Source of the DNA: Kutzneria chonburiensis
Lineage (GTDB): Bacteria; Actinomycetota; Actinomycetes; Mycobacteriales; Pseudonocardiaceae
Assembly: GCF_028622115.1 (NCBI RefSeq)
Contig: NZ_CP097263.1
Coordinates: 1,426,001-1,490,000 of the forward strand
Reading direction: 5' to 3'
DNA length: 64,000 nt
The notes under the pieces were generated by a model. The model saw nothing but the letters and a program-made list of their open reading frames with translations. It was not told the origin of the DNA and did not search any database. Of the stretch, positions 1-64,000 are shown piece by piece. Numbering within the stretch: the stretch's first letter is position 1; each line of letters opens with the position of its first letter. Both the position numbers and the translations under genes were made by a program.

Positions 1-67
1 GCCACGCGGAAGCGTCTTTTCTCTCGCACGGCGCTCTGGTACCCGTCGGCGCACCGGATCAACCTTT

Positions 68-92
68 GTTTAACGGGCGGTGTTCTGGGCAT
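68..92 (+). promoter_or_regulatory. Sigma-B/sigma-F-like promoter, Rieske gene
   Basis: GTTT at 68-71 is followed by a 15-nt spacer and GGGCAT at 87-92. This differs by one base from the GNNT-N14-16-GGGTAT pattern of actinobacterial stress sigma factors. Transcription would start about 99, just before the ATG at 102, so the mRNA would be nearly leaderless. The promoter role is inference from the motif. Confidence 0.4.
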
Positions 93-101
93 GCCGGCAC
101 C

Positions 102-956
102 ATGGAGCAACCCCGTGTCTTCGATCGGATCGCCGACGAGAAGCGACTCGACGCCGTCGGCGACGCGCTTCGCCGAGGCGTGCATGCCGTCCTGCGCCCG
201 GGCGTCGTGAAGGACCTGCTGCACGGCGTGTTTCTCGGCCACCCGCTGCATCCTGCGCTGGTCCAGGTGCCGATCGGCTGCTTCGCCAGCGCCGCCGTGC
301 TGGACATCGGCGGCAGCTCGCGGGAAGCCACCAAGCTGATCGGGCTCGGCGTGCTCAGCAGCGTGCCGGCGGCCGCGGCCGGTCTGGCCGACTACGCCGA
401 CAGCCAGCAGGACCAGCGGCGGGTCGGCGTGGTCCACGCCGCGGCCAACTCGGCCGCCCTGGTCTGCTACGTGGCTTCCCTGGCGCTGCGGGCCGGTGGC
501 CGGCAGCGGGCCGGCGTGTGGTCGGCGATGGCCGGGCTGACGTTCAGCATGGCCGGTGCCACGCTGGGCGGCGACCTCGCCTTCCGTCGCGCCGTCGGGG
601 CCAACCACTCCGAGCACGCCGGCCGCCTCGGCCCGGCCGACTGGTGCGATCTCGGTCCCGTGGACCAGTTCCCCGAGGCGAAGCCGATTCGACGGGTGGC
701 GGCGGAGATCCCGGTGCTCGTGGTTCGGCGTGGCAAGGAGTTCTCGGTCCTGCACGACCAGTGCAGCCACATGTCCGGGCCACTGTCCGAAGGGGAGCTG
801 ACCGAAGTGGACGGTGCCGAGTGCGTGCAGTGTCCCTGGCACGGCAGCGTGTTCCGGCTCGACGACGGCCGTCCGGCCCACGGGCCGGCCACCGCGCCGC
901 AGCAGCGGCTGGACAGCCGGGTGCGGGCCAGCCGGCTAGAAGTCAAGACGGCGTAG
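102..956 (+). CDS. Rieske [2Fe-2S] protein with DUF2231 membrane domain
   Basis: A 284-residue protein. Residues about 30-165 are a DUF2231-type hydrophobic region that begins with the typical GHPLHPALVQVPIG stretch and has several membrane segments. Residues about 185-280 form a Rieske domain. The cluster ligands are visible as C221-x-H223 and C244-x-x-H247 (CSHMSGPL and CPWHGSVF). It probably holds a [2Fe-2S] cluster at the membrane and passes electrons to an unknown partner. The ATG at 102 was chosen over a TTG at 66 because the stress-type promoter ends at 92 and residues before 102 look unlike the family. A DUF2188 gene follows 8 bases later. The domain calls are firm; the electron partner is unknown. 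Confidence 0.88.
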   Translation: MEQPRVFDRIADEKRLDAVGDALRRGVHAVLRPGVVKDLLHGVFLGHPLHPALVQVPIGCFASAAVLDIGGSSREATKLIGLGVLSSVPAAAAGLADYADSQQDQRRVGVVHAAANSAALVCYVASLALRAGGRQRAGVWSAMAGLTFSMAGATLGGDLAFRRAVGANHSEHAGRLGPADWCDLGPVDQFPEAKPIRRVAAEIPVLVVRRGKEFSVLHDQCSHMSGPLSEGELTEVDGAECVQCPWHGSVFRLDDGRPAHGPATAPQQRLDSRVRASRLEVKTA

Positions 957-964
957 GGGATGCG

Positions 965-1147
965 GTGCCCGGCGATGTGATCACCTACCGCGAGGACGGC
1001 GTGTGGAAGACGCGCGTCGAGGGCAACAGCCGGGCCTCGCGGATCAGCGTCGACCGGGGCGACGCGGTCGCGTTCGGCCGGCGGGTGGCGCGGGAACGCG
1101 GCGTCCAGCACATCGTGCTGGACCCTGACAAGGCCGACAGCGAGTAG
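965..1147 (+). CDS. DUF2188 domain protein
   Basis: A 60-residue protein from a GTG start. It carries the DUF2188 pattern: an aromatic/Trp strand, an EGNSRAS motif near residues 19-25, then an A-rich helix and a second strand (VQHIVLD). Family members are small soluble proteins of unknown biochemical role, often next to stress genes. It starts 8 bases after the Rieske gene, so the two are probably cotranscribed, and a strong hairpin ends the unit at 1153-1179. The exact start is uncertain, since a second GTG lies a few codons downstream. Confidence 0.7.
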   Translation: MPGDVITYREDGVWKTRVEGNSRASRISVDRGDAVAFGRRVARERGVQHIVLDPDKADSE

Positions 1148-1152
1148 GACTC

Positions 1153-1179
1153 GGGGCCCGGGCTGAAAGCCCGGGCCCC
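1153..1179. terminator. Bidirectional hairpin terminator
   Basis: A perfect 12-bp stem (GGGGCCCGGGCT with its complement) and a GAA loop sit between the 3' ends of convergent genes. There is no T-run, as is usual in high-GC actinomycetes. Confidence 0.85.
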
Positions 1180-1242
1180 GCCGCCGTGCTCGGCCGGTGC
1201 ATCCGCCCTGGCCAGGCGGTTGCCGGCAGTGAAATGCGGTGC

Positions 1243-1629
1243 TCAGTCGTGGGAACGGCGCAGCAGCAGCCGGAGCAGCACGATCAGCCCGAGCAGTCCG
1301 GCCAGCACCATGGCGGGCCGCTGCCGGACCACGTTCATCGTGCGGTGCGCCGGCTCCCGGACCGCCTCGGGCAGATCGTCGATCCGGCGCTCAGCCTCGT
1401 TCAGTGAGTTCACAGCGGTGTCCTTGGCCTGCGCCGCGACCTGCTGGGCCTTCTCGGCCGCGGTCGCGGCCACCTGCTGGGCCTTGGCCCCGACCTCGCC
1501 GGCGCGCGCCTGCACGTCGAGCTTGTCGGACAGCTGCTGCACCGTCTCGCCCAGCGCCTCCCGGGTGCGTTCGGCCTGCTCGCGCAGTTCCGTGGCCTGA
1601 TCCTTCGCCTTCATCTCGCGCTCCTTCAC
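1243..1629 (-). CDS. DUF3618 family membrane-anchored coiled-coil protein
   Basis: A protein of up to 128 residues. Residues 1-75 are charged and Ala/Gln-rich with heptad character (repeated KAQQVAA-type units), which suggests a long coiled coil. A single membrane helix near residues 105-122 (MVLAGLLGLIVLLRLLL) ends in a short Arg-rich tail. This matches DUF3618 proteins, which are small envelope-associated proteins of unknown role. The start at 1629 follows AG-rich sequence; ATG at 1614 is an alternative. A GGGTAT promoter-like site lies 20-45 bases upstream. It is divergent from the SDR gene at 1757. Confidence 0.78.
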   Translation of the reverse strand: MKEREMKAKDQATELREQAERTREALGETVQQLSDKLDVQARAGEVGAKAQQVAATAAEKAQQVAAQAKDTAVNSLNEAERRIDDLPEAVREPAHRTMNVVRQRPAMVLAGLLGLIVLLRLLLRRSHD

Positions 1630-1649
1630 GAACCGGTGATGACACCCGG

Positions 1650-1675
1650 ATACCCAGACGTGAATCGGACGACAC
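1650..1675 (-). promoter_or_regulatory. Sigma-B/sigma-F-like promoter, DUF3618 gene
   Basis: Read on the minus strand, GTGT (1675-1672), a 16-nt spacer and GGGTAT (1655-1650) match the GNNT-N14-16-GGGTAT stress-promoter pattern. Transcription would begin about 1643, shortly before the DUF3618 start. Confidence 0.5.
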
Positions 1676-1699
1676 GTGGGGCCGCGACCTCGCCGGCCG

Positions 1700-1724
1700 G
1701 GTTAAGCGCGGCGCTGCCGGGTAT
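1700..1724 (+). promoter_or_regulatory. Sigma-B/sigma-F-like promoter, SDR-P450 operon
   Basis: GGTT at 1700-1703, a 15-nt spacer and GGGTAT at 1719-1724 lie upstream of the SDR start at 1757. The site is back-to-back with the DUF3618 promoter, so the whole intergenic region looks like a divergent stress-promoter pair. Confidence 0.5.
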
Positions 1725-1756
1725 GGCCTTCGGTGAGGTTCACCGAAGGAGGAGAC

Positions 1757-2560
1757 GTGACTGCACCCCTCAACCCGCTCGCCGTGGTGACCGGGGCGTC
1801 CAGCGGCATCGGGCTCGAACTGGCCCACCAGCTCGCGGCCCACGGCTTCGACATCGTGGCCTGCGCCGAGGACGACGAGCTGGCGATTGCCGCCGATGCC
1901 TTGCGCGCCAACAATGTTGCCGTCGATGCCGTACGAGCCGACCTGACCGAGCCGGATGCCGTCGAGCAGCTGGTCAAGGTCGTGACGTCGACCGGCCGCC
2001 CGGTGGAGGCGTTGGTGATCAACGCCGGCGTCGGGGTCTCGGGCGCGTTCGTCGGCGATTCGACGCTGGAGGACCAGCTCTACGTCGTCGACCTGAACGT
2101 GCGGTCGGCGGTGCACCTGGCCAAGCGGCTGCTGCCGGCGATGGCGGCCCGGGGCAGCGGCCGAGTGCTGTTCACGTCGTCGATCGCGGCGGTGATGCCG
2201 GGCCCGTTCCAGACGGTGTACAACGCCTCCAAGGCGTTCCTGCTGTCGTTCTCCGAGGCGCTGCACGAGGAGCTCAAGGACAGCGGCGTCACCGTGACGG
2301 CGCTGATGCCGGGCCCGACGGAGACGGAGTTCTTCGACCGCGCGGACATGGGGGACACCAAGCTCGGGGCGTCCGAGAACAAGGATGACGCCGCGGTCGT
2401 GGCCAAGCAGGGCTTCGAGGCGATGATGGCCGGCAAGGGCCGCGTCGTTGCCGGGTCGATCAAGAACAAGGCTCAGGTTGCGGCGGCGAAGGTGTTGCCG
2501 GACAAGGCAATGGCCGCGCAGCACCGCAAGATGAGCGAGCCGGGCAGCGCGGAGAGCTGA
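1757..2560 (+). CDS. Short-chain dehydrogenase/reductase
   Basis: A 267-residue classical SDR. The nucleotide-binding motif TGASSGIG is near residues 12-19, NAG is present near residue 90, and the catalytic Ser and YNASK (Tyr-x-x-x-Lys) lie around residues 143-160. It is expected to be an NAD(P)-dependent oxidoreductase in the cytosol with unknown substrate. The GTG at 1757 follows AAGGAGGAGAC, a near-ideal ribosome binding site. The stop overlaps the P450 start (TGATG), so the two are translationally coupled. Pairing with a fatty-acid peroxygenase-type P450 suggests it may act on hydroxylated lipids, but that is inference. Confidence 0.9.
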   Translation: MTAPLNPLAVVTGASSGIGLELAHQLAAHGFDIVACAEDDELAIAADALRANNVAVDAVRADLTEPDAVEQLVKVVTSTGRPVEALVINAGVGVSGAFVGDSTLEDQLYVVDLNVRSAVHLAKRLLPAMAARGSGRVLFTSSIAAVMPGPFQTVYNASKAFLLSFSEALHEELKDSGVTVTALMPGPTETEFFDRADMGDTKLGASENKDDAAVVAKQGFEAMMAGKGRVVAGSIKNKAQVAAAKVLPDKAMAAQHRKMSEPGSAES

Positions 2561-3699
2561 TGGACGAGCTCCGATTGCTGACCGGGGGCTACGCGTGGCT
2601 GCCCGACCGGCGCCGCCGAGCGCCGACGTACCGGACCAGGCTGCTGGGGCGACGGGCGACGTGCATCGGCGGTGTCGACGCCGCGAAGTTCTTCTACAAC
2701 GAGCGGCACATTCGTCGCCACGGCGCGTTGCCGGGCCCGGTGCTGAGCACGCTGTTCGGTCACGGTGCCGTGCACACACTCGACGGCGCCGAACACCGCA
2801 CCCGCAAGTCGATGTTCCTGTCGGTGATGGGTCCGGACTGCGTCGCTGATCTCACCGCCAAAGCCGCCGAAGTGTGGGACGAGACCGTCCCCACCTGGCG
2901 GCGCGTCACCCTGTTCGACGAGACCAGCCGCATTCTCACCAGGGCCGTCACCGACTGGGCCGGGATTTCGTTGCCATCAAACGAAATCCCGGCGATGGCC
3001 GCCGACCAGATCGCCATGGTCGACGGCTTCGCCACCGCCGGGCCGCGGCACTTCAAGGCCCGCGCGGCCCGGCGGCGTCAGGAGAAGTGGTTTGCCGGCG
3101 TCAGCGAAGGCTTCCTGTACGACGTGATGTCGGCTCACCTTCGCGACCCGCACACCCGGGCCGTGGAGCTGCTCAACGTGATCCGTCCGACGGTGGCGTT
3201 GAGCTGGTTCGTCACGTTCGCCGCGCATGCCCTGCACCGCTGGCCCAAGCACCGCGCCGACCTCGCCGCCGGCGGCGCGTACGCCGTCGCCTTCGCGCAC
3301 GAGGTCCGCCGCTTCTACCCGTTCGCCCCGTTTCTCGGCGGTCTCGCCGTGCAGGACCTGGCATGGGACGGCGAGCGTATTCCGGCCGGCAGCATGGTGC
3401 TGCTCGACCTGTACGGCCACAACCACGATCCCGCGCTGTTCCCCGACCCCTACGTCTTCGCGCCGGACCGGTTCGTCGGCCACGACATCGGGCCGTTCGA
3501 ACTCGTGCCGCAGGGCGCCGGCTGGCCCGACATCAACCACCGCTGCCCGGGGGAGGGCATCGCCGTGGCGGTGCTGGCCACGCTGGCCACCGGCCTGGCC
3601 CGGCTGGACTACGAGGTCCCCGAGCAGGACCTGGACATCCCGTTCCACCGCATCCCGACCCGGCCGCGCAGTGGCTTCGTGCTGCGAACGTCGTCTTAG
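2560..3699 (+). CDS. CYP152-type cytochrome P450 (fatty-acid peroxygenase family)
   Basis: A 379-residue P450. The heme-binding segment is HRCPGEG with the Cys ligand at residue 329. There is no acid-alcohol pair in the I helix; instead Arg209-Pro210 (NVIRPTVAL) occupies that place. This Arg-Pro is the signature of CYP152 peroxygenases, where Arg pairs with the substrate carboxylate and H2O2 replaces a redox partner. The likely reaction is alpha/beta-hydroxylation or decarboxylation of fatty acids. The EVRRFYPFAPF segment (ExxR) also fits the family. It is somewhat shorter than usual members (about 410-420). It is coupled to the upstream SDR by overlap. Use of peroxide would suit a stress island. 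Confidence 0.88.
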   Translation: MDELRLLTGGYAWLPDRRRRAPTYRTRLLGRRATCIGGVDAAKFFYNERHIRRHGALPGPVLSTLFGHGAVHTLDGAEHRTRKSMFLSVMGPDCVADLTAKAAEVWDETVPTWRRVTLFDETSRILTRAVTDWAGISLPSNEIPAMAADQIAMVDGFATAGPRHFKARAARRRQEKWFAGVSEGFLYDVMSAHLRDPHTRAVELLNVIRPTVALSWFVTFAAHALHRWPKHRADLAAGGAYAVAFAHEVRRFYPFAPFLGGLAVQDLAWDGERIPAGSMVLLDLYGHNHDPALFPDPYVFAPDRFVGHDIGPFELVPQGAGWPDINHRCPGEGIAVAVLATLATGLARLDYEVPEQDLDIPFHRIPTRPRSGFVLRTSS

Positions 3700-3711
3700 T
3701 GATGACGAGCC

Positions 3712-3742
3712 ACTTGTCATCGTTTGGATGACATGTTAGAAC
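3712..3742 (+). promoter_or_regulatory. RheA-type heat-shock operator over the hsp20 promoter
   Basis: TGTCATC at 3715-3721 and GATGACA at 3727-3733 form an inverted repeat with a 5-base spacer, extended to ACTTGTCATC / GATGACATGT with one mismatch. This equals the TGTCATC-N5-GATGACA operator reported for RheA, the repressor of hsp18 in Streptomyces albus. A TTGTCA -35 (3714-3719) and TAGAAC -10 (3737-3742), 17 bases apart, place the operator between the promoter elements. Confidence 0.75.
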
Positions 3743-3786
3743 AGTGGTGCGCGTTGACAGCCGACGAGGGACATGGAGGTGGAACG

Positions 3787-4224
3787 ATGTTGATGCGCAC
3801 CGACCCGTTCCGGGAGTTCGACCGGCTGACCCAGCAGGTCTTCGGAGCCCAGGGGACGTGGTCCCGCCCGACGGCGATGCCGATGGACGCCTACCGTGAC
3901 GGCGACCAGTACGTCGTGCACTTCGACCTGCCGGGCATCGACCCCGAGGCGATCGACCTCGACGTCGAGCGCAACGTGCTGACCGTGAAGGCGGAGCGCC
4001 GCCCGGTCGAGCGCGGCGACGGCGTGGAGATGCAGGTGGCCGAGCGACCGCTCGGCGTGTTCTCCCGCCAGCTGTTCCTGGGCGACGCCCTGGATGCCGA
4101 GCGCATCGCCGCCCAGTACGAGCAGGGCGTGCTCACCATCCGCATCCCGGTAGCCGAGAAGGCCAAGCCCCGCAAGATCGCCATCGACCAGGCCGCCCCC
4201 GAACCCCGCCAGATCAACGCCTGA
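3787..4224 (+). CDS. Small heat-shock protein, Hsp20/alpha-crystallin family
   Basis: A 145-residue protein. Residues 35-130 are an alpha-crystallin domain, with the [16 protein letters not shown] strand pair and the C-terminal GVLTIRIPV strand (the conserved GVL motif). A short IxI-like tail region follows. It is an ATP-independent chaperone that holds unfolding proteins. The ATG at 3787 follows a GGAGGTGGAAC ribosome binding site. The RheA-like operator upstream implies heat-inducible repression, yet no rheA gene sits next to it, unlike S. albus, so the repressor must act from elsewhere. A pair of 30-bp repeats and a terminator follow. Confidence 0.93.
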
Positions 4225-4230
4225 CCAGTT

Positions 4231-4299
4231 CGGAACGGACCATCCCTCAACTCGGAGTTTCGGAACGGACCATTCCTCAACTCGGAGTTTGGGAACGGC
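4231..4299. repeat. Tandem 30-bp intergenic repeat (2 copies plus partial)
   Basis: Copies at 4231-4260 and 4261-4290 differ by one base (CCATCCCT versus CCATTCCT). A partial third unit, GGGAACGGC, begins at 4291. Each unit starts CGGAACGGACCA and ends CAACTCGGAGTTT. It lies directly after the hsp20 stop and looks non-coding. The function is unknown. Confidence 0.85.
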
Positions 4300-4374
4300 G
4301 CTTTCACAGCGTCGGTGAGAGGCAGGTGGTGCCTGATCGACATCCCTGAGCAGTACGAGTGAACATCCCCCTCG

Positions 4375-4408
4375 CGAAGCCCCGCCGGTGCGTGCCGGCG
4401 GGGTTTCG
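4375..4408 (+). terminator. Hairpin terminator after hsp20
   Basis: A 14-bp stem (CGAAGCCCCGCCGG with its complement, one G-T pair) and a 6-base loop, followed by TTTCG within the stem. It separates hsp20 from the alcohol dehydrogenase. Confidence 0.75.
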
Positions 4409-4416
4409 CCCGTCGT

Positions 4417-4441
4417 GGTTGCCCGGCGTGGCACGGGGTAG
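4417..4441 (+). promoter_or_regulatory. Sigma-B/sigma-F-like promoter, Zn-dehydrogenase gene
   Basis: GGTT at 4417-4420, a 15-nt spacer and GGGTAG at 4436-4441 lie 29 bases before the ATG at 4471. It fits GNNT-N14-16-GGGTAN. Confidence 0.4.
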
Positions 4442-4470
4442 CCGATGGTCGACGACATGGGAGGAACCCG

Positions 4471-5649
4471 ATGAAGGCAGTGACCTGGCACGGCAAGCGG
4501 GACGTGCGGGTGGACACCGTGCCGGACCCACGGATCGAGCAGCCGACGGACGTGGTCGTCGGCATCACCTCCAGCGGCATCTGCGGCTCCGACCTGCACC
4601 TGTACGAGGTGCTGGGGCCGTTCCTGGACGAGGGCGACATCCTTGGCCACGAGCCGATGGGCGTGGTCGAGGAGGTCGGCGCCGAGGTGACGGCCGTGCG
4701 CCCCGGCGACCGGGTGGTGATCCCGTTCAACGTGTCCTGTGGGACGTGCTTCATGTGCGGCCAGGGCCTGCACTCGCAGTGCGAGACGACCCAGGTGCAC
4801 GAGCAGGGCAATGGGGCGGCGCTGTTCGGCTACACCAAGCTGTACGGGCAGGTGCCGGGCGGGCAGGCGGAGTTCCTGCGGGTGCCGTTCGGCAACACGC
4901 TGCCGATCAAGGTCCCGGACGGCCCGCCGGACGACCGGTTCGTCTACCTGTCGGACGTGCTGCCGACGGCCTGGCAGGCCGTCGAGTACGCCGCGATCCC
5001 CGATGGCGGCAGCGTGGCGGTGCTCGGGCTCGGGCCGATCGGCGACATGGCGTGCCGGGTGGCGCAGCACCGCGGCGCCGGCCAGGTGATCGGCGTGGAC
5101 CTGGTGCCGGAGCGGCTGGAGCGGGCGCGGCTCAACGGTGTCGACGCGCTGGATGTGCGCGATGCCGACCTGGTCAAGGTCATCCGGGACAAAACCGGCG
5201 GCCGCGGGCCGGACGCGGTGATCGACGCCGTCGGCATGGAGGCCCACGGCTCGCCGACCGCCCAGCTCACGCAGCAGATGACCTCGCTGCTGCCGGACGC
5301 CCTCCAGGGCTGGCTGATGAAGCGTGTCGGCGTGGACCGGATGCACGCGCTGTACCTGGCGATCGAGATCGTCCGGCGCGGCGGCACCATCTCGCTGTCC
5401 GGTGTGTACGGCGGCATGGCCGACCCGATGCCGATGCTGCGTATGTTCGACAAGCAGATCCAGCTGCGGATGGGGCAGGCCAACGTGCACCGGTGGATCC
5501 CGGACATCCTGCCGCTGGTGGTCGACGGCGACCCGCTGGGCCTCGAAAGCTTCGCCACCCACCGGGTGCGGCTGGAGTCGGCCCCGGCGGCGTACCAGAT
5601 GTTCCAGCAGAAGCGCGACGGCGCGGTCAAGGTGCTGCTGCAACCCTGA
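4471..5649 (+). CDS. Zinc-dependent alcohol dehydrogenase family protein
   Basis: A 392-residue medium-chain dehydrogenase. The catalytic-zinc region GICGSDLHLY and GHEPMGVVEEVG lies at residues about 37-73. The structural-zinc cysteines are in CGTCFMCGQGLHSQC near residues 90-104. The nucleotide-binding GLGPIG is near residues 187-192. The overall pattern resembles the glutathione-independent formaldehyde dehydrogenase/threonine dehydrogenase branch. It should oxidise an alcohol or aldehyde adduct with NAD(P). The start follows GGGAGGAACCC. It is monocistronic between two hairpins, with a stress-like promoter. The exact substrate cannot be told. Confidence 0.9.
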   Translation: MKAVTWHGKRDVRVDTVPDPRIEQPTDVVVGITSSGICGSDLHLYEVLGPFLDEGDILGHEPMGVVEEVGAEVTAVRPGDRVVIPFNVSCGTCFMCGQGLHSQCETTQVHEQGNGAALFGYTKLYGQVPGGQAEFLRVPFGNTLPIKVPDGPPDDRFVYLSDVLPTAWQAVEYAAIPDGGSVAVLGLGPIGDMACRVAQHRGAGQVIGVDLVPERLERARLNGVDALDVRDADLVKVIRDKTGGRGPDAVIDAVGMEAHGSPTAQLTQQMTSLLPDALQGWLMKRVGVDRMHALYLAIEIVRRGGTISLSGVYGGMADPMPMLRMFDKQIQLRMGQANVHRWIPDILPLVVDGDPLGLESFATHRVRLESAPAAYQMFQQKRDGAVKVLLQP

Positions 5650-5694
5650 TGTTTGAACTCCCGCGACACTGGTCACCCCCGGGTGCGCGGCACT

Positions 5695-5722
5695 CATGCC
5701 CCTGGCTGCGGCTGGGGGCATG
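5695..5722 (+). terminator. Hairpin after the Zn-dehydrogenase gene
   Basis: CATGCCCC at 5695-5702 pairs with GGGGCATG at 5715-5722 across a 12-base loop. It lies just before the GTG of the STAS gene, so it could also affect that gene's translation. Confidence 0.5.
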
Positions 5723-5730
5723 ATGTTCGT

Positions 5731-6108
5731 GTGAGTGGTCTCAGTGCGGAAGAACCAGACAACGCGGAGGTAGGGTTGGCGACCGTCGCCGTCGAGCGTC
5801 CGGCCGACGACATCGCTGTGGTCCAGGTGGACGGCGAGGTCGACATGGTCACCGCGCCGGCGCTGGAGAGCCAGGTCGTCGCGCTGCTCGCGGAGAAGCC
5901 GAAGGTCCTGATCATCGACCTGACCGGGGTCCGGTTCTTCTCCTCGGCCGGGCTGGCCGTGCTGGCCCTGGCCCACCGCGAGGCCGACGAGACGACCCAG
6001 CTGCGCGTGGTGGCCAACGACCCGGCCGTGCTGCGGCCGCTGGAGCTGACCGGCCTGACCGAGGACCTGTTCATCCGGCCGAGCCGGAAATCCGCGATGG
6101 ACGCATGA
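5731..6108 (+). CDS. STAS-domain anti-anti-sigma factor
   Basis: A 125-residue protein. After a short acidic N terminus, residues about 15-115 form a STAS domain. The strand VQVDGEVDMVTAPALES and the phosphorylation loop FFSSAGLAVL with a serine pair (near residues 70-80) are visible. Such proteins (SpoIIAA/RsbV type) bind the anti-sigma kinase when unphosphorylated and free the stress sigma factor. The GTG at 5731 was chosen because family similarity begins there. The gene overlaps the next one by ATGA, and that gene carries both an RsbW-like kinase domain and a SpoIIE phosphatase domain, so the two form a partner-switching pair. Confidence 0.88.
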   Translation: MSGLSAEEPDNAEVGLATVAVERPADDIAVVQVDGEVDMVTAPALESQVVALLAEKPKVLIIDLTGVRFFSSAGLAVLALAHREADETTQLRVVANDPAVLRPLELTGLTEDLFIRPSRKSAMDA

Positions 6109-7694
6109 GCGGCGTCGACCCGCTGCGCTGGCACGGTCTGGCCAAGGCCGAGCAGCTCAGCGGCATCCGTCGCTCGATCGAGGAGTGGACCGAGCGGGCC
6201 GGACTGGGCGTCGACCTGTCGCAGATGGTGGCGCTGGCGGTGTACGAGGCCATGGCCAACGTGGTCGAGCACGCCTACCGCGACGACGGCATCGGCACCC
6301 TCGACGTGGAGATCCGGCATGACGGCGACGCCGTCATCGCGGTGATCGCCGACGAGGGCCACTGGCACGTCAGCACGCCCGAGGAGCAGCGGCACCGCGG
6401 CCGCGGGCTGGCGCTGATCGAGCGACTCGCCGCCCAGGTCACCGTGCTGCCGGGCAACACCGGCACCCACGTCCGCATGCGCTGGCCGGTCGACCAGCGG
6501 GACGGTCGCCTGCGCTTCCTCGACGCCGTCACCGACGCCGGTCTTGCCCAGCTGGGCACCACGGCCCTGCTGCGGGAACTGCTGAGCCGTATTCACACCC
6601 TGCTGGACGTGGACACCGCGGCCGTGCTGGTCTACGACCGGTCCGGCGACCACCTCGTCGTCACCGCCTGCGTCGGTCTGGAAAACCAGGTCCGCCGGCC
6701 GATCCGGATCCCGTTCGGGGTCGGGCTGGCCGGGAAGGTGGCCGAGAGCCAGCGGGCGCTGGTCGTGGACCGGATCGACGAGACCACTGTGGAGTCGCCG
6801 CTGCTGCGGGAGAGCGGCCTCAGCGTCCTGGCCGGTGTGCCCATGGTGGCCGGCGGGACGCTGGTCGGTGTGCTGCGCGTGGGCGCCGCGGGCGACCGGA
6901 CGTTCAGCGCCCAGGACATTCTCCTGCTCCAGATCGCCGCCGACCGGCTGGCGCTGGCCGTGCAGGCGCAGGCGTCCAACGCCGAAAGCAGCCCCACCAC
7001 GGCGTTGCAGCGCAGCCTGCTGCCCAGCCGCCTGCCGTCCATCGCCGGGCTCGACTTCGCCGGCCGCTACGCCCCCGGCGCCGACCTGGGCGTCGGCGGT
7101 GACTGGTACGACGTGTTCTCCCTGTCCGGCGGCCGCATCGGCATCGTGATCGGCGACGTCGCCGGGCACGGCTTTCCGGCCGCCGTCGTGATGGGCCGGC
7201 TGCGCAGCGCGCTGCGGGCGTACGCCCTCGACAACGACAAGCCCGAGATCGTGATGGACAAGCTGGACCGCAAGGCCAGCCACTTCGAGGCCGGCGTGAT
7301 GGCCACCGTGGCCTATGCCGTGGTCGAGCCGGAGGCCGGCCGGCTGACGCTGTGCCTGGCCGGTCACCTGAGACCCGTGCTGGCCCGGCCCGGCCGGCCC
7401 AGCCGATTCGTGGACGCCGTCGTGGACCCGCCGATCGGCTTCTCGCTCAAGGGCCGTCGCCGTCGCAGCCAGGTCGTCGAGCTGCCGCCGGGGGCGACCC
7501 TGTGCTTCTACACCGACGGCCTGGTGGAGCGGCGGGACCGGCCGATCGACGTCGGGCTGGCCGAGCTGCTGGCAGCCGTCGCGCCGGTGCCGTCGGAGAC
7601 GGTGTGTTCGGAGCTGATGGCCGAGTTCGTCGAGGGACAGGCGACCGCGGATGACGTGGCGTTGCTGGTGATGCACCGGACGGAGGCCGTGTAG
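6105..7694 (+). CDS. RsbW-type kinase, GAF and SpoIIE phosphatase fusion
   Basis: A 529-residue three-domain regulator. Residues 1-130 are an HATPase of the anti-sigma (RsbW/SpoIIAB) type, with N-box YEAMANVVEHAY and a GRGLALIERLA lid. Residues about 150-290 are a GAF sensor domain. Residues about 305-527 are a PP2C-like SpoIIE phosphatase with GGDWYDVF, IGDVAGHG, TDGLVERR and ADDVALLVM, which carry the metal-binding aspartates. One protein could therefore phosphorylate and dephosphorylate STAS antagonists under control of a GAF signal. It overlaps the upstream STAS gene by 4 bases. The sigma factor it controls is not in the window. The stress-like promoters nearby are candidate targets. Confidence 0.92.
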   Translation: MSGVDPLRWHGLAKAEQLSGIRRSIEEWTERAGLGVDLSQMVALAVYEAMANVVEHAYRDDGIGTLDVEIRHDGDAVIAVIADEGHWHVSTPEEQRHRGRGLALIERLAAQVTVLPGNTGTHVRMRWPVDQRDGRLRFLDAVTDAGLAQLGTTALLRELLSRIHTLLDVDTAAVLVYDRSGDHLVVTACVGLENQVRRPIRIPFGVGLAGKVAESQRALVVDRIDETTVESPLLRESGLSVLAGVPMVAGGTLVGVLRVGAAGDRTFSAQDILLLQIAADRLALAVQAQASNAESSPTTALQRSLLPSRLPSIAGLDFAGRYAPGADLGVGGDWYDVFSLSGGRIGIVIGDVAGHGFPAAVVMGRLRSALRAYALDNDKPEIVMDKLDRKASHFEAGVMATVAYAVVEPEAGRLTLCLAGHLRPVLARPGRPSRFVDAVVDPPIGFSLKGRRRRSQVVELPPGATLCFYTDGLVERRDRPIDVGLAELLAAVAPVPSETVCSELMAEFVEGQATADDVALLVMHRTEAV

Positions 7695-7701
7695 TCACTC
7701 G

Positions 7702-7727
7702 GCCCGGACCGGTGCGGGCATCCGGGC
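7702..7727 (+). terminator. Hairpin after the phosphatase gene
   Basis: GCCCGGA (7702-7708) and TCCGGGC (7721-7727) pair across a 12-base loop just after the stop codon. It is modest in strength. Confidence 0.4.
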
Positions 7728-7771
7728 GTCGTGTTCGAGTTTGGGGTGCGGCGGGCCGGGAATCCGCTGCC

Positions 7772-9361
7772 ATGACGGAGTCCGCTGACGCCGTGGTGAT
7801 CGGCGCCGGCCACAACGGGTTGGTCGCCGCCAACGTGTTGGCGGACGCCGGGTGGCAGGTCCTGGTGCTGGAGGCGACCGACCGGCCCGGCGGCGCGGTG
7901 CGTACGGCGGAGCTCGCGGCCCCGGGATATCACAGCGACCTGTGCAGCGCCTTCTTCCCGATGATCGCCGCCTCGCCCGTGTTCGCCGACCTCGACCTGA
8001 CACGGTACGGGCTGACGTGGCGACACGCCCCCGATGCCGTGGCCCACCTCCTGCCCGACGACCGCAGCGTGGTGCTGTCCCGTGACATCGACCGTACCGC
8101 GCAGTCGGTGTCGGAGTTCGCCGCCGAGGACGGCGACGCCTGGCGGCGTATGCACGAGCAGTGGCTCCGGCTGCGGGACCCGTTCCTGGACTCGCTGCTC
8201 CGCCCGTTTCCGCCGGTCCGCGCCGGCCTGCGCCTGCTGCGGCGTGCCGGCACCGCCGAGGGACTTCGCTTGGCGCGCATGGTAACCCTGTCCGCCCGCA
8301 CCTTCACCGAAGAGTGGTTCACGGGGGAGGGCGCGCGCCTGTTGTTGGCCGGCAACGCAATGCACGCCGACATCGGCGTGGACGGTGCCGGGAGCGGCGT
8401 TTTCGGTTGGCTGCTGGCGATGTTGGCTCAAGAGGTCGGCTTCCCGGTGCCCGAAGGCGGCGCGGGGCGGATCACCGAGGCGTTGGTGCGACGGCTTCGG
8501 ATGCGCGGCGGCGAGGTCATCTGCGGCCGTCGAGTCGCCAAGATCCTGGTCGCCGGCGGGCGCGCCGTCGGGGTGCGTGACGCCGAGGGGGAGTTGGTAC
8601 GGGCCCGCCGCGCCGTGCTGGCCGACGTGCCCGCGCCTGCGTTGTACCTCGACCTGGTCGGTGCCGAGCATCTGCCCGCTCGGCTCGTCGACGACCTCGG
8701 CCGGTTCCATTGGGACCCCGCGACCGTGAAGGTCGACTGGGCGCTGTCCGGGCCGGTGCCGTGGTCCGCCGCGCAGGTCGGCGGCGCTGGCACCGTGCAC
8801 CTCGGCGCGGACCTGGACGGGCTCACGGCGTTCAGCGCCGACCTCGCCCGGGGCCGTACGCCGCGGGACCCGTTCCTGTTGCTGGGGCAGATGACCACGG
8901 CGGATCCGTCACGTTCGCCGGCCGGCACCGAGGCGGTGTGGGCATACACCCACGTGCCGCACGGTCAGCGTTGGGACAAGGCGCATCTGGCGCGTGCCGC
9001 CGACCGGATCGAGCGCGTCGTCGAGCGCCACGCCCCCGGCTTCGGGTCGCTGGTCGTGGGGCGCGCCGTGCAAGGGCCGTGCGATCTGGAGGCCCACAAC
9101 CCGAGCTTGGTCGACGGCGCCATCAGCGCCGGCACCGCGTCCATCCACCAGGAGCTGTTCCTACGCCCCGTGCCCGGCTTGGCCCGCGCCGACACCCCCG
9201 TACAGCGCTTGTTCCTCGCTGGCGCCTCCGCCCACCCCGGCGGCGCCGTCCACGGCGCCCCCGGCAACAACGCCGCCCGCGCCGCGCTCGCCCGTGACGG
9301 CTGGGCCGGCAGCGGCTACCAGGCCGCCATCAACGCCGCCCACCGCCTCGTCTACGGCTGA
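7772..9361 (+). CDS. FAD-dependent oxidoreductase, phytoene desaturase-like
   Basis: A 529-residue flavoprotein. The N terminus has the Rossmann motif GAGHNGLVAAN (residues about 11-21), then EATDRPGGAVRT, the second FAD contact. The C-terminal region has FLAGASAHPGGAVHGAPG, which resembles the FAD-binding end of the crtI/NAD(P)-like FAD oxidoreductases. It is similar to the PYROXD2-type branch. It probably oxidises or isomerises a hydrophobic substrate, but no carotenoid genes lie nearby, so a carotenoid role is not supported. The ATG at 7772 was chosen because the FAD fold begins there. The gene stands alone. Confidence 0.85.
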   Translation: MTESADAVVIGAGHNGLVAANVLADAGWQVLVLEATDRPGGAVRTAELAAPGYHSDLCSAFFPMIAASPVFADLDLTRYGLTWRHAPDAVAHLLPDDRSVVLSRDIDRTAQSVSEFAAEDGDAWRRMHEQWLRLRDPFLDSLLRPFPPVRAGLRLLRRAGTAEGLRLARMVTLSARTFTEEWFTGEGARLLLAGNAMHADIGVDGAGSGVFGWLLAMLAQEVGFPVPEGGAGRITEALVRRLRMRGGEVICGRRVAKILVAGGRAVGVRDAEGELVRARRAVLADVPAPALYLDLVGAEHLPARLVDDLGRFHWDPATVKVDWALSGPVPWSAAQVGGAGTVHLGADLDGLTAFSADLARGRTPRDPFLLLGQMTTADPSRSPAGTEAVWAYTHVPHGQRWDKAHLARAADRIERVVERHAPGFGSLVVGRAVQGPCDLEAHNPSLVDGAISAGTASIHQELFLRPVPGLARADTPVQRLFLAGASAHPGGAVHGAPGNNAARAALARDGWAGSGYQAAINAAHRLVYG

Positions 9362-9377
9362 CCGCCTCCCCGCCTTT

Positions 9378-9522
9378 CCCCACCTGAGTGGCTCACTTGC
9401 GCTCCACGGCCAAATGAGCCACTCAGGTGGGGATGGCTGGCGCACGTGAGTGGCTCATTTGCGTTCTACGGCCAAGTGAGCCACTCAGGTGGGGCAACAG
9501 GCGAAAGTGAGCCACTCAGGTG
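9378..9522. repeat. Palindromic intergenic repeats, GAGTGGCTCA type
   Basis: A first hairpin has perfect 18-bp arms, CCCCACCTGAGTGGCTCA at 9378-9395 and its complement at 9415-9432. A second hairpin has 11-bp arms, TGAGTGGCTCA at 9447-9457 and its complement at 9477-9487. A third right half-arm is at about 9508-9522. The loops are alike (GCGCTCCACGGCC, GCGTTCTACGGCC). It may also end transcription of the FAD gene. Confidence 0.88.
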
Positions 9523-9711
9523 TCGCCACGGGTGCGGCCGCGGGCGAGGTCGCCGAGCCGACGAGGGCCTCGAGGTTGCGGGGCCGTAGCAACAAGCCCT
9601 TCACCGCGTCCGGTAGCGGCGCGGCCGGGAGCCAACGTAGGACCAACCGTCGGCCAGCACGGCGAACACGTGCTCCGGGGACACCTCGACCGTTCTGGTC
9701 ACCTCGATCAT
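9485..9711 (-). pseudogene. SRPBCC-family remnant (both ends kept, middle deleted)
   Basis: From an ATG at 9711 the minus strand reads MIEVTRTVEVSPEHVF, then VLADGWSYV, which is the start of an SRPBCC/polyketide-cyclase-type protein. This frame stops about 18 codons later. In another frame, from about 9650 down, it reads PDAVKGLLLRPRNLEALVG, which fits the usual C terminus of the same family. About 90-100 middle residues are therefore missing and the two ends are out of frame. The 3' end runs into the palindromic repeats at 9378-9522. The assignment rests on recognising both termini. Confidence 0.6.
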
Positions 9712-9748
9712 CCCGTCGGGAACCCCGTGCGGGGCCGGCGAAACGACG

Positions 9749-10759
9749 TCAGGCGCCGGCCACCAGCTGGCGCGGGATGTCGTAGCGCCAGGGCTGCTCG
9801 GCCAGCGAGACGGGTTGCAGCGGAAGGAAACCACGCGCGTCCCACACGGCGTGGCACAGCACCACGCCCTCGCGCAGCGCCCACGGGCACACCTCCACCG
9901 ACGGCACCTTGAACTGGCTCATCGCGGCGTGCGCCACCATCGCGCCGGCCACGACCTGCCGAGCGCGGGATCGTGACACGCCACGGAGGTCCGCGCGTTC
10001 GGCCATCGGAATGCGGGCCAGACGCGGCACCCAACGTGCGACGTCGTCCACGGTAAGGCAGCGCCGCACGAACGGGCCGTGCCGCTGCGGCGGGGCACCG
10101 GCCAGCCGGGCCAGCTGCTTGAACGTCTTCGACGTGGCGACGACCTGGTTGGGCACGCCTTCCCAGGCCATCCGGTCGGCGATCTCGCCGATCTCGTCCT
10201 GGACGTGGCGGCGCAGCCGACGCAGCTGCTTGGCCGTCGGCGGGTCGTCGGGCAGGAACCGGCGGGTCAGCCGGCCGGCGCCGAGCGGCAACGACACCAC
10301 GAGGTCGGGCAGCAACCCGGTGCCGTGCACGATTTCCATCGAGCCGCCGCCGATGTCCAGCACCAGCAGCCGCCCGGCCGACCAGCCGTACCAGCGGCGG
10401 ACGGCGAGATAGGTGAGGCGGGCCTCGTCCTCGCCGCTGAGGAACTGCGGCCGGACACCGGTCCCGTCCTCGATGCGGGCGACGACCTCGTCCCGGTTGG
10501 CGGCGTCGCGGATCGCCGACGTGGCGAACACGTAGAGCTGGTCGACGTCCAGCCGCCGGGCCTCGGCCACGGCTCTGTCCACCGCGCCGACCGCGCGTCT
10601 GACACCGGCCGGGTCGATGGCGCCGTCCGGGGTGAACGACTCGGCCAGCAGAGTGGGCTCCTTCACCGCGTACGCCGGCAGCGGCGGGCCGCCGGCCACG
10701 ATGTCCACCACCTGCAGCTGCGCCGAGTTCGACCCGATGTCCAGCACGCCCAATCTCAT
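9749..10759 (-). CDS. Ppx/GppA phosphatase family protein
   Basis: A 336-residue protein of the ASKHA fold. The N-terminal phosphate-1 motif LDIGSNSAQLQVVD (residues about 5-18), the YVFATSAIRDA strand, FLSGEDEARLTY and the phosphate-2 motif LVLDIGGGSMEIVHG are all present. Such enzymes hydrolyse polyphosphate from the end and/or pppGpp. The length matches actinobacterial Ppx1-like enzymes, which lack the extra C-terminal domain. It starts at an ATG divergent from the STAS gene at 10961, sharing a 200-bp region that has a stress-type promoter on the other strand. A link of polyphosphate turnover to stress is plausible inference. Confidence 0.92.
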   Translation of the reverse strand: MRLGVLDIGSNSAQLQVVDIVAGGPPLPAYAVKEPTLLAESFTPDGAIDPAGVRRAVGAVDRAVAEARRLDVDQLYVFATSAIRDAANRDEVVARIEDGTGVRPQFLSGEDEARLTYLAVRRWYGWSAGRLLVLDIGGGSMEIVHGTGLLPDLVVSLPLGAGRLTRRFLPDDPPTAKQLRRLRRHVQDEIGEIADRMAWEGVPNQVVATSKTFKQLARLAGAPPQRHGPFVRRCLTVDDVARWVPRLARIPMAERADLRGVSRSRARQVVAGAMVAHAAMSQFKVPSVEVCPWALREGVVLCHAVWDARGFLPLQPVSLAEQPWRYDIPRQLVAGA

Positions 10760-10817
10760 TGCCCCGGCTACCCGGCGGCCCGATTTTCAATCCGTGGGAA
10801 GACAACCGGGCCGCGCG

Positions 10818-10842
10818 GTTTATTCGACGGGGATCTGGGTAG
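10818..10842 (+). promoter_or_regulatory. Sigma-B/sigma-F-like promoter, second STAS gene
   Basis: GTTT at 10818-10821, a 15-nt spacer and GGGTAG at 10837-10842 fit the stress-sigma consensus closely. It lies about 120 bases before the STAS ATG. It would make this antagonist part of an autoregulatory loop. Confidence 0.5.
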
Positions 10843-10960
10843 GCGCTTTGCGCAGCCACCGGCGCAGGTCATACGGTGGGCAGCGGTTGAGCAAACAGCC
10901 GGCGTGGCACGCTTGTGTCCGGCTCGGGCTGCGTCTCCACCCACTAGGGAAGCGGTGCCC

Positions 10961-11329
10961 ATGTCAACACCCGCCACGACTCCCATTTCCGTGAGTACGG
11001 AACGTATCGGCTCCATTGCCGTGCTGCACCTCTTCGGCGAGCTGGATCTCGCCACCGTCGACCTGGTCGAGCGGGAGGTCACCGCGGCCACCGCGGACGT
11101 CTCGGCGCTCGTGATCGACCTCGACGGCCTGACCTTCCTGGCGTCGACCGGCCTGAGCCTGCTCGCGCGGCTGTCCCAGCGGGCCACCGAGGACGGCTTC
11201 GGCCTGCGGATCGTCGCCTCACGGCGGCAGGCCCTGCGGCCGTTGCAGATCACCGCACTGGACAGCCTGCTCACCATCGACAGCACCGTGGACGCGGCGC
11301 TGGTGGCCTTGCCGCGACGGGCCGGCTGA
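10961..11329 (+). CDS. STAS-domain anti-anti-sigma factor
   Basis: A 122-residue single-domain STAS protein. The strand VLHLFGELDLATVDLVEREV and the phospho-acceptor loop FLASTGLSLLARL (Ser/Thr pair near residues 65-75) are present. It is expected to compete with a stress sigma factor for an RsbW-like kinase, such as the N-terminal domain of the protein at 6105-7694. The ATG at 10961 follows GGAAGCGGTGCCC. It stands alone, preceded by a sigma-B-like promoter. A 7-bp hairpin overlaps the stop codon. Confidence 0.88.
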   Translation: MSTPATTPISVSTERIGSIAVLHLFGELDLATVDLVEREVTAATADVSALVIDLDGLTFLASTGLSLLARLSQRATEDGFGLRIVASRRQALRPLQITALDSLLTIDSTVDAALVALPRRAG

Positions 11330-11339
11330 AAAAGCCGGC
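11321..11339 (+). terminator. Short hairpin at the STAS gene end
   Basis: GCCGGCT and AGCCGGC form a 7-bp stem with a 5-base A-rich loop that overlaps the stop codon. It is a weak candidate. Confidence 0.4.
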
Positions 11340-11371
11340 ATCGACGGCTCCGGCGTTGCAGAATTCTTGAC

Positions 11372-12091
11372 ATGTGCGGTCGATACGCCAGTGCCCAGAC
11401 CGACGCCGAGCTGGCCAAGGCGTTCGAGGTCGTCGATGTGATCGGCGACGAGCCGGAGCCGTCGTGGAATGTGGCGCCGACGCAGCCGGTGCGGGTGGTG
11501 CTGGAGCGTGCTCCCAAGGACGAGCCCGAGGCCGACGCCGCGCGGCTGCTGCGGTCGGTGCGGTGGGGCCTGGTGCCGTCGTGGGCCAAGGACGTCAAGA
11601 TCGGCAGCAAGATGATCAACGCCAGGGTGGAGACGCTGCTGGCCAAGCCGGCCTTCAAGTCGGCGGCCCGGCGGCGTCGCTGCGTGATCCCGGCCGACGG
11701 CTACTTCGAGTGGATGAAGATCGACAACCGCAAGGTGCCGTTCTTCCTGCACGCCGCCGACGGGGAACCGCTGGCCATGGCCGGCCTGTACGAGCTGCGG
11801 CCCGACCCGGACCTGCCCGAGGACCATCCGGACCGGTGGCTGTGGACGTGCACAGTGATCACCACGACGGCCGCCGACACCCTCGGCCACATCCACGACC
11901 GCAGCCCGCTGCTCATCCCGTCCGGCGACCTGCTCGACGCCTGGCTCGACCCGAAGCTGGCCGACGCCGACGACGTGCAGACGCTGATCAACAGCCTGCC
12001 CGAGCCGCACCTTGAGCCCTACGAGGTGTCCACAGCCGTCAACAGCGTCCGCAACAACGGGCCCCACCTGGTCGAGCCGGTGGCGGTCTGA
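11372..12091 (+). CDS. SOS response-associated peptidase (SRAP, YedK/HMCES family)
   Basis: A 239-residue SRAP protein. The catalytic Cys is at position 2 (MCGRYA), exposed after Met removal. Conserved blocks GSKMINARVET, ADGYFEW and the histidine of HIHDRSPLLI follow. These proteins form a thiazolidine crosslink between Cys2 and abasic sites in single-stranded DNA, shielding them during replication. Length and motifs fit fully. No LexA-type box is seen directly upstream. It lies at the end of the stress-gene block, and a DNA-protection role fits that setting. Confidence 0.93.
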   Translation: MCGRYASAQTDAELAKAFEVVDVIGDEPEPSWNVAPTQPVRVVLERAPKDEPEADAARLLRSVRWGLVPSWAKDVKIGSKMINARVETLLAKPAFKSAARRRRCVIPADGYFEWMKIDNRKVPFFLHAADGEPLAMAGLYELRPDPDLPEDHPDRWLWTCTVITTTAADTLGHIHDRSPLLIPSGDLLDAWLDPKLADADDVQTLINSLPEPHLEPYEVSTAVNSVRNNGPHLVEPVAV

Positions 12092-12174
12092 TCCGGGCTC
12101 GACCGGCAGGATCAGGCAAGAGCCGAAGCGGATCGGTCTAACGTTTCCGCAGGTCAGGCTGCTTGTATTGGGTC

Positions 12175-12480
12175 ATGGACGTCAACCACGGTTTTCACGC
12201 CACGATGACCGCCCGACCCGGCCGGGGCGACGAGGTGATCCGGCTCCTGCTCGACGCGCCGGCGCTGCCGCACCCCGACTGCGTGGTGTTCCTGGTCAGC
12301 CGCTCGGTCGAGGACCCCGACACCGTCACCGTCACGGAGGGCTGGACGAGCCGCGAGGCGCACTCCCGGTTCTTCGCTTCGGAGCAGGCCAAGGCCTTGG
12401 TCGCCGCCCTGGAACCGTTGCTGCACGGGGAATCCCGGTACACCGACGAGGTTCCCGTCGGCGGCAAGGCGGTGTTCTGA
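12175..12480 (+). CDS. Antibiotic biosynthesis monooxygenase-fold (ABM) protein
   Basis: A 101-residue protein with the ferredoxin-like ABM/dimeric alpha-beta barrel pattern. It begins with a GFHATMTARPGRGDEVI strand-helix unit, then a hydrophobic strand CVVFLVSRS, a second strand TVTVTEGWTSREAH and an amphipathic helix with FFASEQAKALV. Members are cofactor-free monooxygenases, heme-degrading enzymes or proteins of unknown role. The ATG at 12175 was chosen, although the ribosome site is weak. It ends two bases before the next ATG, so it is coupled to the hydrolase. Confidence 0.78.
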   Translation: MDVNHGFHATMTARPGRGDEVIRLLLDAPALPHPDCVVFLVSRSVEDPDTVTVTEGWTSREAHSRFFASEQAKALVAALEPLLHGESRYTDEVPVGGKAVF

Positions 12481-12482
12481 GC

Positions 12483-13382
12483 ATGAGCGGCCCTGCCCTC
12501 GACCCGGAACTGCGCACACTGCTGGCCGACATGCCGCTGCGCACCACCCTCGATCTCGAGACGCTGCACCAGATCCGCCCGTACGCCACCGGTCAGCCCG
12601 ATCATCTCGACCGACGGGACGTCGGCCGGCTCTCGATCTTCACGCCGGCCTCCCGGCCCGTGAACGCGCCGTGCGTCTACTGGGTCCACGGCGGCGGCAT
12701 GGTGATGGGGGATCGGTTCTCGCAGCTGGACATTCCGCTCGACTGGCTGGACGAGTTCGGTGCGGTGGTGGTCACCGTGGACTATCGGCTGGCGCCAGAA
12801 GCCACCGGCATGACGCTGGTCGAAGACTGCTACGACGGTCTGGTCTGGACCGCGGAGCACGCCGACGAGCTGGGCATCGACCCGGCGCGGATCATCGTGG
12901 CCGGCACCAGTGCCGGCGGTGGTCTGGCCGCCGGCGTCACCCTGCTGGCCCGCGACCGGCAAGGGCCGCCGATCGCCGCGCAGATATTGATCTGCCCGAT
13001 GCTCGATCACCGCAACGACACCGCGTCCAGCCGCCAGTTCGCCGGGGAGCCCGGCGTGTGGACGCGGGAGATGAACGATTTCGGCTGGCGGTCGGTGATC
13101 GACGGCGTTGGTGGCGTCCCGTCGTACGTTTCCCCTGCGTTGGCTGAGGACCTGTCCGGCCTGCCCACGACCTACGTCGACGTCGGCACCGCCGAGGTGT
13201 TCCGTGACGAGGACGTGGCCTACGCCAGCCGGATCTGGGCCGCCGGCGGTCAGGCGGAGCTGCATGTCTGGGCCGGCGGCTGCCATGGCTTCGACGCGCT
13301 GTTCCCGAAGGCGGGGTTGTCCGTCGAGGCCCGGCGTACCCGAACGAACTGGTTGGCGCGGGTGCTCAGCCCAGCGTCTTGA
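12483..13382 (+). CDS. Alpha/beta hydrolase, hormone-sensitive lipase family
   Basis: A 299-residue carboxylesterase-type enzyme. The oxyanion motif HGGG is near residue 76. The nucleophile elbow is GTSAGGG near residues 140-146. The acid is in VGTAEVFRDED and the catalytic His is in GGCHGFD near the C terminus. This is the class IV (HSL) arrangement, acting on short acyl esters. It is coupled to the ABM gene upstream and its 3' end overlaps the convergent AbiTii gene by 17 bases. Confidence 0.9.
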   Translation: MSGPALDPELRTLLADMPLRTTLDLETLHQIRPYATGQPDHLDRRDVGRLSIFTPASRPVNAPCVYWVHGGGMVMGDRFSQLDIPLDWLDEFGAVVVTVDYRLAPEATGMTLVEDCYDGLVWTAEHADELGIDPARIIVAGTSAGGGLAAGVTLLARDRQGPPIAAQILICPMLDHRNDTASSRQFAGEPGVWTREMNDFGWRSVIDGVGGVPSYVSPALAEDLSGLPTTYVDVGTAEVFRDEDVAYASRIWAAGGQAELHVWAGGCHGFDALFPKAGLSVEARRTRTNWLARVLSPAS

Positions 13383-13995
13383 CGATCACGTCGTGCATCG
13401 CCGGCGTGACCTCCGACGGCCCGTCCTCGTCTCCGGCCGAGGGCGCCAGCCGTTCCAGCCCCAGCGCCAGGCCGAGCACCCGGCTGCGCACCGAGTCCAC
13501 CACCTTGGCCACCGAGTCCCCGGCCAGTCGCGTCTCGGCCGCGGCGATCGTGTGCCCGGGCGCGACGTCAAGGCCGCCGATGTCGATCAGCCGGTTGATC
13601 AGGTCGATCTGCACGCCGCCCCATGGCCGGACCAGCGGCGCGCCGACCCGGACCAGTTCGTCGAGGTGGTCGACCGGGTCGACGACCCGCACCTCGTAGA
13701 CGCGCATCAGCCGGGAGTCCCGTAACTCCTCCGCGAAGGCGCTTTCCGGCAGCGGCGCCATGCCTGGTGCGATGCCACCGGGGATGCGGCGGTAGCGCAC
13801 GTGCGCCTCGCAGCGGTACGGCCCCCGGTAGGTCGGCACCGGTTCGTCGTCGGCGTACCCGGCCAGCTCCCGGTCGGCCCAGTTCTCGAGTTCGGCCGAG
13901 CCGATCCGCCGGGCGAGCATGCGGACGCCGCGCAGGACGTCCGCGGTGCTGGGAACCTGGCGGGCGGCGTCGATCAGCATGTCCAGGAATCCCAC
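13366..13995 (-). CDS. AbiTii-domain protein
   Basis: A 209-residue protein made mainly of an AbiTii domain. Residues 1-90 contain the family pattern: a helix LIDAARQVPSTADVLRG, the block LENWADRELAGY, then a YRGP strand and an N-terminal lobe ending in SAFAEELRDS. The C-terminal helices (VVDSVRSRVLGLALGLERL) also match. The domain is named from an abortive-infection (phage defence) protein, but its activity is not established. The GTG at 13995 aligns with usual family starts; an ATG at 14031 would add 12 residues but has its ribosome site too close. It is convergent with the hydrolase and divergent from a dead glycosyltransferase. Confidence 0.78.
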   Translation of the reverse strand: MGFLDMLIDAARQVPSTADVLRGVRMLARRIGSAELENWADRELAGYADDEPVPTYRGPYRCEAHVRYRRIPGGIAPGMAPLPESAFAEELRDSRLMRVYEVRVVDPVDHLDELVRVGAPLVRPWGGVQIDLINRLIDIGGLDVAPGHTIAAAETRLAGDSVAKVVDSVRSRVLGLALGLERLAPSAGDEDGPSEVTPAMHDVIVKTLG

Positions 13996-14106
13996 CGGTC
14001 GAGTGTCGCGAACCGGTGGGCTCCGTGTCATCCTCCGTCCAGACTCCGGCCCTTGCCTCCCTTTCGGGCACCACGGCGGCCGTACTCGGCGTACCGTCCC
14101 GCAACC

Positions 14107-15405
14107 ATGGCGGGTTTCCTTGTCGCCACGACGTCCGTGGTCGGCCACGTGACGCCAACGGCGCAGGTGGTGCGGTGTCTGGTCAGCCGTGGGCACGACG
14201 TGCACTGGTAGACCGGCGCGGGCCTGCGGGCCCCGGTCGAGGCGGCCGGCGCGACCTTCCACCCCATCACGCATGAGATCGACTTCACTCTGGTGACGCC
14301 GCCAGAGCTCATTCCCGAGCTGCGTACCGCGTCGAAGCTGGAGCGTGTCCGCCTGTACTTCGAACGGGCGTTCGTGGACGCCGCGCCCGGCACCGTCCGG
14401 GACCTTGAGGCGATCCTGACCGATTTTCCAGCCGACGTGCTGCTGGCCGACCAGTTGGTGATCGCCGCCTCCATGGTGTCGGAGCGCGGCGGGCCGCCGT
14501 TCGCGCGGCTGGCCACGACGCGTCTCGGCACCTACAGCCGTGACACGCCGCCGCCTGGTCTCGGTCTCGCTCCCGGTTCGCGGTTGCGCGATCGGGCACT
14601 GACGATGTTGCAGCGCCACGTTTTGTTCCGGCGGCCGGCGCGGCACCTTGATGACGTCCGAGAGAGCCTCGGCCTGCCTCGGCGTGGCTACGCCGTGTTC
14701 GACGAGTTCATGTCGCCTTGGCTGTTCCTGATGGACACCGCCGAGTCTTTCGAGTTCCCTCGGAGTGATCTGCCGCCGCAGGTGCACTTCATCGGTGCGC
14801 TGACGCCGGATCCGCCTTCGTATGACTCGCGTGATTCGTATGAGGAGCCGGCGTGGTGGCCTGGGCTGGACGACGGTCGGCCTGTGGTGCTGGTTGCGTT
14901 GAGCACCGTTGCCAATGCCCGGTCGAACTTGATCGGCGCTGCCGTCGATGCCTTTGCCGGGATGGACTTGACCGCTGTTGTCGCCACCGGGGGTGCTGAT
15001 TTTGTTGCTCCGGCGGCACTTCCGTCGAATGTCCACATCGAACAGTTCGTGCCGCTGGCTGCGATCATGCCGTACGTGAAAGTTTTCGTGACCAATGGCG
15101 GGTATGGTGGCGTTCAGATGGCTCTGAAGCATGGTGTGCCGATGGTGGTGGCCGGGGTGACGGAGGAGAAGCCTGACATTGCGGCCCGTGTTGCTTGGTC
15201 GGGGGTGGGGATCCGGCTTTCCACGGATGCCCCGAGTGCTGATGTTTTGCGGCGGGCTGTGATGGAAGTCCTTGCCGGGCCGGGGTATGGGGCCGCCGCT
15301 GGGCGGATTGCTGAGGACCTTGGCCGGCACGACGCTCCTGTCGAGGCTGTGGAATTGTTGGAGGAGCTTGCTCGGACGGGGCGGCCGGTGGTGCGGCGGG
15401 GGTAG
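14107..15405 (+). pseudogene. Glycosyltransferase, interrupted by an in-frame TAG
   Basis: The reading frame 14107-15405 codes a 432-residue GT-B glycosyltransferase of the macrolide/UDP-glycosyl type. Codon 35 is TAG (14209-14211) in GHDVHW-stop-TGAGLR, where family members have Tyr or another aromatic residue. Downstream the frame is intact, with the nucleotide-sugar region FVTNGGYGGVQMALKHGVPMV. The 3' third drifts to lower GC at third positions, near the mobile element that follows. A TAC to TAG change would explain it. Restart at a later codon (GTG at 14293) would lose the N-terminal acceptor fold. It is probably inactive, unless TAG is read through. Confidence 0.82.
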
Positions 15406-15517
15406 GTGTGGTTGGGGTGTTGTGCGGTGGTTGGGTTTGGTGGCCCGCCCACCCGCCCTTTGTGGGGGTTGGGTTTGGTGCGCGTGCTGCGTAGTTTTCC
15501 GGGGGTTCTTCGGTTTA

Positions 15518-15636
15518 TGGGTCGATTTGGTGTGGAGCCTCTGCGCGATGGCCCAAGGGCTAAAAGCGGGCAGGACGAGCCTGCCCTTGGCCTGTCAATT
15601 GTACGCCATCGCGCCCCTCCACACAAAATCGACCCA
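15518..15636 (+). repeat. Structured palindromic module, left end, copy 1
   Basis: A ~119-bp imperfect palindrome. Base stem TGGGTCGATTT / AAATCGACCCA; then GTGTGGAG / CTCCACAC; then GCGCGATGGC / GCCATCGCGC; an apical region has the hairpin GGGCAGG-ACGAG-CCTGCCC inside CCAA/TTGG. The ~100-bp core is identical in all four copies in this window. It could be DNA ends for mobility or a structured RNA. Confidence 0.85.
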
Positions 15637-15775
15637 ATTCGGGGAGTTGGCGGCGGAGGTGCGAGGGAATGCGGTGGCTGGCTTTGGCTCCGCTTTCCGA
15701 CCTTCGGTGGCCGTTGTCGCGCCGGTGGGGTGGTGGAGTTGCAAAACTTTTCCCGTTGTTCGTTTCCCGCTCCCA

Positions 15776-16918
15776 TTAGTGGCGCATGGGGTGGGTGGTG
15801 TGGTGGCGGCCGGCCGGGGTGATCCAGTGGGTGGTGCCGTCTGAATCCTGGGTCACTGTGTAGTTGTCGTGTTTGCGGTGGTGGTGCCAGGTGCAGAGCC
15901 CTTGCAGGTTGGTCGCCTCTGTCTGACCTGTGGGCCAGGGGGTGATGTGGTCGTGTTCCTGGATGGGCAGGGTGCAGCCGGGGGCGGTGCAGGTCCCGCC
16001 GGCCCGAGCAACGGACGTCTCTTTCATCAGTGCCGTGGGCCGGTAGGTGTCGGTGCTGATCGCGGAGATCTGCTGGTACTCGTCGAGGAGGAGTCCCCGG
16101 AAGGGGCCGTGCATGGCCAGCTCCCGGGCCGCCTCGGCCGCGATCGGGCCATAGCCGGCGAGCTGACCGGGGTCGTTGGTCAACCCGAGCAGGGTCTCCA
16201 TCGAGATCGTCACGAAGGTCCGCACGTTCCAGTTGGTGTGCTTGCCCCGCAGACGGTCCCAGAGCACATCGGAGCGTTTCTGGTCGGTGGTGCGCTCATC
16301 CTTCGGCAGCGACTTCGCATCCGCGCAGATCTGCTGGAACAGCTGGTGAGCCTCAGCAGCCGGGAGGATCCAGGTCAGCTTGGCCATACCGTCAGGCAAG
16401 GCAGAGAGTCCGACCTGCCGGTCGTCCTTGGCCTTGTGGCAGCGCTGCTCGTGGCCATCGGGGTCGGCCTTGGCGACCAGCGCGGTGGCCTTGCGACACA
16501 CCTGAGTCCGGGTCATACCACCGGCCTGCTCGGCCAGGGCCTGGTCGACGTCGGCGACCTGGGCCGGGTCGGCGAGGTGGCGGGTCCGCTCGTGGACCGC
16601 CGCGAACCGGGCCAGGTCGATCTCACCCCGGCGGAACCGCTCCGCCAGCGCAGGGTGAGTCTCCAGAGCAGCGGCGACCTCTTGCGACCGGGCCAGGGCC
16701 GGCTCCGAGACCTTCGTGGCCATCGCCAATTCGGTGAGGTCGTCGATGTGGTTGAGGGCCTCATGTTCGGCCCATTCACACACGGCCCGCACCTTCCGGG
16801 CCACCCCCACGAAATTGACCAACTGTTCTTGGGTCAGGCTTGCCGGATCCACTCCCACCACCAGATCGAACAGGGCCCCGATGGGTTCCAGGTGCTCGAT
16901 GTCGCGGGTGAGTTCCAT
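15776..16918 (-). CDS. DUF222/13E12 family HNH endonuclease, copy 1
   Basis: A 380-residue protein. Residues about 1-280 are the helical DUF222 (13E12-repeat) region. Residues about 310-360 are an HNH nuclease domain: Cys pair in TCTAPGC, DHI (the first His), NLQGLC and HHHRKHD. It is expected to cut DNA with a metal ion. The ATG at 16918 follows AAAGGT and is where family similarity begins; an extension to 17023 is unlikely. A LexA-like box lies 15-30 bases upstream. About 19 residues differ from the copy at 30636-31778 by eye. DUF222 proteins are repetitive and linked to mobile DNA in mycobacteria. Confidence 0.9.
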   Translation of the reverse strand: MELTRDIEHLEPIGALFDLVVGVDPASLTQEQLVNFVGVARKVRAVCEWAEHEALNHIDDLTELAMATKVSEPALARSQEVAAALETHPALAERFRRGEIDLARFAAVHERTRHLADPAQVADVDQALAEQAGGMTRTQVCRKATALVAKADPDGHEQRCHKAKDDRQVGLSALPDGMAKLTWILPAAEAHQLFQQICADAKSLPKDERTTDQKRSDVLWDRLRGKHTNWNVRTFVTISMETLLGLTNDPGQLAGYGPIAAEAARELAMHGPFRGLLLDEYQQISAISTDTYRPTALMKETSVARAGGTCTAPGCTLPIQEHDHITPWPTGQTEATNLQGLCTWHHHRKHDNYTVTQDSDGTTHWITPAGRHHTTHPMRH

Positions 16919-16932
16919 ACCTTTGAGAATAC

Positions 16933-16948
16933 TCGAACACAAGATCGA
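16933..16948 (-). promoter_or_regulatory. LexA-like SOS box, DUF222-HNH copy 1
   Basis: TCGAAC-ACAA-GATCGA differs by one base from the mycobacterial SOS box TCGAAC-N4-GTTCGA. Several 13E12 genes of M. tuberculosis are known LexA targets, which supports DNA-damage control here. Confidence 0.6.
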
Positions 16949-17032
16949 ACACGAATCCCTAACGGGTGAATCCCGCCAGGCAGAAAGGCTTTTCTTTCTC
17001 CCCGCCACACCGCAACACGGCAACTCGTACCA

Positions 17033-17155
17033 GTCGCGTGGATTTTGTGTGGAGGGGCGCGATGGCGTACAATTGACAGGCCAAGGGCAGGCTCGTCCTG
17101 CCCGCTTTTAGCCCTTGGGCCATCGCGCAGAGGCTCCACACCAAATCCACGCGAC
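17033..17155 (-). repeat. Structured palindromic module, right end, copy 1
   Basis: The same ~100-bp core as at 15518-15636, in inverted orientation. The base stem differs: GTCGCGTGGATTT / AAATCCACGCGAC. All changed positions still pair. It sits upstream of the HNH gene start, about 85 bases from the SOS box. Confidence 0.85.
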
Positions 17156-17190
17156 CACACCGAACTAATCCCCCGCTACGCCAATCCCCG

Positions 17191-18144
17191 CTACCCCAAC
17201 CCCAGTCCCAACCCAGCGAAGTCAACCAGCGGCTCAGTCCCCACAGGCAGCGACGAACGCCGCGCAGGATCAGCGATAAACGCAAGAATGGCGGACCGCA
17301 GCGCCCGAACAGCACGCGTCGGGTCAACCCCCTGACGATAAGCAAGCTGCACGATCCGCGTCATGCCCGCGTCAGCCGCAAACCGGGTCATACGAAAACG
17401 CCCCCCGACGACCGTGCTGGGCACGACCGCCGCCCCGACCCCCGCCCTGACGAGCTCAAGCACCGCGTCCATCTCGCCACCCTCGATGGCAAACGAAGGC
17501 TCGAACCCCGCCGCCCGGCAAGCATTAACCGTGACGTCGCGTACGTCATAACCACGCCGGAACATCACCAGCGGCACGTCAACCAGTTCCCGGACCGCCA
17601 GACGGTACTCCGACGGATGCGCATCGCCCGCAGAGATCAACACGAGCTCCTCAAGCAGAAGCTCGGTAGTGGACAACTGATGGTCACCGGCATGCCGAGG
17701 CCCGGCCAACAGCGCCAGGTCCAACGCACCCTCAGCCAACCGCGCCCGCAGATCACCGGACCCGCTTTCGTGTAGCTCCAACTGAATCCCGGGATACCGA
17801 CGGCGAAACGCGGACAGGATCGCCGGCAGCAGACCGGTGCACAGGCTGGGCGGCGCACCGAGCCGAACCCGGCCACGCTCGAGCTCGTCGAGCTCGCGGA
17901 TGGCCCGTCGCGCCCCCTCGATCTCGGCCAAGATGCGCCGGGCGATCGGCAACAGGGTCTCGCCGGCCTCGGTCAACGTCACGTTCCCCCGGATCCGGTG
18001 GAAAAGCGGCGCGCCGAGGTCGTGCTCCAAGGCCCGGATCTGTTGGGACAGCGAAGGTTGCGCCACCCGCACGTGCTCGGCGGCGCGCGTGAAGTGCCGG
18101 TGCTCGGCGACCGCGACGAAGTAGGCGAGCTGCTGGAACTGCAT
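17191..18144 (-). CDS. LysR-family transcriptional regulator
   Basis: A 317-residue LTTR. Residues 1-60 are the winged helix with the typical FVAVAEHRHFTRAAEHVRVAQ segment and SLSQQIRALE recognition helix. Residues about 90-300 are the periplasmic-binding-like co-inducer domain. It is divergent from sdhCAB with 40 bases between them, and an ATAG-N7-CTAT palindrome sits in that gap. That arrangement suggests it controls succinate dehydrogenase and itself. The effector is unknown. The ATG at 18144 was chosen by alignment with the family N terminus. Its 3' end lies 20-35 bases from element copy 1. Confidence 0.9.
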   Translation of the reverse strand: MQFQQLAYFVAVAEHRHFTRAAEHVRVAQPSLSQQIRALEHDLGAPLFHRIRGNVTLTEAGETLLPIARRILAEIEGARRAIRELDELERGRVRLGAPPSLCTGLLPAILSAFRRRYPGIQLELHESGSGDLRARLAEGALDLALLAGPRHAGDHQLSTTELLLEELVLISAGDAHPSEYRLAVRELVDVPLVMFRRGYDVRDVTVNACRAAGFEPSFAIEGGEMDAVLELVRAGVGAAVVPSTVVGGRFRMTRFAADAGMTRIVQLAYRQGVDPTRAVRALRSAILAFIADPARRSSLPVGTEPLVDFAGLGLGLG

Positions 18145-18153
18145 CCACCAATA

Positions 18154-18168
18154 ATAGCTGAAGGCTAT
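18154..18168. promoter_or_regulatory. LTTR-type binding site between lysR and sdhC
   Basis: ATAGC-TGAAG-GCTAT is a perfect 15-bp interrupted palindrome of the T-N11-A kind, centred between the two divergent starts. The binding protein is inferred from position. Confidence 0.55.
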
Positions 18169-18184
18169 CGATACGGTAGTTACG

Positions 18185-18943
18185 ATGTCTTTGACCTCTC
18201 GAAACACTCGGCCTAGCGTCCCTGAGGTGGTCATCGAAGCGGCGCAGCGGCCCGCCCGGCGGAACCGACCGGCCGCCCGGCAGTTCTGGGACTCGACGAT
18301 CGGCAAGAAGATCGTCATGGCGGTCACGGGCGCGGCCCTGCTCGGGTTCGTGTTCGCGCACATGGTCGGCAATCTCAAGACCTTCTTCGGTGCGAACGAC
18401 CTCAACGCCTACGCGCACTGGCTCCGCACGATCGGCGAGCCGGTGCTGCACTACGAGTGGTTCCTGTGGATCATGCGAACAGGCCTGATCCTCGCCGTGG
18501 TGCTGCACATCACCGCGACCGTGCAGTTGGTCCGCCGCGACCATCGGGCCCGCCCGGTGCGCTACGCCCACCGCCGGCCGATGAGGGCCACCTTCGCCGT
18601 GCACACGATGCGCTGGGGCGGGGCCACGCTGGCGGTGTTCATCGTCTGGCACATCCTCGACCTGACCGTCGGCAAGGTGAACCAGGACTTCATCGCCGGC
18701 GATCCGTACCACAACCTCGTGGCCGACTTCCAGGTCTGGTGGGTCAACGTCATCTACCTGGTCGCTCTGGCGATGCTCGGCCTGCACATCAACCACGGCT
18801 TCGCCAGCGCCGCCCGCACGCTCGGCGTCACCAGCGTGACCAGGGAACGGGCGCTCAAGGTCTTCGGCAGCGCGATGGCGATCGTCACCACGGCCGGCTT
18901 CGCGGTCGTGCCGATCGCCGTCATGACGGGATTGGTGCACTGA
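18185..18943 (+). CDS. sdhC: Succinate dehydrogenase cytochrome b subunit
   Basis: A 252-residue membrane protein of the b558 type (one large anchor subunit, as in Bacillus). Five membrane helices are visible: [19 protein letters not shown], the stretch around [43 protein letters not shown] and a C-terminal one. Histidines in FAHMVGN, VVLHITA, VWHILD and LHINH are candidate heme ligands. It anchors SdhAB and binds quinone. It begins the sdhCAB operon, with two bases to sdhA. Confidence 0.92.
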
Positions 18944-18944
18944 C

Positions 18945-20867
18945 ATGTACGTCGAAGGCAACCCGATCGCCGACACCGCCGCGCCGCAAGTCCCGCTGGA
19001 GAAGCGTTGGGACGAAAGGAAGTTCACCGCCAAACTGGTGAACCCGGCCAACCGGCGCAAGCACCGCGTGATCGTCGTCGGCACCGGCCTTGCCGGCGGC
19101 TCGGCGGGAGCGACACTGGCCGAGCAGGGCTATCACGTGGTGCAGTTCTGCTTCCAGGACTCCCCGAGGCGGGCCCACTCGGTCGCGGCGCAGGGCGGGA
19201 TCAACGCGGCCAAGAACTACCGCAACGACGGCGACTCGACCTACCGCCTGTTCTACGACACGGTGAAGGGCGGCGACTTCCGCTCCCGAGAGTCCAATGT
19301 GTACCGACTGGCCCAGGTCTCCGGGCAGATCATCGACCAGGCGGTGGCCCAGGGCGTGCCGTTCGCCCGTGAGTACGGCGGCCTGCTGGACACGCGGTCG
19401 TTCGGCGGCGTGCAGGTGCAGCGCACGTTCTACGCCCGAGGGCAGACGGGCCAACAGCTGCTGATCGGGGCGTACCAGGCGCTCTCGCGGCAGATCGACG
19501 CCGGCAACGTGGAGCTCCACGCCCGCACCGAGATGCTCGACCTGATCGTGGTCGACGGCAAGGCCCGTGGCATCGTGGCCCGCGACCTGATCACCGGGGA
19601 GATCACCACGCACCTGGCCGATGCCGTGGTGCTGGCCACCGGCGGCTACGGGAACGTGTTCTACCTGTCCACGAATGCCAAGGGCTCCAACGCGACCGCG
19701 ATCTGGCGGGCCCACAAGCGCGGCGCTTACTTCGCCAACCCGTGCTTCACGCAGATCCACCCCACCTGCATCCCGCGCTCCGGCGAGCACCAGTCGAAGC
19801 TGACCCTGATGAGCGAGTCGCTGCGCAACGACGGCCGGATCTGGGTGCCGAAAAGGCAGTCCGACACCCGGCCGCCGCAGGACATTCCCGAGGACGAGCG
19901 GGACTACTACCTCGAACGCCAGTACCCGAGCTTCGGCAACCTCGTGCCACGCGACATCGCTTCCCGCGCGGCCAAGAACATGTGCGACGCCGGGTACGGC
20001 GTCGGTCCGGGCGGCCTCGGCGTCTACCTGGACTTCGCCGATGCGATCAAACGCCTTGGCCGGCCGGCGATCGAGGCCCGCTACGGCAACCTGTTCGACA
20101 TGTACCAACGGATCACGGCCGAGGACCCGTACCAGGTCCCGATGCGGATCTACCCGGCGATCCACTACACCATGGGCGGATTGTGGGTCGACTACGACCT
20201 CCAGAGCACGATCCCCGGCCTGTTCGTCATCGGTGAAGCCAATTTCTCCGATCACGGCGCCAATCGGCTCGGGGCGTCGGCCTTGATGCAGGGCCTGGCC
20301 GACGGCTACTTCGTGCTGCCGGCCACCCTCAACGACTACCTCGGCGGCACCAAGCTCGACACCATCGACGCCGGCCGCGAGGAAGTCCGAAACACAGAAG
20401 CCCAGGTGCGGCAACGGATCGAGAAACTGCTCAACGTCAAGGGAAAGCGGTCGGTGGACTCGTTCCACCGCGAGCTGGGCGTGTTGATGTGGGACTACTG
20501 CGGCATGTCCCGCACCCGTGAGGGCCTGACCAAGGCCCTGGAACGGATTCCCGAGCTGCGCGCCGAGTTCTGGCGTGACGTCCGCATCCTCGGCTCAAAG
20601 GACGAGCTCAACCAGGAGTTGGAGAAGGCCAACCGGGTGGCCGACTTCCTTGAACTGGCGGAACTGCTGCTGATCGACGCACTGCACCGCGAGGAGTCGT
20701 GTGGCGGGCACTTCCGCGAGGAGCACCAGACGCCCGAGGGCGAGGCCCAGCGCGACGACGGCAACTTCGCTTACGTCGCCGCGTGGGAGCACGGCGAGAT
20801 TCCCGTGCTGCACCGCGAGGAACTGGCCTTCGAGCACGTCCACCCCACCCAGCGGAGCTACACGTGA
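18945..20867 (+). CDS. sdhA: Succinate dehydrogenase flavoprotein subunit
   Basis: A 640-residue flavoprotein. The FAD-binding [10 protein letters not shown] is near residues 46-55. The covalent FAD histidine lies in [10 protein letters not shown]. Catalytic-site blocks include [17 protein letters not shown] near residues 425-440. It oxidises succinate to fumarate and passes electrons to SdhB. It is somewhat longer than the ~580-residue enteric type, as in b558-type enzymes. The stop overlaps the sdhB GTG (GTGA). Confidence 0.95.
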
Positions 20868-21607
20868 AACTCACCGTTCGCATCTGGCGGCAGGCCGGTC
20901 CCAAGGCTGACGGCAAACTCGTCGCCTACCCGGTCGACGACGTCAGCCCGGACATGTCGTTCCTGGAGCTGCTCGACGTTCTCAACCAGGACCTGATCGC
21001 GGCCGGCGAGGAACCGGTGGCCTTCGACCACGACTGCCGCGAGGGCATCTGCGGCTCCTGCGGCGTTGTGATCAACGGCCAGGCCCACGGCCCCGAGCGC
21101 ACGACCTCGTGCCAGCTGCACCTGCGCTCGTTCTCCGACGGCGACACGATCGACGTGGAACCGTGGCGGGCCAAGGGTTTCCCGATCATCAAAGACCTGG
21201 TCGTGGACCGGTCGGCGCTGGACCGGATCGTGCAGGCCGGCGGCTACATCACCGCCCCGACCGGCAGCGCGCCGGACGCGCACGCCACGCCGGTGCCCAA
21301 GCCGTCGGCCGACCTGGCCTTCGACAACGCCACCTGCATCGGCTGCGGGGCCTGCGTCGCCGCCTGCCCCAACGGCTCGGCGATGCTGTTCACCGCGGCC
21401 AAGGTGACCCACCTCAGCCTGCTGCCGCAGGGCGAGCCCGAACGGGCGCAACGGGTGCTGGACATGGTCGACACCATGGACGACGAGGGCTTCGGCGGCT
21501 GCACCAACACCGGCGAGTGCGTCGGGTCCTGTCCCAAGGGCATTCCGTTCGCCAGCATCGCCACGCTCAACCGGGAATTCCTGAAGGCCAGCCGCACCAG
21601 GCGGTGA
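20864..21607 (+). CDS. sdhB: Succinate dehydrogenase iron-sulfur subunit
   Basis: A 247-residue protein. The N-terminal ferredoxin domain has a [2Fe-2S] set in [10 protein letters not shown] plus a later Cys. The C-terminal domain has [14 protein letters not shown] and [14 protein letters not shown], the cysteines for the [4Fe-4S] and [3Fe-4S] centres. It carries electrons from the flavin to the membrane subunit. The GTG start overlaps the sdhA stop by 4 bases. A weak hairpin follows. Confidence 0.95.
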
Positions 21608-21617
21608 ATCCTGCTCG

Positions 21618-21640
21618 CTTGTCCGAGTCACCCGGACGAG
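21618..21640 (+). terminator. Hairpin after sdhB
   Basis: CTTGTCCG and CGGACGAG form an 8-bp stem with one G-T pair and a 7-base loop. Confidence 0.45.
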
Positions 21641-21703
21641 TTCAGTGAACGTTAAACTTGGGACCTTCTCGGTGTCACGAAACGTGGCCTACGTTCCTTG
21701 ACC

Positions 21704-22603
21704 ATGGACGCGGTGCGGGCACGTGGGATCACCAAGTGCTTCGGCGACGTCGTTGCACTGGACGGCGTCGACCTCGACCTCGCGGCCGGGCAGATCCACG
21801 GGCTGGTCGGGCCGAACGGGGCCGGCAAGACGACGCTGCTGGGGCTGCTGCTGGGCTTGGCCGTGCCGGACGAGGGCAGCCTGGAGATCCTCGGCGCGCC
21901 GGTCGGCCGGGCGCTGACCGCACCGGACGGTGTCGCCGGCTTCGTGGACGGCCCCGGCCTGTATCCGCAGCTCACCGCCCGACAGAACTTGGCCGCGCTG
22001 GCCAAGCTGCGAGGGCGCTCTGCAAGCATCGACGACGTGTTGGCCGATGTCGGGCTCAGCGACGTCGCCGATGACAAGGTGCGCGGCTTCTCCCTCGGTA
22101 TGCGGCAACGACTCGGCCTCGCCGCGGCGCTGTTGACCGAGCCCCGACTGCTGGTGCTGGACGAGCCATCCAACGGTCTCGATCCAGCCGGCAAACGGCA
22201 TGTGCACGGCGTCCTCACTCGATTGGCTGATAACGGTGTGACCGTTATCGTGTCCAGCCATCGCATGGACGACGTCGAGGCGCTGTGCACCGAGGTCACC
22301 ATTCTCGCCACCGGCCGCGTGGTTTTCACCGGCCCACTCGACAAACTGTCCGCCGAGAACCGCGAACTCGACTATCGGTTACGCACCTCGGATCCATTAG
22401 TCGCAGCCGAGACCGCCGCCGAGACGCCCGGTATCACCGTCGTCGACAGCGGCGAGCTTCTCGTTGTGCGAGCGGAGATTCCGGCCCTGGACGAGCTCGT
22501 GTCACGCCTGGTCCGGGCCGGCACGGCCGTGCGGGAGCTGGCCCCGGTCGTGTCGCCGCTGGAAGCGGCATTCCTGGCGCTGACCGAGGAGGCCGCCCGA
22601 TGA
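21704..22603 (+). CDS. ABC transporter ATP-binding protein
   Basis: A 299-residue ATPase. Walker A is GPNGAGKTT near residues 38-46. The signature is FSLGMRQRLGLAAAL and Walker B is LLVLDEPSNGLDP. A C-terminal extension of about 80 residues follows, as in CcmA-type exporters. It pairs with the permease that overlaps its stop (ATGA). The substrate is unknown. The ATG at 21704 was taken over a TTG two codons earlier. Confidence 0.93.
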   Translation: MDAVRARGITKCFGDVVALDGVDLDLAAGQIHGLVGPNGAGKTTLLGLLLGLAVPDEGSLEILGAPVGRALTAPDGVAGFVDGPGLYPQLTARQNLAALAKLRGRSASIDDVLADVGLSDVADDKVRGFSLGMRQRLGLAAALLTEPRLLVLDEPSNGLDPAGKRHVHGVLTRLADNGVTVIVSSHRMDDVEALCTEVTILATGRVVFTGPLDKLSAENRELDYRLRTSDPLVAAETAAETPGITVVDSGELLVVRAEIPALDELVSRLVRAGTAVRELAPVVSPLEAAFLALTEEAAR

Positions 22604-23931
22604 CCGCCGTCCTCGAACGTGCCGAGGTCCCGGTGGTCCGCGGCTACCGGTTCGAGATGGTCAAGTTGGTGTCGCAGTGGCGGATCCGGCTGCTGGTGCT
22701 GGCCTGCTGGCTGGCCCCGGCGCTGTTCGTGGCGGCGGTGAGCCAGCAGAGCGACCTGCCGACCGACACCTTGTTCGGCCGCTGGATGAACATCTCCGGC
22801 TGGGCCGGCCCGTTGGTGCTGCTGGGCTTCGCCGGCACGTATGCGTTGCCGCTGCTGACTTCCGTGGTGGCCGGCGACGTGTTCGCGGCCGAGGACCGGC
22901 TCGGCACGTGGCGGCATCTGCTGGTGGCCATGCGGTCCTACCGCCGGATCTTCGTGTCGAAGGCGCTGGCCAGCCTGACCGTGATCCTGCTGCTGGTCAT
23001 AGGGTTGGCTGTCTCCGGCGCGGTCGGCGGGCTTGTGGCTGTCGGCAGCCAACCGCTCGTCGCCCTGGACGGCCAACTTCTGCCGCCGGGCGAGGCCGCC
23101 GGACTGGTCGCACTGGCCTGGATCTGTGTGCTGGCACCGACTTTGGCGCTGGCCGGTATCGGGCTCCTCGGCTCGGTGGTGTTCGGCCGCTCTCCGATGG
23201 GCTTGCTGCTGCCGGCCGTCGTGGCGCTGGGCATGGGCGTTGCGCAGCTGTTGCCGCTGCCCGTCGCCGTCCGCCTCGCCCTGCCGAGCTACGCCTTCAT
23301 CGCCTGGACCGGCCTGTTCACCACACCGGCGCAACTCGGCCCCCTGCTGATCGGCGTTGCGGTCAGCCTGGTGTGGGCCGTCGCGGCGACTTCGTTGGCG
23401 TACATCGTGTTCATGCGCCGCGACTTCACCAACCTGAGCAACGACGGCGTCGGCCGCCGAGCCCTCACCGTCGCCGCCGCCCCGCTGGTCGGGCTGCTGG
23501 TCGTCACGATGGGCGTGCTGGCCGTGGCCTCGCCGTCGACCGGCTCCGGCATCGACCAGAACAAGGTCCAGCAGTCCGTGGCCACGGCCTTCGGCCGCCT
23601 CTACCGGCTGCAGACCCAGCAGCTCCACCGCCCTGACGTGACGGAGGAGCAGTTGGCCAGCACGGTCGCCTGCACGAAGGGCGATGGGCTCGTCGAGGCG
23701 GACGGCCCCGGCAACGACTGGCGCTGCGTCGTGTCGTGGCACCTGCCCGGCACGACCATCGCGGGCCAGGCGATCTACCAGCTCGACATCGCCTCCGATG
23801 GCCAGTACGTGGCCGACGGCGATGGGCCGAAGGAAGTCAACGGCTACTTCCAGGTGCACACCCCGAACGGGGACCAACCCAACCCGCTGTGGCAGTTCGA
23901 CGGCCACCTCGAACTGCTGTCGAAGGGATGA
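22600..23931 (+). CDS. ABC transporter permease with extracytoplasmic C-terminal domain
   Basis: A 443-residue protein with about six hydrophobic segments in residues 20-325 (for example LVLACWLAPALFVAAV, GPLVLLGFAGTYALPLL and LLVVTMGVLAVASP). A hydrophilic C-terminal region of about 115 residues follows, with two Cys (VACTKGDG and WRCVV) that could form a disulfide outside the cell. It overlaps the ATPase gene by 4 bases and ends 4 bases before the phosphoesterase gene. The three genes probably form one operon. Confidence 0.85.
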   Translation: MTAVLERAEVPVVRGYRFEMVKLVSQWRIRLLVLACWLAPALFVAAVSQQSDLPTDTLFGRWMNISGWAGPLVLLGFAGTYALPLLTSVVAGDVFAAEDRLGTWRHLLVAMRSYRRIFVSKALASLTVILLLVIGLAVSGAVGGLVAVGSQPLVALDGQLLPPGEAAGLVALAWICVLAPTLALAGIGLLGSVVFGRSPMGLLLPAVVALGMGVAQLLPLPVAVRLALPSYAFIAWTGLFTTPAQLGPLLIGVAVSLVWAVAATSLAYIVFMRRDFTNLSNDGVGRRALTVAAAPLVGLLVVTMGVLAVASPSTGSGIDQNKVQQSVATAFGRLYRLQTQQLHRPDVTEEQLASTVACTKGDGLVEADGPGNDWRCVVSWHLPGTTIAGQAIYQLDIASDGQYVADGDGPKEVNGYFQVHTPNGDQPNPLWQFDGHLELLSKG

Positions 23932-23935
23932 GCTC

Positions 23936-26644
23936 ATGCAGGTGACACGCCGCAGAAAGTCGACCGGAAGACGAAGCCGGCCAAGAGTCCTGGTCGCCGG
24001 CGCCGCAACCCTGGCGCTGGTCGTCCTGGGAACCGGCGTCGGCTCGGCGTCGACCAAGCAGTTCGGCACCGAGCGGGTCGGCGACATCACGCCGCAGGGC
24101 CAGGTGATCTCCAGCGACCAGTACCTGAACCCGATCGGCGACCGGCTGGTCCTGAACAACGGCAAGATCATGGCCTCCGCGGTCAGCCCCGACGGCAGCC
24201 ACCTGGCCGCGCTGATCACCGACGGCGGGCTGGCGCTGGCCGTCGTCGACCTGAAGAGCTGGAAGGTGCAGCAGCTCGTCGGCAACTCCGCCACCGCCGA
24301 TCTGAAGATCCCCGGCAACGACGTCGGCCAGGAAGGCCCGTCGTACTCGCCGGACGGCAAGACGCTGTGGATGGCCCAGACCGACGGCTACCGCCGCTTC
24401 ACGGTCAACGCCGACGGCTCGCTGGCCACCCCGACCTTCGTCAGCATCCCGGCCGACGGCGCCAAGCACGGCCTGCCGGCGCAGGCGGTGTTCTCGGCCG
24501 ACGGCACCACCGTGTACGCCGCGGTCAACGGCCAGAACCGGGTCGTGGCGATCAACGCGGCCAGCGGAGCCATCACGCAGAGCTGGGCCGTCGGCAACGC
24601 GCCACGTGACCTGGTCCGCATCGGCTCGAAGCTCTACGTCAGCAACGAGGGCGGCCGCCCCGCGGTCCCCGGCGACACCACGCTGAACTCGTACAACACC
24701 CAGGTGCCCGCCAATCCGGCGACCGGCGCGACGACGACCGGCACGGTCAGCGTGATCGACCCGGCCGGCTCGACGGTCCGCAGCATCGATGTCGGCCTGC
24801 ACCCGACCGCCTTGTACGCCAAGGGAAACACGCTGTTCGTGGCCAACACCGCGAGCAACGACGTGTCGGTGATCGACACCGGTCGGGACAAGGTCGTGCA
24901 GACGATCGCGACCCGGCCGTGGCCCGAGGCGACCGTCGGCTACGAGCCCGACGGCATCACCGTCACCGGCGACGGGCACCTGCTCGTCACGCTCGGCCGG
25001 GCCAATGCCGTTGCCGTGTACCGGTTCTCGAAGGCCCAGGAGCCGGTGAGCTACGTCGGCCTGCTGCCCACGGACTACTTCCCGACGGCCATCGCCACGG
25101 TCGGCAACACGATCGTCGTCTCCAACACGCGGGGCATCGACGCCCGCCGACCCACCACGGCGGCCGGCCACGGCACCCACGACACCACGTCCAGCGTGCA
25201 GAAGTTCAAGCTGCCCGATGACCGCACCATCCGCGGCTACACCGGCAAGGTGTTCCAGCAGAACGGCTGGACCAACAACGCGGCGCAGACGGCCAACGGC
25301 CACAAGGCCCAGCCGGTGCCGGTACCGCAGCGGCTCGGCGACCCGTCGACGATCAAGCACGTGTTCCTGATCGTCAAGGAGAACCGGACCTACGACCAGG
25401 TGTACGGGGACGACGCGCGCGGCAGCGGCGACCCGACGCTGGCCCAGTTCGGCGAGAACGTCACGCCCAACCAGCACGCGCTGGAGCAGCAGTTCGGCCT
25501 GTACGACAACACCTACGACATCGGCACCAACTCGGCCGAGGGCCACAACTGGCTGATGCAGGCCGACAATCCCGAGTACACCGAGTCCTCGGCCGGCGAG
25601 TACCTGCGCAGCTACGACACCGAGGACGACGCGCTCGGCCACCAGGAGTCCGGCTTCCTCTGGACCGGCGTCCAGGCCACCGGCAAGTCGGTGCGCGACT
25701 TCGGCGAGTTCCAGCAGTTCCTGACCAAGCCGGCCGGCGCGTCGTGGCAGAACCTGTACTGCGACACCAAGAACATGGTCGCCACCGGGCAGCCCACCGC
25801 CTACCCGCTGGTGTCGTCCTCGCCCATCCCGTCGCTCAACAGCGTGTCCGTGCCGGGCTTCCCGAAGTTCGACACCTCGGTGCCGGACATCTACCGCGAG
25901 CAGATCTGGCAGCAGGACTTCGCCCAGCACGGGCCGGCCAACCTGAACATGTTCTGGCTGTCCAGCGACCACACCGGCGGCCCGCCCAACCCGGCCGCGC
26001 AGGTCGCCGACAACGACCTGGCCGTCGGCCGGATCGTCGACACCATCTCGCACAGCCCGTACTGGAAGGACTCGGCGATCTTCATCGCCGAGGACGACTC
26101 GCAGGCCGGCCTCGACCACGTCGACGGGCACCGTGCGCCGATCCAGATCATCAGCCCGTGGGCCCGGCACGGTGTGGTCGACGACCACTACTACTCGCAG
26201 ATCACCATGATCCGGACCATCGAGCAGATCCTCGGCATGCACCCGATGAACCAGAAGGACACCGCCGCAACGCCGATGGCCTCCGCGTTCACCACCAAGC
26301 CCGACTTCACGCCGTACACCGCCGTGCCCAACCGCACCTCGCTCACCCTGGGCCTATCCACCCCGCCGAGCTGCGGCAACGACGTCGTCACGCAGTACGC
26401 CCAGCCGTCGACCACCGTGCCGGCGGACAAGCAGGGGCTGGCCGCGCAGTGGCAGCAGTGGGCCGGCAAGCAGCGCCTGACCGGGTCCGACGCTGTTCCC
26501 GACTACGCCAACCCGCTGCAGATGGACCACTGGACGTGGTACCAGACGCACGGCTGGACCACGCCGTACCCGGGGGAGAAGCAGCTCTACGCACCGGACC
26601 AGGTGCCCGGCGGCTTCATCCCGTCCTCCGACTCGGACGGCTGA
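23936..26644 (+). CDS. Secreted beta-propeller and phosphoesterase-family protein
   Basis: A 902-residue protein. Residues 1-35 form a signal peptide (RRRKSTGRRSR then a hydrophobic core). Residues about 60-450 hold YncE-like beta-propeller repeats with GQTVYAAVNGQ-like and LFVANTASNDVSVIDT blocks. Residues about 470-890 match the phosphoesterase family (PF04185, phospholipase C-like): HVFLIVKENRTYDQVYGD at the start and FIAEDDSQAGLDHVDGHR later. It would hydrolyse a phosphoester outside the cell. It follows the ABC permease directly. The real substrate is unknown. Confidence 0.9.
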   Translation: MQVTRRRKSTGRRSRPRVLVAGAATLALVVLGTGVGSASTKQFGTERVGDITPQGQVISSDQYLNPIGDRLVLNNGKIMASAVSPDGSHLAALITDGGLALAVVDLKSWKVQQLVGNSATADLKIPGNDVGQEGPSYSPDGKTLWMAQTDGYRRFTVNADGSLATPTFVSIPADGAKHGLPAQAVFSADGTTVYAAVNGQNRVVAINAASGAITQSWAVGNAPRDLVRIGSKLYVSNEGGRPAVPGDTTLNSYNTQVPANPATGATTTGTVSVIDPAGSTVRSIDVGLHPTALYAKGNTLFVANTASNDVSVIDTGRDKVVQTIATRPWPEATVGYEPDGITVTGDGHLLVTLGRANAVAVYRFSKAQEPVSYVGLLPTDYFPTAIATVGNTIVVSNTRGIDARRPTTAAGHGTHDTTSSVQKFKLPDDRTIRGYTGKVFQQNGWTNNAAQTANGHKAQPVPVPQRLGDPSTIKHVFLIVKENRTYDQVYGDDARGSGDPTLAQFGENVTPNQHALEQQFGLYDNTYDIGTNSAEGHNWLMQADNPEYTESSAGEYLRSYDTEDDALGHQESGFLWTGVQATGKSVRDFGEFQQFLTKPAGASWQNLYCDTKNMVATGQPTAYPLVSSSPIPSLNSVSVPGFPKFDTSVPDIYREQIWQQDFAQHGPANLNMFWLSSDHTGGPPNPAAQVADNDLAVGRIVDTISHSPYWKDSAIFIAEDDSQAGLDHVDGHRAPIQIISPWARHGVVDDHYYSQITMIRTIEQILGMHPMNQKDTAATPMASAFTTKPDFTPYTAVPNRTSLTLGLSTPPSCGNDVVTQYAQPSTTVPADKQGLAAQWQQWAGKQRLTGSDAVPDYANPLQMDHWTWYQTHGWTTPYPGEKQLYAPDQVPGGFIPSSDSDG

Positions 26645-26674
26645 CCCCAGCCATCCGGTAGTCCGACGTCTGGA

Positions 26675-26721
26675 CACGCCCCCGCCCGGCCCGGACAATG
26701 CGGCCGGGGGGTGGGGGCGTG
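26675..26721 (+). promoter_or_regulatory. Hairpin covering the start of the STAND-WD40 gene
   Basis: CACGCCCCC (26675-26683) pairs with GGGGGCGTG (26713-26721), with more C-G pairs inside. It ends on the GTG start codon, so it could both end upstream transcription and hide the ribosome binding site. Confidence 0.45.
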
Positions 26722-29700
26722 CCTCGACGTGAGCAGCCTTTGCGGCTGGGGGAAGAATCGCTGGTGGCTTTCGCCACGGATCTGCGGGCGTTGCGGGCGA
26801 AGGCAAGCAATCCGGCGTACCGGGAGCTGGGCCGGCGGGTGCACTACTCGGCGGCGACGCTGTCCGAGGCGGCCTCGGGACGCAAGCTGCCGAGCCTGCC
26901 GGTGACGCTGGCCTACGTGCGCGGCTGCGACGGCGACGTGGTGGCCTGGGAGCAGCGCTGGCGTCAGGTGGCGGCGGAGCTGGCCGACGAGCCGGCGGCG
27001 GAGCCGGACGAGCAGGAGCCGCCCTATGCCGGGCTGTCCACGTTCCGGCCCGAGCAGGTGGACAAGTTCTTCGGCCGCACCAGGTTGATCGACGAGGTGC
27101 TGGCCCGGCTGGCCGCGAACCGTCTGGTCGGCGTGTTCGGGCCGTCCGGCGCCGGCAAGTCCTCGCTGCTGCGGGCCGGCGTGATCGCGCGCTGGCAGGG
27201 GCCGGGCCGGTCGGTGGTGCTGTTCAATCCCGGTGAACACCCGTCGAGCCGGCTGGACGCGTTGTCCGCCAACGGTGAGACGCTGATCGTGGTCGACCAG
27301 TTCGAAGAGGTGTACACCCACTGCGCGGATCCGGTCGAGCGGGCCGAGTTCATCGCACGGCTGGTCGGCCTGGCCGATGATGCCGGCGGGCAGTGCCGCG
27401 TGCTGTTGGGCGTGCGGGCGGACTTTTACGGCCACTGCATGGATTCACCCGATCTGTTGGCGCGCTTGAGGGATGCTCAGGTAGCGGTGGGCGCGATGAC
27501 CACCGAGGAGCTGCGCGAGGTCATCGTCGAGCCGGCCGCCCGGGCCGGCGCGCGGGTGGAGAGCGCCCTGCTGACGGCGTTGGTGGCGCAGGTCGGCGGC
27601 CGGGCGGGGCTGCTGCCGTTGCTGTCCCACGCGCTGCTGGAGACGTGGCGAAGACGGCGCGGCAATACGTTGACACTGAACGGTTTCGAGGACACCGGCG
27701 GCATCGAGGGCGCGCTGGCCAAGACCGCCGAGGACGTCTACGCCGAGTTCGAGCCTGCGCAGCAACTGTTGGTGCGACAGCTTTTCCTGCGGCTCACGGC
27801 GGTCGGCGACGGCATCAACGACGTCAAGGCCCGGATCGGCCGGGACGAGCTGGACGCCGACATGTCGTTCGTGCTCGAACGACTGGCTGCGGCACGGTTG
27901 GTCGTGCTGGACACCGATTCCGTGGAGATGACTCACGAGGCGCTGCTGCGGTCGTGGCCGCGGCTGGGGCGCTGGCTGGCCGAGGATCGGGACGGCCGCC
28001 GCGTGCACCGGCAGCTCACCGAGGCGGCCAACACGTGGGAGTCGCTCGACCGCGATCCCGGCGCGCTCTACCGGGGTTTGCGCCTCGACTCGGCCCGTGA
28101 GTGGGACGGCCGTCGCCGTGAGCAGCTCACTGCCCGTGAACGGCAGTTCCTTGACGCCAGCTTGGCCGCCCGTGATCAGGAGCTGGCCCGTGAGCGGCGG
28201 CAACGCCTGCGGCTACGGCAGTTGGTGGCCGTGCTTTCGGTGCTGCTGCTCGTGGCCGTTTCTGCTGGTGTGTATGCCTTCCAGGCCGAGCTCGGCGCGG
28301 CCGAGGACCGCAACGTCGCCGTGTCGCAGCGGGTGGCGATGGAGGCGTTGGCGGAGTGGCCCGCCGATCCGGCGCGATCGGCGCAGCTGGCTTTGGCGGC
28401 GTACCGGCTCTCACCGACTCAGCAGGCCCGGAGCGCGTTGCTGAGCACGTATGGCACCCCGTACGCCACGCAGCTGTCCGGGCACAAGGCGGCGGTCGGC
28501 GGGGTGGCCTTCTCGTCCGACGGCCGGTTGATGGCCAGCGCCAGCATGGACGGCACCGTCCGGCTGTGGGACAGCCACGACGTCCACCACACCCGGCCGT
28601 TGAGCACCATCGGCGGGCAGATCCTCGGCGTGAACGGCGTCGTCTTCGGGCATGGCGTGCTGGTCGGCGTGGGCTGGGACCACACCGTGCGGATCTGGGA
28701 CATCAGCGATCCTCTGCATCCTGGGCCGCCGGTGATTCTCAAGGGGCACACCGAGTCCGTCACCTCGGCGGCGATCACCGCCGACGGCCGGACGCTCGTC
28801 ACCGGCAGCCTCGACCGCACCGTACGGATCTGGGATCTGACGAATCCCAAGCACCCCGCTCAGCTGGGCGATCCGCTGCCCCACGCCGGCGGCGTGTTCG
28901 CCGTGGCGTTGCGCGGTGACGGGAAGCTGCTCGCCACCGCCGGCAGCGATCGCACGATCCGGTTGTGGGACATGGCTGATCTTCGGCATCCGGTTGCCGT
29001 CGGCATGCTGGTCGGCCACACCGACCAGGTCGGGGCGCTCGCGTTCAGCCCGGACGGACAGCGTCTGGTCAGCGGCAGCGCCGACCAGACCGTGCGGCTG
29101 TGGGACGTCGCCGATCCCGCGCGGGCCACCCAGGCCGCGTCGGTCCTGGCTCGCGCCGCCGAGATCCGCTCCGTCGCGTTCGCCCCGGACGGGCGGACCG
29201 TGGCTACCGCCAGCCTTGACCGTACGGTGCGGCTGTGGACCGTCGGACGGGCCGACCTCGCCCAGTTCGCGGTGCTGGCCGGGCACACCGGGCAGGTCTA
29301 TGCCGCCACGTTCAGCCCCGACGGGCGCACCCTGGCCACCGCCAGCGAGGATCGGACCGTGCGGCTGTGGGACGTCGCCGGGCCGGTGTTCGGCGGGCAC
29401 ACCGATGCCGTGCTCGACGTGGCGTTGGCACCCAACGGGAAGGCCGTCGCGACCGCCGGATACGACGGCACCGTCCTGGTGCGGCAGTTCGCCGACCCCG
29501 AGCGGCCGGTCGTGCTGGCCGCGCACCAGGAGGCCGTGAACTCCGTCGCGTTCGCGCCCGACAGCCGCACCATGGCCTCGGCGTCGAAGGACGGCACGGT
29601 GCGTTTCTGGGACACCCGCGACCTGCTGCACATCACCCCGCTCGGCGAGCCGCTGGCCGGGTTCACCCAGGCCGTCAACACCGTGGCGTACAGCCACGAC

Positions 29701-30381
29701 GGCAAGCTGCTCGCCGCCGGCGGCAGCGACCGTGCCGTGATGCTGCTGGACGTGAGCGATCCTCGGTCGCCGCGGCCCATCGCCTCGTTGGAGATGACCG
29801 CCGGCATCGACGAGCTCGCGTTCGACCCGGCCGGCCGGCGGCTGGCCGCGGCTGGCGACGACGGCACCATCCGGATCTGGAACCTCGCCGACCGTGGGAA
29901 GCCGGTTTTGCTGGCCGGGCACGGCGCCGAGGTGAAGTCGGTGGCGTTCAGCCCGGACGGGCGGTTCCTGGCCAGCAGCAGCTTCGACGCCACCGTGCGG
30001 CTGTGGGACCTGGACGATCCCGCCGACCACATCGACCCGATCACCCACCCCGACCGGGTGTATTCGGTGGCGTTCAACGGGGATGGAAGCGTGTTGGCGT
30101 CCGCCGGCGCTGACGGGCGGGTGCGGTTGTGGGACCTGCACGATGTTCGTCGTCCCGTTGCGCTCGCGGACCTCACGGGGCATACCGAGCGTGTCTATTC
30201 GGTCGTTTTCGGTGCTGACGGGCACACATTGGCCAGTGCGAGTCAGGACCATACTGCTCGGCTGTGGGACGTTGATCCGGAGGCTGCTGCCGGTCGTGTG
30301 TGTGGGATGGTCGCTCCGGGGTTGGGGCGGGCGGATTGGGAGCGGTACTTTCCTGGGTTGGGGTTTCGCGCGCCGTGCTGA
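26719..30381 (+). CDS. HTH, STAND-type NTPase and WD40-repeat protein
   Basis: A 1220-residue protein. Residues about 10-90 are an XRE-like helix-turn-helix (LRALRAKASNPAYRELGRRV, SEAASGRKLPS). Residues about 105-480 are an nSTAND1-type NTPase: Walker A GPSGAGKSS near residues 141-149 and Walker B LIVVDQFEEVYT. A membrane-like helix follows (VLSVLLLVAVSAGVYAF). Residues about 590-1200 hold roughly 13-14 WD40 repeats, many ending VRLWD. Proteins of this build are signal-sensing switches; several STAND groups act in anti-phage conflict. The GTG at 26719 matches the start of the paralogue at 45579. Confidence 0.9.
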   Translation: MPRREQPLRLGEESLVAFATDLRALRAKASNPAYRELGRRVHYSAATLSEAASGRKLPSLPVTLAYVRGCDGDVVAWEQRWRQVAAELADEPAAEPDEQEPPYAGLSTFRPEQVDKFFGRTRLIDEVLARLAANRLVGVFGPSGAGKSSLLRAGVIARWQGPGRSVVLFNPGEHPSSRLDALSANGETLIVVDQFEEVYTHCADPVERAEFIARLVGLADDAGGQCRVLLGVRADFYGHCMDSPDLLARLRDAQVAVGAMTTEELREVIVEPAARAGARVESALLTALVAQVGGRAGLLPLLSHALLETWRRRRGNTLTLNGFEDTGGIEGALAKTAEDVYAEFEPAQQLLVRQLFLRLTAVGDGINDVKARIGRDELDADMSFVLERLAAARLVVLDTDSVEMTHEALLRSWPRLGRWLAEDRDGRRVHRQLTEAANTWESLDRDPGALYRGLRLDSAREWDGRRREQLTARERQFLDASLAARDQELARERRQRLRLRQLVAVLSVLLLVAVSAGVYAFQAELGAAEDRNVAVSQRVAMEALAEWPADPARSAQLALAAYRLSPTQQARSALLSTYGTPYATQLSGHKAAVGGVAFSSDGRLMASASMDGTVRLWDSHDVHHTRPLSTIGGQILGVNGVVFGHGVLVGVGWDHTVRIWDISDPLHPGPPVILKGHTESVTSAAITADGRTLVTGSLDRTVRIWDLTNPKHPAQLGDPLPHAGGVFAVALRGDGKLLATAGSDRTIRLWDMADLRHPVAVGMLVGHTDQVGALAFSPDGQRLVSGSADQTVRLWDVADPARATQAASVLARAAEIRSVAFAPDGRTVATASLDRTVRLWTVGRADLAQFAVLAGHTGQVYAATFSPDGRTLATASEDRTVRLWDVAGPVFGGHTDAVLDVALAPNGKAVATAGYDGTVLVRQFADPERPVVLAAHQEAVNSVAFAPDSRTMASASKDGTVRFWDTRDLLHITPLGEPLAGFTQAVNTVAYSHDGKLLAAGGSDRAVMLLDVSDPRSPRPIASLEMTAGIDELAFDPAGRRLAAAGDDGTIRIWNLADRGKPVLLAGHGAEVKSVAFSPDGRFLASSSFDATVRLWDLDDPADHIDPITHPDRVYSVAFNGDGSVLASAGADGRVRLWDLHDVRRPVALADLTGHTERVYSVVFGADGHTLASASQDHTARLWDVDPEAAAGRVCGMVAPGLGRADWERYFPGLGFRAPC

Positions 30382-30412
30382 GGTGGGTGCTGGGCGGGAA
30401 TAATTCGGTGTG

Positions 30413-30531
30413 TGGGTCGATTTGGTGTGGAGCCTCTGCGCGATGGCCCAAGGGCTAAAAGCGGGCAGGACGAGCCTGCCCTTGGCCTGTCAATTGTACG
30501 CCATCGCGCCCCTCCACACAAAATCGACCCA
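30413..30531 (+). repeat. Structured palindromic module, left end, copy 2
   Basis: Same core and same base stem (TGGGTCGATTT / AAATCGACCCA) as 15518-15636. Confidence 0.85.
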
Positions 30532-30635
30532 ATTTGCGGAGTTGGCGATCGGTGTGTGAAGGAATGGCGGTGGCCGGGTTTTGGCTCCCACTGTGCACCC
30601 TTGTGGTGGCCATTGTCCGCCGTTCGTTTCCCCGG

Positions 30636-31778
30636 TTAGTGCCGCAGGGGGCGGGTGATGTGGTGGCGGCCGGCCGGGGTGATCCAGTGAGTGGTGCCGT
30701 CTGAATCCTGGGTCACTGTGTAGTTGTCGTGTTTGCGGTGGTGGTGCCAGGTGCAGAGCCCCTGGAGGTTGGTGGCTTGGGTGCGGCCTGTGGGCCAGGG
30801 AGTGATGTGGTCGTGTTCCTGGATGGGGAGGGTGCAGCCGGGTGCGGTGCAGGTGCCGCCGGCCCGAGCAACGGACGTCTCCTTCATCAGCGCCGTGGGC
30901 CGGTAGGTGTCGGTGCTGATCGCGGAGATCTGCTGGTACTCATCCAGCAGGAGCCCTCGGAACGGGCCGTGCATCGCGAGTTCGCGGGCTGCCTCGGCGG
31001 CGATGGGGCCATAGCCGGCGAGCTGGCCGGGGTCGTTGGTCAACCCGAGCAGGGTCTCCATCGAGATCGTCACGAAGGTGCGCACGTTCCAGTTGGTGTG
31101 CTCGCCCCGCAGACGATCCCAGAGCACATCCGACCGCTTCTGGTCGGTGGTGCGCTCATCCTTCGGCAGCGACTTGGCGTCGGCGCAGATCTGCTGGAAC
31201 AGCTGGTGAGCCTCAGCAGCCGGGAGGATCCAGGTCAGTTTGGCCATGCCGTCGGGCAAGGCCGAGATCCCGACCTGCCGGTCGTTTTTGGCTTTGTGGC
31301 AGCGCTGTTCGTGGCCATCGGGATCGGCCTTGGCGACCAGGGCGGTGGCCTTGCGGCACACCTGAGTCCGGGTCATGCCACCGGCCTGTTCGGCCAGGGC
31401 CTGGTCGACTTCGGCGACCTGGGCCGGGTCCGACAGGTGGCGGGTCCGCTCCCACACGGCCGCGAACCGGGCGAGGTCGATCTCACCCCGGCGGAACCGC
31501 TCCGCCAGCGCAGGATGAGTCTCCAGAGCAGCTGCGACCTCTTGCGACCGGGCCAGCGCCGGCTCTGACACCTTCGTCGCCATCGCCAATTCGGTGAGGT
31601 CGTCGATGTGGTTGAGGGCCTCATGTTCGGCCCATTCACACACCGCCCGCACCTTCCGGGCCACCCCCACAAAATTGACCAACTGTTCTTGGGTCAGGTT
31701 CGCCGGATCCGCACCCACCACCAGATCGAACATGGCCCCGGTGAGTTCCATGTTCTCGATCTCGCGGGTGAGTTCCAT
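30636..31778 (-). CDS. DUF222/13E12 family HNH endonuclease, copy 2
   Basis: A 380-residue protein, about 95% identical by eye to the copy at 15776-16918. The HNH residues (TCTAPGC, DHI, NLQGLC, HHHRKHD) are unchanged, so both copies look active. Eight of the differences fall in the first 30 residues, and the rest are scattered. The 3' flank to the left module is shorter than in copy 1 (about 105 versus 140 bases), so the copies have diverged in the non-coding part. The ATG at 31778 was chosen as in copy 1. A LexA-like box precedes it. Confidence 0.9.
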   Translation of the reverse strand: MELTREIENMELTGAMFDLVVGADPANLTQEQLVNFVGVARKVRAVCEWAEHEALNHIDDLTELAMATKVSEPALARSQEVAAALETHPALAERFRRGEIDLARFAAVWERTRHLSDPAQVAEVDQALAEQAGGMTRTQVCRKATALVAKADPDGHEQRCHKAKNDRQVGISALPDGMAKLTWILPAAEAHQLFQQICADAKSLPKDERTTDQKRSDVLWDRLRGEHTNWNVRTFVTISMETLLGLTNDPGQLAGYGPIAAEAARELAMHGPFRGLLLDEYQQISAISTDTYRPTALMKETSVARAGGTCTAPGCTLPIQEHDHITPWPTGRTQATNLQGLCTWHHHRKHDNYTVTQDSDGTTHWITPAGRHHITRPLRH

Positions 31779-31792
31779 ACCTTTGAGAATAC

Positions 31793-31808
31793 TCGAACAC
31801 AAGATCGA
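31793..31808 (-). promoter_or_regulatory. LexA-like SOS box, DUF222-HNH copy 2
   Basis: Identical to the box of copy 1: TCGAAC-ACAA-GATCGA, at the same distance from the start codon. Confidence 0.6.
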
Positions 31809-31892
31809 ACGCGAATCCCTAACGGGTGAATCCCGTCCGACAGAAAGGCTTTTCTTTCTTCCCGCCACACCACAACACGGCAACTCCGACTA

Positions 31893-32015
31893 GTCGCGTG
31901 GATTTTGTGTGGAGGGGCGCGATGGCGTACAATTGACAGGCCAAGGGCAGGCTCGTCCTGCCCGCTTTTAGCCCTTGGGCCATCGCGCAGAGGCTCCACA
32001 CCAAATCCACGCGAC
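31893..32015 (-). repeat. Structured palindromic module, right end, copy 2
   Basis: Same core and base stem (GTCGCGTGGATTT / AAATCCACGCGAC) as 17033-17155, inverted relative to the left module. A CCAAC-rich low-complexity stretch follows at about 32040-32085. Confidence 0.85.
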
Positions 32016-32187
32016 CACACCGAATTAATCCCCCCACCCAAACCAACCCACCAACCCACCAACCACCCGCACCACCCCACACGACGCCCCCGGCTTACGC
32101 CGCTCGGGTCGCCCAGCGTGCGCAACCGCTGAACCAGTCCGACGCTGTGCTCGTGTGTCGAGCAGGGGCACGAAGTGGAGGACGGTC

Positions 32188-32565
32188 ATGATGGGTTGGG
32201 TGTTGCGGATCGTTGTCGCGGTGGCGCTGCTGGGTTCGGCCGGTGTGCACTACTTCTTGTTCACGCAGGGTTACCCCGGCATCGTCACCCCGCTGTTCTT
32301 GCTGAACGCGATCGGCGGCCTCGTGCTGGCGATCGCCGTCCTGGCCTGGCGGCACTGGCTGCCCGCGCTCGGCGCGCTCGGCTTCGGAGTCCTCACCTTG
32401 GGCTCTTACCTGCTGGCCGCCACCGTCGGCTTCCTCGGCCAGCACGACCAGTTCAACAGCCAGCCGGAGTACTGGAGCGTGATCACCGAGGTCGTCTGCA
32501 TCATCGGCGGCATCGCCCTGCTCGCGCTGCACAGCCGCGCCCGCGTGAGCGCCGGCTCCCGCTAG
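32188..32565 (+). CDS. Small four-helix membrane protein, unknown
   Basis: A 125-residue protein with four hydrophobic segments: residues about 4-20, 30-50, 55-80 and 95-115. Between helices 3 and 4 is a loop GQHDQFNSQPEYW. There are no charged catalytic motifs. I do not recognise a function. The ATG at 32188 follows GTGGAGGACGGTC. A strong terminator follows. Confidence 0.78.
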   Translation: MMGWVLRIVVAVALLGSAGVHYFLFTQGYPGIVTPLFLLNAIGGLVLAIAVLAWRHWLPALGALGFGVLTLGSYLLAATVGFLGQHDQFNSQPEYWSVITEVVCIIGGIALLALHSRARVSAGSR

Positions 32566-32571
32566 TCCACG

Positions 32572-32608
32572 ACCGAGGGCGGCGGAGGGGCGTGCCGCCG
32601 CCCTCGGT
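32572..32608 (+). terminator. Strong hairpin terminator
   Basis: A perfect 14-bp stem, ACCGAGGGCGGCGG with its complement, and a 9-base loop, right after the small membrane protein. Confidence 0.85.
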
Positions 32609-32728
32609 CCGAAGTGCACCCACCGTGCTCGCCTGCGCCACCCGCACCGCGCGCTCGGCGGTTGGTGCCTGCCATGAGGCCGTTTGTGGGTAGGAAGCCG
32701 CGGCCGGCACTGGGCAGCAAAGTGGAGA

Positions 32729-33993
32729 ATGCTCGCCGTGACCCCGAAGGAATCCGTCGCCGCGAAGGTGCGACTCGGCAGTCGCTTCCACCGGCTTTTC
32801 GGAGCCACGCTCGTGTCGGCCATCGGCACCGGAATGCACGCCGCCGCGTTGCCCCTGCTAGTCCTGCAAAGCACCAGCAGCCCGATGGCGTTGAGCTTCG
32901 TCGTCATGGCCGCCGAGATTCCCTGGGTGCTGCTCTCGCTGCACGCCGGTGTCGTGGTGGACCGGCTGGATCGCCGGTGGGTGATGGTCTGGGCCGACCT
33001 GGGCCGGTTCGCCGTGCTGGTCGCTCTCGCGGTGCTGATCCTGACGGCGCAGGTGGACCTGGTGTGGCTGGTGCTCGCGGCATTCCTGTTAGGCATCGGC
33101 CAGGTCTTTTCGACATCGCCGCTCAGTCGGCCATTCCCGATTTCGTGTCGCGGGATCCGCGGAGCCTGGCAACGGCGAACGGAAGGATCCTCGCGGCGGA
33201 GAGCAACGGCGAGGACTTCATGGGGCCGCCGCTCGGCTCGGCGCTGTTCGGCGCGTGGAACTTCCTGCCGTTCGCCGGCAACGCTCTCTCGTTCGTCGCC
33301 AGCGGCCTGTTGATCTTCTCGATCCGGACGGGCGTCAAGCCGCAGCGGACGTCCGAAGCTCCGCGCAGGAGCGCCAGGAGCGACATCGTCGAGGGCATTC
33401 GGTGGTTGTTCGGGAACCGGACCCTGCGGGCGTTGGCCACGGTGTCCTGTCTCGGCAACGTCGCCGCCACCGCTCAGTTCGCGATGCTCGCGCTGCTGGC
33501 CAAGGAGGTCCTCGCACTTCCGGATTTCGGTTTCGGTTTGTTGCTGACGGCCACCGCGCTGGGCGCGACTGTCGGGGGACTGGCCGCCGCGGCCGCCAGC
33601 AGGCGGTTCGGCCCTGGCACGGTGATGCTCGCGGGCAAAGCCGGTGTGGGCACGGCCATTCTGGTGCTAGGGCTGGTCGCCAACGTGTGGGTTGCGGCCG
33701 CGATGATGATCGTGACCGGTGCGCTGATGACCGCGGAGAAAGTGGTGGTGAGCACCTTGCGGCAGCAGATCGTGCCTCATGAACTCCTGGGGAGGGTGCT
33801 CTCGTCGAGCAGACTGGTGGTGATGATCGGGGGGCCGGTTGGTGCGGGCCTCGGCGGCGTTCTCGCCAGCTTGTTCGCCGTCCAGGTCTCGTATGTCGCC
33901 TGTGGTGTTTTTCTCGTCCTGGTGACGCTGGTTTTCTATCCCGTGCTGAACAACCGCGCCCTGGCAAGCGCTACGGACGAATCGGTCGCGTAG
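32729..33993 (+). pseudogene. MFS transporter with a single-base frameshift
   Basis: Two frames together make one ~420-residue MFS (EntS/MFS_3-like) transporter. The first runs from ATG 32729 to LLGIGQVF. The second resumes at FDIAAQSAIPDFVSRDP and runs to the stop at 33993. The break is at the TTTT run 33107-33110; one more T would restore GQVFFDIAAQ. N- and C-terminal membrane helices are otherwise intact, including the loop VDRLDRRWVM. It is either a recent loss or a sequence error in a homopolymer. Confidence 0.82.
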
Positions 33994-34016
33994 GCAGGGA
34001 ATTCACGGCCACGGCG

Positions 34017-34616
34017 TCAGGCGACGGCGCCGACCAGCAGTTCGCGGCGGGCGAAGTCGATGAGGAGTTCCCGCATGACGGTGACGGTGACGGCGGGGGA
34101 GCCGGTGAGGACCTGGATGGCGAGGCCGTCGGTGAGGGCGGTGAGGCGCAGGGCGACCTGGTCGGCGTCGACGTCGCGGAAGACGCCCTGGCGTAGGCCC
34201 CGACGGATGATGCGGACGACGGTCTCGCGCCAACGGGCGTAGAACTCGCTGTGTACGGGCCGGAGCTCGGGACGGATGGCGGACTCGGCCCAGTACTGGA
34301 GCCACACGGACCACTCGTCGCGGACGGGACCGACCTTGGGGAGCTGCATGTCGATGAGCTTGAGCAGACGCTCGTAAGCGTGGTCGATCTGCCGTAGTTC
34401 ATGGCTCTGACGCTCGAAAGCGTGCTCGACGCAATGCTTGAGGGCCTCGGTGAGCACGTCGTGCTTGCCGGGGAAGTAGTAGTGCACGGTCCCGGTGCTG
34501 GTGCCGCAGACCTTGGCGATGTCGGCGATCCGGACCGCGTGGTAGCCGCGCTCGGCGATGAGCCGCCAAGTGGCGTCGAGTATCGCGGCGCGTCTGTCCT
34601 CGTCGGCACGGGTCAT
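34017..34616 (-). CDS. TetR-family transcriptional regulator
   Basis: A 199-residue protein. Residues about 8-55 are the TetR HTH (AILDATWRLIAERGYHAVRI, IAKVCGTSTGTVHYYFPGK). The C-terminal ligand domain resembles TetR_C_6-like members (BetI type). It is divergent from the acyl-CoA operon at 34719. Two copies of a GACGCG-centred palindrome lie between them, so it probably represses both and is released by an acyl-CoA or related ligand. The ATG at 34616 was chosen over an upstream one by family alignment. Confidence 0.9.
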   Translation of the reverse strand: MTRADEDRRAAILDATWRLIAERGYHAVRIADIAKVCGTSTGTVHYYFPGKHDVLTEALKHCVEHAFERQSHELRQIDHAYERLLKLIDMQLPKVGPVRDEWSVWLQYWAESAIRPELRPVHSEFYARWRETVVRIIRRGLRQGVFRDVDADQVALRLTALTDGLAIQVLTGSPAVTVTVMRELLIDFARRELLVGAVA

Positions 34617-34629
34617 GGCAGCCAGGGTA

Positions 34630-34645
34630 ACTGACGCGCCAGTCA
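34630..34645. promoter_or_regulatory. TetR operator, site 1 (imperfect)
   Basis: ACTGACGCGCCAGTCA, an imperfect version of the perfect palindrome at 34685-34704, 14 bases before the tetR start. Confidence 0.6.
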
Positions 34646-34684
34646 AATGCACCGTCTGCCCTTGACACGGCCTGTTTACTGAGC

Positions 34685-34704
34685 CTGACTGACGCGTCAG
34701 TCAG
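34685..34704. promoter_or_regulatory. TetR operator, site 2 (perfect 20-bp palindrome)
   Basis: CTGACTGACGCGTCAGTCAG is perfectly symmetric and ends 14 bases before the SDR start. A TTGACA at 34662-34667 gives a possible -35 for the operon, so the operator would cover the -10 region. Confidence 0.75.
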
Positions 34705-34718
34705 ACGGGAGGTCGGCG

Positions 34719-35510
34719 GTGGGTGTGCTTCGGCCGGACGTGCACGAGGGCCGGGTGGCGGTGATCAGCGGGGGTGGCACGGGCATCGGCCGGGCCACGG
34801 CGCTGGACCTGGCCCAAGGCGGCGCGCGGGTGGTGATCTGCGGAAGGCGGCCGCAGCCGCTGGAAGCGGTGCGGGAAGAGATCGTCAAGGCCGGCGGTGA
34901 ATGCACGGCGCTGACGGCCGACATCCGTGAGGACGTGACGACGGTCGTCGACGCCGCGATCAACGAGTACGGGCGCGTCGACATCCTGGTCAACAATGCC
35001 GGCGGGCAGTTCGCGGCCCCGGCGGAGCAGATCAGCCCGGGAGGCTGGCGCGCGGTGCATCGGCTGGCGGTGGACGCGGCGTGGGCGCTGACCCGGGAGG
35101 TCGCGACGAGGTCGATGATCCCGAACCGCGAAGGCGTGATCGTGTTCATCGCCTTCTCGCCGCGCCGCGGCATCCCGGGCATGGTGCACGCCAGCGCGGC
35201 CCGCGCGGCGCTGGAGAACCTGGCGGCCGGCCTCGCGCTGGAGTGGAGCCGCTACGGCATCAGGTCGGTGTGCGTGGCCCCGGGCACGATCGCGACCGAA
35301 GGCCTGCAAGAGAACTACACCGACGAAGATCGGCAGCGCTGGGCGCAGGCGGTGCCGCTCGGCCGGCTCGGCAGGCCGGAGGACGTCTCGGAGCTGATCT
35401 CCTTCCTGGCCTCGAAAGGCGGCGCGTACGTCACCGGGACAACAGTTGTTGTCGACGGCGGCGCGGACGCCTGGGGTGCCGGCTACCCGGTGCCGGAGGT
35501 GGAGGCATGA
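34719..35510 (+). CDS. SDR oxidoreductase, 2,4-dienoyl-CoA reductase-like
   Basis: A 263-residue SDR. The cofactor motif GGGTGIG (residues about 18-24) and NNAGG are intact. The usual Tyr-x-x-x-Lys is replaced by HASAARA (His for Tyr, Arg for Lys). Peroxisomal 2,4-dienoyl-CoA reductases have a similar HAxxAK segment, so that activity is plausible, although the Lys is Arg here. It is the first gene of an acyl-CoA catabolic operon and overlaps the next gene by ATGA. The GTG follows GGGAGGTCGGCG. Confidence 0.85.
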   Translation: MGVLRPDVHEGRVAVISGGGTGIGRATALDLAQGGARVVICGRRPQPLEAVREEIVKAGGECTALTADIREDVTTVVDAAINEYGRVDILVNNAGGQFAAPAEQISPGGWRAVHRLAVDAAWALTREVATRSMIPNREGVIVFIAFSPRRGIPGMVHASAARAALENLAAGLALEWSRYGIRSVCVAPGTIATEGLQENYTDEDRQRWAQAVPLGRLGRPEDVSELISFLASKGGAYVTGTTVVVDGGADAWGAGYPVPEVEA

Positions 35511-37534
35511 GGAACCTCGACGCGCTGTTCACGCCGCGAGCGGTGGCGATTCTCGGCGCCAGCAACGACGAAACCAAGTACGGCAACTGGATCAGCGTCC
35601 AAGCCCTGCGCATGAGCCGGCCGGTCTACCTGGTCAACCGTCGCGGCGAACCCGTCCTCGGACAACCCACCTACCGCACCATGGCCGAGATCCAAAAGCC
35701 GGTCGACTGTGTGGTGATCACGGTGCCGGCGAACGGTTTCGAGGCTGCGGTGGACGACGCGCTGGCCGCCGGTGCGACGGCGATCGTCGGCATCACGTCG
35801 GGCTTTGCCGAGCTGGGCGAAGAGGGCCGGGCGACGCAGATCGCGGTGGCGGACAAGATCCGTGCCGCCGGTGCCGTGCTGCTCGGACCGAACTGCCTGG
35901 GCGTCCTCGATGCCACGAGTGACCTGTTCCTCGTCTCGAATCCCTTGCCGCACGGCCCGATCGGCCTGGTTTCGCAGAGCGGCAACATGGCGCTGGAGCT
36001 GAGCAAGTTCCTGGCCGACCGCGGCCTGGGCTTCTCCCGCTTCGCCTCGCTGGGCAACCAGGCCGATCTGGGTGCCGCCGATCTGATCCGTGCCTACGCC
36101 CATCACCCGGGCACCGAGGTCATCGCGGCGTACTGCGAAGACTTCCAGGATGGTCGAGACTTCGTCGCGGCCGCGGGAGAAGCCGTAGCGGCCGGCAAAC
36201 CTGTTGTCCTGCTTACGGTTGGCAGCAGTACGGCGTCCAATCGCGCCGCCCGATCCCACACCGGGGCCCTCACCAGCGACAGCGCGGTGATCGACGCGGC
36301 CTGCCGCGCGGCGGGCGTGGACCGGGTGCGCAGTCCACGGGAGATGGCCGACCTGGTCGCCGCGTTGCACCGGCACGGTTCGAGGCCGGCCCGGCGGGTG
36401 GCGGTGATCGCCGACGGCGGCGGCCACGCGTCCACGGCGAGCGATATCGCCGACGCGAACGGCTTGTACGTCAACGAGTTTCGGAATTCGCTGCAAGCAG
36501 CACTCAAGGATGACCTGCCGCCGTCGGCCGGCGTGGCCAACCCGGTGGATCTGGCCGGGGCCGGCGAACAGGACATCACGTCGTTCGCCCGCACCATCGA
36601 CCGGGTGCTGGCCGATCCCGACATCGACTCGGTGCTGGTCACCGGCTACTTCGGCGGCTACGGCGACTACGGGCCCGAGCTGGCCGCCCGCGAGATCGCC
36701 ACCGCCACGGTGATCGCCGAACACGTGCACCGGCACGGCAAACCCCTTGCCCTGCATACGATGTGTTCGGACAGTATTGCCGCCGACGAGTTGCGCCGCA
36801 ACGGCATCGGCGTGTTCCGGGTGGTCGACGACGCCGCCCGAACGCTCGGCATGCTGGCCGATCACGCCGATCGACGACCGCACACCCGGCCCCTCCCACC
36901 GCCGGCCGATCCCGTGACTGGCAACGGTTATTGGGACGCCCGCGAGTTGCTCAAGGCCGGCGGGCTGAGCTTCCCGGCGGCCCGTCTGACAACAGATGTT
37001 GTCGAAGCGGCGAACGAGATCGGCTACCCGGTCGTGCTGAAGGCCATGGGCCTGCTGCACAAGTCCGACGCCGGCGGTGTCGCGATAGGACTGTCCAATG
37101 AGGACAAATTGCGAGCCGCGCACAAGGACATGGTGACAAGACTGGACGTCACGGAGTACTGCGTCGAGGCGATGGCCGACACCACCGACGGCGTCGAGCT
37201 GATCGTCGGTGTGCGACGGGATCCGCGGTTCGGCCCGGTGCTGATGGTCGGACTCGGCGGCGTGTTCGCGGAAATCCTCAAGGACGTCACGTTCGCACTG
37301 GCCCCGGTCACGCCGGCCGAGGCCGAAACCATGCTCCGCGCCCTCAAAGCCGCCCCGCTGCTGCACGGCGCACGCGGCCGCCGGCCGGTCGACCTTGCCG
37401 CCACGGCCCATGCCGTCGCGGCGATCGCCGAGGTCGCCGCCGCCCATCCCGAGATCGCCGAACTCGAAGTCAATCCACTGCTGGCCACGCCGGGCGGCTG
37501 CCTCGGCCTGGACGCCAGGATCGTGCAACGCTAA
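35507..37534 (+). CDS. NDP-forming acyl-CoA synthetase (acetate-CoA ligase family)
   Basis: A 675-residue fusion. Residues about 5-130 are a CoA-binding domain (AVAILGASNDETKYGNW). Residues about 145-285 and 295-450 are succinyl-CoA ligase-like domains; SHTGALTSD holds the candidate catalytic His. Residues about 470-670 are an ATP-grasp_5 domain with VLKAMGLLHKSDAGGV and a C-terminal EVNPLL. It would join CoA to a carboxylic acid using a nucleotide, or run in reverse. It sits between the SDR and acyl-CoA dehydrogenase, so it likely activates the operon's acid substrate. Confidence 0.9.
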   Translation: MRNLDALFTPRAVAILGASNDETKYGNWISVQALRMSRPVYLVNRRGEPVLGQPTYRTMAEIQKPVDCVVITVPANGFEAAVDDALAAGATAIVGITSGFAELGEEGRATQIAVADKIRAAGAVLLGPNCLGVLDATSDLFLVSNPLPHGPIGLVSQSGNMALELSKFLADRGLGFSRFASLGNQADLGAADLIRAYAHHPGTEVIAAYCEDFQDGRDFVAAAGEAVAAGKPVVLLTVGSSTASNRAARSHTGALTSDSAVIDAACRAAGVDRVRSPREMADLVAALHRHGSRPARRVAVIADGGGHASTASDIADANGLYVNEFRNSLQAALKDDLPPSAGVANPVDLAGAGEQDITSFARTIDRVLADPDIDSVLVTGYFGGYGDYGPELAAREIATATVIAEHVHRHGKPLALHTMCSDSIAADELRRNGIGVFRVVDDAARTLGMLADHADRRPHTRPLPPPADPVTGNGYWDARELLKAGGLSFPAARLTTDVVEAANEIGYPVVLKAMGLLHKSDAGGVAIGLSNEDKLRAAHKDMVTRLDVTEYCVEAMADTTDGVELIVGVRRDPRFGPVLMVGLGGVFAEILKDVTFALAPVTPAEAETMLRALKAAPLLHGARGRRPVDLAATAHAVAAIAEVAAAHPEIAELEVNPLLATPGGCLGLDARIVQR

Positions 37535-37546
37535 GGAGAAACACCC

Positions 37547-38713
37547 GTGGAGTTCGCCTACACACCGAGGCTGGCCGAGCTGAAGCAGCGGGCCGCCGAC
37601 CTCACCGGCAAGATCATGCAGTACGAGGACACGTGCGAGGCCGACAACGGCCTGTCGGTGGCGGCGCTGGACGCGATCCGCCAGGACGTGCTGGCCAGCG
37701 GTCTGCAAGCGGTCAACATGCCGGCCGACTGGGGCGGCGCGGGACTGTCCGTGCTGGAGCAGGTCGTGGTGCAGGACGAGCTCGGCAAGCTCACGAATGC
37801 CTTGTGGGACACGGTATGGCGGCCGGCCAACTGCCTGCGCGCCTGCACTCCCGAGCAGCGCGAGCGCTACCTGATCCCGGACATCGAAGGCCGCCGACGC
37901 GACGCCGTCGCGATCACCGAGCCGGGCGCCGGGTCCGATCCGTCGGGCATCGAGACCACGGCCACCCCGGACGGCGACGGCTACCGGATCAACGGCGAGA
38001 AGTGGTTCGTCACGGTCGGCGACGCCGCCGACTTCCTCATCGTGCTGGCCCTGGTCGGTGACGCGCCCACGTTGTTCCTGGTGGACAAGGACCTGCCCGG
38101 CGTTTCGGTCAAGCGGACGCCGCGCTACACGCACACTTTCGTCTACGAGCACCCGGAATTCCTGTTCGAGGACGTGAAGGTCGGCGGCGATGCCGTGCTC
38201 GGCGGCATCGGCAACGGCTACGACCTGACCCGCGACTGGTTCACCGAGGAGCGCCTGATGATCGGCGCCCGTACGATCGGCGCGGCCGAGCGCGCGCTGA
38301 CGCTGGCGTCCGAGTGGGCGGGGCAGCGGATCCAGGGCGGCAAGGCGCTGATCGAGCACCAGCTCATCCAGGGCATGATCGCCGACTCGGTGGTGGACAT
38401 CGCCACCAACCGCGCCCTGACCCACCAGGTGGCGTGGGAGTTCGACCAGGGCGGGGACCGGAAGTTGTTGCACGCCAAGGCGGCGACCGTGAAACTGGCC
38501 GCGTCGGAGGCGTCCAACCGGGTCGCCGACCGGGCCGTGCAGATCTTCGGCGGCCGCGGGTACATTCGGGACTACCCGGTCGAGCGGCTGTGGCGGGAGC
38601 TGCGGGTGGACCGGATCTGGGAGGGCACCTCGGAGATCCAGCGGCTGGTGATCGCCAACGAGGTGGCCAAGCGCGGGCTGACCGGCCTGCTGTCCTTCCC
38701 GTCGGCCCAGTGA
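37547..38713 (+). CDS. Acyl-CoA dehydrogenase
   Basis: A 388-residue flavoprotein. N-terminal helices, then the mid-domain signature ITEPGAGSDPSGIETTA near residues 124-140, and the C-terminal helical domain with QIFGGRGYIRDYPVERLWRE and a final IWEGTSEIQ loop, which in this family lies near the catalytic base. It introduces a C2-C3 double bond into an acyl-CoA with FAD. The GTG at 37547 follows AAGGAGAAACACCC. It overlaps the next gene by GTGA. Confidence 0.93.
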   Translation: MEFAYTPRLAELKQRAADLTGKIMQYEDTCEADNGLSVAALDAIRQDVLASGLQAVNMPADWGGAGLSVLEQVVVQDELGKLTNALWDTVWRPANCLRACTPEQRERYLIPDIEGRRRDAVAITEPGAGSDPSGIETTATPDGDGYRINGEKWFVTVGDAADFLIVLALVGDAPTLFLVDKDLPGVSVKRTPRYTHTFVYEHPEFLFEDVKVGGDAVLGGIGNGYDLTRDWFTEERLMIGARTIGAAERALTLASEWAGQRIQGGKALIEHQLIQGMIADSVVDIATNRALTHQVAWEFDQGGDRKLLHAKAATVKLAASEASNRVADRAVQIFGGRGYIRDYPVERLWRELRVDRIWEGTSEIQRLVIANEVAKRGLTGLLSFPSAQ

Positions 38714-39423
38714 TCGGGGAAGTGGACGTGGCCCGCCAGGGCGACGTCGCGGTGGTGACGCTCAAACGCGAGGCCAAGCTCAACGCCCTGTCCACGCAGT
38801 TGGAGTCGCGGCTGCTCGACGCCGTGCGGTCGGACGCGGTGAAGGGCAGCCGGGCGGTGGTGATCACCGGCGGGGACAAGGTGTTCTCGGCCGGGGCCGA
38901 CACCGGCGAGCTGCGGGAGATGACGCCCGAGGCGATCGCCGAGTACTACCGGTCCAGCGGCGCGGTCTATGAGGCGGTCGCGGCGCTGCCGCAGCCGACC
39001 GTCGCGGCGATCGCCGGCTACTGCCTCGGCGGCGGCTTCGAGCTCGCGCTCGCGGCCGACCTCCGGGTGGCCGACGAGACGGCGGTGTTCGGGCTGCCCG
39101 AGGTCGGACTGGGCATCCTGCCCAGCTCCGGCGGCGTCACGCGGCTGGTCCGGGCCGTCGGCCCGGCCCGGACCAGGGACCTGGTGCTCCGCGGTCGGAA
39201 AATGTCAACTGTTGAGGCCCACTCGTGGGGCCTGCTCACCGAGACGGTCGAGGCCGGCGAACATCTGACGACCGCTCTGAACATCGCGGCTGAGCTGGCC
39301 GGACAACCGCCGATGGCGGTGTCCATCGCCAAGCAGGTGATCACCGCGGCCACCGACGCGCCCCGGGAAACCGCGCTGTTGCTGGAACAACTGGCGTACG
39401 CCACGCTCAACCGCATCGGTTGA
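38710..39423 (+). CDS. Enoyl-CoA hydratase/isomerase
   Basis: A 237-residue crotonase-fold protein. Oxyanion-hole segments FSAGADTGEL (residues about 59-68) and AGYCLGGGFELALAAD (about 100-115) are present. The Glu in LPEVGLG corresponds to a catalytic Glu. It hydrates the enoyl-CoA made by the dehydrogenase. The GTG at 38710 overlaps the previous stop; a GTG four codons on is an alternative. Confidence 0.9.
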   Translation: MIGEVDVARQGDVAVVTLKREAKLNALSTQLESRLLDAVRSDAVKGSRAVVITGGDKVFSAGADTGELREMTPEAIAEYYRSSGAVYEAVAALPQPTVAAIAGYCLGGGFELALAADLRVADETAVFGLPEVGLGILPSSGGVTRLVRAVGPARTRDLVLRGRKMSTVEAHSWGLLTETVEAGEHLTTALNIAAELAGQPPMAVSIAKQVITAATDAPRETALLLEQLAYATLNRIG

Positions 39424-39491
39424 GCCGGGCGTCCAAAACCTGGGGGACGCACGCCTTCCGCCACCACGGCGACTCAACGAGGAGAACAGGC

Positions 39492-40937
39492 ATGGCGGCC
39501 ATTCCACCCACGATTCAACGCGAACACCGACCGACCCTGGGCATCGAGGCCCGATCCATCGACTACGTGCCCATCGCCGAACGCCACGGCAAGGTGTGGC
39601 ACCTGTTCCCCGTGTGGTTCGCGGGGGACGCCCACCTGGCCACCATCGCCACCGGCATCATCGGCGTCGCGCTCGGCGGCAACCTGATCTGGACCGCGAT
39701 CGCCGTCGTGCTGGGCAACGCCTTCGGCACGTTCTTCATGGCGTTCCACTCCACCCAGGGACCGCAGCTGGGCCTGCCGCAGATGGTGCAGTCGCGGCCC
39801 CAGTTCGGCTTCGTCGGCGCCTTACTCGTGTGGGTCGTCGCGCTGGTCACCTACATCGGGTACACCGGCTTCAACCAGATCCTGGTCGGCTCGACCATGC
39901 AGCACCTGGTGGACCTGCCCAAACCGGTCAGCTACATCGGCTATGCCGTGATCAGCGTGGTGTTGGCCATCGTCGGCTACGACTTCATCCACAAGGCCTC
40001 GCGCTGGCTGACCTACCTGATGCTGGTGCTGCTGGTCGTGTTCACGGTCGGGCTGCTGGCCGCGCACCCGTTCAGCGCCGAGCAGATGGATCTCGGCGCG
40101 TTCGCGCTGACCCCGTTCCTGGTGCAGTTCTTCACCGCCGCCGTGTACCAGCTGTCGTGGTCGATCTACGTCTCCGACTACAGCCGCTACCTGCCGCGTG
40201 ACGTCGGCGTGCGGGCGTCGTTCTGGTGGACGTATCTCGGCGCCGGCGTCGGCGGGGCGTGGATGATGCTCGTCGGCACGTTCGCCGCCGGCCTGTTCCC
40301 CAAGGCCGACACCGTGGACGCCGTGTTGTCCGCCGGGGACAAGGTGTTCTCCGGTTTCGGACTGGTGCTCCTGATCGGCTCGGTGCTGCCGTTGATCACC
40401 ATCGGCACGCTGAACTTCTACGGCGGCAGCCTGACCCTGTTGTCCTGCGTGGACTCCCTCAAACGGTTCCGGCCGACCGCGATCAAGCGGGTCTACGCGC
40501 TCATCGTGGTCGGCGTGCTGGCCACCGCCATTGCCTTCGCCTCCAACGACACCTTCCTCGAGGATTTCGAGTACTTCCTCACGGTCCTCGGTTATCTGTT
40601 CACGCCGTGGACCGCGATCAACCTGGTCGACTTCTACGTTGTCCGGCGGGGCCATTACTCGATTCGGGAGATTTTCAACCCGCACGGCATCTACGGTCGG
40701 TGGAGCTGGCGTGGCCTGGTCGCCTACGGCGTCGGCTTCGCGTCGATGATGCCGTTCGCCATCGTCGGCGACCTTCAGGGGCCGGTGGCGAGGTTGTTGG
40801 GCGGCGCGGACATCTCCATGCCGATCGGTCTGCTGGTGGCCGCCGGCCTCTATCTCGTGCTGTGCCGTTCGCTCGACCTGACCGCCGAACGGGCCCGGGT
40901 GGCGGTCGCCGACGCCGGTCTCGATCCCGACGCCTGA
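39492..40937 (+). CDS. Purine/cytosine permease-like transporter (NCS1 family)
   Basis: A 481-residue membrane protein with about 12 helices. It has the NCS1 pattern (N-terminal FAGDAHLATIATGIIGVALG and the QLGLPQMVQSRPQFGFVG loop). It would import a small cyclic or heterocyclic compound by proton or sodium symport. It is the last gene of the acyl-CoA operon, 68 bases after the hydratase. Its substrate may be the growth substrate of the operon, but this is inference. The ATG at 39492 follows GAGGAGAACAGGC. Confidence 0.88.
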   Translation: MAAIPPTIQREHRPTLGIEARSIDYVPIAERHGKVWHLFPVWFAGDAHLATIATGIIGVALGGNLIWTAIAVVLGNAFGTFFMAFHSTQGPQLGLPQMVQSRPQFGFVGALLVWVVALVTYIGYTGFNQILVGSTMQHLVDLPKPVSYIGYAVISVVLAIVGYDFIHKASRWLTYLMLVLLVVFTVGLLAAHPFSAEQMDLGAFALTPFLVQFFTAAVYQLSWSIYVSDYSRYLPRDVGVRASFWWTYLGAGVGGAWMMLVGTFAAGLFPKADTVDAVLSAGDKVFSGFGLVLLIGSVLPLITIGTLNFYGGSLTLLSCVDSLKRFRPTAIKRVYALIVVGVLATAIAFASNDTFLEDFEYFLTVLGYLFTPWTAINLVDFYVVRRGHYSIREIFNPHGIYGRWSWRGLVAYGVGFASMMPFAIVGDLQGPVARLLGGADISMPIGLLVAAGLYLVLCRSLDLTAERARVAVADAGLDPDA

Positions 40938-40946
40938 GCGTTGTTC

Positions 40947-41000
40947 ACCGATCAATCCAGGCGTCAGACAGGGGATGACCCGATGCCTGGATTGATCGGT
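40947..41000 (+). repeat. 16-bp inverted repeat after the permease gene
   Basis: ACCGATCAATCCAGGC at 40947-40962 and its exact complement at 40985-41000 bracket a 22-base loop. It follows the permease stop by about 10 bases. It could be a terminator or a protein site. Confidence 0.7.
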
Positions 41001-41005
41001 GCTTG

Positions 41006-41037
41006 GTTGTCCGCCCCGGTTCGCCGGGCCGGACAAC
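41006..41037 (+). terminator. Hairpin terminator before the SARP gene
   Basis: GTTGTCCG/CGGACAAC and CCCGG/CCGGG form a long stem with one mismatched pair and a TTCG loop. Confidence 0.6.
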
Positions 41038-41090
41038 GCCGCCGGGCCCTAAAAAGAGGCGTACGGGGGCACGGGGGAAGGACGGAGCGT

Positions 41091-41831
41091 ATGGACATTC
41101 GACTGCTGGGTGAGGTCCAGTTGCGGATCGGCGGACGGGCGGTGCATCTCGGGCCGCGGCAGCGCCAGCAGGTGTTCGCGATGCTGGCGTTGGAGGTCAA
41201 CCGGGTGCTGCCGCTGACCAGCCTGGTCGACCGGGTCTGGGCGCGGCCGCCGCGGACGGCGCAGCATGCCGTCGAGGTGCACGTGTCGGATCTGCGCAGA
41301 CGGATCGAGGAGGGCGGCGCCTGCCTGGAAAGACGCGGCGCCGGTTACCGACTATGTGCCGATCCGCAGACCATCGACGTCCACCAGTTCCGCGCGCTGG
41401 TCGCGCACGCCCGTACGCAGACGTCCGACACCGACCGGGCCGATCTGCTGCATCAGGCCCTTCAGCTGTGGCGCGGACCGGCGTTGACCGGCGTCGCCGA
41501 GGAGTCGCTACGCGAACGGCTCGTCGCCGACCTCGAGGAAGCGCGCCTGCACGCGTTCGAGGACCGCGCCGCCGCCCTCATCCGGCTGCGCCGGCACCGC
41601 GAGGTCGTCGAGGACCTGCTCCCCGTCGTCGCCGACCATCCGCTGCGGGAGCACCTGGCCGGCCAGCTCGCGCAAGGCCTGCACGGCATCGGCCAGACCG
41701 TGCGGGCGCTGCAACTGCTCCGCGACACCCGCCGACGTCTCGTCGACGAATTCGGCATCGACCCCGGAATGGCGCTGCGCCGCCTGGAAACCCAGATCCT
41801 CCAGGACAACGCCGCGCCGATCGCCAGTTAG
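41091..41831 (+). CDS. Stand-alone SARP-family regulator (BTAD)
   Basis: A 246-residue protein. Residues about 1-90 are the OmpR-like winged helix of SARP activators (IRLLGEVQLRIGGRAVHLG, VDRVWARPPRTAQHAVEVHV). Residues about 95-240 are the BTAD helical domain (LWRGPALTGVAEESLRERLV). It lacks an NTPase, so it is of the short AfsR/DnrI type that activates antibiotic genes. It faces a convergent STAND-WD40 gene, with a 4-base 3' overlap. The ATG at 41091 follows AAGGACGGAGCGT. An in-frame ATG at 40984 would add residues unlike the family. Confidence 0.88.
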   Translation: MDIRLLGEVQLRIGGRAVHLGPRQRQQVFAMLALEVNRVLPLTSLVDRVWARPPRTAQHAVEVHVSDLRRRIEEGGACLERRGAGYRLCADPQTIDVHQFRALVAHARTQTSDTDRADLLHQALQLWRGPALTGVAEESLRERLVADLEEARLHAFEDRAAALIRLRRHREVVEDLLPVVADHPLREHLAGQLAQGLHGIGQTVRALQLLRDTRRRLVDEFGIDPGMALRRLETQILQDNAAPIAS

Positions 41832-44800
41832 CAGAGCGCGTGATAGGGGACGCCCGGCAGATACTGATCCCATTCCGATTCGGTGATCCGCGGATGCGCG
41901 ACCGCGCAGACCCGGTTGATCACCTGGTTGATAACGGTTGGCCAGAATCGGACGACGCCACCGATGCCGCCACTGGCCAGCGTGTGCCCGTCCGGGCTGA
42001 ACGCCACCCGGTCAACGCCGTCGCCGGGCGGGCTGCTGAACACGCCCAGTTCCCGCGGATTGCCCGGATCACCGATGTCGAGCAGCCGGGTGGTGCCGTC
42101 CCCGTCGCCGGTGGCCAGCCGCCGGCCGTCCGCGCTGAACACCGCCGAGTACACGACATCGCCGTAGCCGGTGATGGTGGCGAGCTGCCGGGGCTGGTCC
42201 GGGGCCGACATGTCCAGCAGGCGCACCGTCCGCTCGCCGGAGACGGTGGCCAGCATGCGCCCGTCCGGGCTGAACGCGTCCGGCTGCACGGTGTCGGTGC
42301 CACCGAAGCGGAACGGGATCTCGCGCGGCCGGCCGGGGTCGGCGATGTCCCACAGCCGGGAAGCGGTGTCGGTGCTGATCACCATCGTCCGGCCGTCCGG
42401 GCTGATGACGACCACCCACGCCTCGTCCGAGTAGCCGGGCAGCGTCGACCGGAGCACGGGGTTCGCCGGATCGGTGATGTCCCACAACTGCGCCAGGCCG
42501 ACACCGACGGTGGCCATGGTTCGACCGTCGGGGGTGAACGCGACGGAGAGCATCTCGCCGCCGTGTTCCGGACGGTGCCGCGGTGCACGGGGTTGTGCAC
42601 GTCGGTGATGTCCCACAGCCACACGCTGCCGTCGTCGCTCGCGTCCGCGAGCAGGTGACGGTCCGGGTTGAGCGCGATGCCCCGCACGAAATTGGTGTGG
42701 CCGGCCAGGGTGGCCAACGCCCGGCGTTCGCCGGAGGCGGTGATGTCCCACAGCCGCACGGTGTCGTCCCAGCTGCCGGTGGCCATCATGCGCCCGTCGT
42801 GGGTGTAGCTCAGTGCGGAGATCGTGTTGTGGTGGCCGGCCAGTGGCAGATCGGACAGGTCGTAGATGAGGGCGTTGTGGTTGCCGCCGGCGGCCGCCAA
42901 CGCGGTGCCGTCCGGGCTGAACGCCGCCGACATCACTCCGGCGGACAGGGTGAGGACGTTGGCCGCCCGGTGCGGGTCCGTGATGTCCCACAGGCGGGTG
43001 CCGCTGCCGGTGGCGGCCAGCGTCCGGCCGTCTGGGCTGAAGGCAACCGACCAGACGATGGAGTTGCTCCCGGTGAGCGTGGCCAGCGGCTGCGGCGCGT
43101 TCGGGTCGCCGATGTCCCACAGCCGCGCATCGTGGTCCCAGCTACCGCTGGCCAGGGTGCGCCCGTCCGGGCTGAAGGCCAGCGCCGCCACCACGTCCCG
43201 GTGGCCGACCAGCGCGCCGAGCGGCTTCGGCGCGGTGGGGTCGCTGATGTTCCACAGGCGCGCGCCGGTCTTCCCCTCGTTGACCGCCAGCAGGCGGCCG
43301 TCGGCGCTGATCGCCACGTCACCGGCCGAAGTGATGGCGCTCGTCAACAGCAGTGGCTTGGCGGGATTGCGCACGTTCCACAGCGTTGCCGTGTCGTCGG
43401 AGTTGCCGGTGGCCAACACGGTCCCGTCGGCGCTGAAGGCGAGAGAAGCTGTGTTGCCGTGGTGGCTTTCCGGGGCGGACAGCTTGTGCGGGTGGGCCGG
43501 ATCGCCGACGTCCCACAGTGCGACCGCATCGCCGTCGGTCACCGCGAGGATGTGTCCGCCCCGCTCGAACCTCACCATCGGGCTGGTGTCGCTGGCCAGC
43601 TTGATCGTGCCGGCCACGCGCGGCTGATGCGGGTCGGCGACCTGCCACAGCCGGACGGTCCAGTCACGGCTCGCGGTGGCCACCACCTTGCTGTCGGCGC
43701 TGAACGCCACCGAGGTCACGTCGGCGGTGTGGCCGGCCAACCGGGTCCCGTAAGGGGTGCCGAAGGAGCTGAGCAGGGCGTCGCGGGTCTCGTCGTTGGG
43801 GGCCAGCTGGTAGGCGGCGAGGTTCAGCTGCACCGACAACGCCGGATCGGAGGCGCGCAAGCTCGCCGCGCTGTCGACGGCGTGGCGGGCGAGGGCGAGA
43901 TCGCGTTGGGCGGTGGCGGTGTGGTCGGCGGTGACGGCAAATCCGACGGCGATCACGGCGACCAGCAACAACGCGGTCAGACCGGCGACCAGTTGCCGCA
44001 AGCGGCGGGTGCGGCGGCGGGCGGTGGCGTGCTCGGCGGCCTCGGAGGCCAGGGAGGCGTCGAGGAAACGGCGCTCGCGGCTGGTGAGGGCAGTGGGATT
44101 GGCTGTGGCCCAGTCACGGACGCGGGCGAGCCGCGTGCTGCGGTAGAGGCCGCCGGCGTCCTCGTCGAGGCTCTCCCACGACTCGGTGGCCTCCGTGAGA
44201 TGCCGGTGCAGGCGCCGGCCCTCGCGGTCGTCCTGCAACCACTCCTGAAGCCGTGGCCAGCAACGGATGATCGCCTCGTGGGACAGCTGCACGGCGTCGG
44301 CGTCGAGGGTGAGCAAACGGGCGTCGGCGAAGCGTTCGACGACGGTGGCGGTGTCCGCATCGGCGGCGTCCAGCTCACGCCAGTGCAGGCGGCGCTTGGT
44401 GTCCTCGGCGCCGTCGACCACGGCCGTCAGCCGGAGGAACAACTGCCGGGCCGCCGCGAGCTGACCGGGATCCAAGGCGTCGTACACGCTCTCGGCGGTG
44501 CGGGCGATCGCGTGCTGGAGGCCGCCGGTCTCCTCGTAGCCGGCGAGGGTGAGCCTGGTGCCCCGGCGGTGCCGCCAGGTTTCGAGCAGGGCGTGGGACA
44601 CCAGCGGCAGCACGGCCGGTTGACCGGTGGCCTCGGCGATCAGCCGGGACACCAACGCCGTCTCGACGGTGCAGCCGGCGCGGGCGGCCGGGCCGGAGAT
44701 GACCTGCCGCAGGTCGTCGGTGGACATCGCGCCCACCAGTACCTGGGCGTCGCGTAACGCCTCGACCAGCTCGGGATAGTTGCCGCAGTGGCCGTAGAAG

Positions 44801-45579
44801 TCGGCCCGGACACCGAGCACCACTCGGGCCTGGCTGGTCGGCGCGGCGGCGGCGTGCACGAGCGCCGTCACCAACCAGTCCCGCTCCGCCTGGTCCGTGC
44901 ACTGGGTGAAGATCTCCTCGAACTGGTCGACGACCACGAGCACGTCCGCGCCGGCACGCACGGCGGCCTGGCGCAGGTACAGGTGCAGCGCCGTCGGATC
45001 GGCCGCCAGTTCGGCCAGCAGGGTCGGCGCTTCCTTGCCGACCAACTCCGCCAGACGAAGCGCGCACTCCTCACGTGGCCGCGGACCCGGCGTGAAGACC
45101 ATGGTGGGGCCGGGATCGGACGCCACCAGACCGGCCCGCAGCAGGGAGGACTTGCCCGCTCCGGACGCGCCGAACAATCCGACGAGCCGGCGGTGTTCGA
45201 GGCGTCCACGCAGATCGTCGAGCAGGCTGTCACGGCCGAAGAACCGGTCGGCGTCGGCGGGTTGAAACGTGGCCAGGCCGACGTAGGGCGGCTGCTCGGC
45301 CGGGCTCTGGTCGGTCAGGTCGCCGGCCACCTCGTGCCAGCGCTGCCGCCACGCGTCGACATCGCCGCCGCACGCCTGCACGTACGCCAGTGCGACGGCC
45401 AGGCTTGGCAGCTTGCGCCCGCCCGCGGCCTCGGACAACACGGTCGCCGAGTAGTGCGCGATTCGGCTCAGCTCGCGGTAACTGGGGGTGCCGGCCTTCT
45501 CCCGCAGTCCGCGCAGGTCCGCGGCGAACTGTCCCAGCGCGCTGTCCTCGTGGTCCAGCGGTCGCTCCGGTCTGGGCAC
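41828..45579 (-). pseudogene. HTH-STAND-WD40 paralogue, frameshifted
   Basis: A paralogue of the 26719-30381 protein, of about 1250 residues if corrected. It keeps an HTH (SEAAGGRKLPS), a Walker A (GASGAGKSS), LVVVDQFEEIFTQ, a membrane-like helix and WD40 repeats ending in VRLWD. The frame breaks at CC 42568-42569: reading from the 5' side it runs off after VHRGTVRN and stops at 42379, while the next repeat resumes in another frame at HGGEMLSVAFTPDG and runs to 41828. One more C restores it. The last 5-6 repeats are therefore lost, unless this is a sequence error. The GTG at 45579 follows CAGGAGGTGAC. Confidence 0.82.
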
Positions 45580-45845
45580 GTCACCTCCTGGCTGGCGAAC
45601 TCGACGGACTCTCAACAGGAAGCATGACCGGCCCGCTTGATACATCGTCTTCAGGGCCGATCCACAGCGGCCGCCGCCGTGGCCCGACCTCGGGCGATCG
45701 CCCGTCCATAGTGGACTTTGGGTCCCTCGAAGGGGTGAAATCCGCCGATTCGCAACGCATTTGGGCCTCCGGTGCATGCATGTCGGCCGTTTTTCTGCTT
45801 ACCGTGCACGCATTCGATCTCGTTTCACGCACAGGAGGGTCGGAA

Positions 45846-46520
45846 ATGAACAAGGGGCAGCTGATCGAGATGCTCGGCATGCGGGCCGGCATGGAGAAGA
45901 AGATGGCGGCGCAGGCCGTTGACGCGATGTTCGACATCATCGTCCGCAACGTCAACAACGGCGAGAATGTCACGCTCACGGGCTTCGGTGTCTTCGAGAA
46001 ACGGGCCAGGGCCGCGCGTACGGCGCGCAATCCGCGCACCGGTCAGACGCTGCGCCTGCGCAAGACGAACGTGCCGAACTTCCGCCCCGGCATGCTGTTC
46101 AAGGAGGTCGTCGACGGCACCCGCAAGCTGCCCCGCGCCGCCGCGATGCCGGCGGCCAAGCCGGCGGCCAAGGCGGCCGCCACCCGCTCGACGGCGGCCA
46201 AGCCGGCGGCCAAGGCCATGGCCAAGCGGGCGACGGCCACCAGGTCGACGGCCACCAGGTCGACGGCCGCGAGGTCGACGACCCGCGCGGCGGCGAAGCC
46301 GGCGGCCAAGGCGACCACGCGGGCGGCGGCCAAGCCCGCGGCCAAGGCCACCAGGGCGACCGCGAAGCCGGCCAGCCGGGCGACCGCGAAGCCCGCGGCC
46401 AAGTCGACCGCGAAGGCGAGCAGGCCGGCGACCAAGAAGGCGGCAACGGTCAAGAAGACGGCCGTCGCGAAGAAGGCGACGAAGGCGAAGCCGGCCGCCA
46501 AGAAGGGCGCCAAGCGCTGA
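45846..46520 (+). CDS. HU-family DNA-binding protein with lysine/alanine-rich tail
   Basis: A 224-residue protein. Residues 1-92 are an HU/IHF domain (MNKGQLIEMLG, GFGVFEKRARAARTARNPRTG). Residues about 100-224 are a histone H1-like tail of repeated PAAK, AAKPAA and RST units, as in mycobacterial HupB. It compacts DNA; the tail is likely flexible and a target of acylation in relatives. The ATG at 45846 follows AGGAGGGTCGGAA. A strong terminator follows. Confidence 0.93.
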   Translation: MNKGQLIEMLGMRAGMEKKMAAQAVDAMFDIIVRNVNNGENVTLTGFGVFEKRARAARTARNPRTGQTLRLRKTNVPNFRPGMLFKEVVDGTRKLPRAAAMPAAKPAAKAAATRSTAAKPAAKAMAKRATATRSTATRSTAARSTTRAAAKPAAKATTRAAAKPAAKATRATAKPASRATAKPAAKSTAKASRPATKKAATVKKTAVAKKATKAKPAAKKGAKR

Positions 46521-46542
46521 TTTGCGGAGTGTGTGGATGGCG

Positions 46543-46571
46543 GCGGCGGGCTCGATCAGAGCCCGCCGCCG
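46543..46571 (+). terminator. Strong hairpin terminator after HU
   Basis: A perfect 12-bp stem, GGCGGCGGGCTC with its complement, and a 5-base loop, 22 bases after the stop codon. Confidence 0.85.
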
Positions 46572-46604
46572 TATTGGTCCCCGGATCGTTGCGGCATAAC
46601 GTAC

Positions 46605-46616
46605 CGACCGGTCGGA
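46605..46616. promoter_or_regulatory. Palindrome upstream of the GGDEF-EAL gene
   Basis: CCGACCGGTCGG is a perfect 12-bp palindrome of the TetR-operator kind. Direct repeats TCAACTTGC at 46652-46660 and 46666-46674 follow. It lies about 235 bases before the start of the next gene; the binding protein is unknown. Confidence 0.3.
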
Positions 46617-46849
46617 AGTTGACGCCGCGGCCACCATCGAGTCGCCGCATTCAACTTGCGAGTGTCAACTTGCAGGTCTGACCGTGACCCAAAGTGTCGC
46701 CGCGGCACGACCCGGCTGCGCAGCGTTATGATCTAGCCGATGTTCCTACCGTCCGGCGAACGCATTAGCCCAGGTGCTTCCGCCTCGAAACCGTCGAACC
46801 CTAAGGTGAGCCACGCCACGAATGTTGGAAGCGATGGGGTGTTGACGCA

Positions 46850-49800
46850 GTGACCTCCGGTCCCGGTTCGCACGGAGCACGACCGAGCTGGTGGCGGCCG
46901 CGTGTCTGGCACCGGCTGGCACTGATCGGACTGGCGTTCACATTACCCCTGGTGACCTCGACCTATCTGCTCATGGTGAACAACGGCCAGCGCATCGAGT
47001 TCAGCCAGAACGAGCTGCGCGGCCTCGACTATCTGCGGCCGTTGGAAGCGCTGCTGACCGACCTCACCGCCGACAAGACGGTGGACCGCCTCGCCGCCGC
47101 CGGCCAGGCCACCAGCGCCCAGGTGCGGGCGGCCCGGGCCCGCGTCGACGCCGACTTCGCCGCGCTGACCGCGATCGACGCCCAGGTCGGTGCCGACCTC
47201 AGGACGACCGGCGCGCACCTCAACCAGAGCGTGCTGCCGGGGACGCTGGCCACCACGTGGCGCACCTGGGAATCGGGCGAACACGACGCCGGCACCGACG
47301 ACGCCTTCCAGTCCCAGCTGGTGACCAACGTGCGCACGTTGATCTCGTACGTCGGCGTCACGTCCAATCTGGTGCTCGACCCGGAACTGAGCCCGTATCA
47401 CATCGCCGACGCGCTGGTCGTGCGCGCGCCGGCGATCATCGACCACACCCGCTCGGTCGGCGACACCGTGGACGGTCTGCTGGCGTCCGGGCGGATCATG
47501 CTGCCGGATCGCACCGGCGTCGCCGCGACCGTGTCCACGCTGACCGCCGACGCCGACGGTTTGCAGGAAGACCTGTTCACCACGTTCCAGGACGGCGGCG
47601 GCAGCGCCGCCGCGCGGGCCGTGCAGAACGCGTTGGGCCCGCTGCTCACGTCCACGTACCTGAACGTGGCCAACCTGTGCCAGTCGATCACGCAGGACTT
47701 CGTGCAGGCGTCCCAGATCCGGCTCGACCGCCCCACCCTCAGCCACGCCGTCGAGCAGGCCGTCGGCGGGGTTTCCGCGCTCACGACCGCGTTGACGCAA
47801 CGCGAAGCCGCGATCCTGCAGAGCCGTATCGACATGGACTCGATGAGCCGGCAGCTGGCGCTGGCCGCTGTGCTCGCGGTTCTCGCGGTGACCGTGCTGC
47901 TGGTGGTCTGGCAGTCCCGCCGCATCACCACCGACGTCGGCACCGTGTCCCGCGTCGCCGCCTCGCTGGCCGGCGGCGACCTGACCGGCCGGGCGCGGGT
48001 GCGCAGCCGGGACGAGATCGGCGTGATGGCCACCGCCTTCAACGGCATGGCCGAGCAGCTCGAGGAGATGCTGGAAAGCCAGGCACGGGCCCAGCGGTCG
48101 CTGCGTTCCGAACGCGACTTCGTCGATGCGGTGCTGGACATCGCCGGCAGCCTCGTGCTGGTCATGGATGCCGACGGCCGCATCGTCCGGTTCAACCGGG
48201 CCTGCGAGATCACCACCGGCTACGCCGCCGAGAAGGTGGTCGGCCGGCTGTGCTGGGAGCTGTTCCTGCTGCCCGAGGACCGGCCCTGCATCGAGGAGGC
48301 GTTCACCGACCTGCGTGCGGACAAGTTCCCGCAGAACTTCGAGTGCCCGTGGCTGACCTACACCGGCGACCAGCGGCGCATCGCCTGGTCCAACACGGCG
48401 CTGGTGGACGAGTCCGGGGCCGTCACGCACGTGATCGCGACCGGCATCGACGTCACCGCCCAGCGGGCCGCCGAGGCCGGGCTGCGCGAGGCCAAGGAAC
48501 GGTTCCAGAAGGCGTTCGACTACGCCTCCATCGGCATGTGCCTTGTCGCCGTGGACGGGCAGTTCACGCAGGTCAACCGGGCGCTGTGTCAGATGCTCGG
48601 GCGGACCGAGCAGGAGCTGCTGGCGCTGCGGATCTCCGACGTCACCCATCCCGACGACGTCTCGGCCACCGTGGCCACGGTGGCCGAGGCCGCCGGCGGC
48701 TACACCGCGCCGCACCACCTGGAGAAGCGCTACCTGCGCCCCGACGGCCGGACCGTGTGGGCCCAGGTCACGGTGTGCACCATCCACTCCGAGGACGGCG
48801 AGTCGCCGTACTTCGTCACGCAGGTCGAGGACGTCACCGAGCGGCGCGAGGCCGAGGCCCGGCTGGTCCGCCAGGCCCTGCACGACCCGCTCACCGGCCT
48901 GCCCAACCGCACGCTGCTGATGGACCGGCTGCGCCAGGTGCTGGCCCGCGCCGACCGGCACCCCGAGCTGACCGCCGTGCTGTTCATCGACCTTGACGGC
49001 TTCAAGGACGTCAACGACAGCCTCGGGCACGACGTCGGCGACGAGGTGCTGACCGAGGTCGGCCGGCGGTTGCAGCACAACATCCGCCCGCTGGACACCG
49101 TGGCCCGGCTGGGCGGCGACGAGTTCGTGGTGCTGTGCCAGGACCTGGCCAGCGAGCAGAACGTCGTGGAGATCTCCGAGCGGCTGGCCGGTGTGCTGGC
49201 CGAGCCGGTCGTGGTCGGCACCTTCGAGGTCGTGGTCACGGCCAGCGTCGGTATCGCGCTGGCCAACGGGCACCATCCGCAGCCCGAGGACCTGCTGCGC
49301 GAGGCCGACGCGGCCATGTACGGGGCCAAGACCCGGGGCAAGAACCGGTGCGAGATCTTCGACGCGGGCCTGCAGGAACGGGCCGTGGACCGGATCGCCA
49401 TCGCCTCGGCGTTGCGGCAGGGCCTGCGTGACGACAGGTTCGTGCTGCACTTCCAGCCCGTGGTCGACATGGGCACCGGCGACACCGTGGCCGTGGAGTC
49501 GTTGGTGCGCCTGGACGATCCCGACCGCGGGCTGCTCGCGCCGGACACGTTCATCCAGGTCGCCGAGGACAGCGGGCTGATCGTGCCGATCGGCACGTCC
49601 GTGCTGGAGCAGGCCTGCCGGCAGCTGGTGACGTGGCGGGCCAACGGGGCCGCGCCGAAGGGGATGCGGACCGCGGTCAACCTGTCGGCCCGGCAGGCCA
49701 CCCGGCCCGATCTGGCCGCGACCATCGAGCGGGCGCTGGCCGAGACCGGCCTGGAGCCGTCCGGGCTGACCCTTGAGCTCACCGAGACCGTGTTGATGGA

Positions 49801-50179
49801 GGCCGACGCGGCGACCCTGCGGCAGCTCGAGCGGATCCGGGAACTCGGGGTGGGGCTCGGCATCGACGACTTCGGCACCGGGTACTCGTCGCTGACCTAC
49901 CTGAAGCGGCTGCCGGTCAGCTTCGTCAAGATCGACCGGTCCTTCGTGGCCGGCCTGGTGACCGACCCGTCCGACCGGGAGATCGTGACCGCGGTGATCC
50001 GGCTCGGGCAGGCGTTGGGGCTGACCACGATCGCCGAGGGTGTCGAGGAGCCCGAGCAGTTCCAGATGCTGCGGGCGTTGGGCTGCGACCAGGCCCAGGG
50101 CTATCTGCTCGGACGGCCCAAGGCCGGGCCGCCCGGGGAGATCACCGTGTTGCGGGCCCTGCGGGCCGCGGTCTCGTGA
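46850..50179 (+). CDS. Membrane GGDEF-EAL protein with HAMP and PAS domains
   Basis: A 1109-residue cyclic-di-GMP enzyme. A first membrane helix (residues about 20-42), an extracytoplasmic domain of about 300 residues, and a second helix (LALAAVLAVLAVTVLLVVW) come first. Then a HAMP (about 365-415), PAS domains (about 427-545 and 555-670), GGDEF (GGDEF at 755-759) and EAL follow. The EAL signature is E883-S-L, with later residues NLSARQ, ELTETVLM, DDFGTGYSS and EGVEEPEQ kept, so both domains look competent. The GTG at 46850 is the family-consistent start. It overlaps the lipoprotein gene by GTGA, which suggests a shared signal. Confidence 0.9.
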   Translation: MTSGPGSHGARPSWWRPRVWHRLALIGLAFTLPLVTSTYLLMVNNGQRIEFSQNELRGLDYLRPLEALLTDLTADKTVDRLAAAGQATSAQVRAARARVDADFAALTAIDAQVGADLRTTGAHLNQSVLPGTLATTWRTWESGEHDAGTDDAFQSQLVTNVRTLISYVGVTSNLVLDPELSPYHIADALVVRAPAIIDHTRSVGDTVDGLLASGRIMLPDRTGVAATVSTLTADADGLQEDLFTTFQDGGGSAAARAVQNALGPLLTSTYLNVANLCQSITQDFVQASQIRLDRPTLSHAVEQAVGGVSALTTALTQREAAILQSRIDMDSMSRQLALAAVLAVLAVTVLLVVWQSRRITTDVGTVSRVAASLAGGDLTGRARVRSRDEIGVMATAFNGMAEQLEEMLESQARAQRSLRSERDFVDAVLDIAGSLVLVMDADGRIVRFNRACEITTGYAAEKVVGRLCWELFLLPEDRPCIEEAFTDLRADKFPQNFECPWLTYTGDQRRIAWSNTALVDESGAVTHVIATGIDVTAQRAAEAGLREAKERFQKAFDYASIGMCLVAVDGQFTQVNRALCQMLGRTEQELLALRISDVTHPDDVSATVATVAEAAGGYTAPHHLEKRYLRPDGRTVWAQVTVCTIHSEDGESPYFVTQVEDVTERREAEARLVRQALHDPLTGLPNRTLLMDRLRQVLARADRHPELTAVLFIDLDGFKDVNDSLGHDVGDEVLTEVGRRLQHNIRPLDTVARLGGDEFVVLCQDLASEQNVVEISERLAGVLAEPVVVGTFEVVVTASVGIALANGHHPQPEDLLREADAAMYGAKTRGKNRCEIFDAGLQERAVDRIAIASALRQGLRDDRFVLHFQPVVDMGTGDTVAVESLVRLDDPDRGLLAPDTFIQVAEDSGLIVPIGTSVLEQACRQLVTWRANGAAPKGMRTAVNLSARQATRPDLAATIERALAETGLEPSGLTLELTETVLMEADAATLRQLERIRELGVGLGIDDFGTGYSSLTYLKRLPVSFVKIDRSFVAGLVTDPSDREIVTAVIRLGQALGLTTIAEGVEEPEQFQMLRALGCDQAQGYLLGRPKAGPPGEITVLRALRAAVS

Positions 50180-51720
50180 CCGTTTCCCGTCGGAACTTCC
50201 TGCGCGCCGGTGCCTTGGTTGGCCTCGGCGGGCTGGCCGCTTGCTCGTCCGACCAGGACAGCCGGGCGGTCAGCGCGGCCGCCCTCGGGCCGTCCAAGCA
50301 CGGCGGTGTGTTGCGGGTGGGGATCACCGGCGGGAGCGGCGCCGACGGGCTCGACCCGCACCATCCACCGACCTACACCGACCAGGCGCGGGTGTCCAAC
50401 TTGTACGAGCCGCTGTTCGTGCACGACGCCGCGTACAACCTGCAACCCGTGCTGGGCGAGTCGATGGAGCCGTCCGACCACGGTCGCGTGTGGACGCTGC
50501 GGCTGCGGGACGGCGTGGAGTTCCACAACGGCAAGCGATGCGACGTCGACGACGTGATGTTCACCTTCCGGCGCATCGTCGACGTGAAGGGCAACGGGGC
50601 CGCCGCGCTGGGCATCATCGACTTCGCCGGCCTGCGCAAGCTGGACGCCCGGACCTTGCGGATTCCGCTGACGCAGCCGTATGTGCAGTTCCAGGACGAG
50701 TTGGCGCAGTACTACAACGGGATCGTGCCGGTCGGTTTCGACGTGGCCAAGCCGGTCGGCACCGGGCCGTTCCGCTTCGGCTCGTTCACGCCGGGGGACC
50801 GGAGTTCCTTCCCGCGCTTCACCGGCTATTGGCGCGGCGACCAGCCGTACGTCGACGAGCTGGTGATCATCGATTATCCCGGCGCCGAGCCGCAGTTGGA
50901 GGCGTTGCTGGGCGGTGACGTCGATGCGATCGACAATCTGCCGGCCGAGCGCATCGCCACCGTGAAAGCCGCCGGGCACAGCGTGTTGGTGTCCGAGACC
51001 GGCAATTGGACGCCGTTCACCATGCGGGTCGACAGCGGTCCGTTCGCCGATGTCCGTGTGCGCCAAGCCCTTCGGCTCGTCGCCGACCGGGAGCAGCTCG
51101 TCAGCCAGGCCCTCGGCGGTCAGGGCCGCATCGGCAACGACCTGTACGCGCCCTATGACGTCGCCTACGCCAAGCAGTTGCCGCAGCGGCAGCAGGATCT
51201 CGACCAGGCCCGGTCCCTGCTGCGCAGCGCCGGGCAGTCTTCGCTTCAGGTCGACCTGCACACCTCCACCGCCGTCGACGCTTCCTCGGTGAGCGCGGCC
51301 CTGCTGTTCGCCCAGCAGGCCCAGGCCGCCGGGATCAACGTCCGGGTTCGCCCGGTCGACAGTGGTGAGTTCTACGGCAAGCAGTACCTGTCGTGGCCGT
51401 TCGCTCAGGACTATTGGTACACGCGCAACTATCTGCCCCAGGTCGCCCAGGGTTCGCTGCCCAACGCCCCGTACAACGAGTGCCACTGGAACGACCCGGC
51501 TTTCATCTCCGTGATTTCCAGCGCCCGCGCCGAGCTCGACGCCGGTCGCCGCACCCGGCTGCTCCAGGACGCGCAGCAGATCGAGTACGACCGCGGCGGA
51601 TATCTGGTGTGGGGCTTCAAGAACCAGGTGGACGCCGTCAGCAGCAAGGTCACCGGCTTCGTGCCGGACCGCGGCCTGCCGTTGTCGTCGTTCCAGTTCC
51701 GCACCGTGTCGTTCGTGTGA
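50176..51720 (+). CDS. Tat-exported lipoprotein, peptide/nickel-type solute-binding protein
   Basis: A 514-residue SBP_bac_5 protein. The N terminus has a twin-arginine signal (SRRNFLRAG) and a lipobox LAAC with the Cys near residue 23. The mature part begins with GGVLRVGITGG and has the LRDGVEFHNGKRCDVDDV block typical of DppA/OppA-type binding proteins. It would hold a peptide or other solute at the outer face. No permease or ATPase is next to it, which is unusual. It overlaps the GGDEF-EAL gene (GTGA), so it may feed a signal to that protein's external domain. That link is inference. Confidence 0.88.
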   Translation: MTVSRRNFLRAGALVGLGGLAACSSDQDSRAVSAAALGPSKHGGVLRVGITGGSGADGLDPHHPPTYTDQARVSNLYEPLFVHDAAYNLQPVLGESMEPSDHGRVWTLRLRDGVEFHNGKRCDVDDVMFTFRRIVDVKGNGAAALGIIDFAGLRKLDARTLRIPLTQPYVQFQDELAQYYNGIVPVGFDVAKPVGTGPFRFGSFTPGDRSSFPRFTGYWRGDQPYVDELVIIDYPGAEPQLEALLGGDVDAIDNLPAERIATVKAAGHSVLVSETGNWTPFTMRVDSGPFADVRVRQALRLVADREQLVSQALGGQGRIGNDLYAPYDVAYAKQLPQRQQDLDQARSLLRSAGQSSLQVDLHTSTAVDASSVSAALLFAQQAQAAGINVRVRPVDSGEFYGKQYLSWPFAQDYWYTRNYLPQVAQGSLPNAPYNECHWNDPAFISVISSARAELDAGRRTRLLQDAQQIEYDRGGYLVWGFKNQVDAVSSKVTGFVPDRGLPLSSFQFRTVSFV

Positions 51721-53012
51721 GACCGGTCAGGGTGGAGAGCATCCGGTTCGTCGTGTTGGCCGACGACCTGACCAGCGCCGCCGAGGCCGCCGGCCACCTG
51801 GCCGACACCGGCCGTCCGGCGTCGGTGATAGTGGACCCGGCGGCCGATGCCGGTCGCGGGGCATCCGAGCTGCTGGCCCCGGCCGCTGACGGCGGCGGCG
51901 AGGCGTCGGCGCTGATGGCCGAGACCGGCTGTGGGGTGTTGTTGGCGGCAGCAGCTGGCGGCGGGGCCTGGCCGTGTGTCGACCTGGACACGCGACACCG
52001 GCCCGAGGCGGAGGCCGCAGCCCGGCACGCGCGGGCGATCGAGCTGCTGCCGGCGGTGGGCATTTACAAGACCATGGACAGCTCGTTGCGTGGCAACTGG
52101 GCGGCCGAGCTCGCGGCCGTGATGAGGGCGTCCCGCCGCTCGCTGGCCGTGGTGGCACCGGCCTGCCCGGCCTACGACCGCCGGACCGTCGGCGGCCATC
52201 AGCTGGCCAACGGCGTGCCCGTCCACCTGGGACCGGCCGGCCGTGACCCGGTCCGGCCGGTGCTCACTTCTTCGGTTGTAAGACCCATAAGCCGCCAAGG
52301 TCTTACAGTCGCCCCGGTAAGGCCCGAGAACCTCGCGTTGGCCGGCACATCGGGGGTGCTGGTGGTGGACGCGGCCACGACGGCGGACCTGGAGCGGATC
52401 GCGGCGGCGGTCAAGGGTCACCTGGCCGAGATCGTGCTGTGTGGCAGCCCCGGCCTGTGGGAGGCGCTGCACCCACTCGGCCAGGCCCCCGGGGGCGGGC
52501 CGACAGACCGGGGCCTGCTGGCCGAGCGGGGCCCGGTGGCCGGTGGGGGCCTGCCGGCTGCCCGAAAAGCGCTGGTCCTGATCGGCAGTCTGCATCCGAC
52601 GACCCGAGAGCAGCTGGCCAAGCTGAAATCCAGCGGCGTGCCGGTGCTGACCACGGACGATGCCCACGAAGCGGTCGCACTGTTCGAGACCGCGACAACG
52701 GTCGCAGTGGCCACGCCCGAGACGTCGGTGGTCGGGCCGCATCTCAGTGCTCTTGGCGAGATCGGGGCCCGGTGCGCGGCGGCCGTACCGGGCCTTGGCT
52801 TCGTGCTCAGCGGCGGGGACACGGCCCGGGAACTGACGGTTGCCCTGCGCGTCAACGAGATCCGTGCCGCCGGCACCATCGCTCCGGGCATCATGATCGG
52901 CACGGCTATCGGTCCGAACCTACCCGTGATCACGAAGGCCGGTGGCTTCGGCGACCCGGACATGCTGATCACTGCCGTCGAAGCACTCACTCGGAGCTCG
53001 CGACGGCCCTGA
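51717..53012 (+). CDS. Four-carbon acid-sugar kinase family protein (DUF1537)
   Basis: A 431-residue protein with two halves. The N-terminal domain has FVVLADDLTSAAEAAG and the conserved KTMDSSLRGNW. The C-terminal domain has GLGFVLSGGDTARELT, the nucleotide site. Family members phosphorylate erythronate or threonate with ATP. The middle (residues about 170-240) is poor in motifs and holds an intragenic hairpin (52277-52307). The GTG at 51717 overlaps the lipoprotein stop by 4 bases; a GTG at 51732 is possible. No downstream sugar-acid dehydrogenase is present, so the physiological substrate is open. Confidence 0.85.
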   Translation: MRPVRVESIRFVVLADDLTSAAEAAGHLADTGRPASVIVDPAADAGRGASELLAPAADGGGEASALMAETGCGVLLAAAAGGGAWPCVDLDTRHRPEAEAAARHARAIELLPAVGIYKTMDSSLRGNWAAELAAVMRASRRSLAVVAPACPAYDRRTVGGHQLANGVPVHLGPAGRDPVRPVLTSSVVRPISRQGLTVAPVRPENLALAGTSGVLVVDAATTADLERIAAAVKGHLAEIVLCGSPGLWEALHPLGQAPGGGPTDRGLLAERGPVAGGGLPAARKALVLIGSLHPTTREQLAKLKSSGVPVLTTDDAHEAVALFETATTVAVATPETSVVGPHLSALGEIGARCAAAVPGLGFVLSGGDTARELTVALRVNEIRAAGTIAPGIMIGTAIGPNLPVITKAGGFGDPDMLITAVEALTRSSRRP

Positions 53013-53103
53013 CGATCTCGACTGTTGCTCGCCTTTGCTACGTACAACGGTAGCGTCATGAGACGGTCGCGATCGCCGAGGTCGGCTGGTTAACGTCCGG
53101 GAC

Positions 53104-53748
53104 ATGATGAATCGTCGCCAGTTGGCCCGGGCGGGCGGCGCCGCTGCCGCGCTCGGGCTCACGGCCGCCTGTGCTTCGACGGCGGCTTCCAGCCCGACGG
53201 TCGCCTCCGGTCCGACGACGTCGATCGGACCCGGGCCGACCGACGGGGTGGTGCGGGTGCAGCTCCAGCGGCTGGCCTCGCCCAATCCCGGCTGGGACAT
53301 CGTGCAGACGCGGTTCGAGATCCCGGTGGGCAAGGAATCGGGCCGCCACCGGCATCCCGGCCCGGAGGTGGGCTACATCGTCCAGGGCGACGTGGTGATC
53401 GAGTTCGACGACCGGCCCTCGATCACGGTGCATTCCGGCCAGCCGTTCCTGATCCCGACGGGCGTGGTGCACAACGCCCGCAACATCGGCCAGGTGCAGA
53501 CCATGATGCTGTCGACGTACGTGATCGACGCCGGCAAACCGCTGGTCACGGTATGTCAGGGGAGCAAAGGCGACCCTGCGGCTGATCGGCGGCCCGATGG
53601 GGCAGCCCGGCGCGAAGCGGCGGCGCCGGGGCGAAGCGAACCGGATGGTGGTGGGCATGGACCAATGGTTTCTGCCCGATCCCCAGGGGATCAACGGGGC
53701 ATACATCTATCCCGGCGGCGACGTCACCTGGGACTTCGGCTGGGGTGA
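53104..53748 (+). CDS. Cupin-domain protein, C-terminal end probably altered
   Basis: A 214-codon frame. Residues 1-25 form a Tat/Sec-type signal (NRRQLARAGGAAAALGLTAAC) with a lipobox Cys. Residues about 50-150 are a cupin: the metal-binding HRHPGPEVGYIVQG and PTGVVHNARN motifs are intact. Family members usually end soon after AGKPLVTV; here about 65 more codons of non-typical composition follow. Another frame with good codon use begins inside this tail (53597). The true 3' end may have been lost. The cupin core is firm, the tail is not. Confidence 0.7.
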   Translation: MMNRRQLARAGGAAAALGLTAACASTAASSPTVASGPTTSIGPGPTDGVVRVQLQRLASPNPGWDIVQTRFEIPVGKESGRHRHPGPEVGYIVQGDVVIEFDDRPSITVHSGQPFLIPTGVVHNARNIGQVQTMMLSTYVIDAGKPLVTVCQGSKGDPAADRRPDGAARREAAAPGRSEPDGGGHGPMVSARSPGDQRGIHLSRRRRHLGLRLG

Positions 53749-53932
53749 CGTCACGTTCGGCCCGGCGATCCTCGCGGTCGCCATGCCGGGCTCGCTCGTC
53801 ACCGCCGGCGGGGACGTGACGACCGTCAGCAATGGCTTCTACCAGGACAACACCGCCCACACCCACTACACAACGCGGCTGACCTCGACCAACGGCGGCG
53901 GCTACCGGCTGCTGGTCAGCCGGCTTCGGTGA
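53597..53932 (+). CDS. Hypothetical protein, may be a displaced fragment
   Basis: An 111-residue frame (internal starts at 53645 and 53657) with high GC at third codon positions. It has beta-rich character: aromatic strands WFLPDPQG, YIYPGGDVTWDFGWG and a final GGGYRLLVSRLR. No family was recognised. It overlaps the tail of the cupin frame in another frame, which suggests that one of the two reading frames was broken and joined. Treat it as a possible partial gene. Confidence 0.45.
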   Translation: MGQPGAKRRRRGEANRMVVGMDQWFLPDPQGINGAYIYPGGDVTWDFGWGDVTFGPAILAVAMPGSLVTAGGDVTTVSNGFYQDNTAHTHYTTRLTSTNGGGYRLLVSRLR

Positions 53933-53943
53933 AAGGACGACCC

Positions 53944-54162
53944 ATGAAGATCGCCGTACTGTCCGACGTGGACGGCCGCCTGATCGGCATCGCGCCCGTG
54001 CACAACGAGGTCGAAGGCGGCCCGGTCGGCCGGATTGTCGCCCAGCAGGGTCAGGTCCTGCACGAGATCGAGGTTGCCGACGAGATCCTGGCCAACCCGG
54101 AGCGGGTCGCGCGGCTGCACGAGACGCACCGGGTCAGCGCGGGGCGGCTGGTCGAGAGCTAG
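53944..54162 (+). CDS. Small hypothetical protein
   Basis: A 72-residue protein. It begins MKIAVLSDVDGRLIG and ends with an amphipathic helix (PERVARLHETHRVS). I do not recognise a family. The ATG at 53944 follows GAAAGGACGACCC. It ends 4 bases into the convergent response-regulator gene. Confidence 0.65.
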   Translation: MKIAVLSDVDGRLIGIAPVHNEVEGGPVGRIVAQQGQVLHEIEVADEILANPERVARLHETHRVSAGRLVES

Positions 54163-54821
54163 TCGGACCGGTCGAGCAGACCGGGTACCACCAGGCCGCT
54201 CTCGTAGCCGGCGACGACGGCCTGGGCGCGGCTGGACAGGCCGAGCTTGCCCATCAGGTTCTTGACGTGCGTCTTGACCGTCGACTCGCTCAACACCAGC
54301 CGCGCGGCGATCTGGGCATTGCTCAGGCCGTGGGCGACCAGGCGCAGGACCTCGGTCTCGCGGGCGGTGAGACCGGCGAGGTCGGCGGTGGCGCGCCGGT
54401 GGTACAGGGCGTAGGTCTCGACCAGCCGCTGGGTGACGGCCGGGCTGATCAACACGTCCCCGGCGGCCACGGCGTGCACGGCGGCGACGATGGCGGCCGG
54501 CGGGGTTTCCTTGAGCAGGAAGCCGGCCGCGCCGGCGGCGAGCGCGCGGTAGACGTACTCGTCGAGGTCGAAGGTGGTGAGCACGAGGATGCGGGTGCCC
54601 GGCGCGGCGGCCAGGATCCGCTCGGTGGCGTCCAGACCGTCGAGCACGGGCATGCGGATGTCCATGACGATCACGTCGGGACGCAGCGCGGCGGCCAGTT
54701 CCACCGCCTGGACGCCGTTCTCGGCCTCGCCGGCCACGTCGAGGCCGGCGGCGCGCAGCAGGGCCGACAGGCCGGCGCGGATGAGAGCCTGATCGTCGGC
54801 GATCAGCACACGGAGGCTCAC
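54159..54821 (-). CDS. NarL/LuxR-type response regulator
   Basis: A 220-residue protein. The receiver domain (residues 1-120) has IADDQALIRAG, the phospho-acceptor Asp in VIVMDIRMPVLDG, and LKETPP. The C-terminal LuxR HTH (residues about 150-210) has LTARETEVLRLVAHGLSNAQI. The GTG start overlaps the histidine kinase stop (GTGA), so the pair is one operon. Targets are unknown. Confidence 0.93.
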   Translation of the reverse strand: MSLRVLIADDQALIRAGLSALLRAAGLDVAGEAENGVQAVELAAALRPDVIVMDIRMPVLDGLDATERILAAAPGTRILVLTTFDLDEYVYRALAAGAAGFLLKETPPAAIVAAVHAVAAGDVLISPAVTQRLVETYALYHRRATADLAGLTARETEVLRLVAHGLSNAQIAARLVLSESTVKTHVKNLMGKLGLSSRAQAVVAGYESGLVVPGLLDRSD

Positions 54822-55915
54822 ACGTCCTCCACGTACGGAAGTCGCAGCACCACGGCGAATCCGCCGCCCGACCGGGGTCCGGCGGTGAGCACGCCGCCAT
54901 AGAGCTCGGCCCGCTCGCGCATGCCGACGATGCCCCGCGCCGCACCGGCTGGCCGCACCTTCGCCCCGCGGCCGTCGTCGGTGATCTTCAACGTCAGGGT
55001 GCGCTCCCCGTAGTCCAGGTCGAGACGGGCCGCAGCGGGCCCGGCGTGCTTGAGCACGTTGGTCAACGACTCCTGCGCCACCCGGTACGCGCACAGGTCA
55101 GCTCCGGGCGACAACGCCCGCGGTGGGCCCGTGACGGCCAGCGTCACCGGCAGACCGGTGGCGCGCAAGCGATCCAGCAGACCGTCCAGTTCGGACAGAC
55201 CGGGCTGGGGCTGCGTGCTGTCGGGCTCGTCCACCCGCAGCACGGCCAGCAGCCGGCGCATCTCGGCCAGCGCCGAGCGGCTGGTGTCGCCGACGATCAC
55301 CAGCGCCTCCCTGGCCGCGTTCCGGTCACTGTCCACAACGTACTCCGCGACCCCGGCTTGCAGCGAGATCACCGACATGTGGTGCGCCACCACGTCGTGC
55401 AGCTCGTGGGCGATGCGGATCCGTTCGTCGGCCACCGCCCGCGACGCCTGTTCGGCCAGCCGCTCCATCCGCCGCGACCAGCGGCTGGTGCTCAGGCCGA
55501 GCCCGAACGCGGTCAGCACCTGGAGCATGGAGCTGCCGAACACCGGCCACTTGTGCACGTCGCCGACCAGCACGACGAAGTTCGTCACCAACGCCGCGAG
55601 CGCGACGACGAGGGCAACCACGGCGATCGGCCACGGGCGCAGCAGGGCCACCGAGAACAATCCGATCAGCAGACCGATCCCGCCGGTGGGGGAGTCGGGG
55701 TAGCCGAGCAGCAGGCCGACGACCAGGGCCGCGCCCATCACGACCGTGATCGTCAACGGCAGCAGCTGGCGCAGTGCGACCGGCGCGAATCCCAGGCCGG
55801 TCAGCACATACGCCGGCCACGGCACGTGCTGGTCGACCAGCGACGCGACGGCCAGCACGGTCAACGCGACGGCCAGCACCACATCGACCGGAACGGATCG
55901 GAGTATCCCTCGCAC
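54818..55915 (-). CDS. Sensor histidine kinase, DesK/NarX type
   Basis: A 365-residue kinase. Four or five membrane helices fill residues about 10-140. The dimerisation helix carries the phospho-His in RIAHELHDVVAHHMSV. The ATPase domain has the N-box AYRVAQESLTNVLKHAG and DDGRG, with a final GGGFAVVLRLP. It should phosphorylate the response regulator that overlaps it. The GTG at 55915 is the family-consistent start; an upstream ATG at 56023 is improbable. It is divergent from the serine hydrolase gene. Confidence 0.9.
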   Translation of the reverse strand: MRGILRSVPVDVVLAVALTVLAVASLVDQHVPWPAYVLTGLGFAPVALRQLLPLTITVVMGAALVVGLLLGYPDSPTGGIGLLIGLFSVALLRPWPIAVVALVVALAALVTNFVVLVGDVHKWPVFGSSMLQVLTAFGLGLSTSRWSRRMERLAEQASRAVADERIRIAHELHDVVAHHMSVISLQAGVAEYVVDSDRNAAREALVIVGDTSRSALAEMRRLLAVLRVDEPDSTQPQPGLSELDGLLDRLRATGLPVTLAVTGPPRALSPGADLCAYRVAQESLTNVLKHAGPAAARLDLDYGERTLTLKITDDGRGAKVRPAGAARGIVGMRERAELYGGVLTAGPRSGGGFAVVLRLPYVEDV

Positions 55916-55973
55916 CGGCCAACGGTAGCCGGGAAGCCCGGGCCACCGCACCGCCCCACGGGCTGATCCGTGT

Positions 55974-55991
55974 CTACCCCCAGCGGGGTAG
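55974..55991. promoter_or_regulatory. Palindrome between histidine kinase and serine hydrolase genes
   Basis: CTACCCC-CAGC-GGGGTAG, a perfect 7-bp inverted repeat in the gap between divergent genes. It may be a binding site of the response regulator; this is position-based inference. Confidence 0.5.
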
Positions 55992-56072
55992 GCCAAGATC
56001 CCCCGCCAGACGATGTCGGCCACCCGGTCCCGGCTGGTTCGCTGTGAGGGCAGTCAACTGAGGGGAAATCCG

Positions 56073-57221
56073 ATGTACAGGACAGTGATCGCGCTGGTCG
56101 CCCTGACCGGGGTCATGGCGGGCGCCGCGCCGGCCAACGGCGTGGACCGGTCGGTGCTGCAACGGGACGCGGACCAGCTGCTGGACTACGGCGCGCCGGG
56201 CGTGCTCGCCGAGGTGGACACGCCGTCCGGCAAGGTGAAGGTGCGCAGCGGCTACGGCGACACCGCGGCCAAGACGCCGGTGCCGTGGAACACGCATTTC
56301 CGGGCCGGCAGCGCCACCAAGACGTTCACCGCGACCGTGTTGTTGCAGCTGGTCGGCGAGGGCAGGCTGGCGCTGGACGACACCGTCGACCACTGGCTGC
56401 CCGGTGTCGTCACGGGCAACGGCAACGACGGCACGAAGATCACCGTGCGGAACCTGTTGCAGCACACCAGCGGGCTGCCGGAGTACACGCAGGATCTGAC
56501 CTTTCTCAACAACGCCAAGGACTTCGAGGCCAACCGGTTCCGCACGCTGACCGCGCCGGAGATGGTGGCCATGGCCATGAAGCACCCGTCGAACTTCGAG
56601 CCGGGCACGGACTGGCGGTACTCCAACACCAACTACCTGCTGGCCGGGATGATCATCAAGAAGGTCACCGGGCACGACTGGCAGCAGGAGGTGCAGCGGC
56701 GGATCATCGCGCCGCTCGGCCTCCACAACACCACGACGCCGTACACGAATCCGTACCTACCCGAGCCGCATGCCGTTGGCTACCAACGGTTCGCCAAGGA
56801 CGAAGCGGACATCGACGCCACCGTGCTCAACCCGACATGGGCCGGTGCCGCCGGCGCGATCGTCAGCGACACCAGCGATCTCAACACTTTCCTCCGGGCC
56901 CTCGTCACCGGGAAGCTGCTCAAACCGGCGCAGCTCAAGGAAATGCAGACGACCGTCCGTGCGTCCGAACTCGATCCGGTGTGGCCGGGCGCACGATACG
57001 GTCTCGGCTTGGCGTGGGTGCCGACGTCGTGCGGCGGCTACTGGTCGCACGGCGGCGACATTCACGGCTTCAAGACCCGCGATGCCGTCAGCGCGGACGG
57101 CACGCGCAGTGCCGTGATCACCATCAACAGCGACTCGCCGGTGGCCAAGCCGGGCGTGCCGCCGCTCACCCAGGACATGACCGCCAACCTGGTGCGGCAC
57201 GCCATCTGCGGCACGTCGTGA
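56073..57221 (+). CDS. Serine hydrolase, beta-lactamase/D,D-peptidase family
   Basis: A 382-residue exported protein. A signal peptide spans residues 1-24 (MYRTVIALVALTGVMAGAAP). The class-C-like motifs are SATK (Ser-x-x-Lys, near residue 84), YSN (Tyr-x-Asn, near residue 190) and HGG (near residue 329). It is an acyl-serine enzyme acting on peptidoglycan peptides or on an ester. It is divergent from the two-component system, which may control it. The ATG at 56073 follows GAGGGGAAATCCG. A strong terminator follows. Confidence 0.92.
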   Translation: MYRTVIALVALTGVMAGAAPANGVDRSVLQRDADQLLDYGAPGVLAEVDTPSGKVKVRSGYGDTAAKTPVPWNTHFRAGSATKTFTATVLLQLVGEGRLALDDTVDHWLPGVVTGNGNDGTKITVRNLLQHTSGLPEYTQDLTFLNNAKDFEANRFRTLTAPEMVAMAMKHPSNFEPGTDWRYSNTNYLLAGMIIKKVTGHDWQQEVQRRIIAPLGLHNTTTPYTNPYLPEPHAVGYQRFAKDEADIDATVLNPTWAGAAGAIVSDTSDLNTFLRALVTGKLLKPAQLKEMQTTVRASELDPVWPGARYGLGLAWVPTSCGGYWSHGGDIHGFKTRDAVSADGTRSAVITINSDSPVAKPGVPPLTQDMTANLVRHAICGTS

Positions 57222-57225
57222 CCAT

Positions 57226-57260
57226 CGTTGTGGCGGCGGCAGAATCCCGCCGCCACAACG
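57226..57260. terminator. Bidirectional hairpin terminator
   Basis: A perfect 14-bp stem, CGTTGTGGCGGCGG with its complement, and a 7-base loop, between convergent genes. Confidence 0.9.
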
Positions 57261-57263
57261 GTT

Positions 57264-57968
57264 TCAGGCGCGGATGGCCCTGATCTGCCAGATCGGGAGC
57301 TGCACGTGGCCCTGCGCGTCGACCGCGGAATCCGTGGACAGCAAGGCGGCGGCCTCCGGCGGCATCGCCGCGGCCCACTGCTCGGCGGTGAAAGCCGTGG
57401 CATAGCCCCGCATCTGCATGCGGTCGATCCGCCAGTGCTGGCCGAGGTCGCGGCGCAGGCTGGCCGCGTCGGTGTGACCGGGCATCGGGAACAGAGCCTC
57501 GGTCTGCTCGGGGAAGCACAGGATGTGCAGCACCGCACCGGGATTGGTGACAGCGTGCAGCGCGGCGAGGTAGTCCCGCCGCTGCTCGTCGGTGAGGCAG
57601 TGCATCATCGCCGAGTCGAGTGCCGAGTTGAAACGGCCGTCGATGCCGTCGAGCGTGGTGGCGTCGGCGATGGCGAAGTCGACCTTCAGGCCGCGCTCGG
57701 CGGCCTTGGCCCTGGCCTGCGCGACCGCCGTCGGCGCGGCGTCGAACGCGGTGATCTCCAGCCCCCGCTCGGCCAGGAACAGGGCGTTGTCACCGAGTCC
57801 ACAACCACTTTCCAGCACCGAGCCGGTGAACTCGCCGGCGTCGGCCAGCTCGACCACCAGCGGCTGCGGACCGTCCAGCCGCCACGGGATGACGTCCAGC
57901 TCCACGTCGCCGACGGCCACGCTCTGCCCCTGGTAGAGCGCGTCGAAGTCCATCATGTGATCGCTCAC
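57264..57968 (-). CDS. Class I SAM-dependent methyltransferase
   Basis: A 234-residue protein. The SAM-binding motif I is VLESGCGLGDNALFLAERG near residues 50-68. Motif II is DAAPTAVAQARAKAAE. A family resemblance to thiopurine-type methyltransferases is present. It may methylate a small molecule. The start at 57968 is a GTG. It is divergent from a TetR gene and a pair of operator-like repeats lies between them, so it is probably the regulator's target. Confidence 0.85.
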   Translation of the reverse strand: MSDHMMDFDALYQGQSVAVGDVELDVIPWRLDGPQPLVVELADAGEFTGSVLESGCGLGDNALFLAERGLEITAFDAAPTAVAQARAKAAERGLKVDFAIADATTLDGIDGRFNSALDSAMMHCLTDEQRRDYLAALHAVTNPGAVLHILCFPEQTEALFPMPGHTDAASLRRDLGQHWRIDRMQMRGYATAFTAEQWAAAMPPEAAALLSTDSAVDAQGHVQLPIWQIRAIRA

Positions 57969-57987
57969 CGATCGTCACCCCAGTTTT

Positions 57988-58053
57988 TAGTAGACGGAGA
58001 CGTTCACTATGACCGAGCGTAGTGCTGCGCATTGGGAACGTCAACGTCTACTA
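57988..58053. promoter_or_regulatory. TetR-type operator pair
   Basis: An 18-base site at 57988-58005 (TAGTAGACGGAGACGTTC) and its inverted copy at 58036-58053 differ only in the central triplet. They lie between divergent genes, so the regulator at 58061 probably binds there. Confidence 0.7.
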
Positions 58054-58060
58054 TCGGGTG

Positions 58061-58624
58061 GTGAGCGCGTCGACAAGCACCCGCCGCCGTGGGGCCGAGC
58101 TGGAGCATGCCCTGTACGAGGCGACCGTCCGGGAACTGGCCGAATCCGGCTACGGCCGGCTGACCATGGAGGGCGTCGCCGCCCGGGCCCGCACCGGCAA
58201 GGCGGCCGTCTACCGGCGGTGGTCGACCAAGCAAGCCCTGGTACTGGACGCGTTGCGGCACAGCCTGCCGCCGCTGCCCGGCTTCGAACCGGAGATGCCG
58301 CCGCGGGACAACCTGCGGGCCGTGTTCACTGTGCTGTGCCAGATCTTCGGCGGCCGCACCTCGTTCCCCGGCCTGGCCGTGATCACCGGCCTGGTGGCCG
58401 ATCCCGTGCTGCGCAACGCCATCGTCGAGCACATCGTCAGCCCACGGCTACGGGTGATCGAGTCCATTCTGGACAATGCCGTGCGGACCGGCGAGATCGA
58501 CGCCGTCCGGCCGATGGCCGTCCACATCGGACCGGCGCTGGTCATGCACTCCTTCCTGCTCACCGGGAACCCGCCCGACGAGGCCGAGATCGACCAGATC
58601 GTGGACACCGTGCTGGGCGCCTGA
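58061..58624 (+). CDS. TetR-family transcriptional regulator
   Basis: A 187-residue protein. Residues about 8-55 form the HTH (ALYEATVRELAESGYGRLTM, VAARARTGKAAVYRRWSTKQ). The C-terminal domain resembles TetR_C_16/related types. It is divergent from the methyltransferase gene and likely represses both. The GTG at 58061 was chosen because the HTH begins close after it and because the operator at 58036-58053 would otherwise lie in the gene. Confidence 0.88.
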   Translation: MSASTSTRRRGAELEHALYEATVRELAESGYGRLTMEGVAARARTGKAAVYRRWSTKQALVLDALRHSLPPLPGFEPEMPPRDNLRAVFTVLCQIFGGRTSFPGLAVITGLVADPVLRNAIVEHIVSPRLRVIESILDNAVRTGEIDAVRPMAVHIGPALVMHSFLLTGNPPDEAEIDQIVDTVLGA

Positions 58625-58709
58625 GTTGCCACCCGTCCGGCACATCACCGCCACGCCCGCTGACGGGTACGGTTGGGCCCTGGATCGTTGACACCCCAGG
58701 GAGTTCGCG

Positions 58710-59891
58710 ATGTCGGAGCCCTACCCGTTCGGCGAAGCCGTGGCGCTGGACCTGCACGACCGGTTCGCCGAGCTGCGGCAGGGCGGCGCGCCGATCAGGG
58801 TCACCATGCCCTACGGCGGCGAAGCCTGGCTCGTCACCACCTATGAGCAGGCAAAACTGGTCTACGCCGACCCGCGGTTCTCCCGTGCCGCCGTCGCCGG
58901 GGCGGACGTGCCCCGGTCGCGGCCGGGCTACGAGCCGGTGGGCAACATCCTGACCATGGACCCGCCGGCCCACGGCCGGATCCGCACGCTGGTGGCCAAG
59001 GCGTTCACCGCCCGCCGCGTCGAGCTGCTCCAGCCGCGAATCCAGGAGATCGTCGACGGACTGGTCGACCAGCTCACCTCGCCCGGCGACCTCGCCGAGA
59101 CGGTGGCGTGGGAGCTGCCGGTGCAGGTGATCTGCGAGCTGCTCGGCGTGCCGGTCGAGACCCGGCACCAGGTCCGCCGGTGCACGGAGACGATCGTCGC
59201 GGTCGGCGGCGTCACCCGGGACGACGTGGTCGCGGCCCGGGACGAGCTGGCCGGACTGCTGACGTCCTTGATCGCGCAACGACGATCGGAGCCCGGCGAC
59301 GACCTGCTGACCGCCCTGGTCGTGGCCCGGGACGTCGGGGATCGCCTGTCGGACAACGAGTTGCTGATGCTCGGCATCGCGCTGCTGGCCGGCGGCCACG
59401 AGACCACCGCCAACCAGATCGGCAACTTCGTCTACCAGCTGCTGACCTCACGCGAACGCTGGCAGGAGCTGGTCGAACGGCCGGAGCTGGTGCCGGCCGC
59501 GGTGGAGGAGCTGCTGCGGTACAGCCCGCTGGCCACCGTGGCCGACCTGCCGCGGATCGCCAAGGAGGACATCGAGATCGGCGGCCGGCTCATTCGCGCC
59601 GGTGACGCCGTCCTGGTCCAGGCCGACTCGGCCAACCGTGACGAGCAGGCGTTCCCGCGCCCCGACGACCTCGACTTCGCCCGTGCCACGAACCGCCATC
59701 TCACGTTTGGATTCGGTGTGCACCACTGCATCGGTGCGCCGCTGGCGCGGCTGGAGCTGCGCGTCGTGTTGACCACGCTGGTCCGACGCCGCCCCAGCCT
59801 GCGCCTCGCGGTGCCGGCCGCCGAGATCCGGTGGCGGACCGGCCAGCTGATGCGGGGAGTGCGAGCCCTGCCCGTCGAGTTCGATCAGTAG
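58710..59891 (+). CDS. Cytochrome P450
   Basis: A 393-residue bacterial class I P450 of the CYP105/107-like group. The I-helix oxygen motif is AGGHETT, the ExxR is in EELLRYSP, and the heme loop is FGFGVHHCIG with the Cys ligand at residue 340. It needs a ferredoxin partner, which is not in the window. It probably hydroxylates a secondary metabolite, given the SARP and NRPS genes beyond. Its 3' end overlaps the convergent SARP gene by 7 bases. The ATG at 58710 follows GGGAGTTCGCG. Confidence 0.93.
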   Translation: MSEPYPFGEAVALDLHDRFAELRQGGAPIRVTMPYGGEAWLVTTYEQAKLVYADPRFSRAAVAGADVPRSRPGYEPVGNILTMDPPAHGRIRTLVAKAFTARRVELLQPRIQEIVDGLVDQLTSPGDLAETVAWELPVQVICELLGVPVETRHQVRRCTETIVAVGGVTRDDVVAARDELAGLLTSLIAQRRSEPGDDLLTALVVARDVGDRLSDNELLMLGIALLAGGHETTANQIGNFVYQLLTSRERWQELVERPELVPAAVEELLRYSPLATVADLPRIAKEDIEIGGRLIRAGDAVLVQADSANRDEQAFPRPDDLDFARATNRHLTFGFGVHHCIGAPLARLELRVVLTTLVRRRPSLRLAVPAAEIRWRTGQLMRGVRALPVEFDQ

Positions 59892-61855
59892 GCGGCGCGC
59901 AGGCTCGGGATGGCGTCGGCCGGCACGTCGAACAGTGTGCTCGGATCGCGCAGCAGGTCCTCCAGCCGCTGCCCGTCGAAGCCGGTGCTGCGGCGGCCGT
60001 CGACCGCCATCGACAGCCAGCCCGAGAACACCCGTTCGCACGCGCGGAGCCGGACCTGCCTGCTGTCGTGCTCCTCGCAGAGTTCCTTGGCGTACAAGCG
60101 GATCAGCTCCGGCTGCCGGTAGCGCACGGCGCCGGTCGGGTCGGTGCCGACCACGTCCAGCAGCTGGAGGTCGACCAGCCGCTCCATGTGCTTCTCGGCG
60201 CGGTTGGCGGTGGTGTCCAGCAGCGCGGCGCCGATCCACACCGACACCTCGGGCACCGTGAGCAGCCCCAACCGGCGGAAAAGCGCCGACTCCGGCTCGG
60301 TTAATTCCCGGCAACTGACCGCGAAACCGGCGCGCAGATCGTGCTCGGCCCCGCTGAGCTCGTCCAGGCGGTGGGCCTCGTCGGCGACCTTGTCCAGCAG
60401 ATGCCGCACCGACCAATGCGGCTTGGCCGCGAGACGTGCGCCGGCTGTGCGGAGCACGAGCGGCAGCCGGTCGCACAGTTCCGCCAGCTGGTGGGTGGCC
60501 CCGGGATCAGCTGTGACACGGGCGTTTCCGGCGACGGCGCCGAGCAGTGACACGGCGTCGGTCGGCGCGAGGGCGCCGAGCCGGAGCTGATGCGCGCCGT
60601 GTTGACCGAGCAGGTCGTAGAGCTGTCCGCGGCTCGTGACGAGCACGTGGCACTGCGCGCTGCCCGGCAGCAAAGGCCGGATCTCGCCGAACGAGGCGGC
60701 GTTGTCCAGCACGACCAGCGCCCGCCGGTCGCGCAGGATGCTGCGGTAGAGCGCCGCCCGCTCCTCGACGTCGTCCCGGATCAGGTCGTCGGGCACGCCC
60801 AGCGCCCGCAGGAATGCGCCCAGCACGGCCTTCGGACCGGCGCTGACGTCGGCGAACAGCTGACCGCCCGGGAAGTCGTCGGCCACCCGGTTGGCCCAGT
60901 GCACGGCCAGTCCCGTCTTGCCGACTCCGGCACCGCCGGTGATCAGGCCGATGGTCAGCTCGGTGTCGCCGACCATGCCGTCCAGCGCGGCGATCTCGTC
61001 GGCACGGCCGGTGAAACCGGGCACGTCGGCCGGCAGCTGCGCCGGAACCCGGTGCCGCAGCGGGGAATCCGCGGTGCGGACCGGGCGGGCCGCGGTCAGG
61101 CCCGGGTCGTCACGCAGGATCGCGTCGTGCATCTTGCGCAGCGACGGGCCCAGTTCGAGGCCGAACTCGCTGATGGACAGGCGCTGCCCGTCGCGGAACG
61201 TGGCCAGCGACTCGGCCCGGCGACCGGCCCGGTACTGGGCCAGCATGAGCTGGGCCCGGGACTGCTCGCGCAGCGGGTGCTCGCGAACCAGCGTGGTCAG
61301 CTCGCCGATGAGGTCGTTGTGCTGGCCCAGGTCCAGTCGGATGGCCGCGTGCTTCTCGTGCACGGCCAGCCGCAGTTCCTCCAGCCGCGCCGCCTCGATC
61401 TCCACCGACAGGCCGGAGACCCCGGTCAGCGCCGGTCCGCGCCACAACTTCTGGGCCGCGTCAAGGCATCTGGCCGCCTCGGCGAGGTCGCCGGCCTCGG
61501 CCGCCGCCTCACCCTTGTCCGTGAGCTCGGCGAACTCCACCGCGTCGATCCGCACGCCGTCGGTGCGCAGCAGGTAGCCGGGAGCGCTGGTGATGATCAC
61601 GTCATCGTGGAAACCGGCCGTCTTGAAGGTTTTCCGCAGTGCGGCAACGCAGATCGCCACCTGCGTGCGGCCGGTGGCCGGCGGTCGGCCGTTCCAGACC
61701 GCCTCGACCAGCGCGTCGACCGAGACGACCTGGCCCGGGGCAAGGGCCAGCATCGCCAGGATGGTGCGCTGCCGCGAGCCGCCGATGGCGATCTGTGTGT
61801 CGCCGACGCCGGCTTGGAGCATTCCGAGCACACCGATGTGCAAGCGGTTGTTCAT
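59885..61855 (-). CDS. AfsR-type SARP regulator with NTPase domain
   Basis: A 656-residue activator. Residues about 1-95 are the winged-helix domain (IGVLGMLQAGVGDTQIAIGG, VEAVWNGRPPATGRTQVAI). Residues about 100-245 are BTAD (KLWRGPALTGVSGLSVEIEA). Residues about 280-560 are an NB-ARC-like NTPase with Walker A GGAGVGKTGLA. The C-terminal part is helical. Such proteins activate antibiotic clusters, and it lies next to a P450 and upstream of MbtH/NRPS genes. The ATG at 61855 follows TGGGGGGTCA. Confidence 0.9.
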   Translation of the reverse strand: MNNRLHIGVLGMLQAGVGDTQIAIGGSRQRTILAMLALAPGQVVSVDALVEAVWNGRPPATGRTQVAICVAALRKTFKTAGFHDDVIITSAPGYLLRTDGVRIDAVEFAELTDKGEAAAEAGDLAEAARCLDAAQKLWRGPALTGVSGLSVEIEAARLEELRLAVHEKHAAIRLDLGQHNDLIGELTTLVREHPLREQSRAQLMLAQYRAGRRAESLATFRDGQRLSISEFGLELGPSLRKMHDAILRDDPGLTAARPVRTADSPLRHRVPAQLPADVPGFTGRADEIAALDGMVGDTELTIGLITGGAGVGKTGLAVHWANRVADDFPGGQLFADVSAGPKAVLGAFLRALGVPDDLIRDDVEERAALYRSILRDRRALVVLDNAASFGEIRPLLPGSAQCHVLVTSRGQLYDLLGQHGAHQLRLGALAPTDAVSLLGAVAGNARVTADPGATHQLAELCDRLPLVLRTAGARLAAKPHWSVRHLLDKVADEAHRLDELSGAEHDLRAGFAVSCRELTEPESALFRRLGLLTVPEVSVWIGAALLDTTANRAEKHMERLVDLQLLDVVGTDPTGAVRYRQPELIRLYAKELCEEHDSRQVRLRACERVFSGWLSMAVDGRRSTGFDGQRLEDLLRDPSTLFDVPADAIPSLRAAY

Positions 61856-62388
61856 TGACCCCCCAGTGGTCACGAACGTCATATTCCAATGTGGCCCGGT
61901 TTCCCCATGAGTCCCCACCCCTGGTTTCCCGACTCATCCGGGCGATCACAGTGAAGCACGAAAAAGATTGCTTGAGTTGGACTCGACCGTGACACCTGGT
62001 GAACTCACCCGCCGTGTACGAACAACCACGGTCTGTCGAACACGTCGAACACGCTACGCACCAGTTGGTCACCTGGATGTCACTTATCAACCACCGGGCG
62101 AACATGATATTGATTCGAGTCTCCTTCTGACCAGCATGTATAACTGAGAGTAGCTCTGGATCGATACAAAGTAGCGTAACGTGACAATCGTGATGGAGCC
62201 CACCTGAAAAGTCACGCAAATCCGCTCGATAACGGGAAGAAAAGACCCGTGAGTAGAGTCCCGCAGGCCGGCAAGAAGGCGGGCGGTCCTCCGGGCGGTG
62301 GCAGTGCGCCACCGCCCCGTTGGAAACGTGACTCATTCGGTCGTCAGGGAAACGGTCGGGCGGGCGACGACGATTGTGGAGGACTTCG
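61856..62388. other. 533-bp intergenic region, lower GC
   Basis: No convincing gene. It has visibly lower GC than the flanks from about 61,925 to 62,250. Seen in it: a tandem GTCGAACAC repeat (62035-62052), and a 10-bp hairpin GGGCGGTGGC-AGTGC-GCCACCGCCC (62293-62317) near the next gene. It lies upstream of the SARP gene and probably holds its promoter and that of the short membrane protein. A leader-peptide-like frame at 62249-62443 is unconvincing. Confidence 0.6.
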
Positions 62389-62592
62389 ATGGCAGAGACG
62401 GCAGCGACGGTGGCGTGCATGGTGGCCGTGCTCGGCAGCGTGACCGTCTGGATCGCCCTGCTCGCCCGCAGCCGCGCCCGCCAGTCCGCCGCCCGCGACC
62501 TCGCCGACCAGCTCGCCGACCTCGACGGCCGGATGCGCGAGATGAGCGCCGAGGTCACCGCCATCCACCGCCTGTTGCGCGACGTCGACTAG
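62389..62592 (+). CDS. Small single-helix membrane protein
   Basis: A 67-residue protein with one hydrophobic helix (residues about 6-26, CMVAVLGSVTVWIALLA) and a charged, heptad-like C-terminal half (ADQLADLDGRMREMSAEV). A short coiled coil is likely. The family is unknown. The ATG at 62389 follows GTGGAGGACTTCG. Confidence 0.7.
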   Translation: MAETAATVACMVAVLGSVTVWIALLARSRARQSAARDLADQLADLDGRMREMSAEVTAIHRLLRDVD

Positions 62593-62636
62593 AAACCCGA
62601 TAGGAGCGGCCCCGCGCCGTCGGTAGCTTCGGGTTC

Positions 62637-63440
62637 GTGACCGATGTTCCGCAGGGCCGTGCTCTCGGCCGGGTGTTCAACGAGGTTCCCGCACTCTACG
62701 ACCGTGTTCGGCCGGGCTATCCCGACGAACTGTTCGCCGATCTCGCCGCTGTCACCGACCTGACCGAACAGTCTGCGGTGCTGGAGGTCGGCTGCGGCAC
62801 CGGGCAGGCGACCCGATCGCTGGTCAAACTCGGCTGCTCGCTGACCGCCATCGAGCCGGGCGAGGAGATGGCGTCGATCGCCCGCCGGCGGACCGATGTC
62901 GACGTTGAGACGTCGAGGTTCGAGGACTGGGCCGACCGCGGCCGGCGCTTCGACGTCCTGGTGGCGGCGTCGTCGTGGCACTGGGTCGATCCGGCGATCG
63001 GCTGGCGGCGGGCGCACGAGGTGCTGCGTCCTGGCGGCTGGATGGCGCTGCTGGGCAACGTCACCGTCCGCCGGCCGGGCGAGCCTGAGGTCTACGCCGA
63101 AACTGCTGACCTGCACGAACAGTTCTGTCCCGGGCACAAGGGCTGGGGTCATCCGCCGCTCGAGGACGAAGTCCGTGCCACGGATCAGGGTTGGGGTCTG
63201 GTCGACGATCCCGGCACTCTGTTCGGTCCGACGATCGTGCGCTGGTACCCGACCGTGCAGTGGTTCGACGGCGCCGGCTTCGCCGACCTGCTGCGTTCGC
63301 TGTCACTGTACCGAAGTCTCGCCGCCGACGTCCGGGAACCGTTGCTGGCGGCCATCGCCGAGCGCATCCGCACCCGAATGGGCGATCGCGCGCCGCGCCA
63401 TTATCTGAGCGTCCTTCGCGTGGGACAACGCGCTGAATGA
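62637..63440 (+). CDS. Class I SAM-dependent methyltransferase
   Basis: A 267-residue protein. Motif I is VLEVGCGTGQATRSL near residues 46-60; the acidic motif is IEPGEEMASIARRR. Aromatic residues (SSWHWVDPA) follow. It resembles the UbiE/MenG-like small-molecule group. It could tailor the product of the NRPS cluster. The GTG at 62637 is the family-consistent start. Its last codons overlap a scrap of another gene in a different frame. Confidence 0.88.
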   Translation: MTDVPQGRALGRVFNEVPALYDRVRPGYPDELFADLAAVTDLTEQSAVLEVGCGTGQATRSLVKLGCSLTAIEPGEEMASIARRRTDVDVETSRFEDWADRGRRFDVLVAASSWHWVDPAIGWRRAHEVLRPGGWMALLGNVTVRRPGEPEVYAETADLHEQFCPGHKGWGHPPLEDEVRATDQGWGLVDDPGTLFGPTIVRWYPTVQWFDGAGFADLLRSLSLYRSLAADVREPLLAAIAERIRTRMGDRAPRHYLSVLRVGQRAE

Positions 63441-63504
63441 GGCCGGTGTCTTCCTGTTCACCTGCAACCCGGGCTACCAGGACCAGTACTGGCTGGCGGG
63501 ATGA
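63418..63504 (+). pseudogene. Orphan C-terminal gene fragment
   Basis: In the frame of 63418, high-GC3 codons read AWDNALNEAGVFLFTCNP then GYQDQYWLAG and a stop. There is no start of its own and it overlaps the end of the methyltransferase gene. It looks like the tail of a deleted gene. The family was not recognised. Confidence 0.4.
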
Positions 63505-63517
63505 CGGCGTGAGAAGA

Positions 63518-63539
63518 GGGCCGTGCCGAGGCACGGCCC
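63518..63539. terminator. Hairpin terminator
   Basis: GGGCCGTGC and GCACGGCCC form a 9-bp stem with a 4-base loop, between convergent units (methyltransferase and MbtH). Confidence 0.8.
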
Positions 63540-63546
63540 CTCAGGG

Positions 63547-63756
63547 TCACTCGGCCATGGCGGCGATGAGGCTGGCCGGGCGCATGTCGGTCCAGGTCCG
63601 CTCGATGTAGTCGAGGCTGTCCTGGCGGGGCGCCGGGCCGTTGGCGACGGTCCAGCCGGCGGGCACGGCGACGAACTCCGGCCACAGCGAGTGCTGGTTC
63701 TCCTCGTTGACGAGCACGAGGTAGCTGGCGTCGTTGTCCTCGAACGGGTTGGTCAT
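63547..63756 (-). CDS. MbtH-family protein
   Basis: A 69-residue protein. The family signature is clear: [12 protein letters not shown], then PAGWTVANG and [13 protein letters not shown]. The usual Cys before LxYIE is Ser here (RQDSLDYIE). MbtH proteins bind and activate NRPS adenylation domains. The ATG overlaps the stop of the upstream gene (ATGA), so it belongs to the NRPS operon. Confidence 0.95.
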
Positions 63757-64000
63757 CGCATTTCTCCTTGGTTCATCCTGGTGGCCACGAGCCGCCCGAT
63801 GGCGGCGCCGTGGTCGGCGTGCAGAAGCTGCTCGTGGGTGGCGTGGAACGGGTGCTGGCTGACGGATCGGACGTGCGGGGCCCAGAGGCCGGGATCGGCC
63901 CAAGGGCGCTGGTCCTCGGTGGCGACGACCAGGAGCAGGTCGCCGTCGAAGACGGGGGGCTCGCGGTGGGCGGTGACGACGACATTGGCGACGGTGGCGT
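63753..64000 (-). CDS. NRPS thioesterase-domain C terminus (partial)
   Basis: The minus strand is open from the window edge to the stop at 63753, giving 82 codons. It reads [15 protein letters not shown], then a [14 protein letters not shown] segment and [20 protein letters not shown], which matches the C-terminal end of alpha/beta thioesterase domains at the end of NRPS proteins (FDGDLL, then a His near the end). The 5' part lies beyond the window. The stop overlaps the mbtH start by 4 bases, which strongly supports NRPS context. Confidence 0.75.

Follow-up and report, generated by a model that had tools for sequence, protein, structure and literature searches.

Dispersed elements of Kutzneria chonburiensis in which a DUF222-HNH gene lies between inverted copies of a structurally conserved hairpin

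The window, that is, the whole 64,000-nucleotide stretch of DNA from the soil bacterium Kutzneria chonburiensis that was analysed, carries two elements in which a DUF222-HNH gene is enclosed by inverted hairpin modules. In copy 1, a gene-downstream module on the plus strand (15513-15641; core 15524-15630) with the base stem GGGTC/GACCC is followed by the DUF222-HNH gene on the minus strand (15776-16918; 380 aa), by a LexA-like box on the same strand (TCGATCTTGTGTTCGA, 16933-16948), which has one mismatch to the LexA consensus TCGAAC-N4-GTTCGA, and by an inverted gene-upstream module on the minus strand (17030-17158; core 17041-17147) with the base stem GTCGCGTG/CACGCGAC. A longer frame of this gene, beginning with a TTG at 17023, is open as well. 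Copy 2 comprises a gene-downstream module at 30408-30536 (plus strand; core 30419-30525; GGGTC/GACCC), the gene at 30636-31778 (minus), a LexA-like box at 31793-31808 (minus) and the inverted gene-upstream module at 31890-32018 (minus; core 31901-32007; GTCGCGTG/CACGCGAC). The four modules lie where a first-pass annotation of this DNA had placed them, and the 107-bp core is the same in all four; its observation that the base stems on the two sides of the gene are unlike yet retain their pairing also held. Each module forms one long imperfect hairpin. Folded as single-stranded DNA, the modules gave z scores of -7.8 to -8.9, and for each of the four none of 200 shuffles was equally stable. The two genes share 92.5% identity over 1143 aligned nt.

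The same annotation had described two copies. Both are real, but the count is far above two: the 10.41-Mb genome holds 31 module sites, every one of them adjoining a gene copy. All but one belong to 15 inverted pairs, each enclosing a DUF222-HNH gene, and the exception is a one-sided relic. The pairs are spread across 3.5 Mb and their outer flanks are unrelated. The feature in the window is a dispersed ~1.6-kb element, and the description of DUF222-HNH genes as a repeated family was borne out. A single ordinary segmental duplication, held open by the first-pass annotation as an account of the two copies, could be read from the window itself, where the copies lie only 15 kb apart and their cores are identical; it is ruled out by the 15 dispersed pairs with unrelated outer flanks and by the presence of the same element in other species, and we assign it practically no probability.

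The window protein matches DUF222 (PF02720, 5.8e-22) and carries a C-terminal HNH zinc ribbon in which, across an alignment of 45 sequences, C310 and C315 are invariant and H324, C342, H345 and H346 are nearly so. The Pfam HNH model did not match copy 1 and did match some other copies; by profile match, the top PDB similarity of the HNH domain was to that of IscB (E 8e-8), and no solved structure gave a significant whole-fold match. IscB, whose RuvC domain is split by the HNH domain, resembles the present system in its similar HNH domain and in the structured element, the HEARO/omega RNA, beside its gene. It differs in that no RuvC domain was detected in five of the present proteins (Pfam matches were limited to DUF222 and, for part of the copies, HNH), that inverted hairpins stand on both sides of the present gene and that no HEARO/omega RNA was matched in an Rfam scan. 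The element itself encodes the DUF222 protein only, in agreement with the earlier statement that it holds no transposase.

The best explanation, to which we give a probability of roughly 45%, is a selfish DNA element whose DUF222-HNH protein recognises the hairpin and which is copied via break repair after cutting. We infer recognition, cleavage, the copying route and mobility as follows. The element would run from the hairpin through the DUF222-HNH gene, which has a LexA-like box, to an inverted copy of that hairpin, a REPIN/RAYT-like partnership with an HNH nuclease standing in for the Y1 transposase. The hairpin would be recognised by the protein either as a folded single strand or after extrusion from the duplex; a cut at or beside it would be followed by repair in which another copy serves as the source, so that the element is copied or converted, a route expected to leave no target-site duplication. 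Solo hairpins would then be bare recognition sites: they may be unoccupied, they may be relics, or they may be non-autonomous and depend on a protein acting in trans.

Since the core is near-identical only within the K. chonburiensis genome and diverges in other species, a real covariation test was possible. Among 44 modules from ten genomes, 33 of 38 pairs were doubly compensated, as were 32 of 38 among 25 modules from eight further genomes; both alignments were fitted to the model and are hence biased toward its structure. Covariation for one structure was also found in an alignment of 98 modules (115 modules minus 17 duplicates). The hairpin structure is under selection, as the first-pass annotation had supposed for the pairing, and unpaired positions are conserved; the contrary outcome, a core confined to this context with no covariation elsewhere, did not appear. 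The window had no Rfam match at the gathering threshold and ten loci had no relevant match at a relaxed threshold; the hairpin is a structured repeat family missing from Rfam, with very strong covariation. At the relaxed threshold, a match of MIR9672 to the module of locus L336 (38.1 bits against a gathering threshold of 74) was taken as chance.

We sought the hairpin with a covariance model in 200 Pseudonocardiaceae genomes and found it in 26 of them, representing 10 of 46 genera; in the genomes to which this model was applied, modules were found only within the family. Extending the search beyond the genome of origin, as had been proposed, revealed the hairpin in other genera and also solo modules. 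Viral contigs gave no match to one exact 20-base module pattern, and in plasmids and phages the protein matches were distant and partial only. The architecture and the dispersal are observed, and so, in several genomes, is the association with DUF222-HNH genes. Kutzneria and a second genus have the hairpin on both sides of these genes; elsewhere it is solo. By-hand comparison of the congener G005 placed all 16 module sites upstream of a same-strand DUF222 match, within ~1.3 kb, and in G035 seven of 17 module sites, in six loci, are part of DUF222 elements. When the neighbours of 49 loci were examined, the biggest recurrent protein cluster was DUF222-HNH, with 10 rows, and the next had five. 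These observations favour the selfish-element explanation. In several genera there are more solo than linked modules; none of 27 hairpin sites in G027, G032 and G033, and none of 20 hairpin loci in five more genomes, lies at a DUF222 gene. Such common DUF222-less sites count against that explanation, as the hairpins may be spread by something without a linked nuclease. At one locus of the three-genome set (L240), a 30-bit DUF222 fragment lies ~1.5 kb away.

The solo modules bring in a different account, in which the hairpin is a host-serving structured RNA of gene 3' ends (a terminator, stabiliser or processing signal) and DUF222-HNH genes just bring such hairpins with them or settle next to one. 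In 27 of 33 solo loci the gene on the right points its 3' end at the module; such a prevailing orientation is also compatible with a role as RNA, to the detriment of the selfish-element explanation. The RNA of both strands folds with very high stability. On the modelled strand, A.C departures exceed G.U by 30 to 9, as expected if the complement folds (in this count, as in the 44- and 25-module sets, the weaker strand match at each place was dropped); the ratios of 4 to 0 and 4 to 3 in further loci leave just a hint that the complementary strand may fold single-stranded, and weaken this part of the RNA account. It also sits poorly with the Kutzneria modules, which form inverted pairs enclosing a gene and adjoin a gene copy at 31 of 31 sites, with the lack of an Rfam family, and with the solo copies, which are dispersed and sharp-edged, more like a mobile repeat than a part of a host gene. 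We consider a host RNA doubtful.

The excess of solo modules could also arise if the hairpins were a MITE-like or REP-like repeat in their own right, mobilised by some other enzyme, with the DUF222-HNH gene captured between two of them and carried along. Five DUF222 elements of G035 have an unrelated second hairpin at their 5' end, and G005 elements have the hairpin on one side only, as capture would allow. We regard this as unlikely, given that a Y1 transposase match was absent from 12 of 15 module-bearing genomes (PF01797, the only family searched, at E 0.001), that different hairpins have repeatedly become associated with DUF222-HNH, and that no duplicated target was seen. The last point rests on 48 elements in which the search pattern found both modules (15 of 16 in the own genome, 12 of 16 in G003, 6 of 8 in G001, 15 of 27 in G006 and 0 of 5 in G002), compared at fixed offsets up to 40 nt from the module edge: no direct repeat of at least 5 bases was shared in more than 3 of the 48, a test that very short or variably placed duplications could escape. 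A 4-base match in 15 of the 48 elements reflects CCGG, a palindrome belonging to the inverted ends of the G006 elements, the G002 copies look decayed, and fragments or short matches of PF01797 occur in G003, G033 and G395.

In a tree of the DUF222-HNH genes, the copies of the own genome form one clade (100/100), as do those of G001 and of G005, and G003 has two lineages; L158, L128 and L129 were flagged as long branches. Amplification is independent in each lineage, which supports the selfish-element explanation. The gene copies evolve reticulately, with distance-dependent site incompatibility at p 0.02 in the own genome and 0.002 in four other sets, a level that repeated mutation at saturated sites may raise. 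Some observations point the other way. The own-genome gene copies differ at 25.5% of fourfold sites and are old, which leaves recent mobility conjectural, and an attempt at an empty site, made for one copy only, met a left flank that was not syntenic and recovered no empty/filled allele pair. Modules are better conserved than genes in the own genome (98.7% vs 91.5%), but a large excess is found only there; the ranges elsewhere are 83-98% vs 81-93% (with L153, L156, L157 and L158 left out of the G006 figures). No gradient of homogenisation from module into gene was seen. Diversity shifts abruptly where the module ends, a pattern more readily explained by selection on the module than by conversion tracts begun at that point.

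In the own genome, 15 of 16 gene copies have a LexA-like box upstream, consistent with the selfish-element explanation and with the earlier statement that DUF222 genes are often SOS controlled, and the gene may be SOS-induced. At up to two mismatches, the box is present in 0 of 8 copies in G001 and 0 of 11 in G005, which tells against the explanation. The box would also suit a DUF222-HNH gene domesticated for a role in the host or in defence against phage, flanked by hairpins that insulate its transcription, as would a protein far better conserved (92-96% aa identity between copies) than its fourfold sites. We think domestication very unlikely: no PADLOC model matched, and 15 to ~30 gene copies per genome with lineage-specific amplification look selfish.

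Free-standing HNH homing endonucleases share with the present element a nuclease as sole gene, reticulate copies and the absence of a duplicated target; they target a conserved gene, whereas the presumed target here is the hairpin repeat, for which no empty allele was recovered. A DDE insertion sequence would have a target-site duplication and an internal transposase gene, and neither was seen in the present element. REPIN/RAYT systems likewise have imperfect palindromes scattered through intergenic DNA, with inverted pairs that form hairpins; their nuclease gene lies next to the repeat type that belongs to it, further repeats stand solo in the rest of the genome, and the types are lineage-specific (PMC3116915, PMC3733652). 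REPs measure 20-40 bp (PMC3733652) and RAYTs are described as single-copy (PMC3116915); the present module is ~120 nt long (core 107 bp) with a covarying multi-loop structure, its gene is bracketed by the repeat in 15 or more copies, and its enzyme is a DUF222-HNH protein rather than a Y1 transposase. We found no link between DUF222-HNH genes and flanking hairpins in the literature, mainly its openly accessible part. The bracketed gene copies, together with solo hairpins in related bacteria whose fold is kept by matched changes, suggest an undescribed pairing of repeat and nuclease. It is possible, and we put it only tentatively, that this is a new mobile system in which a DNA-damage-linked DUF222-HNH nuclease recognises the hairpin shape and unpaired loop bases and multiplies both elements and bare hairpins. 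If so, it would provide a first biological role for the widespread DUF222/13E12 family and an independently arisen HNH counterpart of REPIN-RAYT; if the nuclease acts on the hairpin, unrelated enzymes would have entered repeat-nuclease partnerships such as REPIN-RAYT on two or more separate occasions. The link of the DUF222-HNH gene to a specific sequence of conserved structure supplies biochemical work with a concrete, inexpensive substrate.

Also close are the REP13E12 loci of mycobacteria, which one report groups with HNH/DUF222 (PMC10589994). Like the present elements they combine DUF222 with HNH, are multicopy and recombine frequently between copies (PMC10589994, PMC13061034). The latter records 87 gene-conversion events at these loci in M. 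tuberculosis, in favour of the selfish-element explanation, and describes the regions as having no defined biological function (PMC13061034). Gene conversion between copies also occurs in the five sets analysed here (p 0.02 to 0.002). Of 197 genomes sampled from the class, 142 held DUF222 matches. Unlike the present elements, none of 29 class-wide DUF222 loci scanned had paired hairpins (the 30 best matches, less L293, which had no usable frame). The stem threshold of 15 was fixed after 32 control windows peaked at 14. Among 12 further family loci (L273-L284), none had a strong stem on both sides and four had one on one side, as did two loci of the class-wide set (L295 and L298).

An arrangement of ~1.6 kb occurs twice in the window; in both copies a minus-strand DUF222 gene lies between two imperfect palindromes (modules) of ~120 nt in opposite orientations. 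The first-pass annotation had described an identical core with differing but paired base stems in the four modules, and this was confirmed: the core of 107 bp showed no difference among them, and the base stem reads GTCGCGTG/CACGCGAC in the gene-upstream and GGGTC/GACCC in the gene-downstream module, with pairing kept in each. Folding prediction gave one long hairpin with internal loops per module; for folding as single-stranded DNA, z-scores were -7.8 to -8.9, and 0 of 200 shuffles were equally stable for every window module. Next to copy 2, a gene at 26698-30381 (+ strand) for a protein of 1227 aa, which has WD40 repeats and an nSTAND1 NTPase, stops 27 bases short of the module; the protein's PADLOC matches (HEAT-ARM_XIII, mad8) look to be driven by the repeats and the NTPase.

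The HNH element reported in that annotation proved to extend far beyond two copies. Querying the source genome, a single contig of 10,411,187 bases, with a 123-base module yielded 31 module sites, comprising 15 inverted pairs that flank a DUF222-HNH gene and one single module adjoining a diverged gene copy (74% aa) whose second module is absent; a covariance-model search at E 0.01 recovered the same 31 sites and none additional. All sites except the relic lie at 0.33-3.85 Mb. According to a crude codon-based gene caller, all 15 paired elements are intergenic, and the gene at the element's 3' side ends toward the element in 12 of 15. Past roughly 20-25 nt, the 5' outer flanks show no relatedness; many copies have in common a fading 3' tail of up to ~85 nt, and a shared tail with a G-rich run of the AAAGGGCGGGTGGGCGGGCC type follows the gene-downstream module in many, though not all, of the own-genome copies (loci L031, L034-L041, L043 and L045). 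This genome also has a second DUF222-HNH lineage: five copies without strong paired hairpins (G000:C1 3643974, 4024080, 4388169, 9824981 and 10237793), whose proteins are 32-33% identical to that of the window gene.

Judged from aligned sequences, the module is a structured family. When 98 non-redundant modules of five Kutzneria genomes were set on a 38-pair structure, standard pairs filled 97.3% of cells vs. 88.2% when shuffled, double changes occurred at 14 of the 38 pairs, and sliding the partner by one to three columns left only 41-47% pairing; the count of further pair types was the one measure that did not rise above shuffles. Of 60 relatives searched with the covariance model, 10 have the hairpin, and the 24 among them that belong to the same order but not to Pseudonocardiaceae, the family of the source genome, gave no match. 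Within that family, 26 of 200 genomes have it, spread over 10 of 46 genera, as found with search filters that lose weak matches. Covariation across genomes, which the first-pass annotation had proposed to assess with such a model, was present: 44 modules from ten genomes paired in 96.7% of cells vs. a shuffled mean of 72.3% and showed double changes in 33 of the 38 pairs, and 25 modules from eight more genomes gave 98.7% pairing and double changes at 32 of 38 pairs, in alignments that were fitted to the model and in which slid controls nonetheless stayed near 40-48%. Unpaired positions are also conserved in 49 modules from 12 genomes, namely A-G-C-.-T-A in the 3' arm (84-98%) and C.C in the 5' arm (98%). 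AATTGTA replaces AGCNTA in the window modules, the congener G002 and one lineage of the congener G003, so that the closing TA alone is common to all of these.

Counted as distinct genome-pair-type cases, non-Watson-Crick pairs in the two outer helices were 30 A.C against 9 G.U (p 0.0011), and later sets gave 4 to 0 in eight new genomes and 4 to 3 in further loci of the earlier genomes. An A.C on the modelled strand corresponds to G.U on the complement, the strand on which reading enters the module from the end of the right-hand gene. The excess is only a hint of folding on the complementary strand, because strand-biased mutation could give the same.

Of six congeners sampled (G001-G006), four (G001, G002, G003 and G006) carry the element with diverged modules; in G002, modules were found gene-upstream only and the majority of genes are broken. 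Each of the 16 module sites of G005 lies upstream of a same-strand DUF222 match, at most about 1.3 kb away (two match lists compared by hand); this genome has 33 DUF222 matches, and no strong stem was found downstream of the scanned copies. G004 gave no match for gene or module. A protein tree of 87 rows placed the 15 full own copies in one clade (100/100), with one clade each for G001 and G005, one for G006 except a single long-branch row, and two lineages in G003; each lineage has amplified its elements independently. The G003 locus L120 is a hybrid whose end modules are the two different G003 types, which suggests end exchange between the lineages. G001 copies L092, L097, L106, L111, L130 and L131 have one in-frame stop near the N-terminus within the protein match and an open frame that starts later, possibly at the true start.

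Module cores of the 15 own copies are 98.7% identical vs. 91.5% nucleotide identity for the genes, whose fourfold sites differ by 25.5%, and diversity drops abruptly at module edges. The contrast is smaller in G003 (93.5 vs. 89.4% and 97.7 vs. 93.0%), G001 (90.7 vs. 88.3%) and G006 (83.4 vs. 81.0%). Site incompatibility, which repeated mutation raises as well, was rarer in close than in distant pairs (p 0.02 in the own genome and 0.002 in each of four other sets). At the sequence level, recombination between element copies is supported and agrees with the 87 gene-conversion events at REP13E12 repeats of M. tuberculosis reported in PMC13061034. Of the 16 own genes, 15 are preceded by a LexA-like box with one mismatch to the consensus; boxes with two mismatches precede 6 of 16 G003, 7 of 27 G006 and 2 of 5 G002 copies, and the search found none in G001 (8 copies) or G005 (11 copies).

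Structure prediction for the DUF222-HNH protein (mean pLDDT 85.4) gave a helical DUF222 domain and, at the C-terminus, an HNH zinc ribbon. In the PDB, its clear sequence relatives are the HNH domains of IscB, at E 8e-8 to 2e-6, and structure search gave no significant whole-fold match. DUF222-HNH was also the largest recurrent cluster among neighbour proteins of module loci (10 rows; next 5). Hairpin repeat and nuclease are probably partners. We infer recognition, cleavage and mobility: in this unproven mechanism, the protein would recognise the folded hairpin and then cut, and repair would copy or convert the element. An empty site was sought for one copy and none was found. The element would resemble REPIN-RAYT, as described in PMC3116915, in its mode of working as a repeat and nuclease partnership, but is no member, since a Y1 transposase is absent from 12 of the 15 module-bearing genomes and the present repeat is far larger. 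A DDE insertion sequence was ruled out by tests made on the element; IscB/HEARO membership was rejected, and no Rfam family matches the module. There is a real chance that the element is a new class.

Paired hairpins as a general DUF222 trait were rejected, as 0 of 29 class-wide loci had strong stems on both sides. Modules also occur solo, as shown by the listing of such modules proposed at first pass: of the 17 module sites in G035, from another genus, seven belong to DUF222 elements at six loci and the other 10 are solo, and all 27 sites in genomes G027, G032 and G033 lack a DUF222 gene, with a 30-bit fragment about 1.5 kb off at locus L240. None of 20 loci taken from G060, G359, G395, G402 and G414 had a DUF222 gene. 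Recounts over the 33 solo loci of G027, G032, G033 and G035 gave a right-hand gene with its 3' end facing the module in 27 and a left-hand gene with its 3' end facing it in 21. Five of the six G035 DUF222 loci carry an unrelated second hairpin at the 5' end; in the sixth, both ends carry the module itself. This second hairpin (~90 nt, TTTARCACG...CGTGYTAAA; at element 5' ends in the DUF222 loci L223, L224, L226, L227, L230 and L279) has stems that vary among copies with pairing mostly kept, as judged by eye, and is possibly a second hairpin family. Solo modules also form close inverted doublets with no gene between and a gap of about 150-185 bases (L337, 2464-2599 and 2783-2918; L262, 2613-2774 and 2922-3083), in a relative orientation opposite to that in elements. 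One G035 solo module lies about 260 bases from a tmRNA gene (L221, 2942-3315, - strand).
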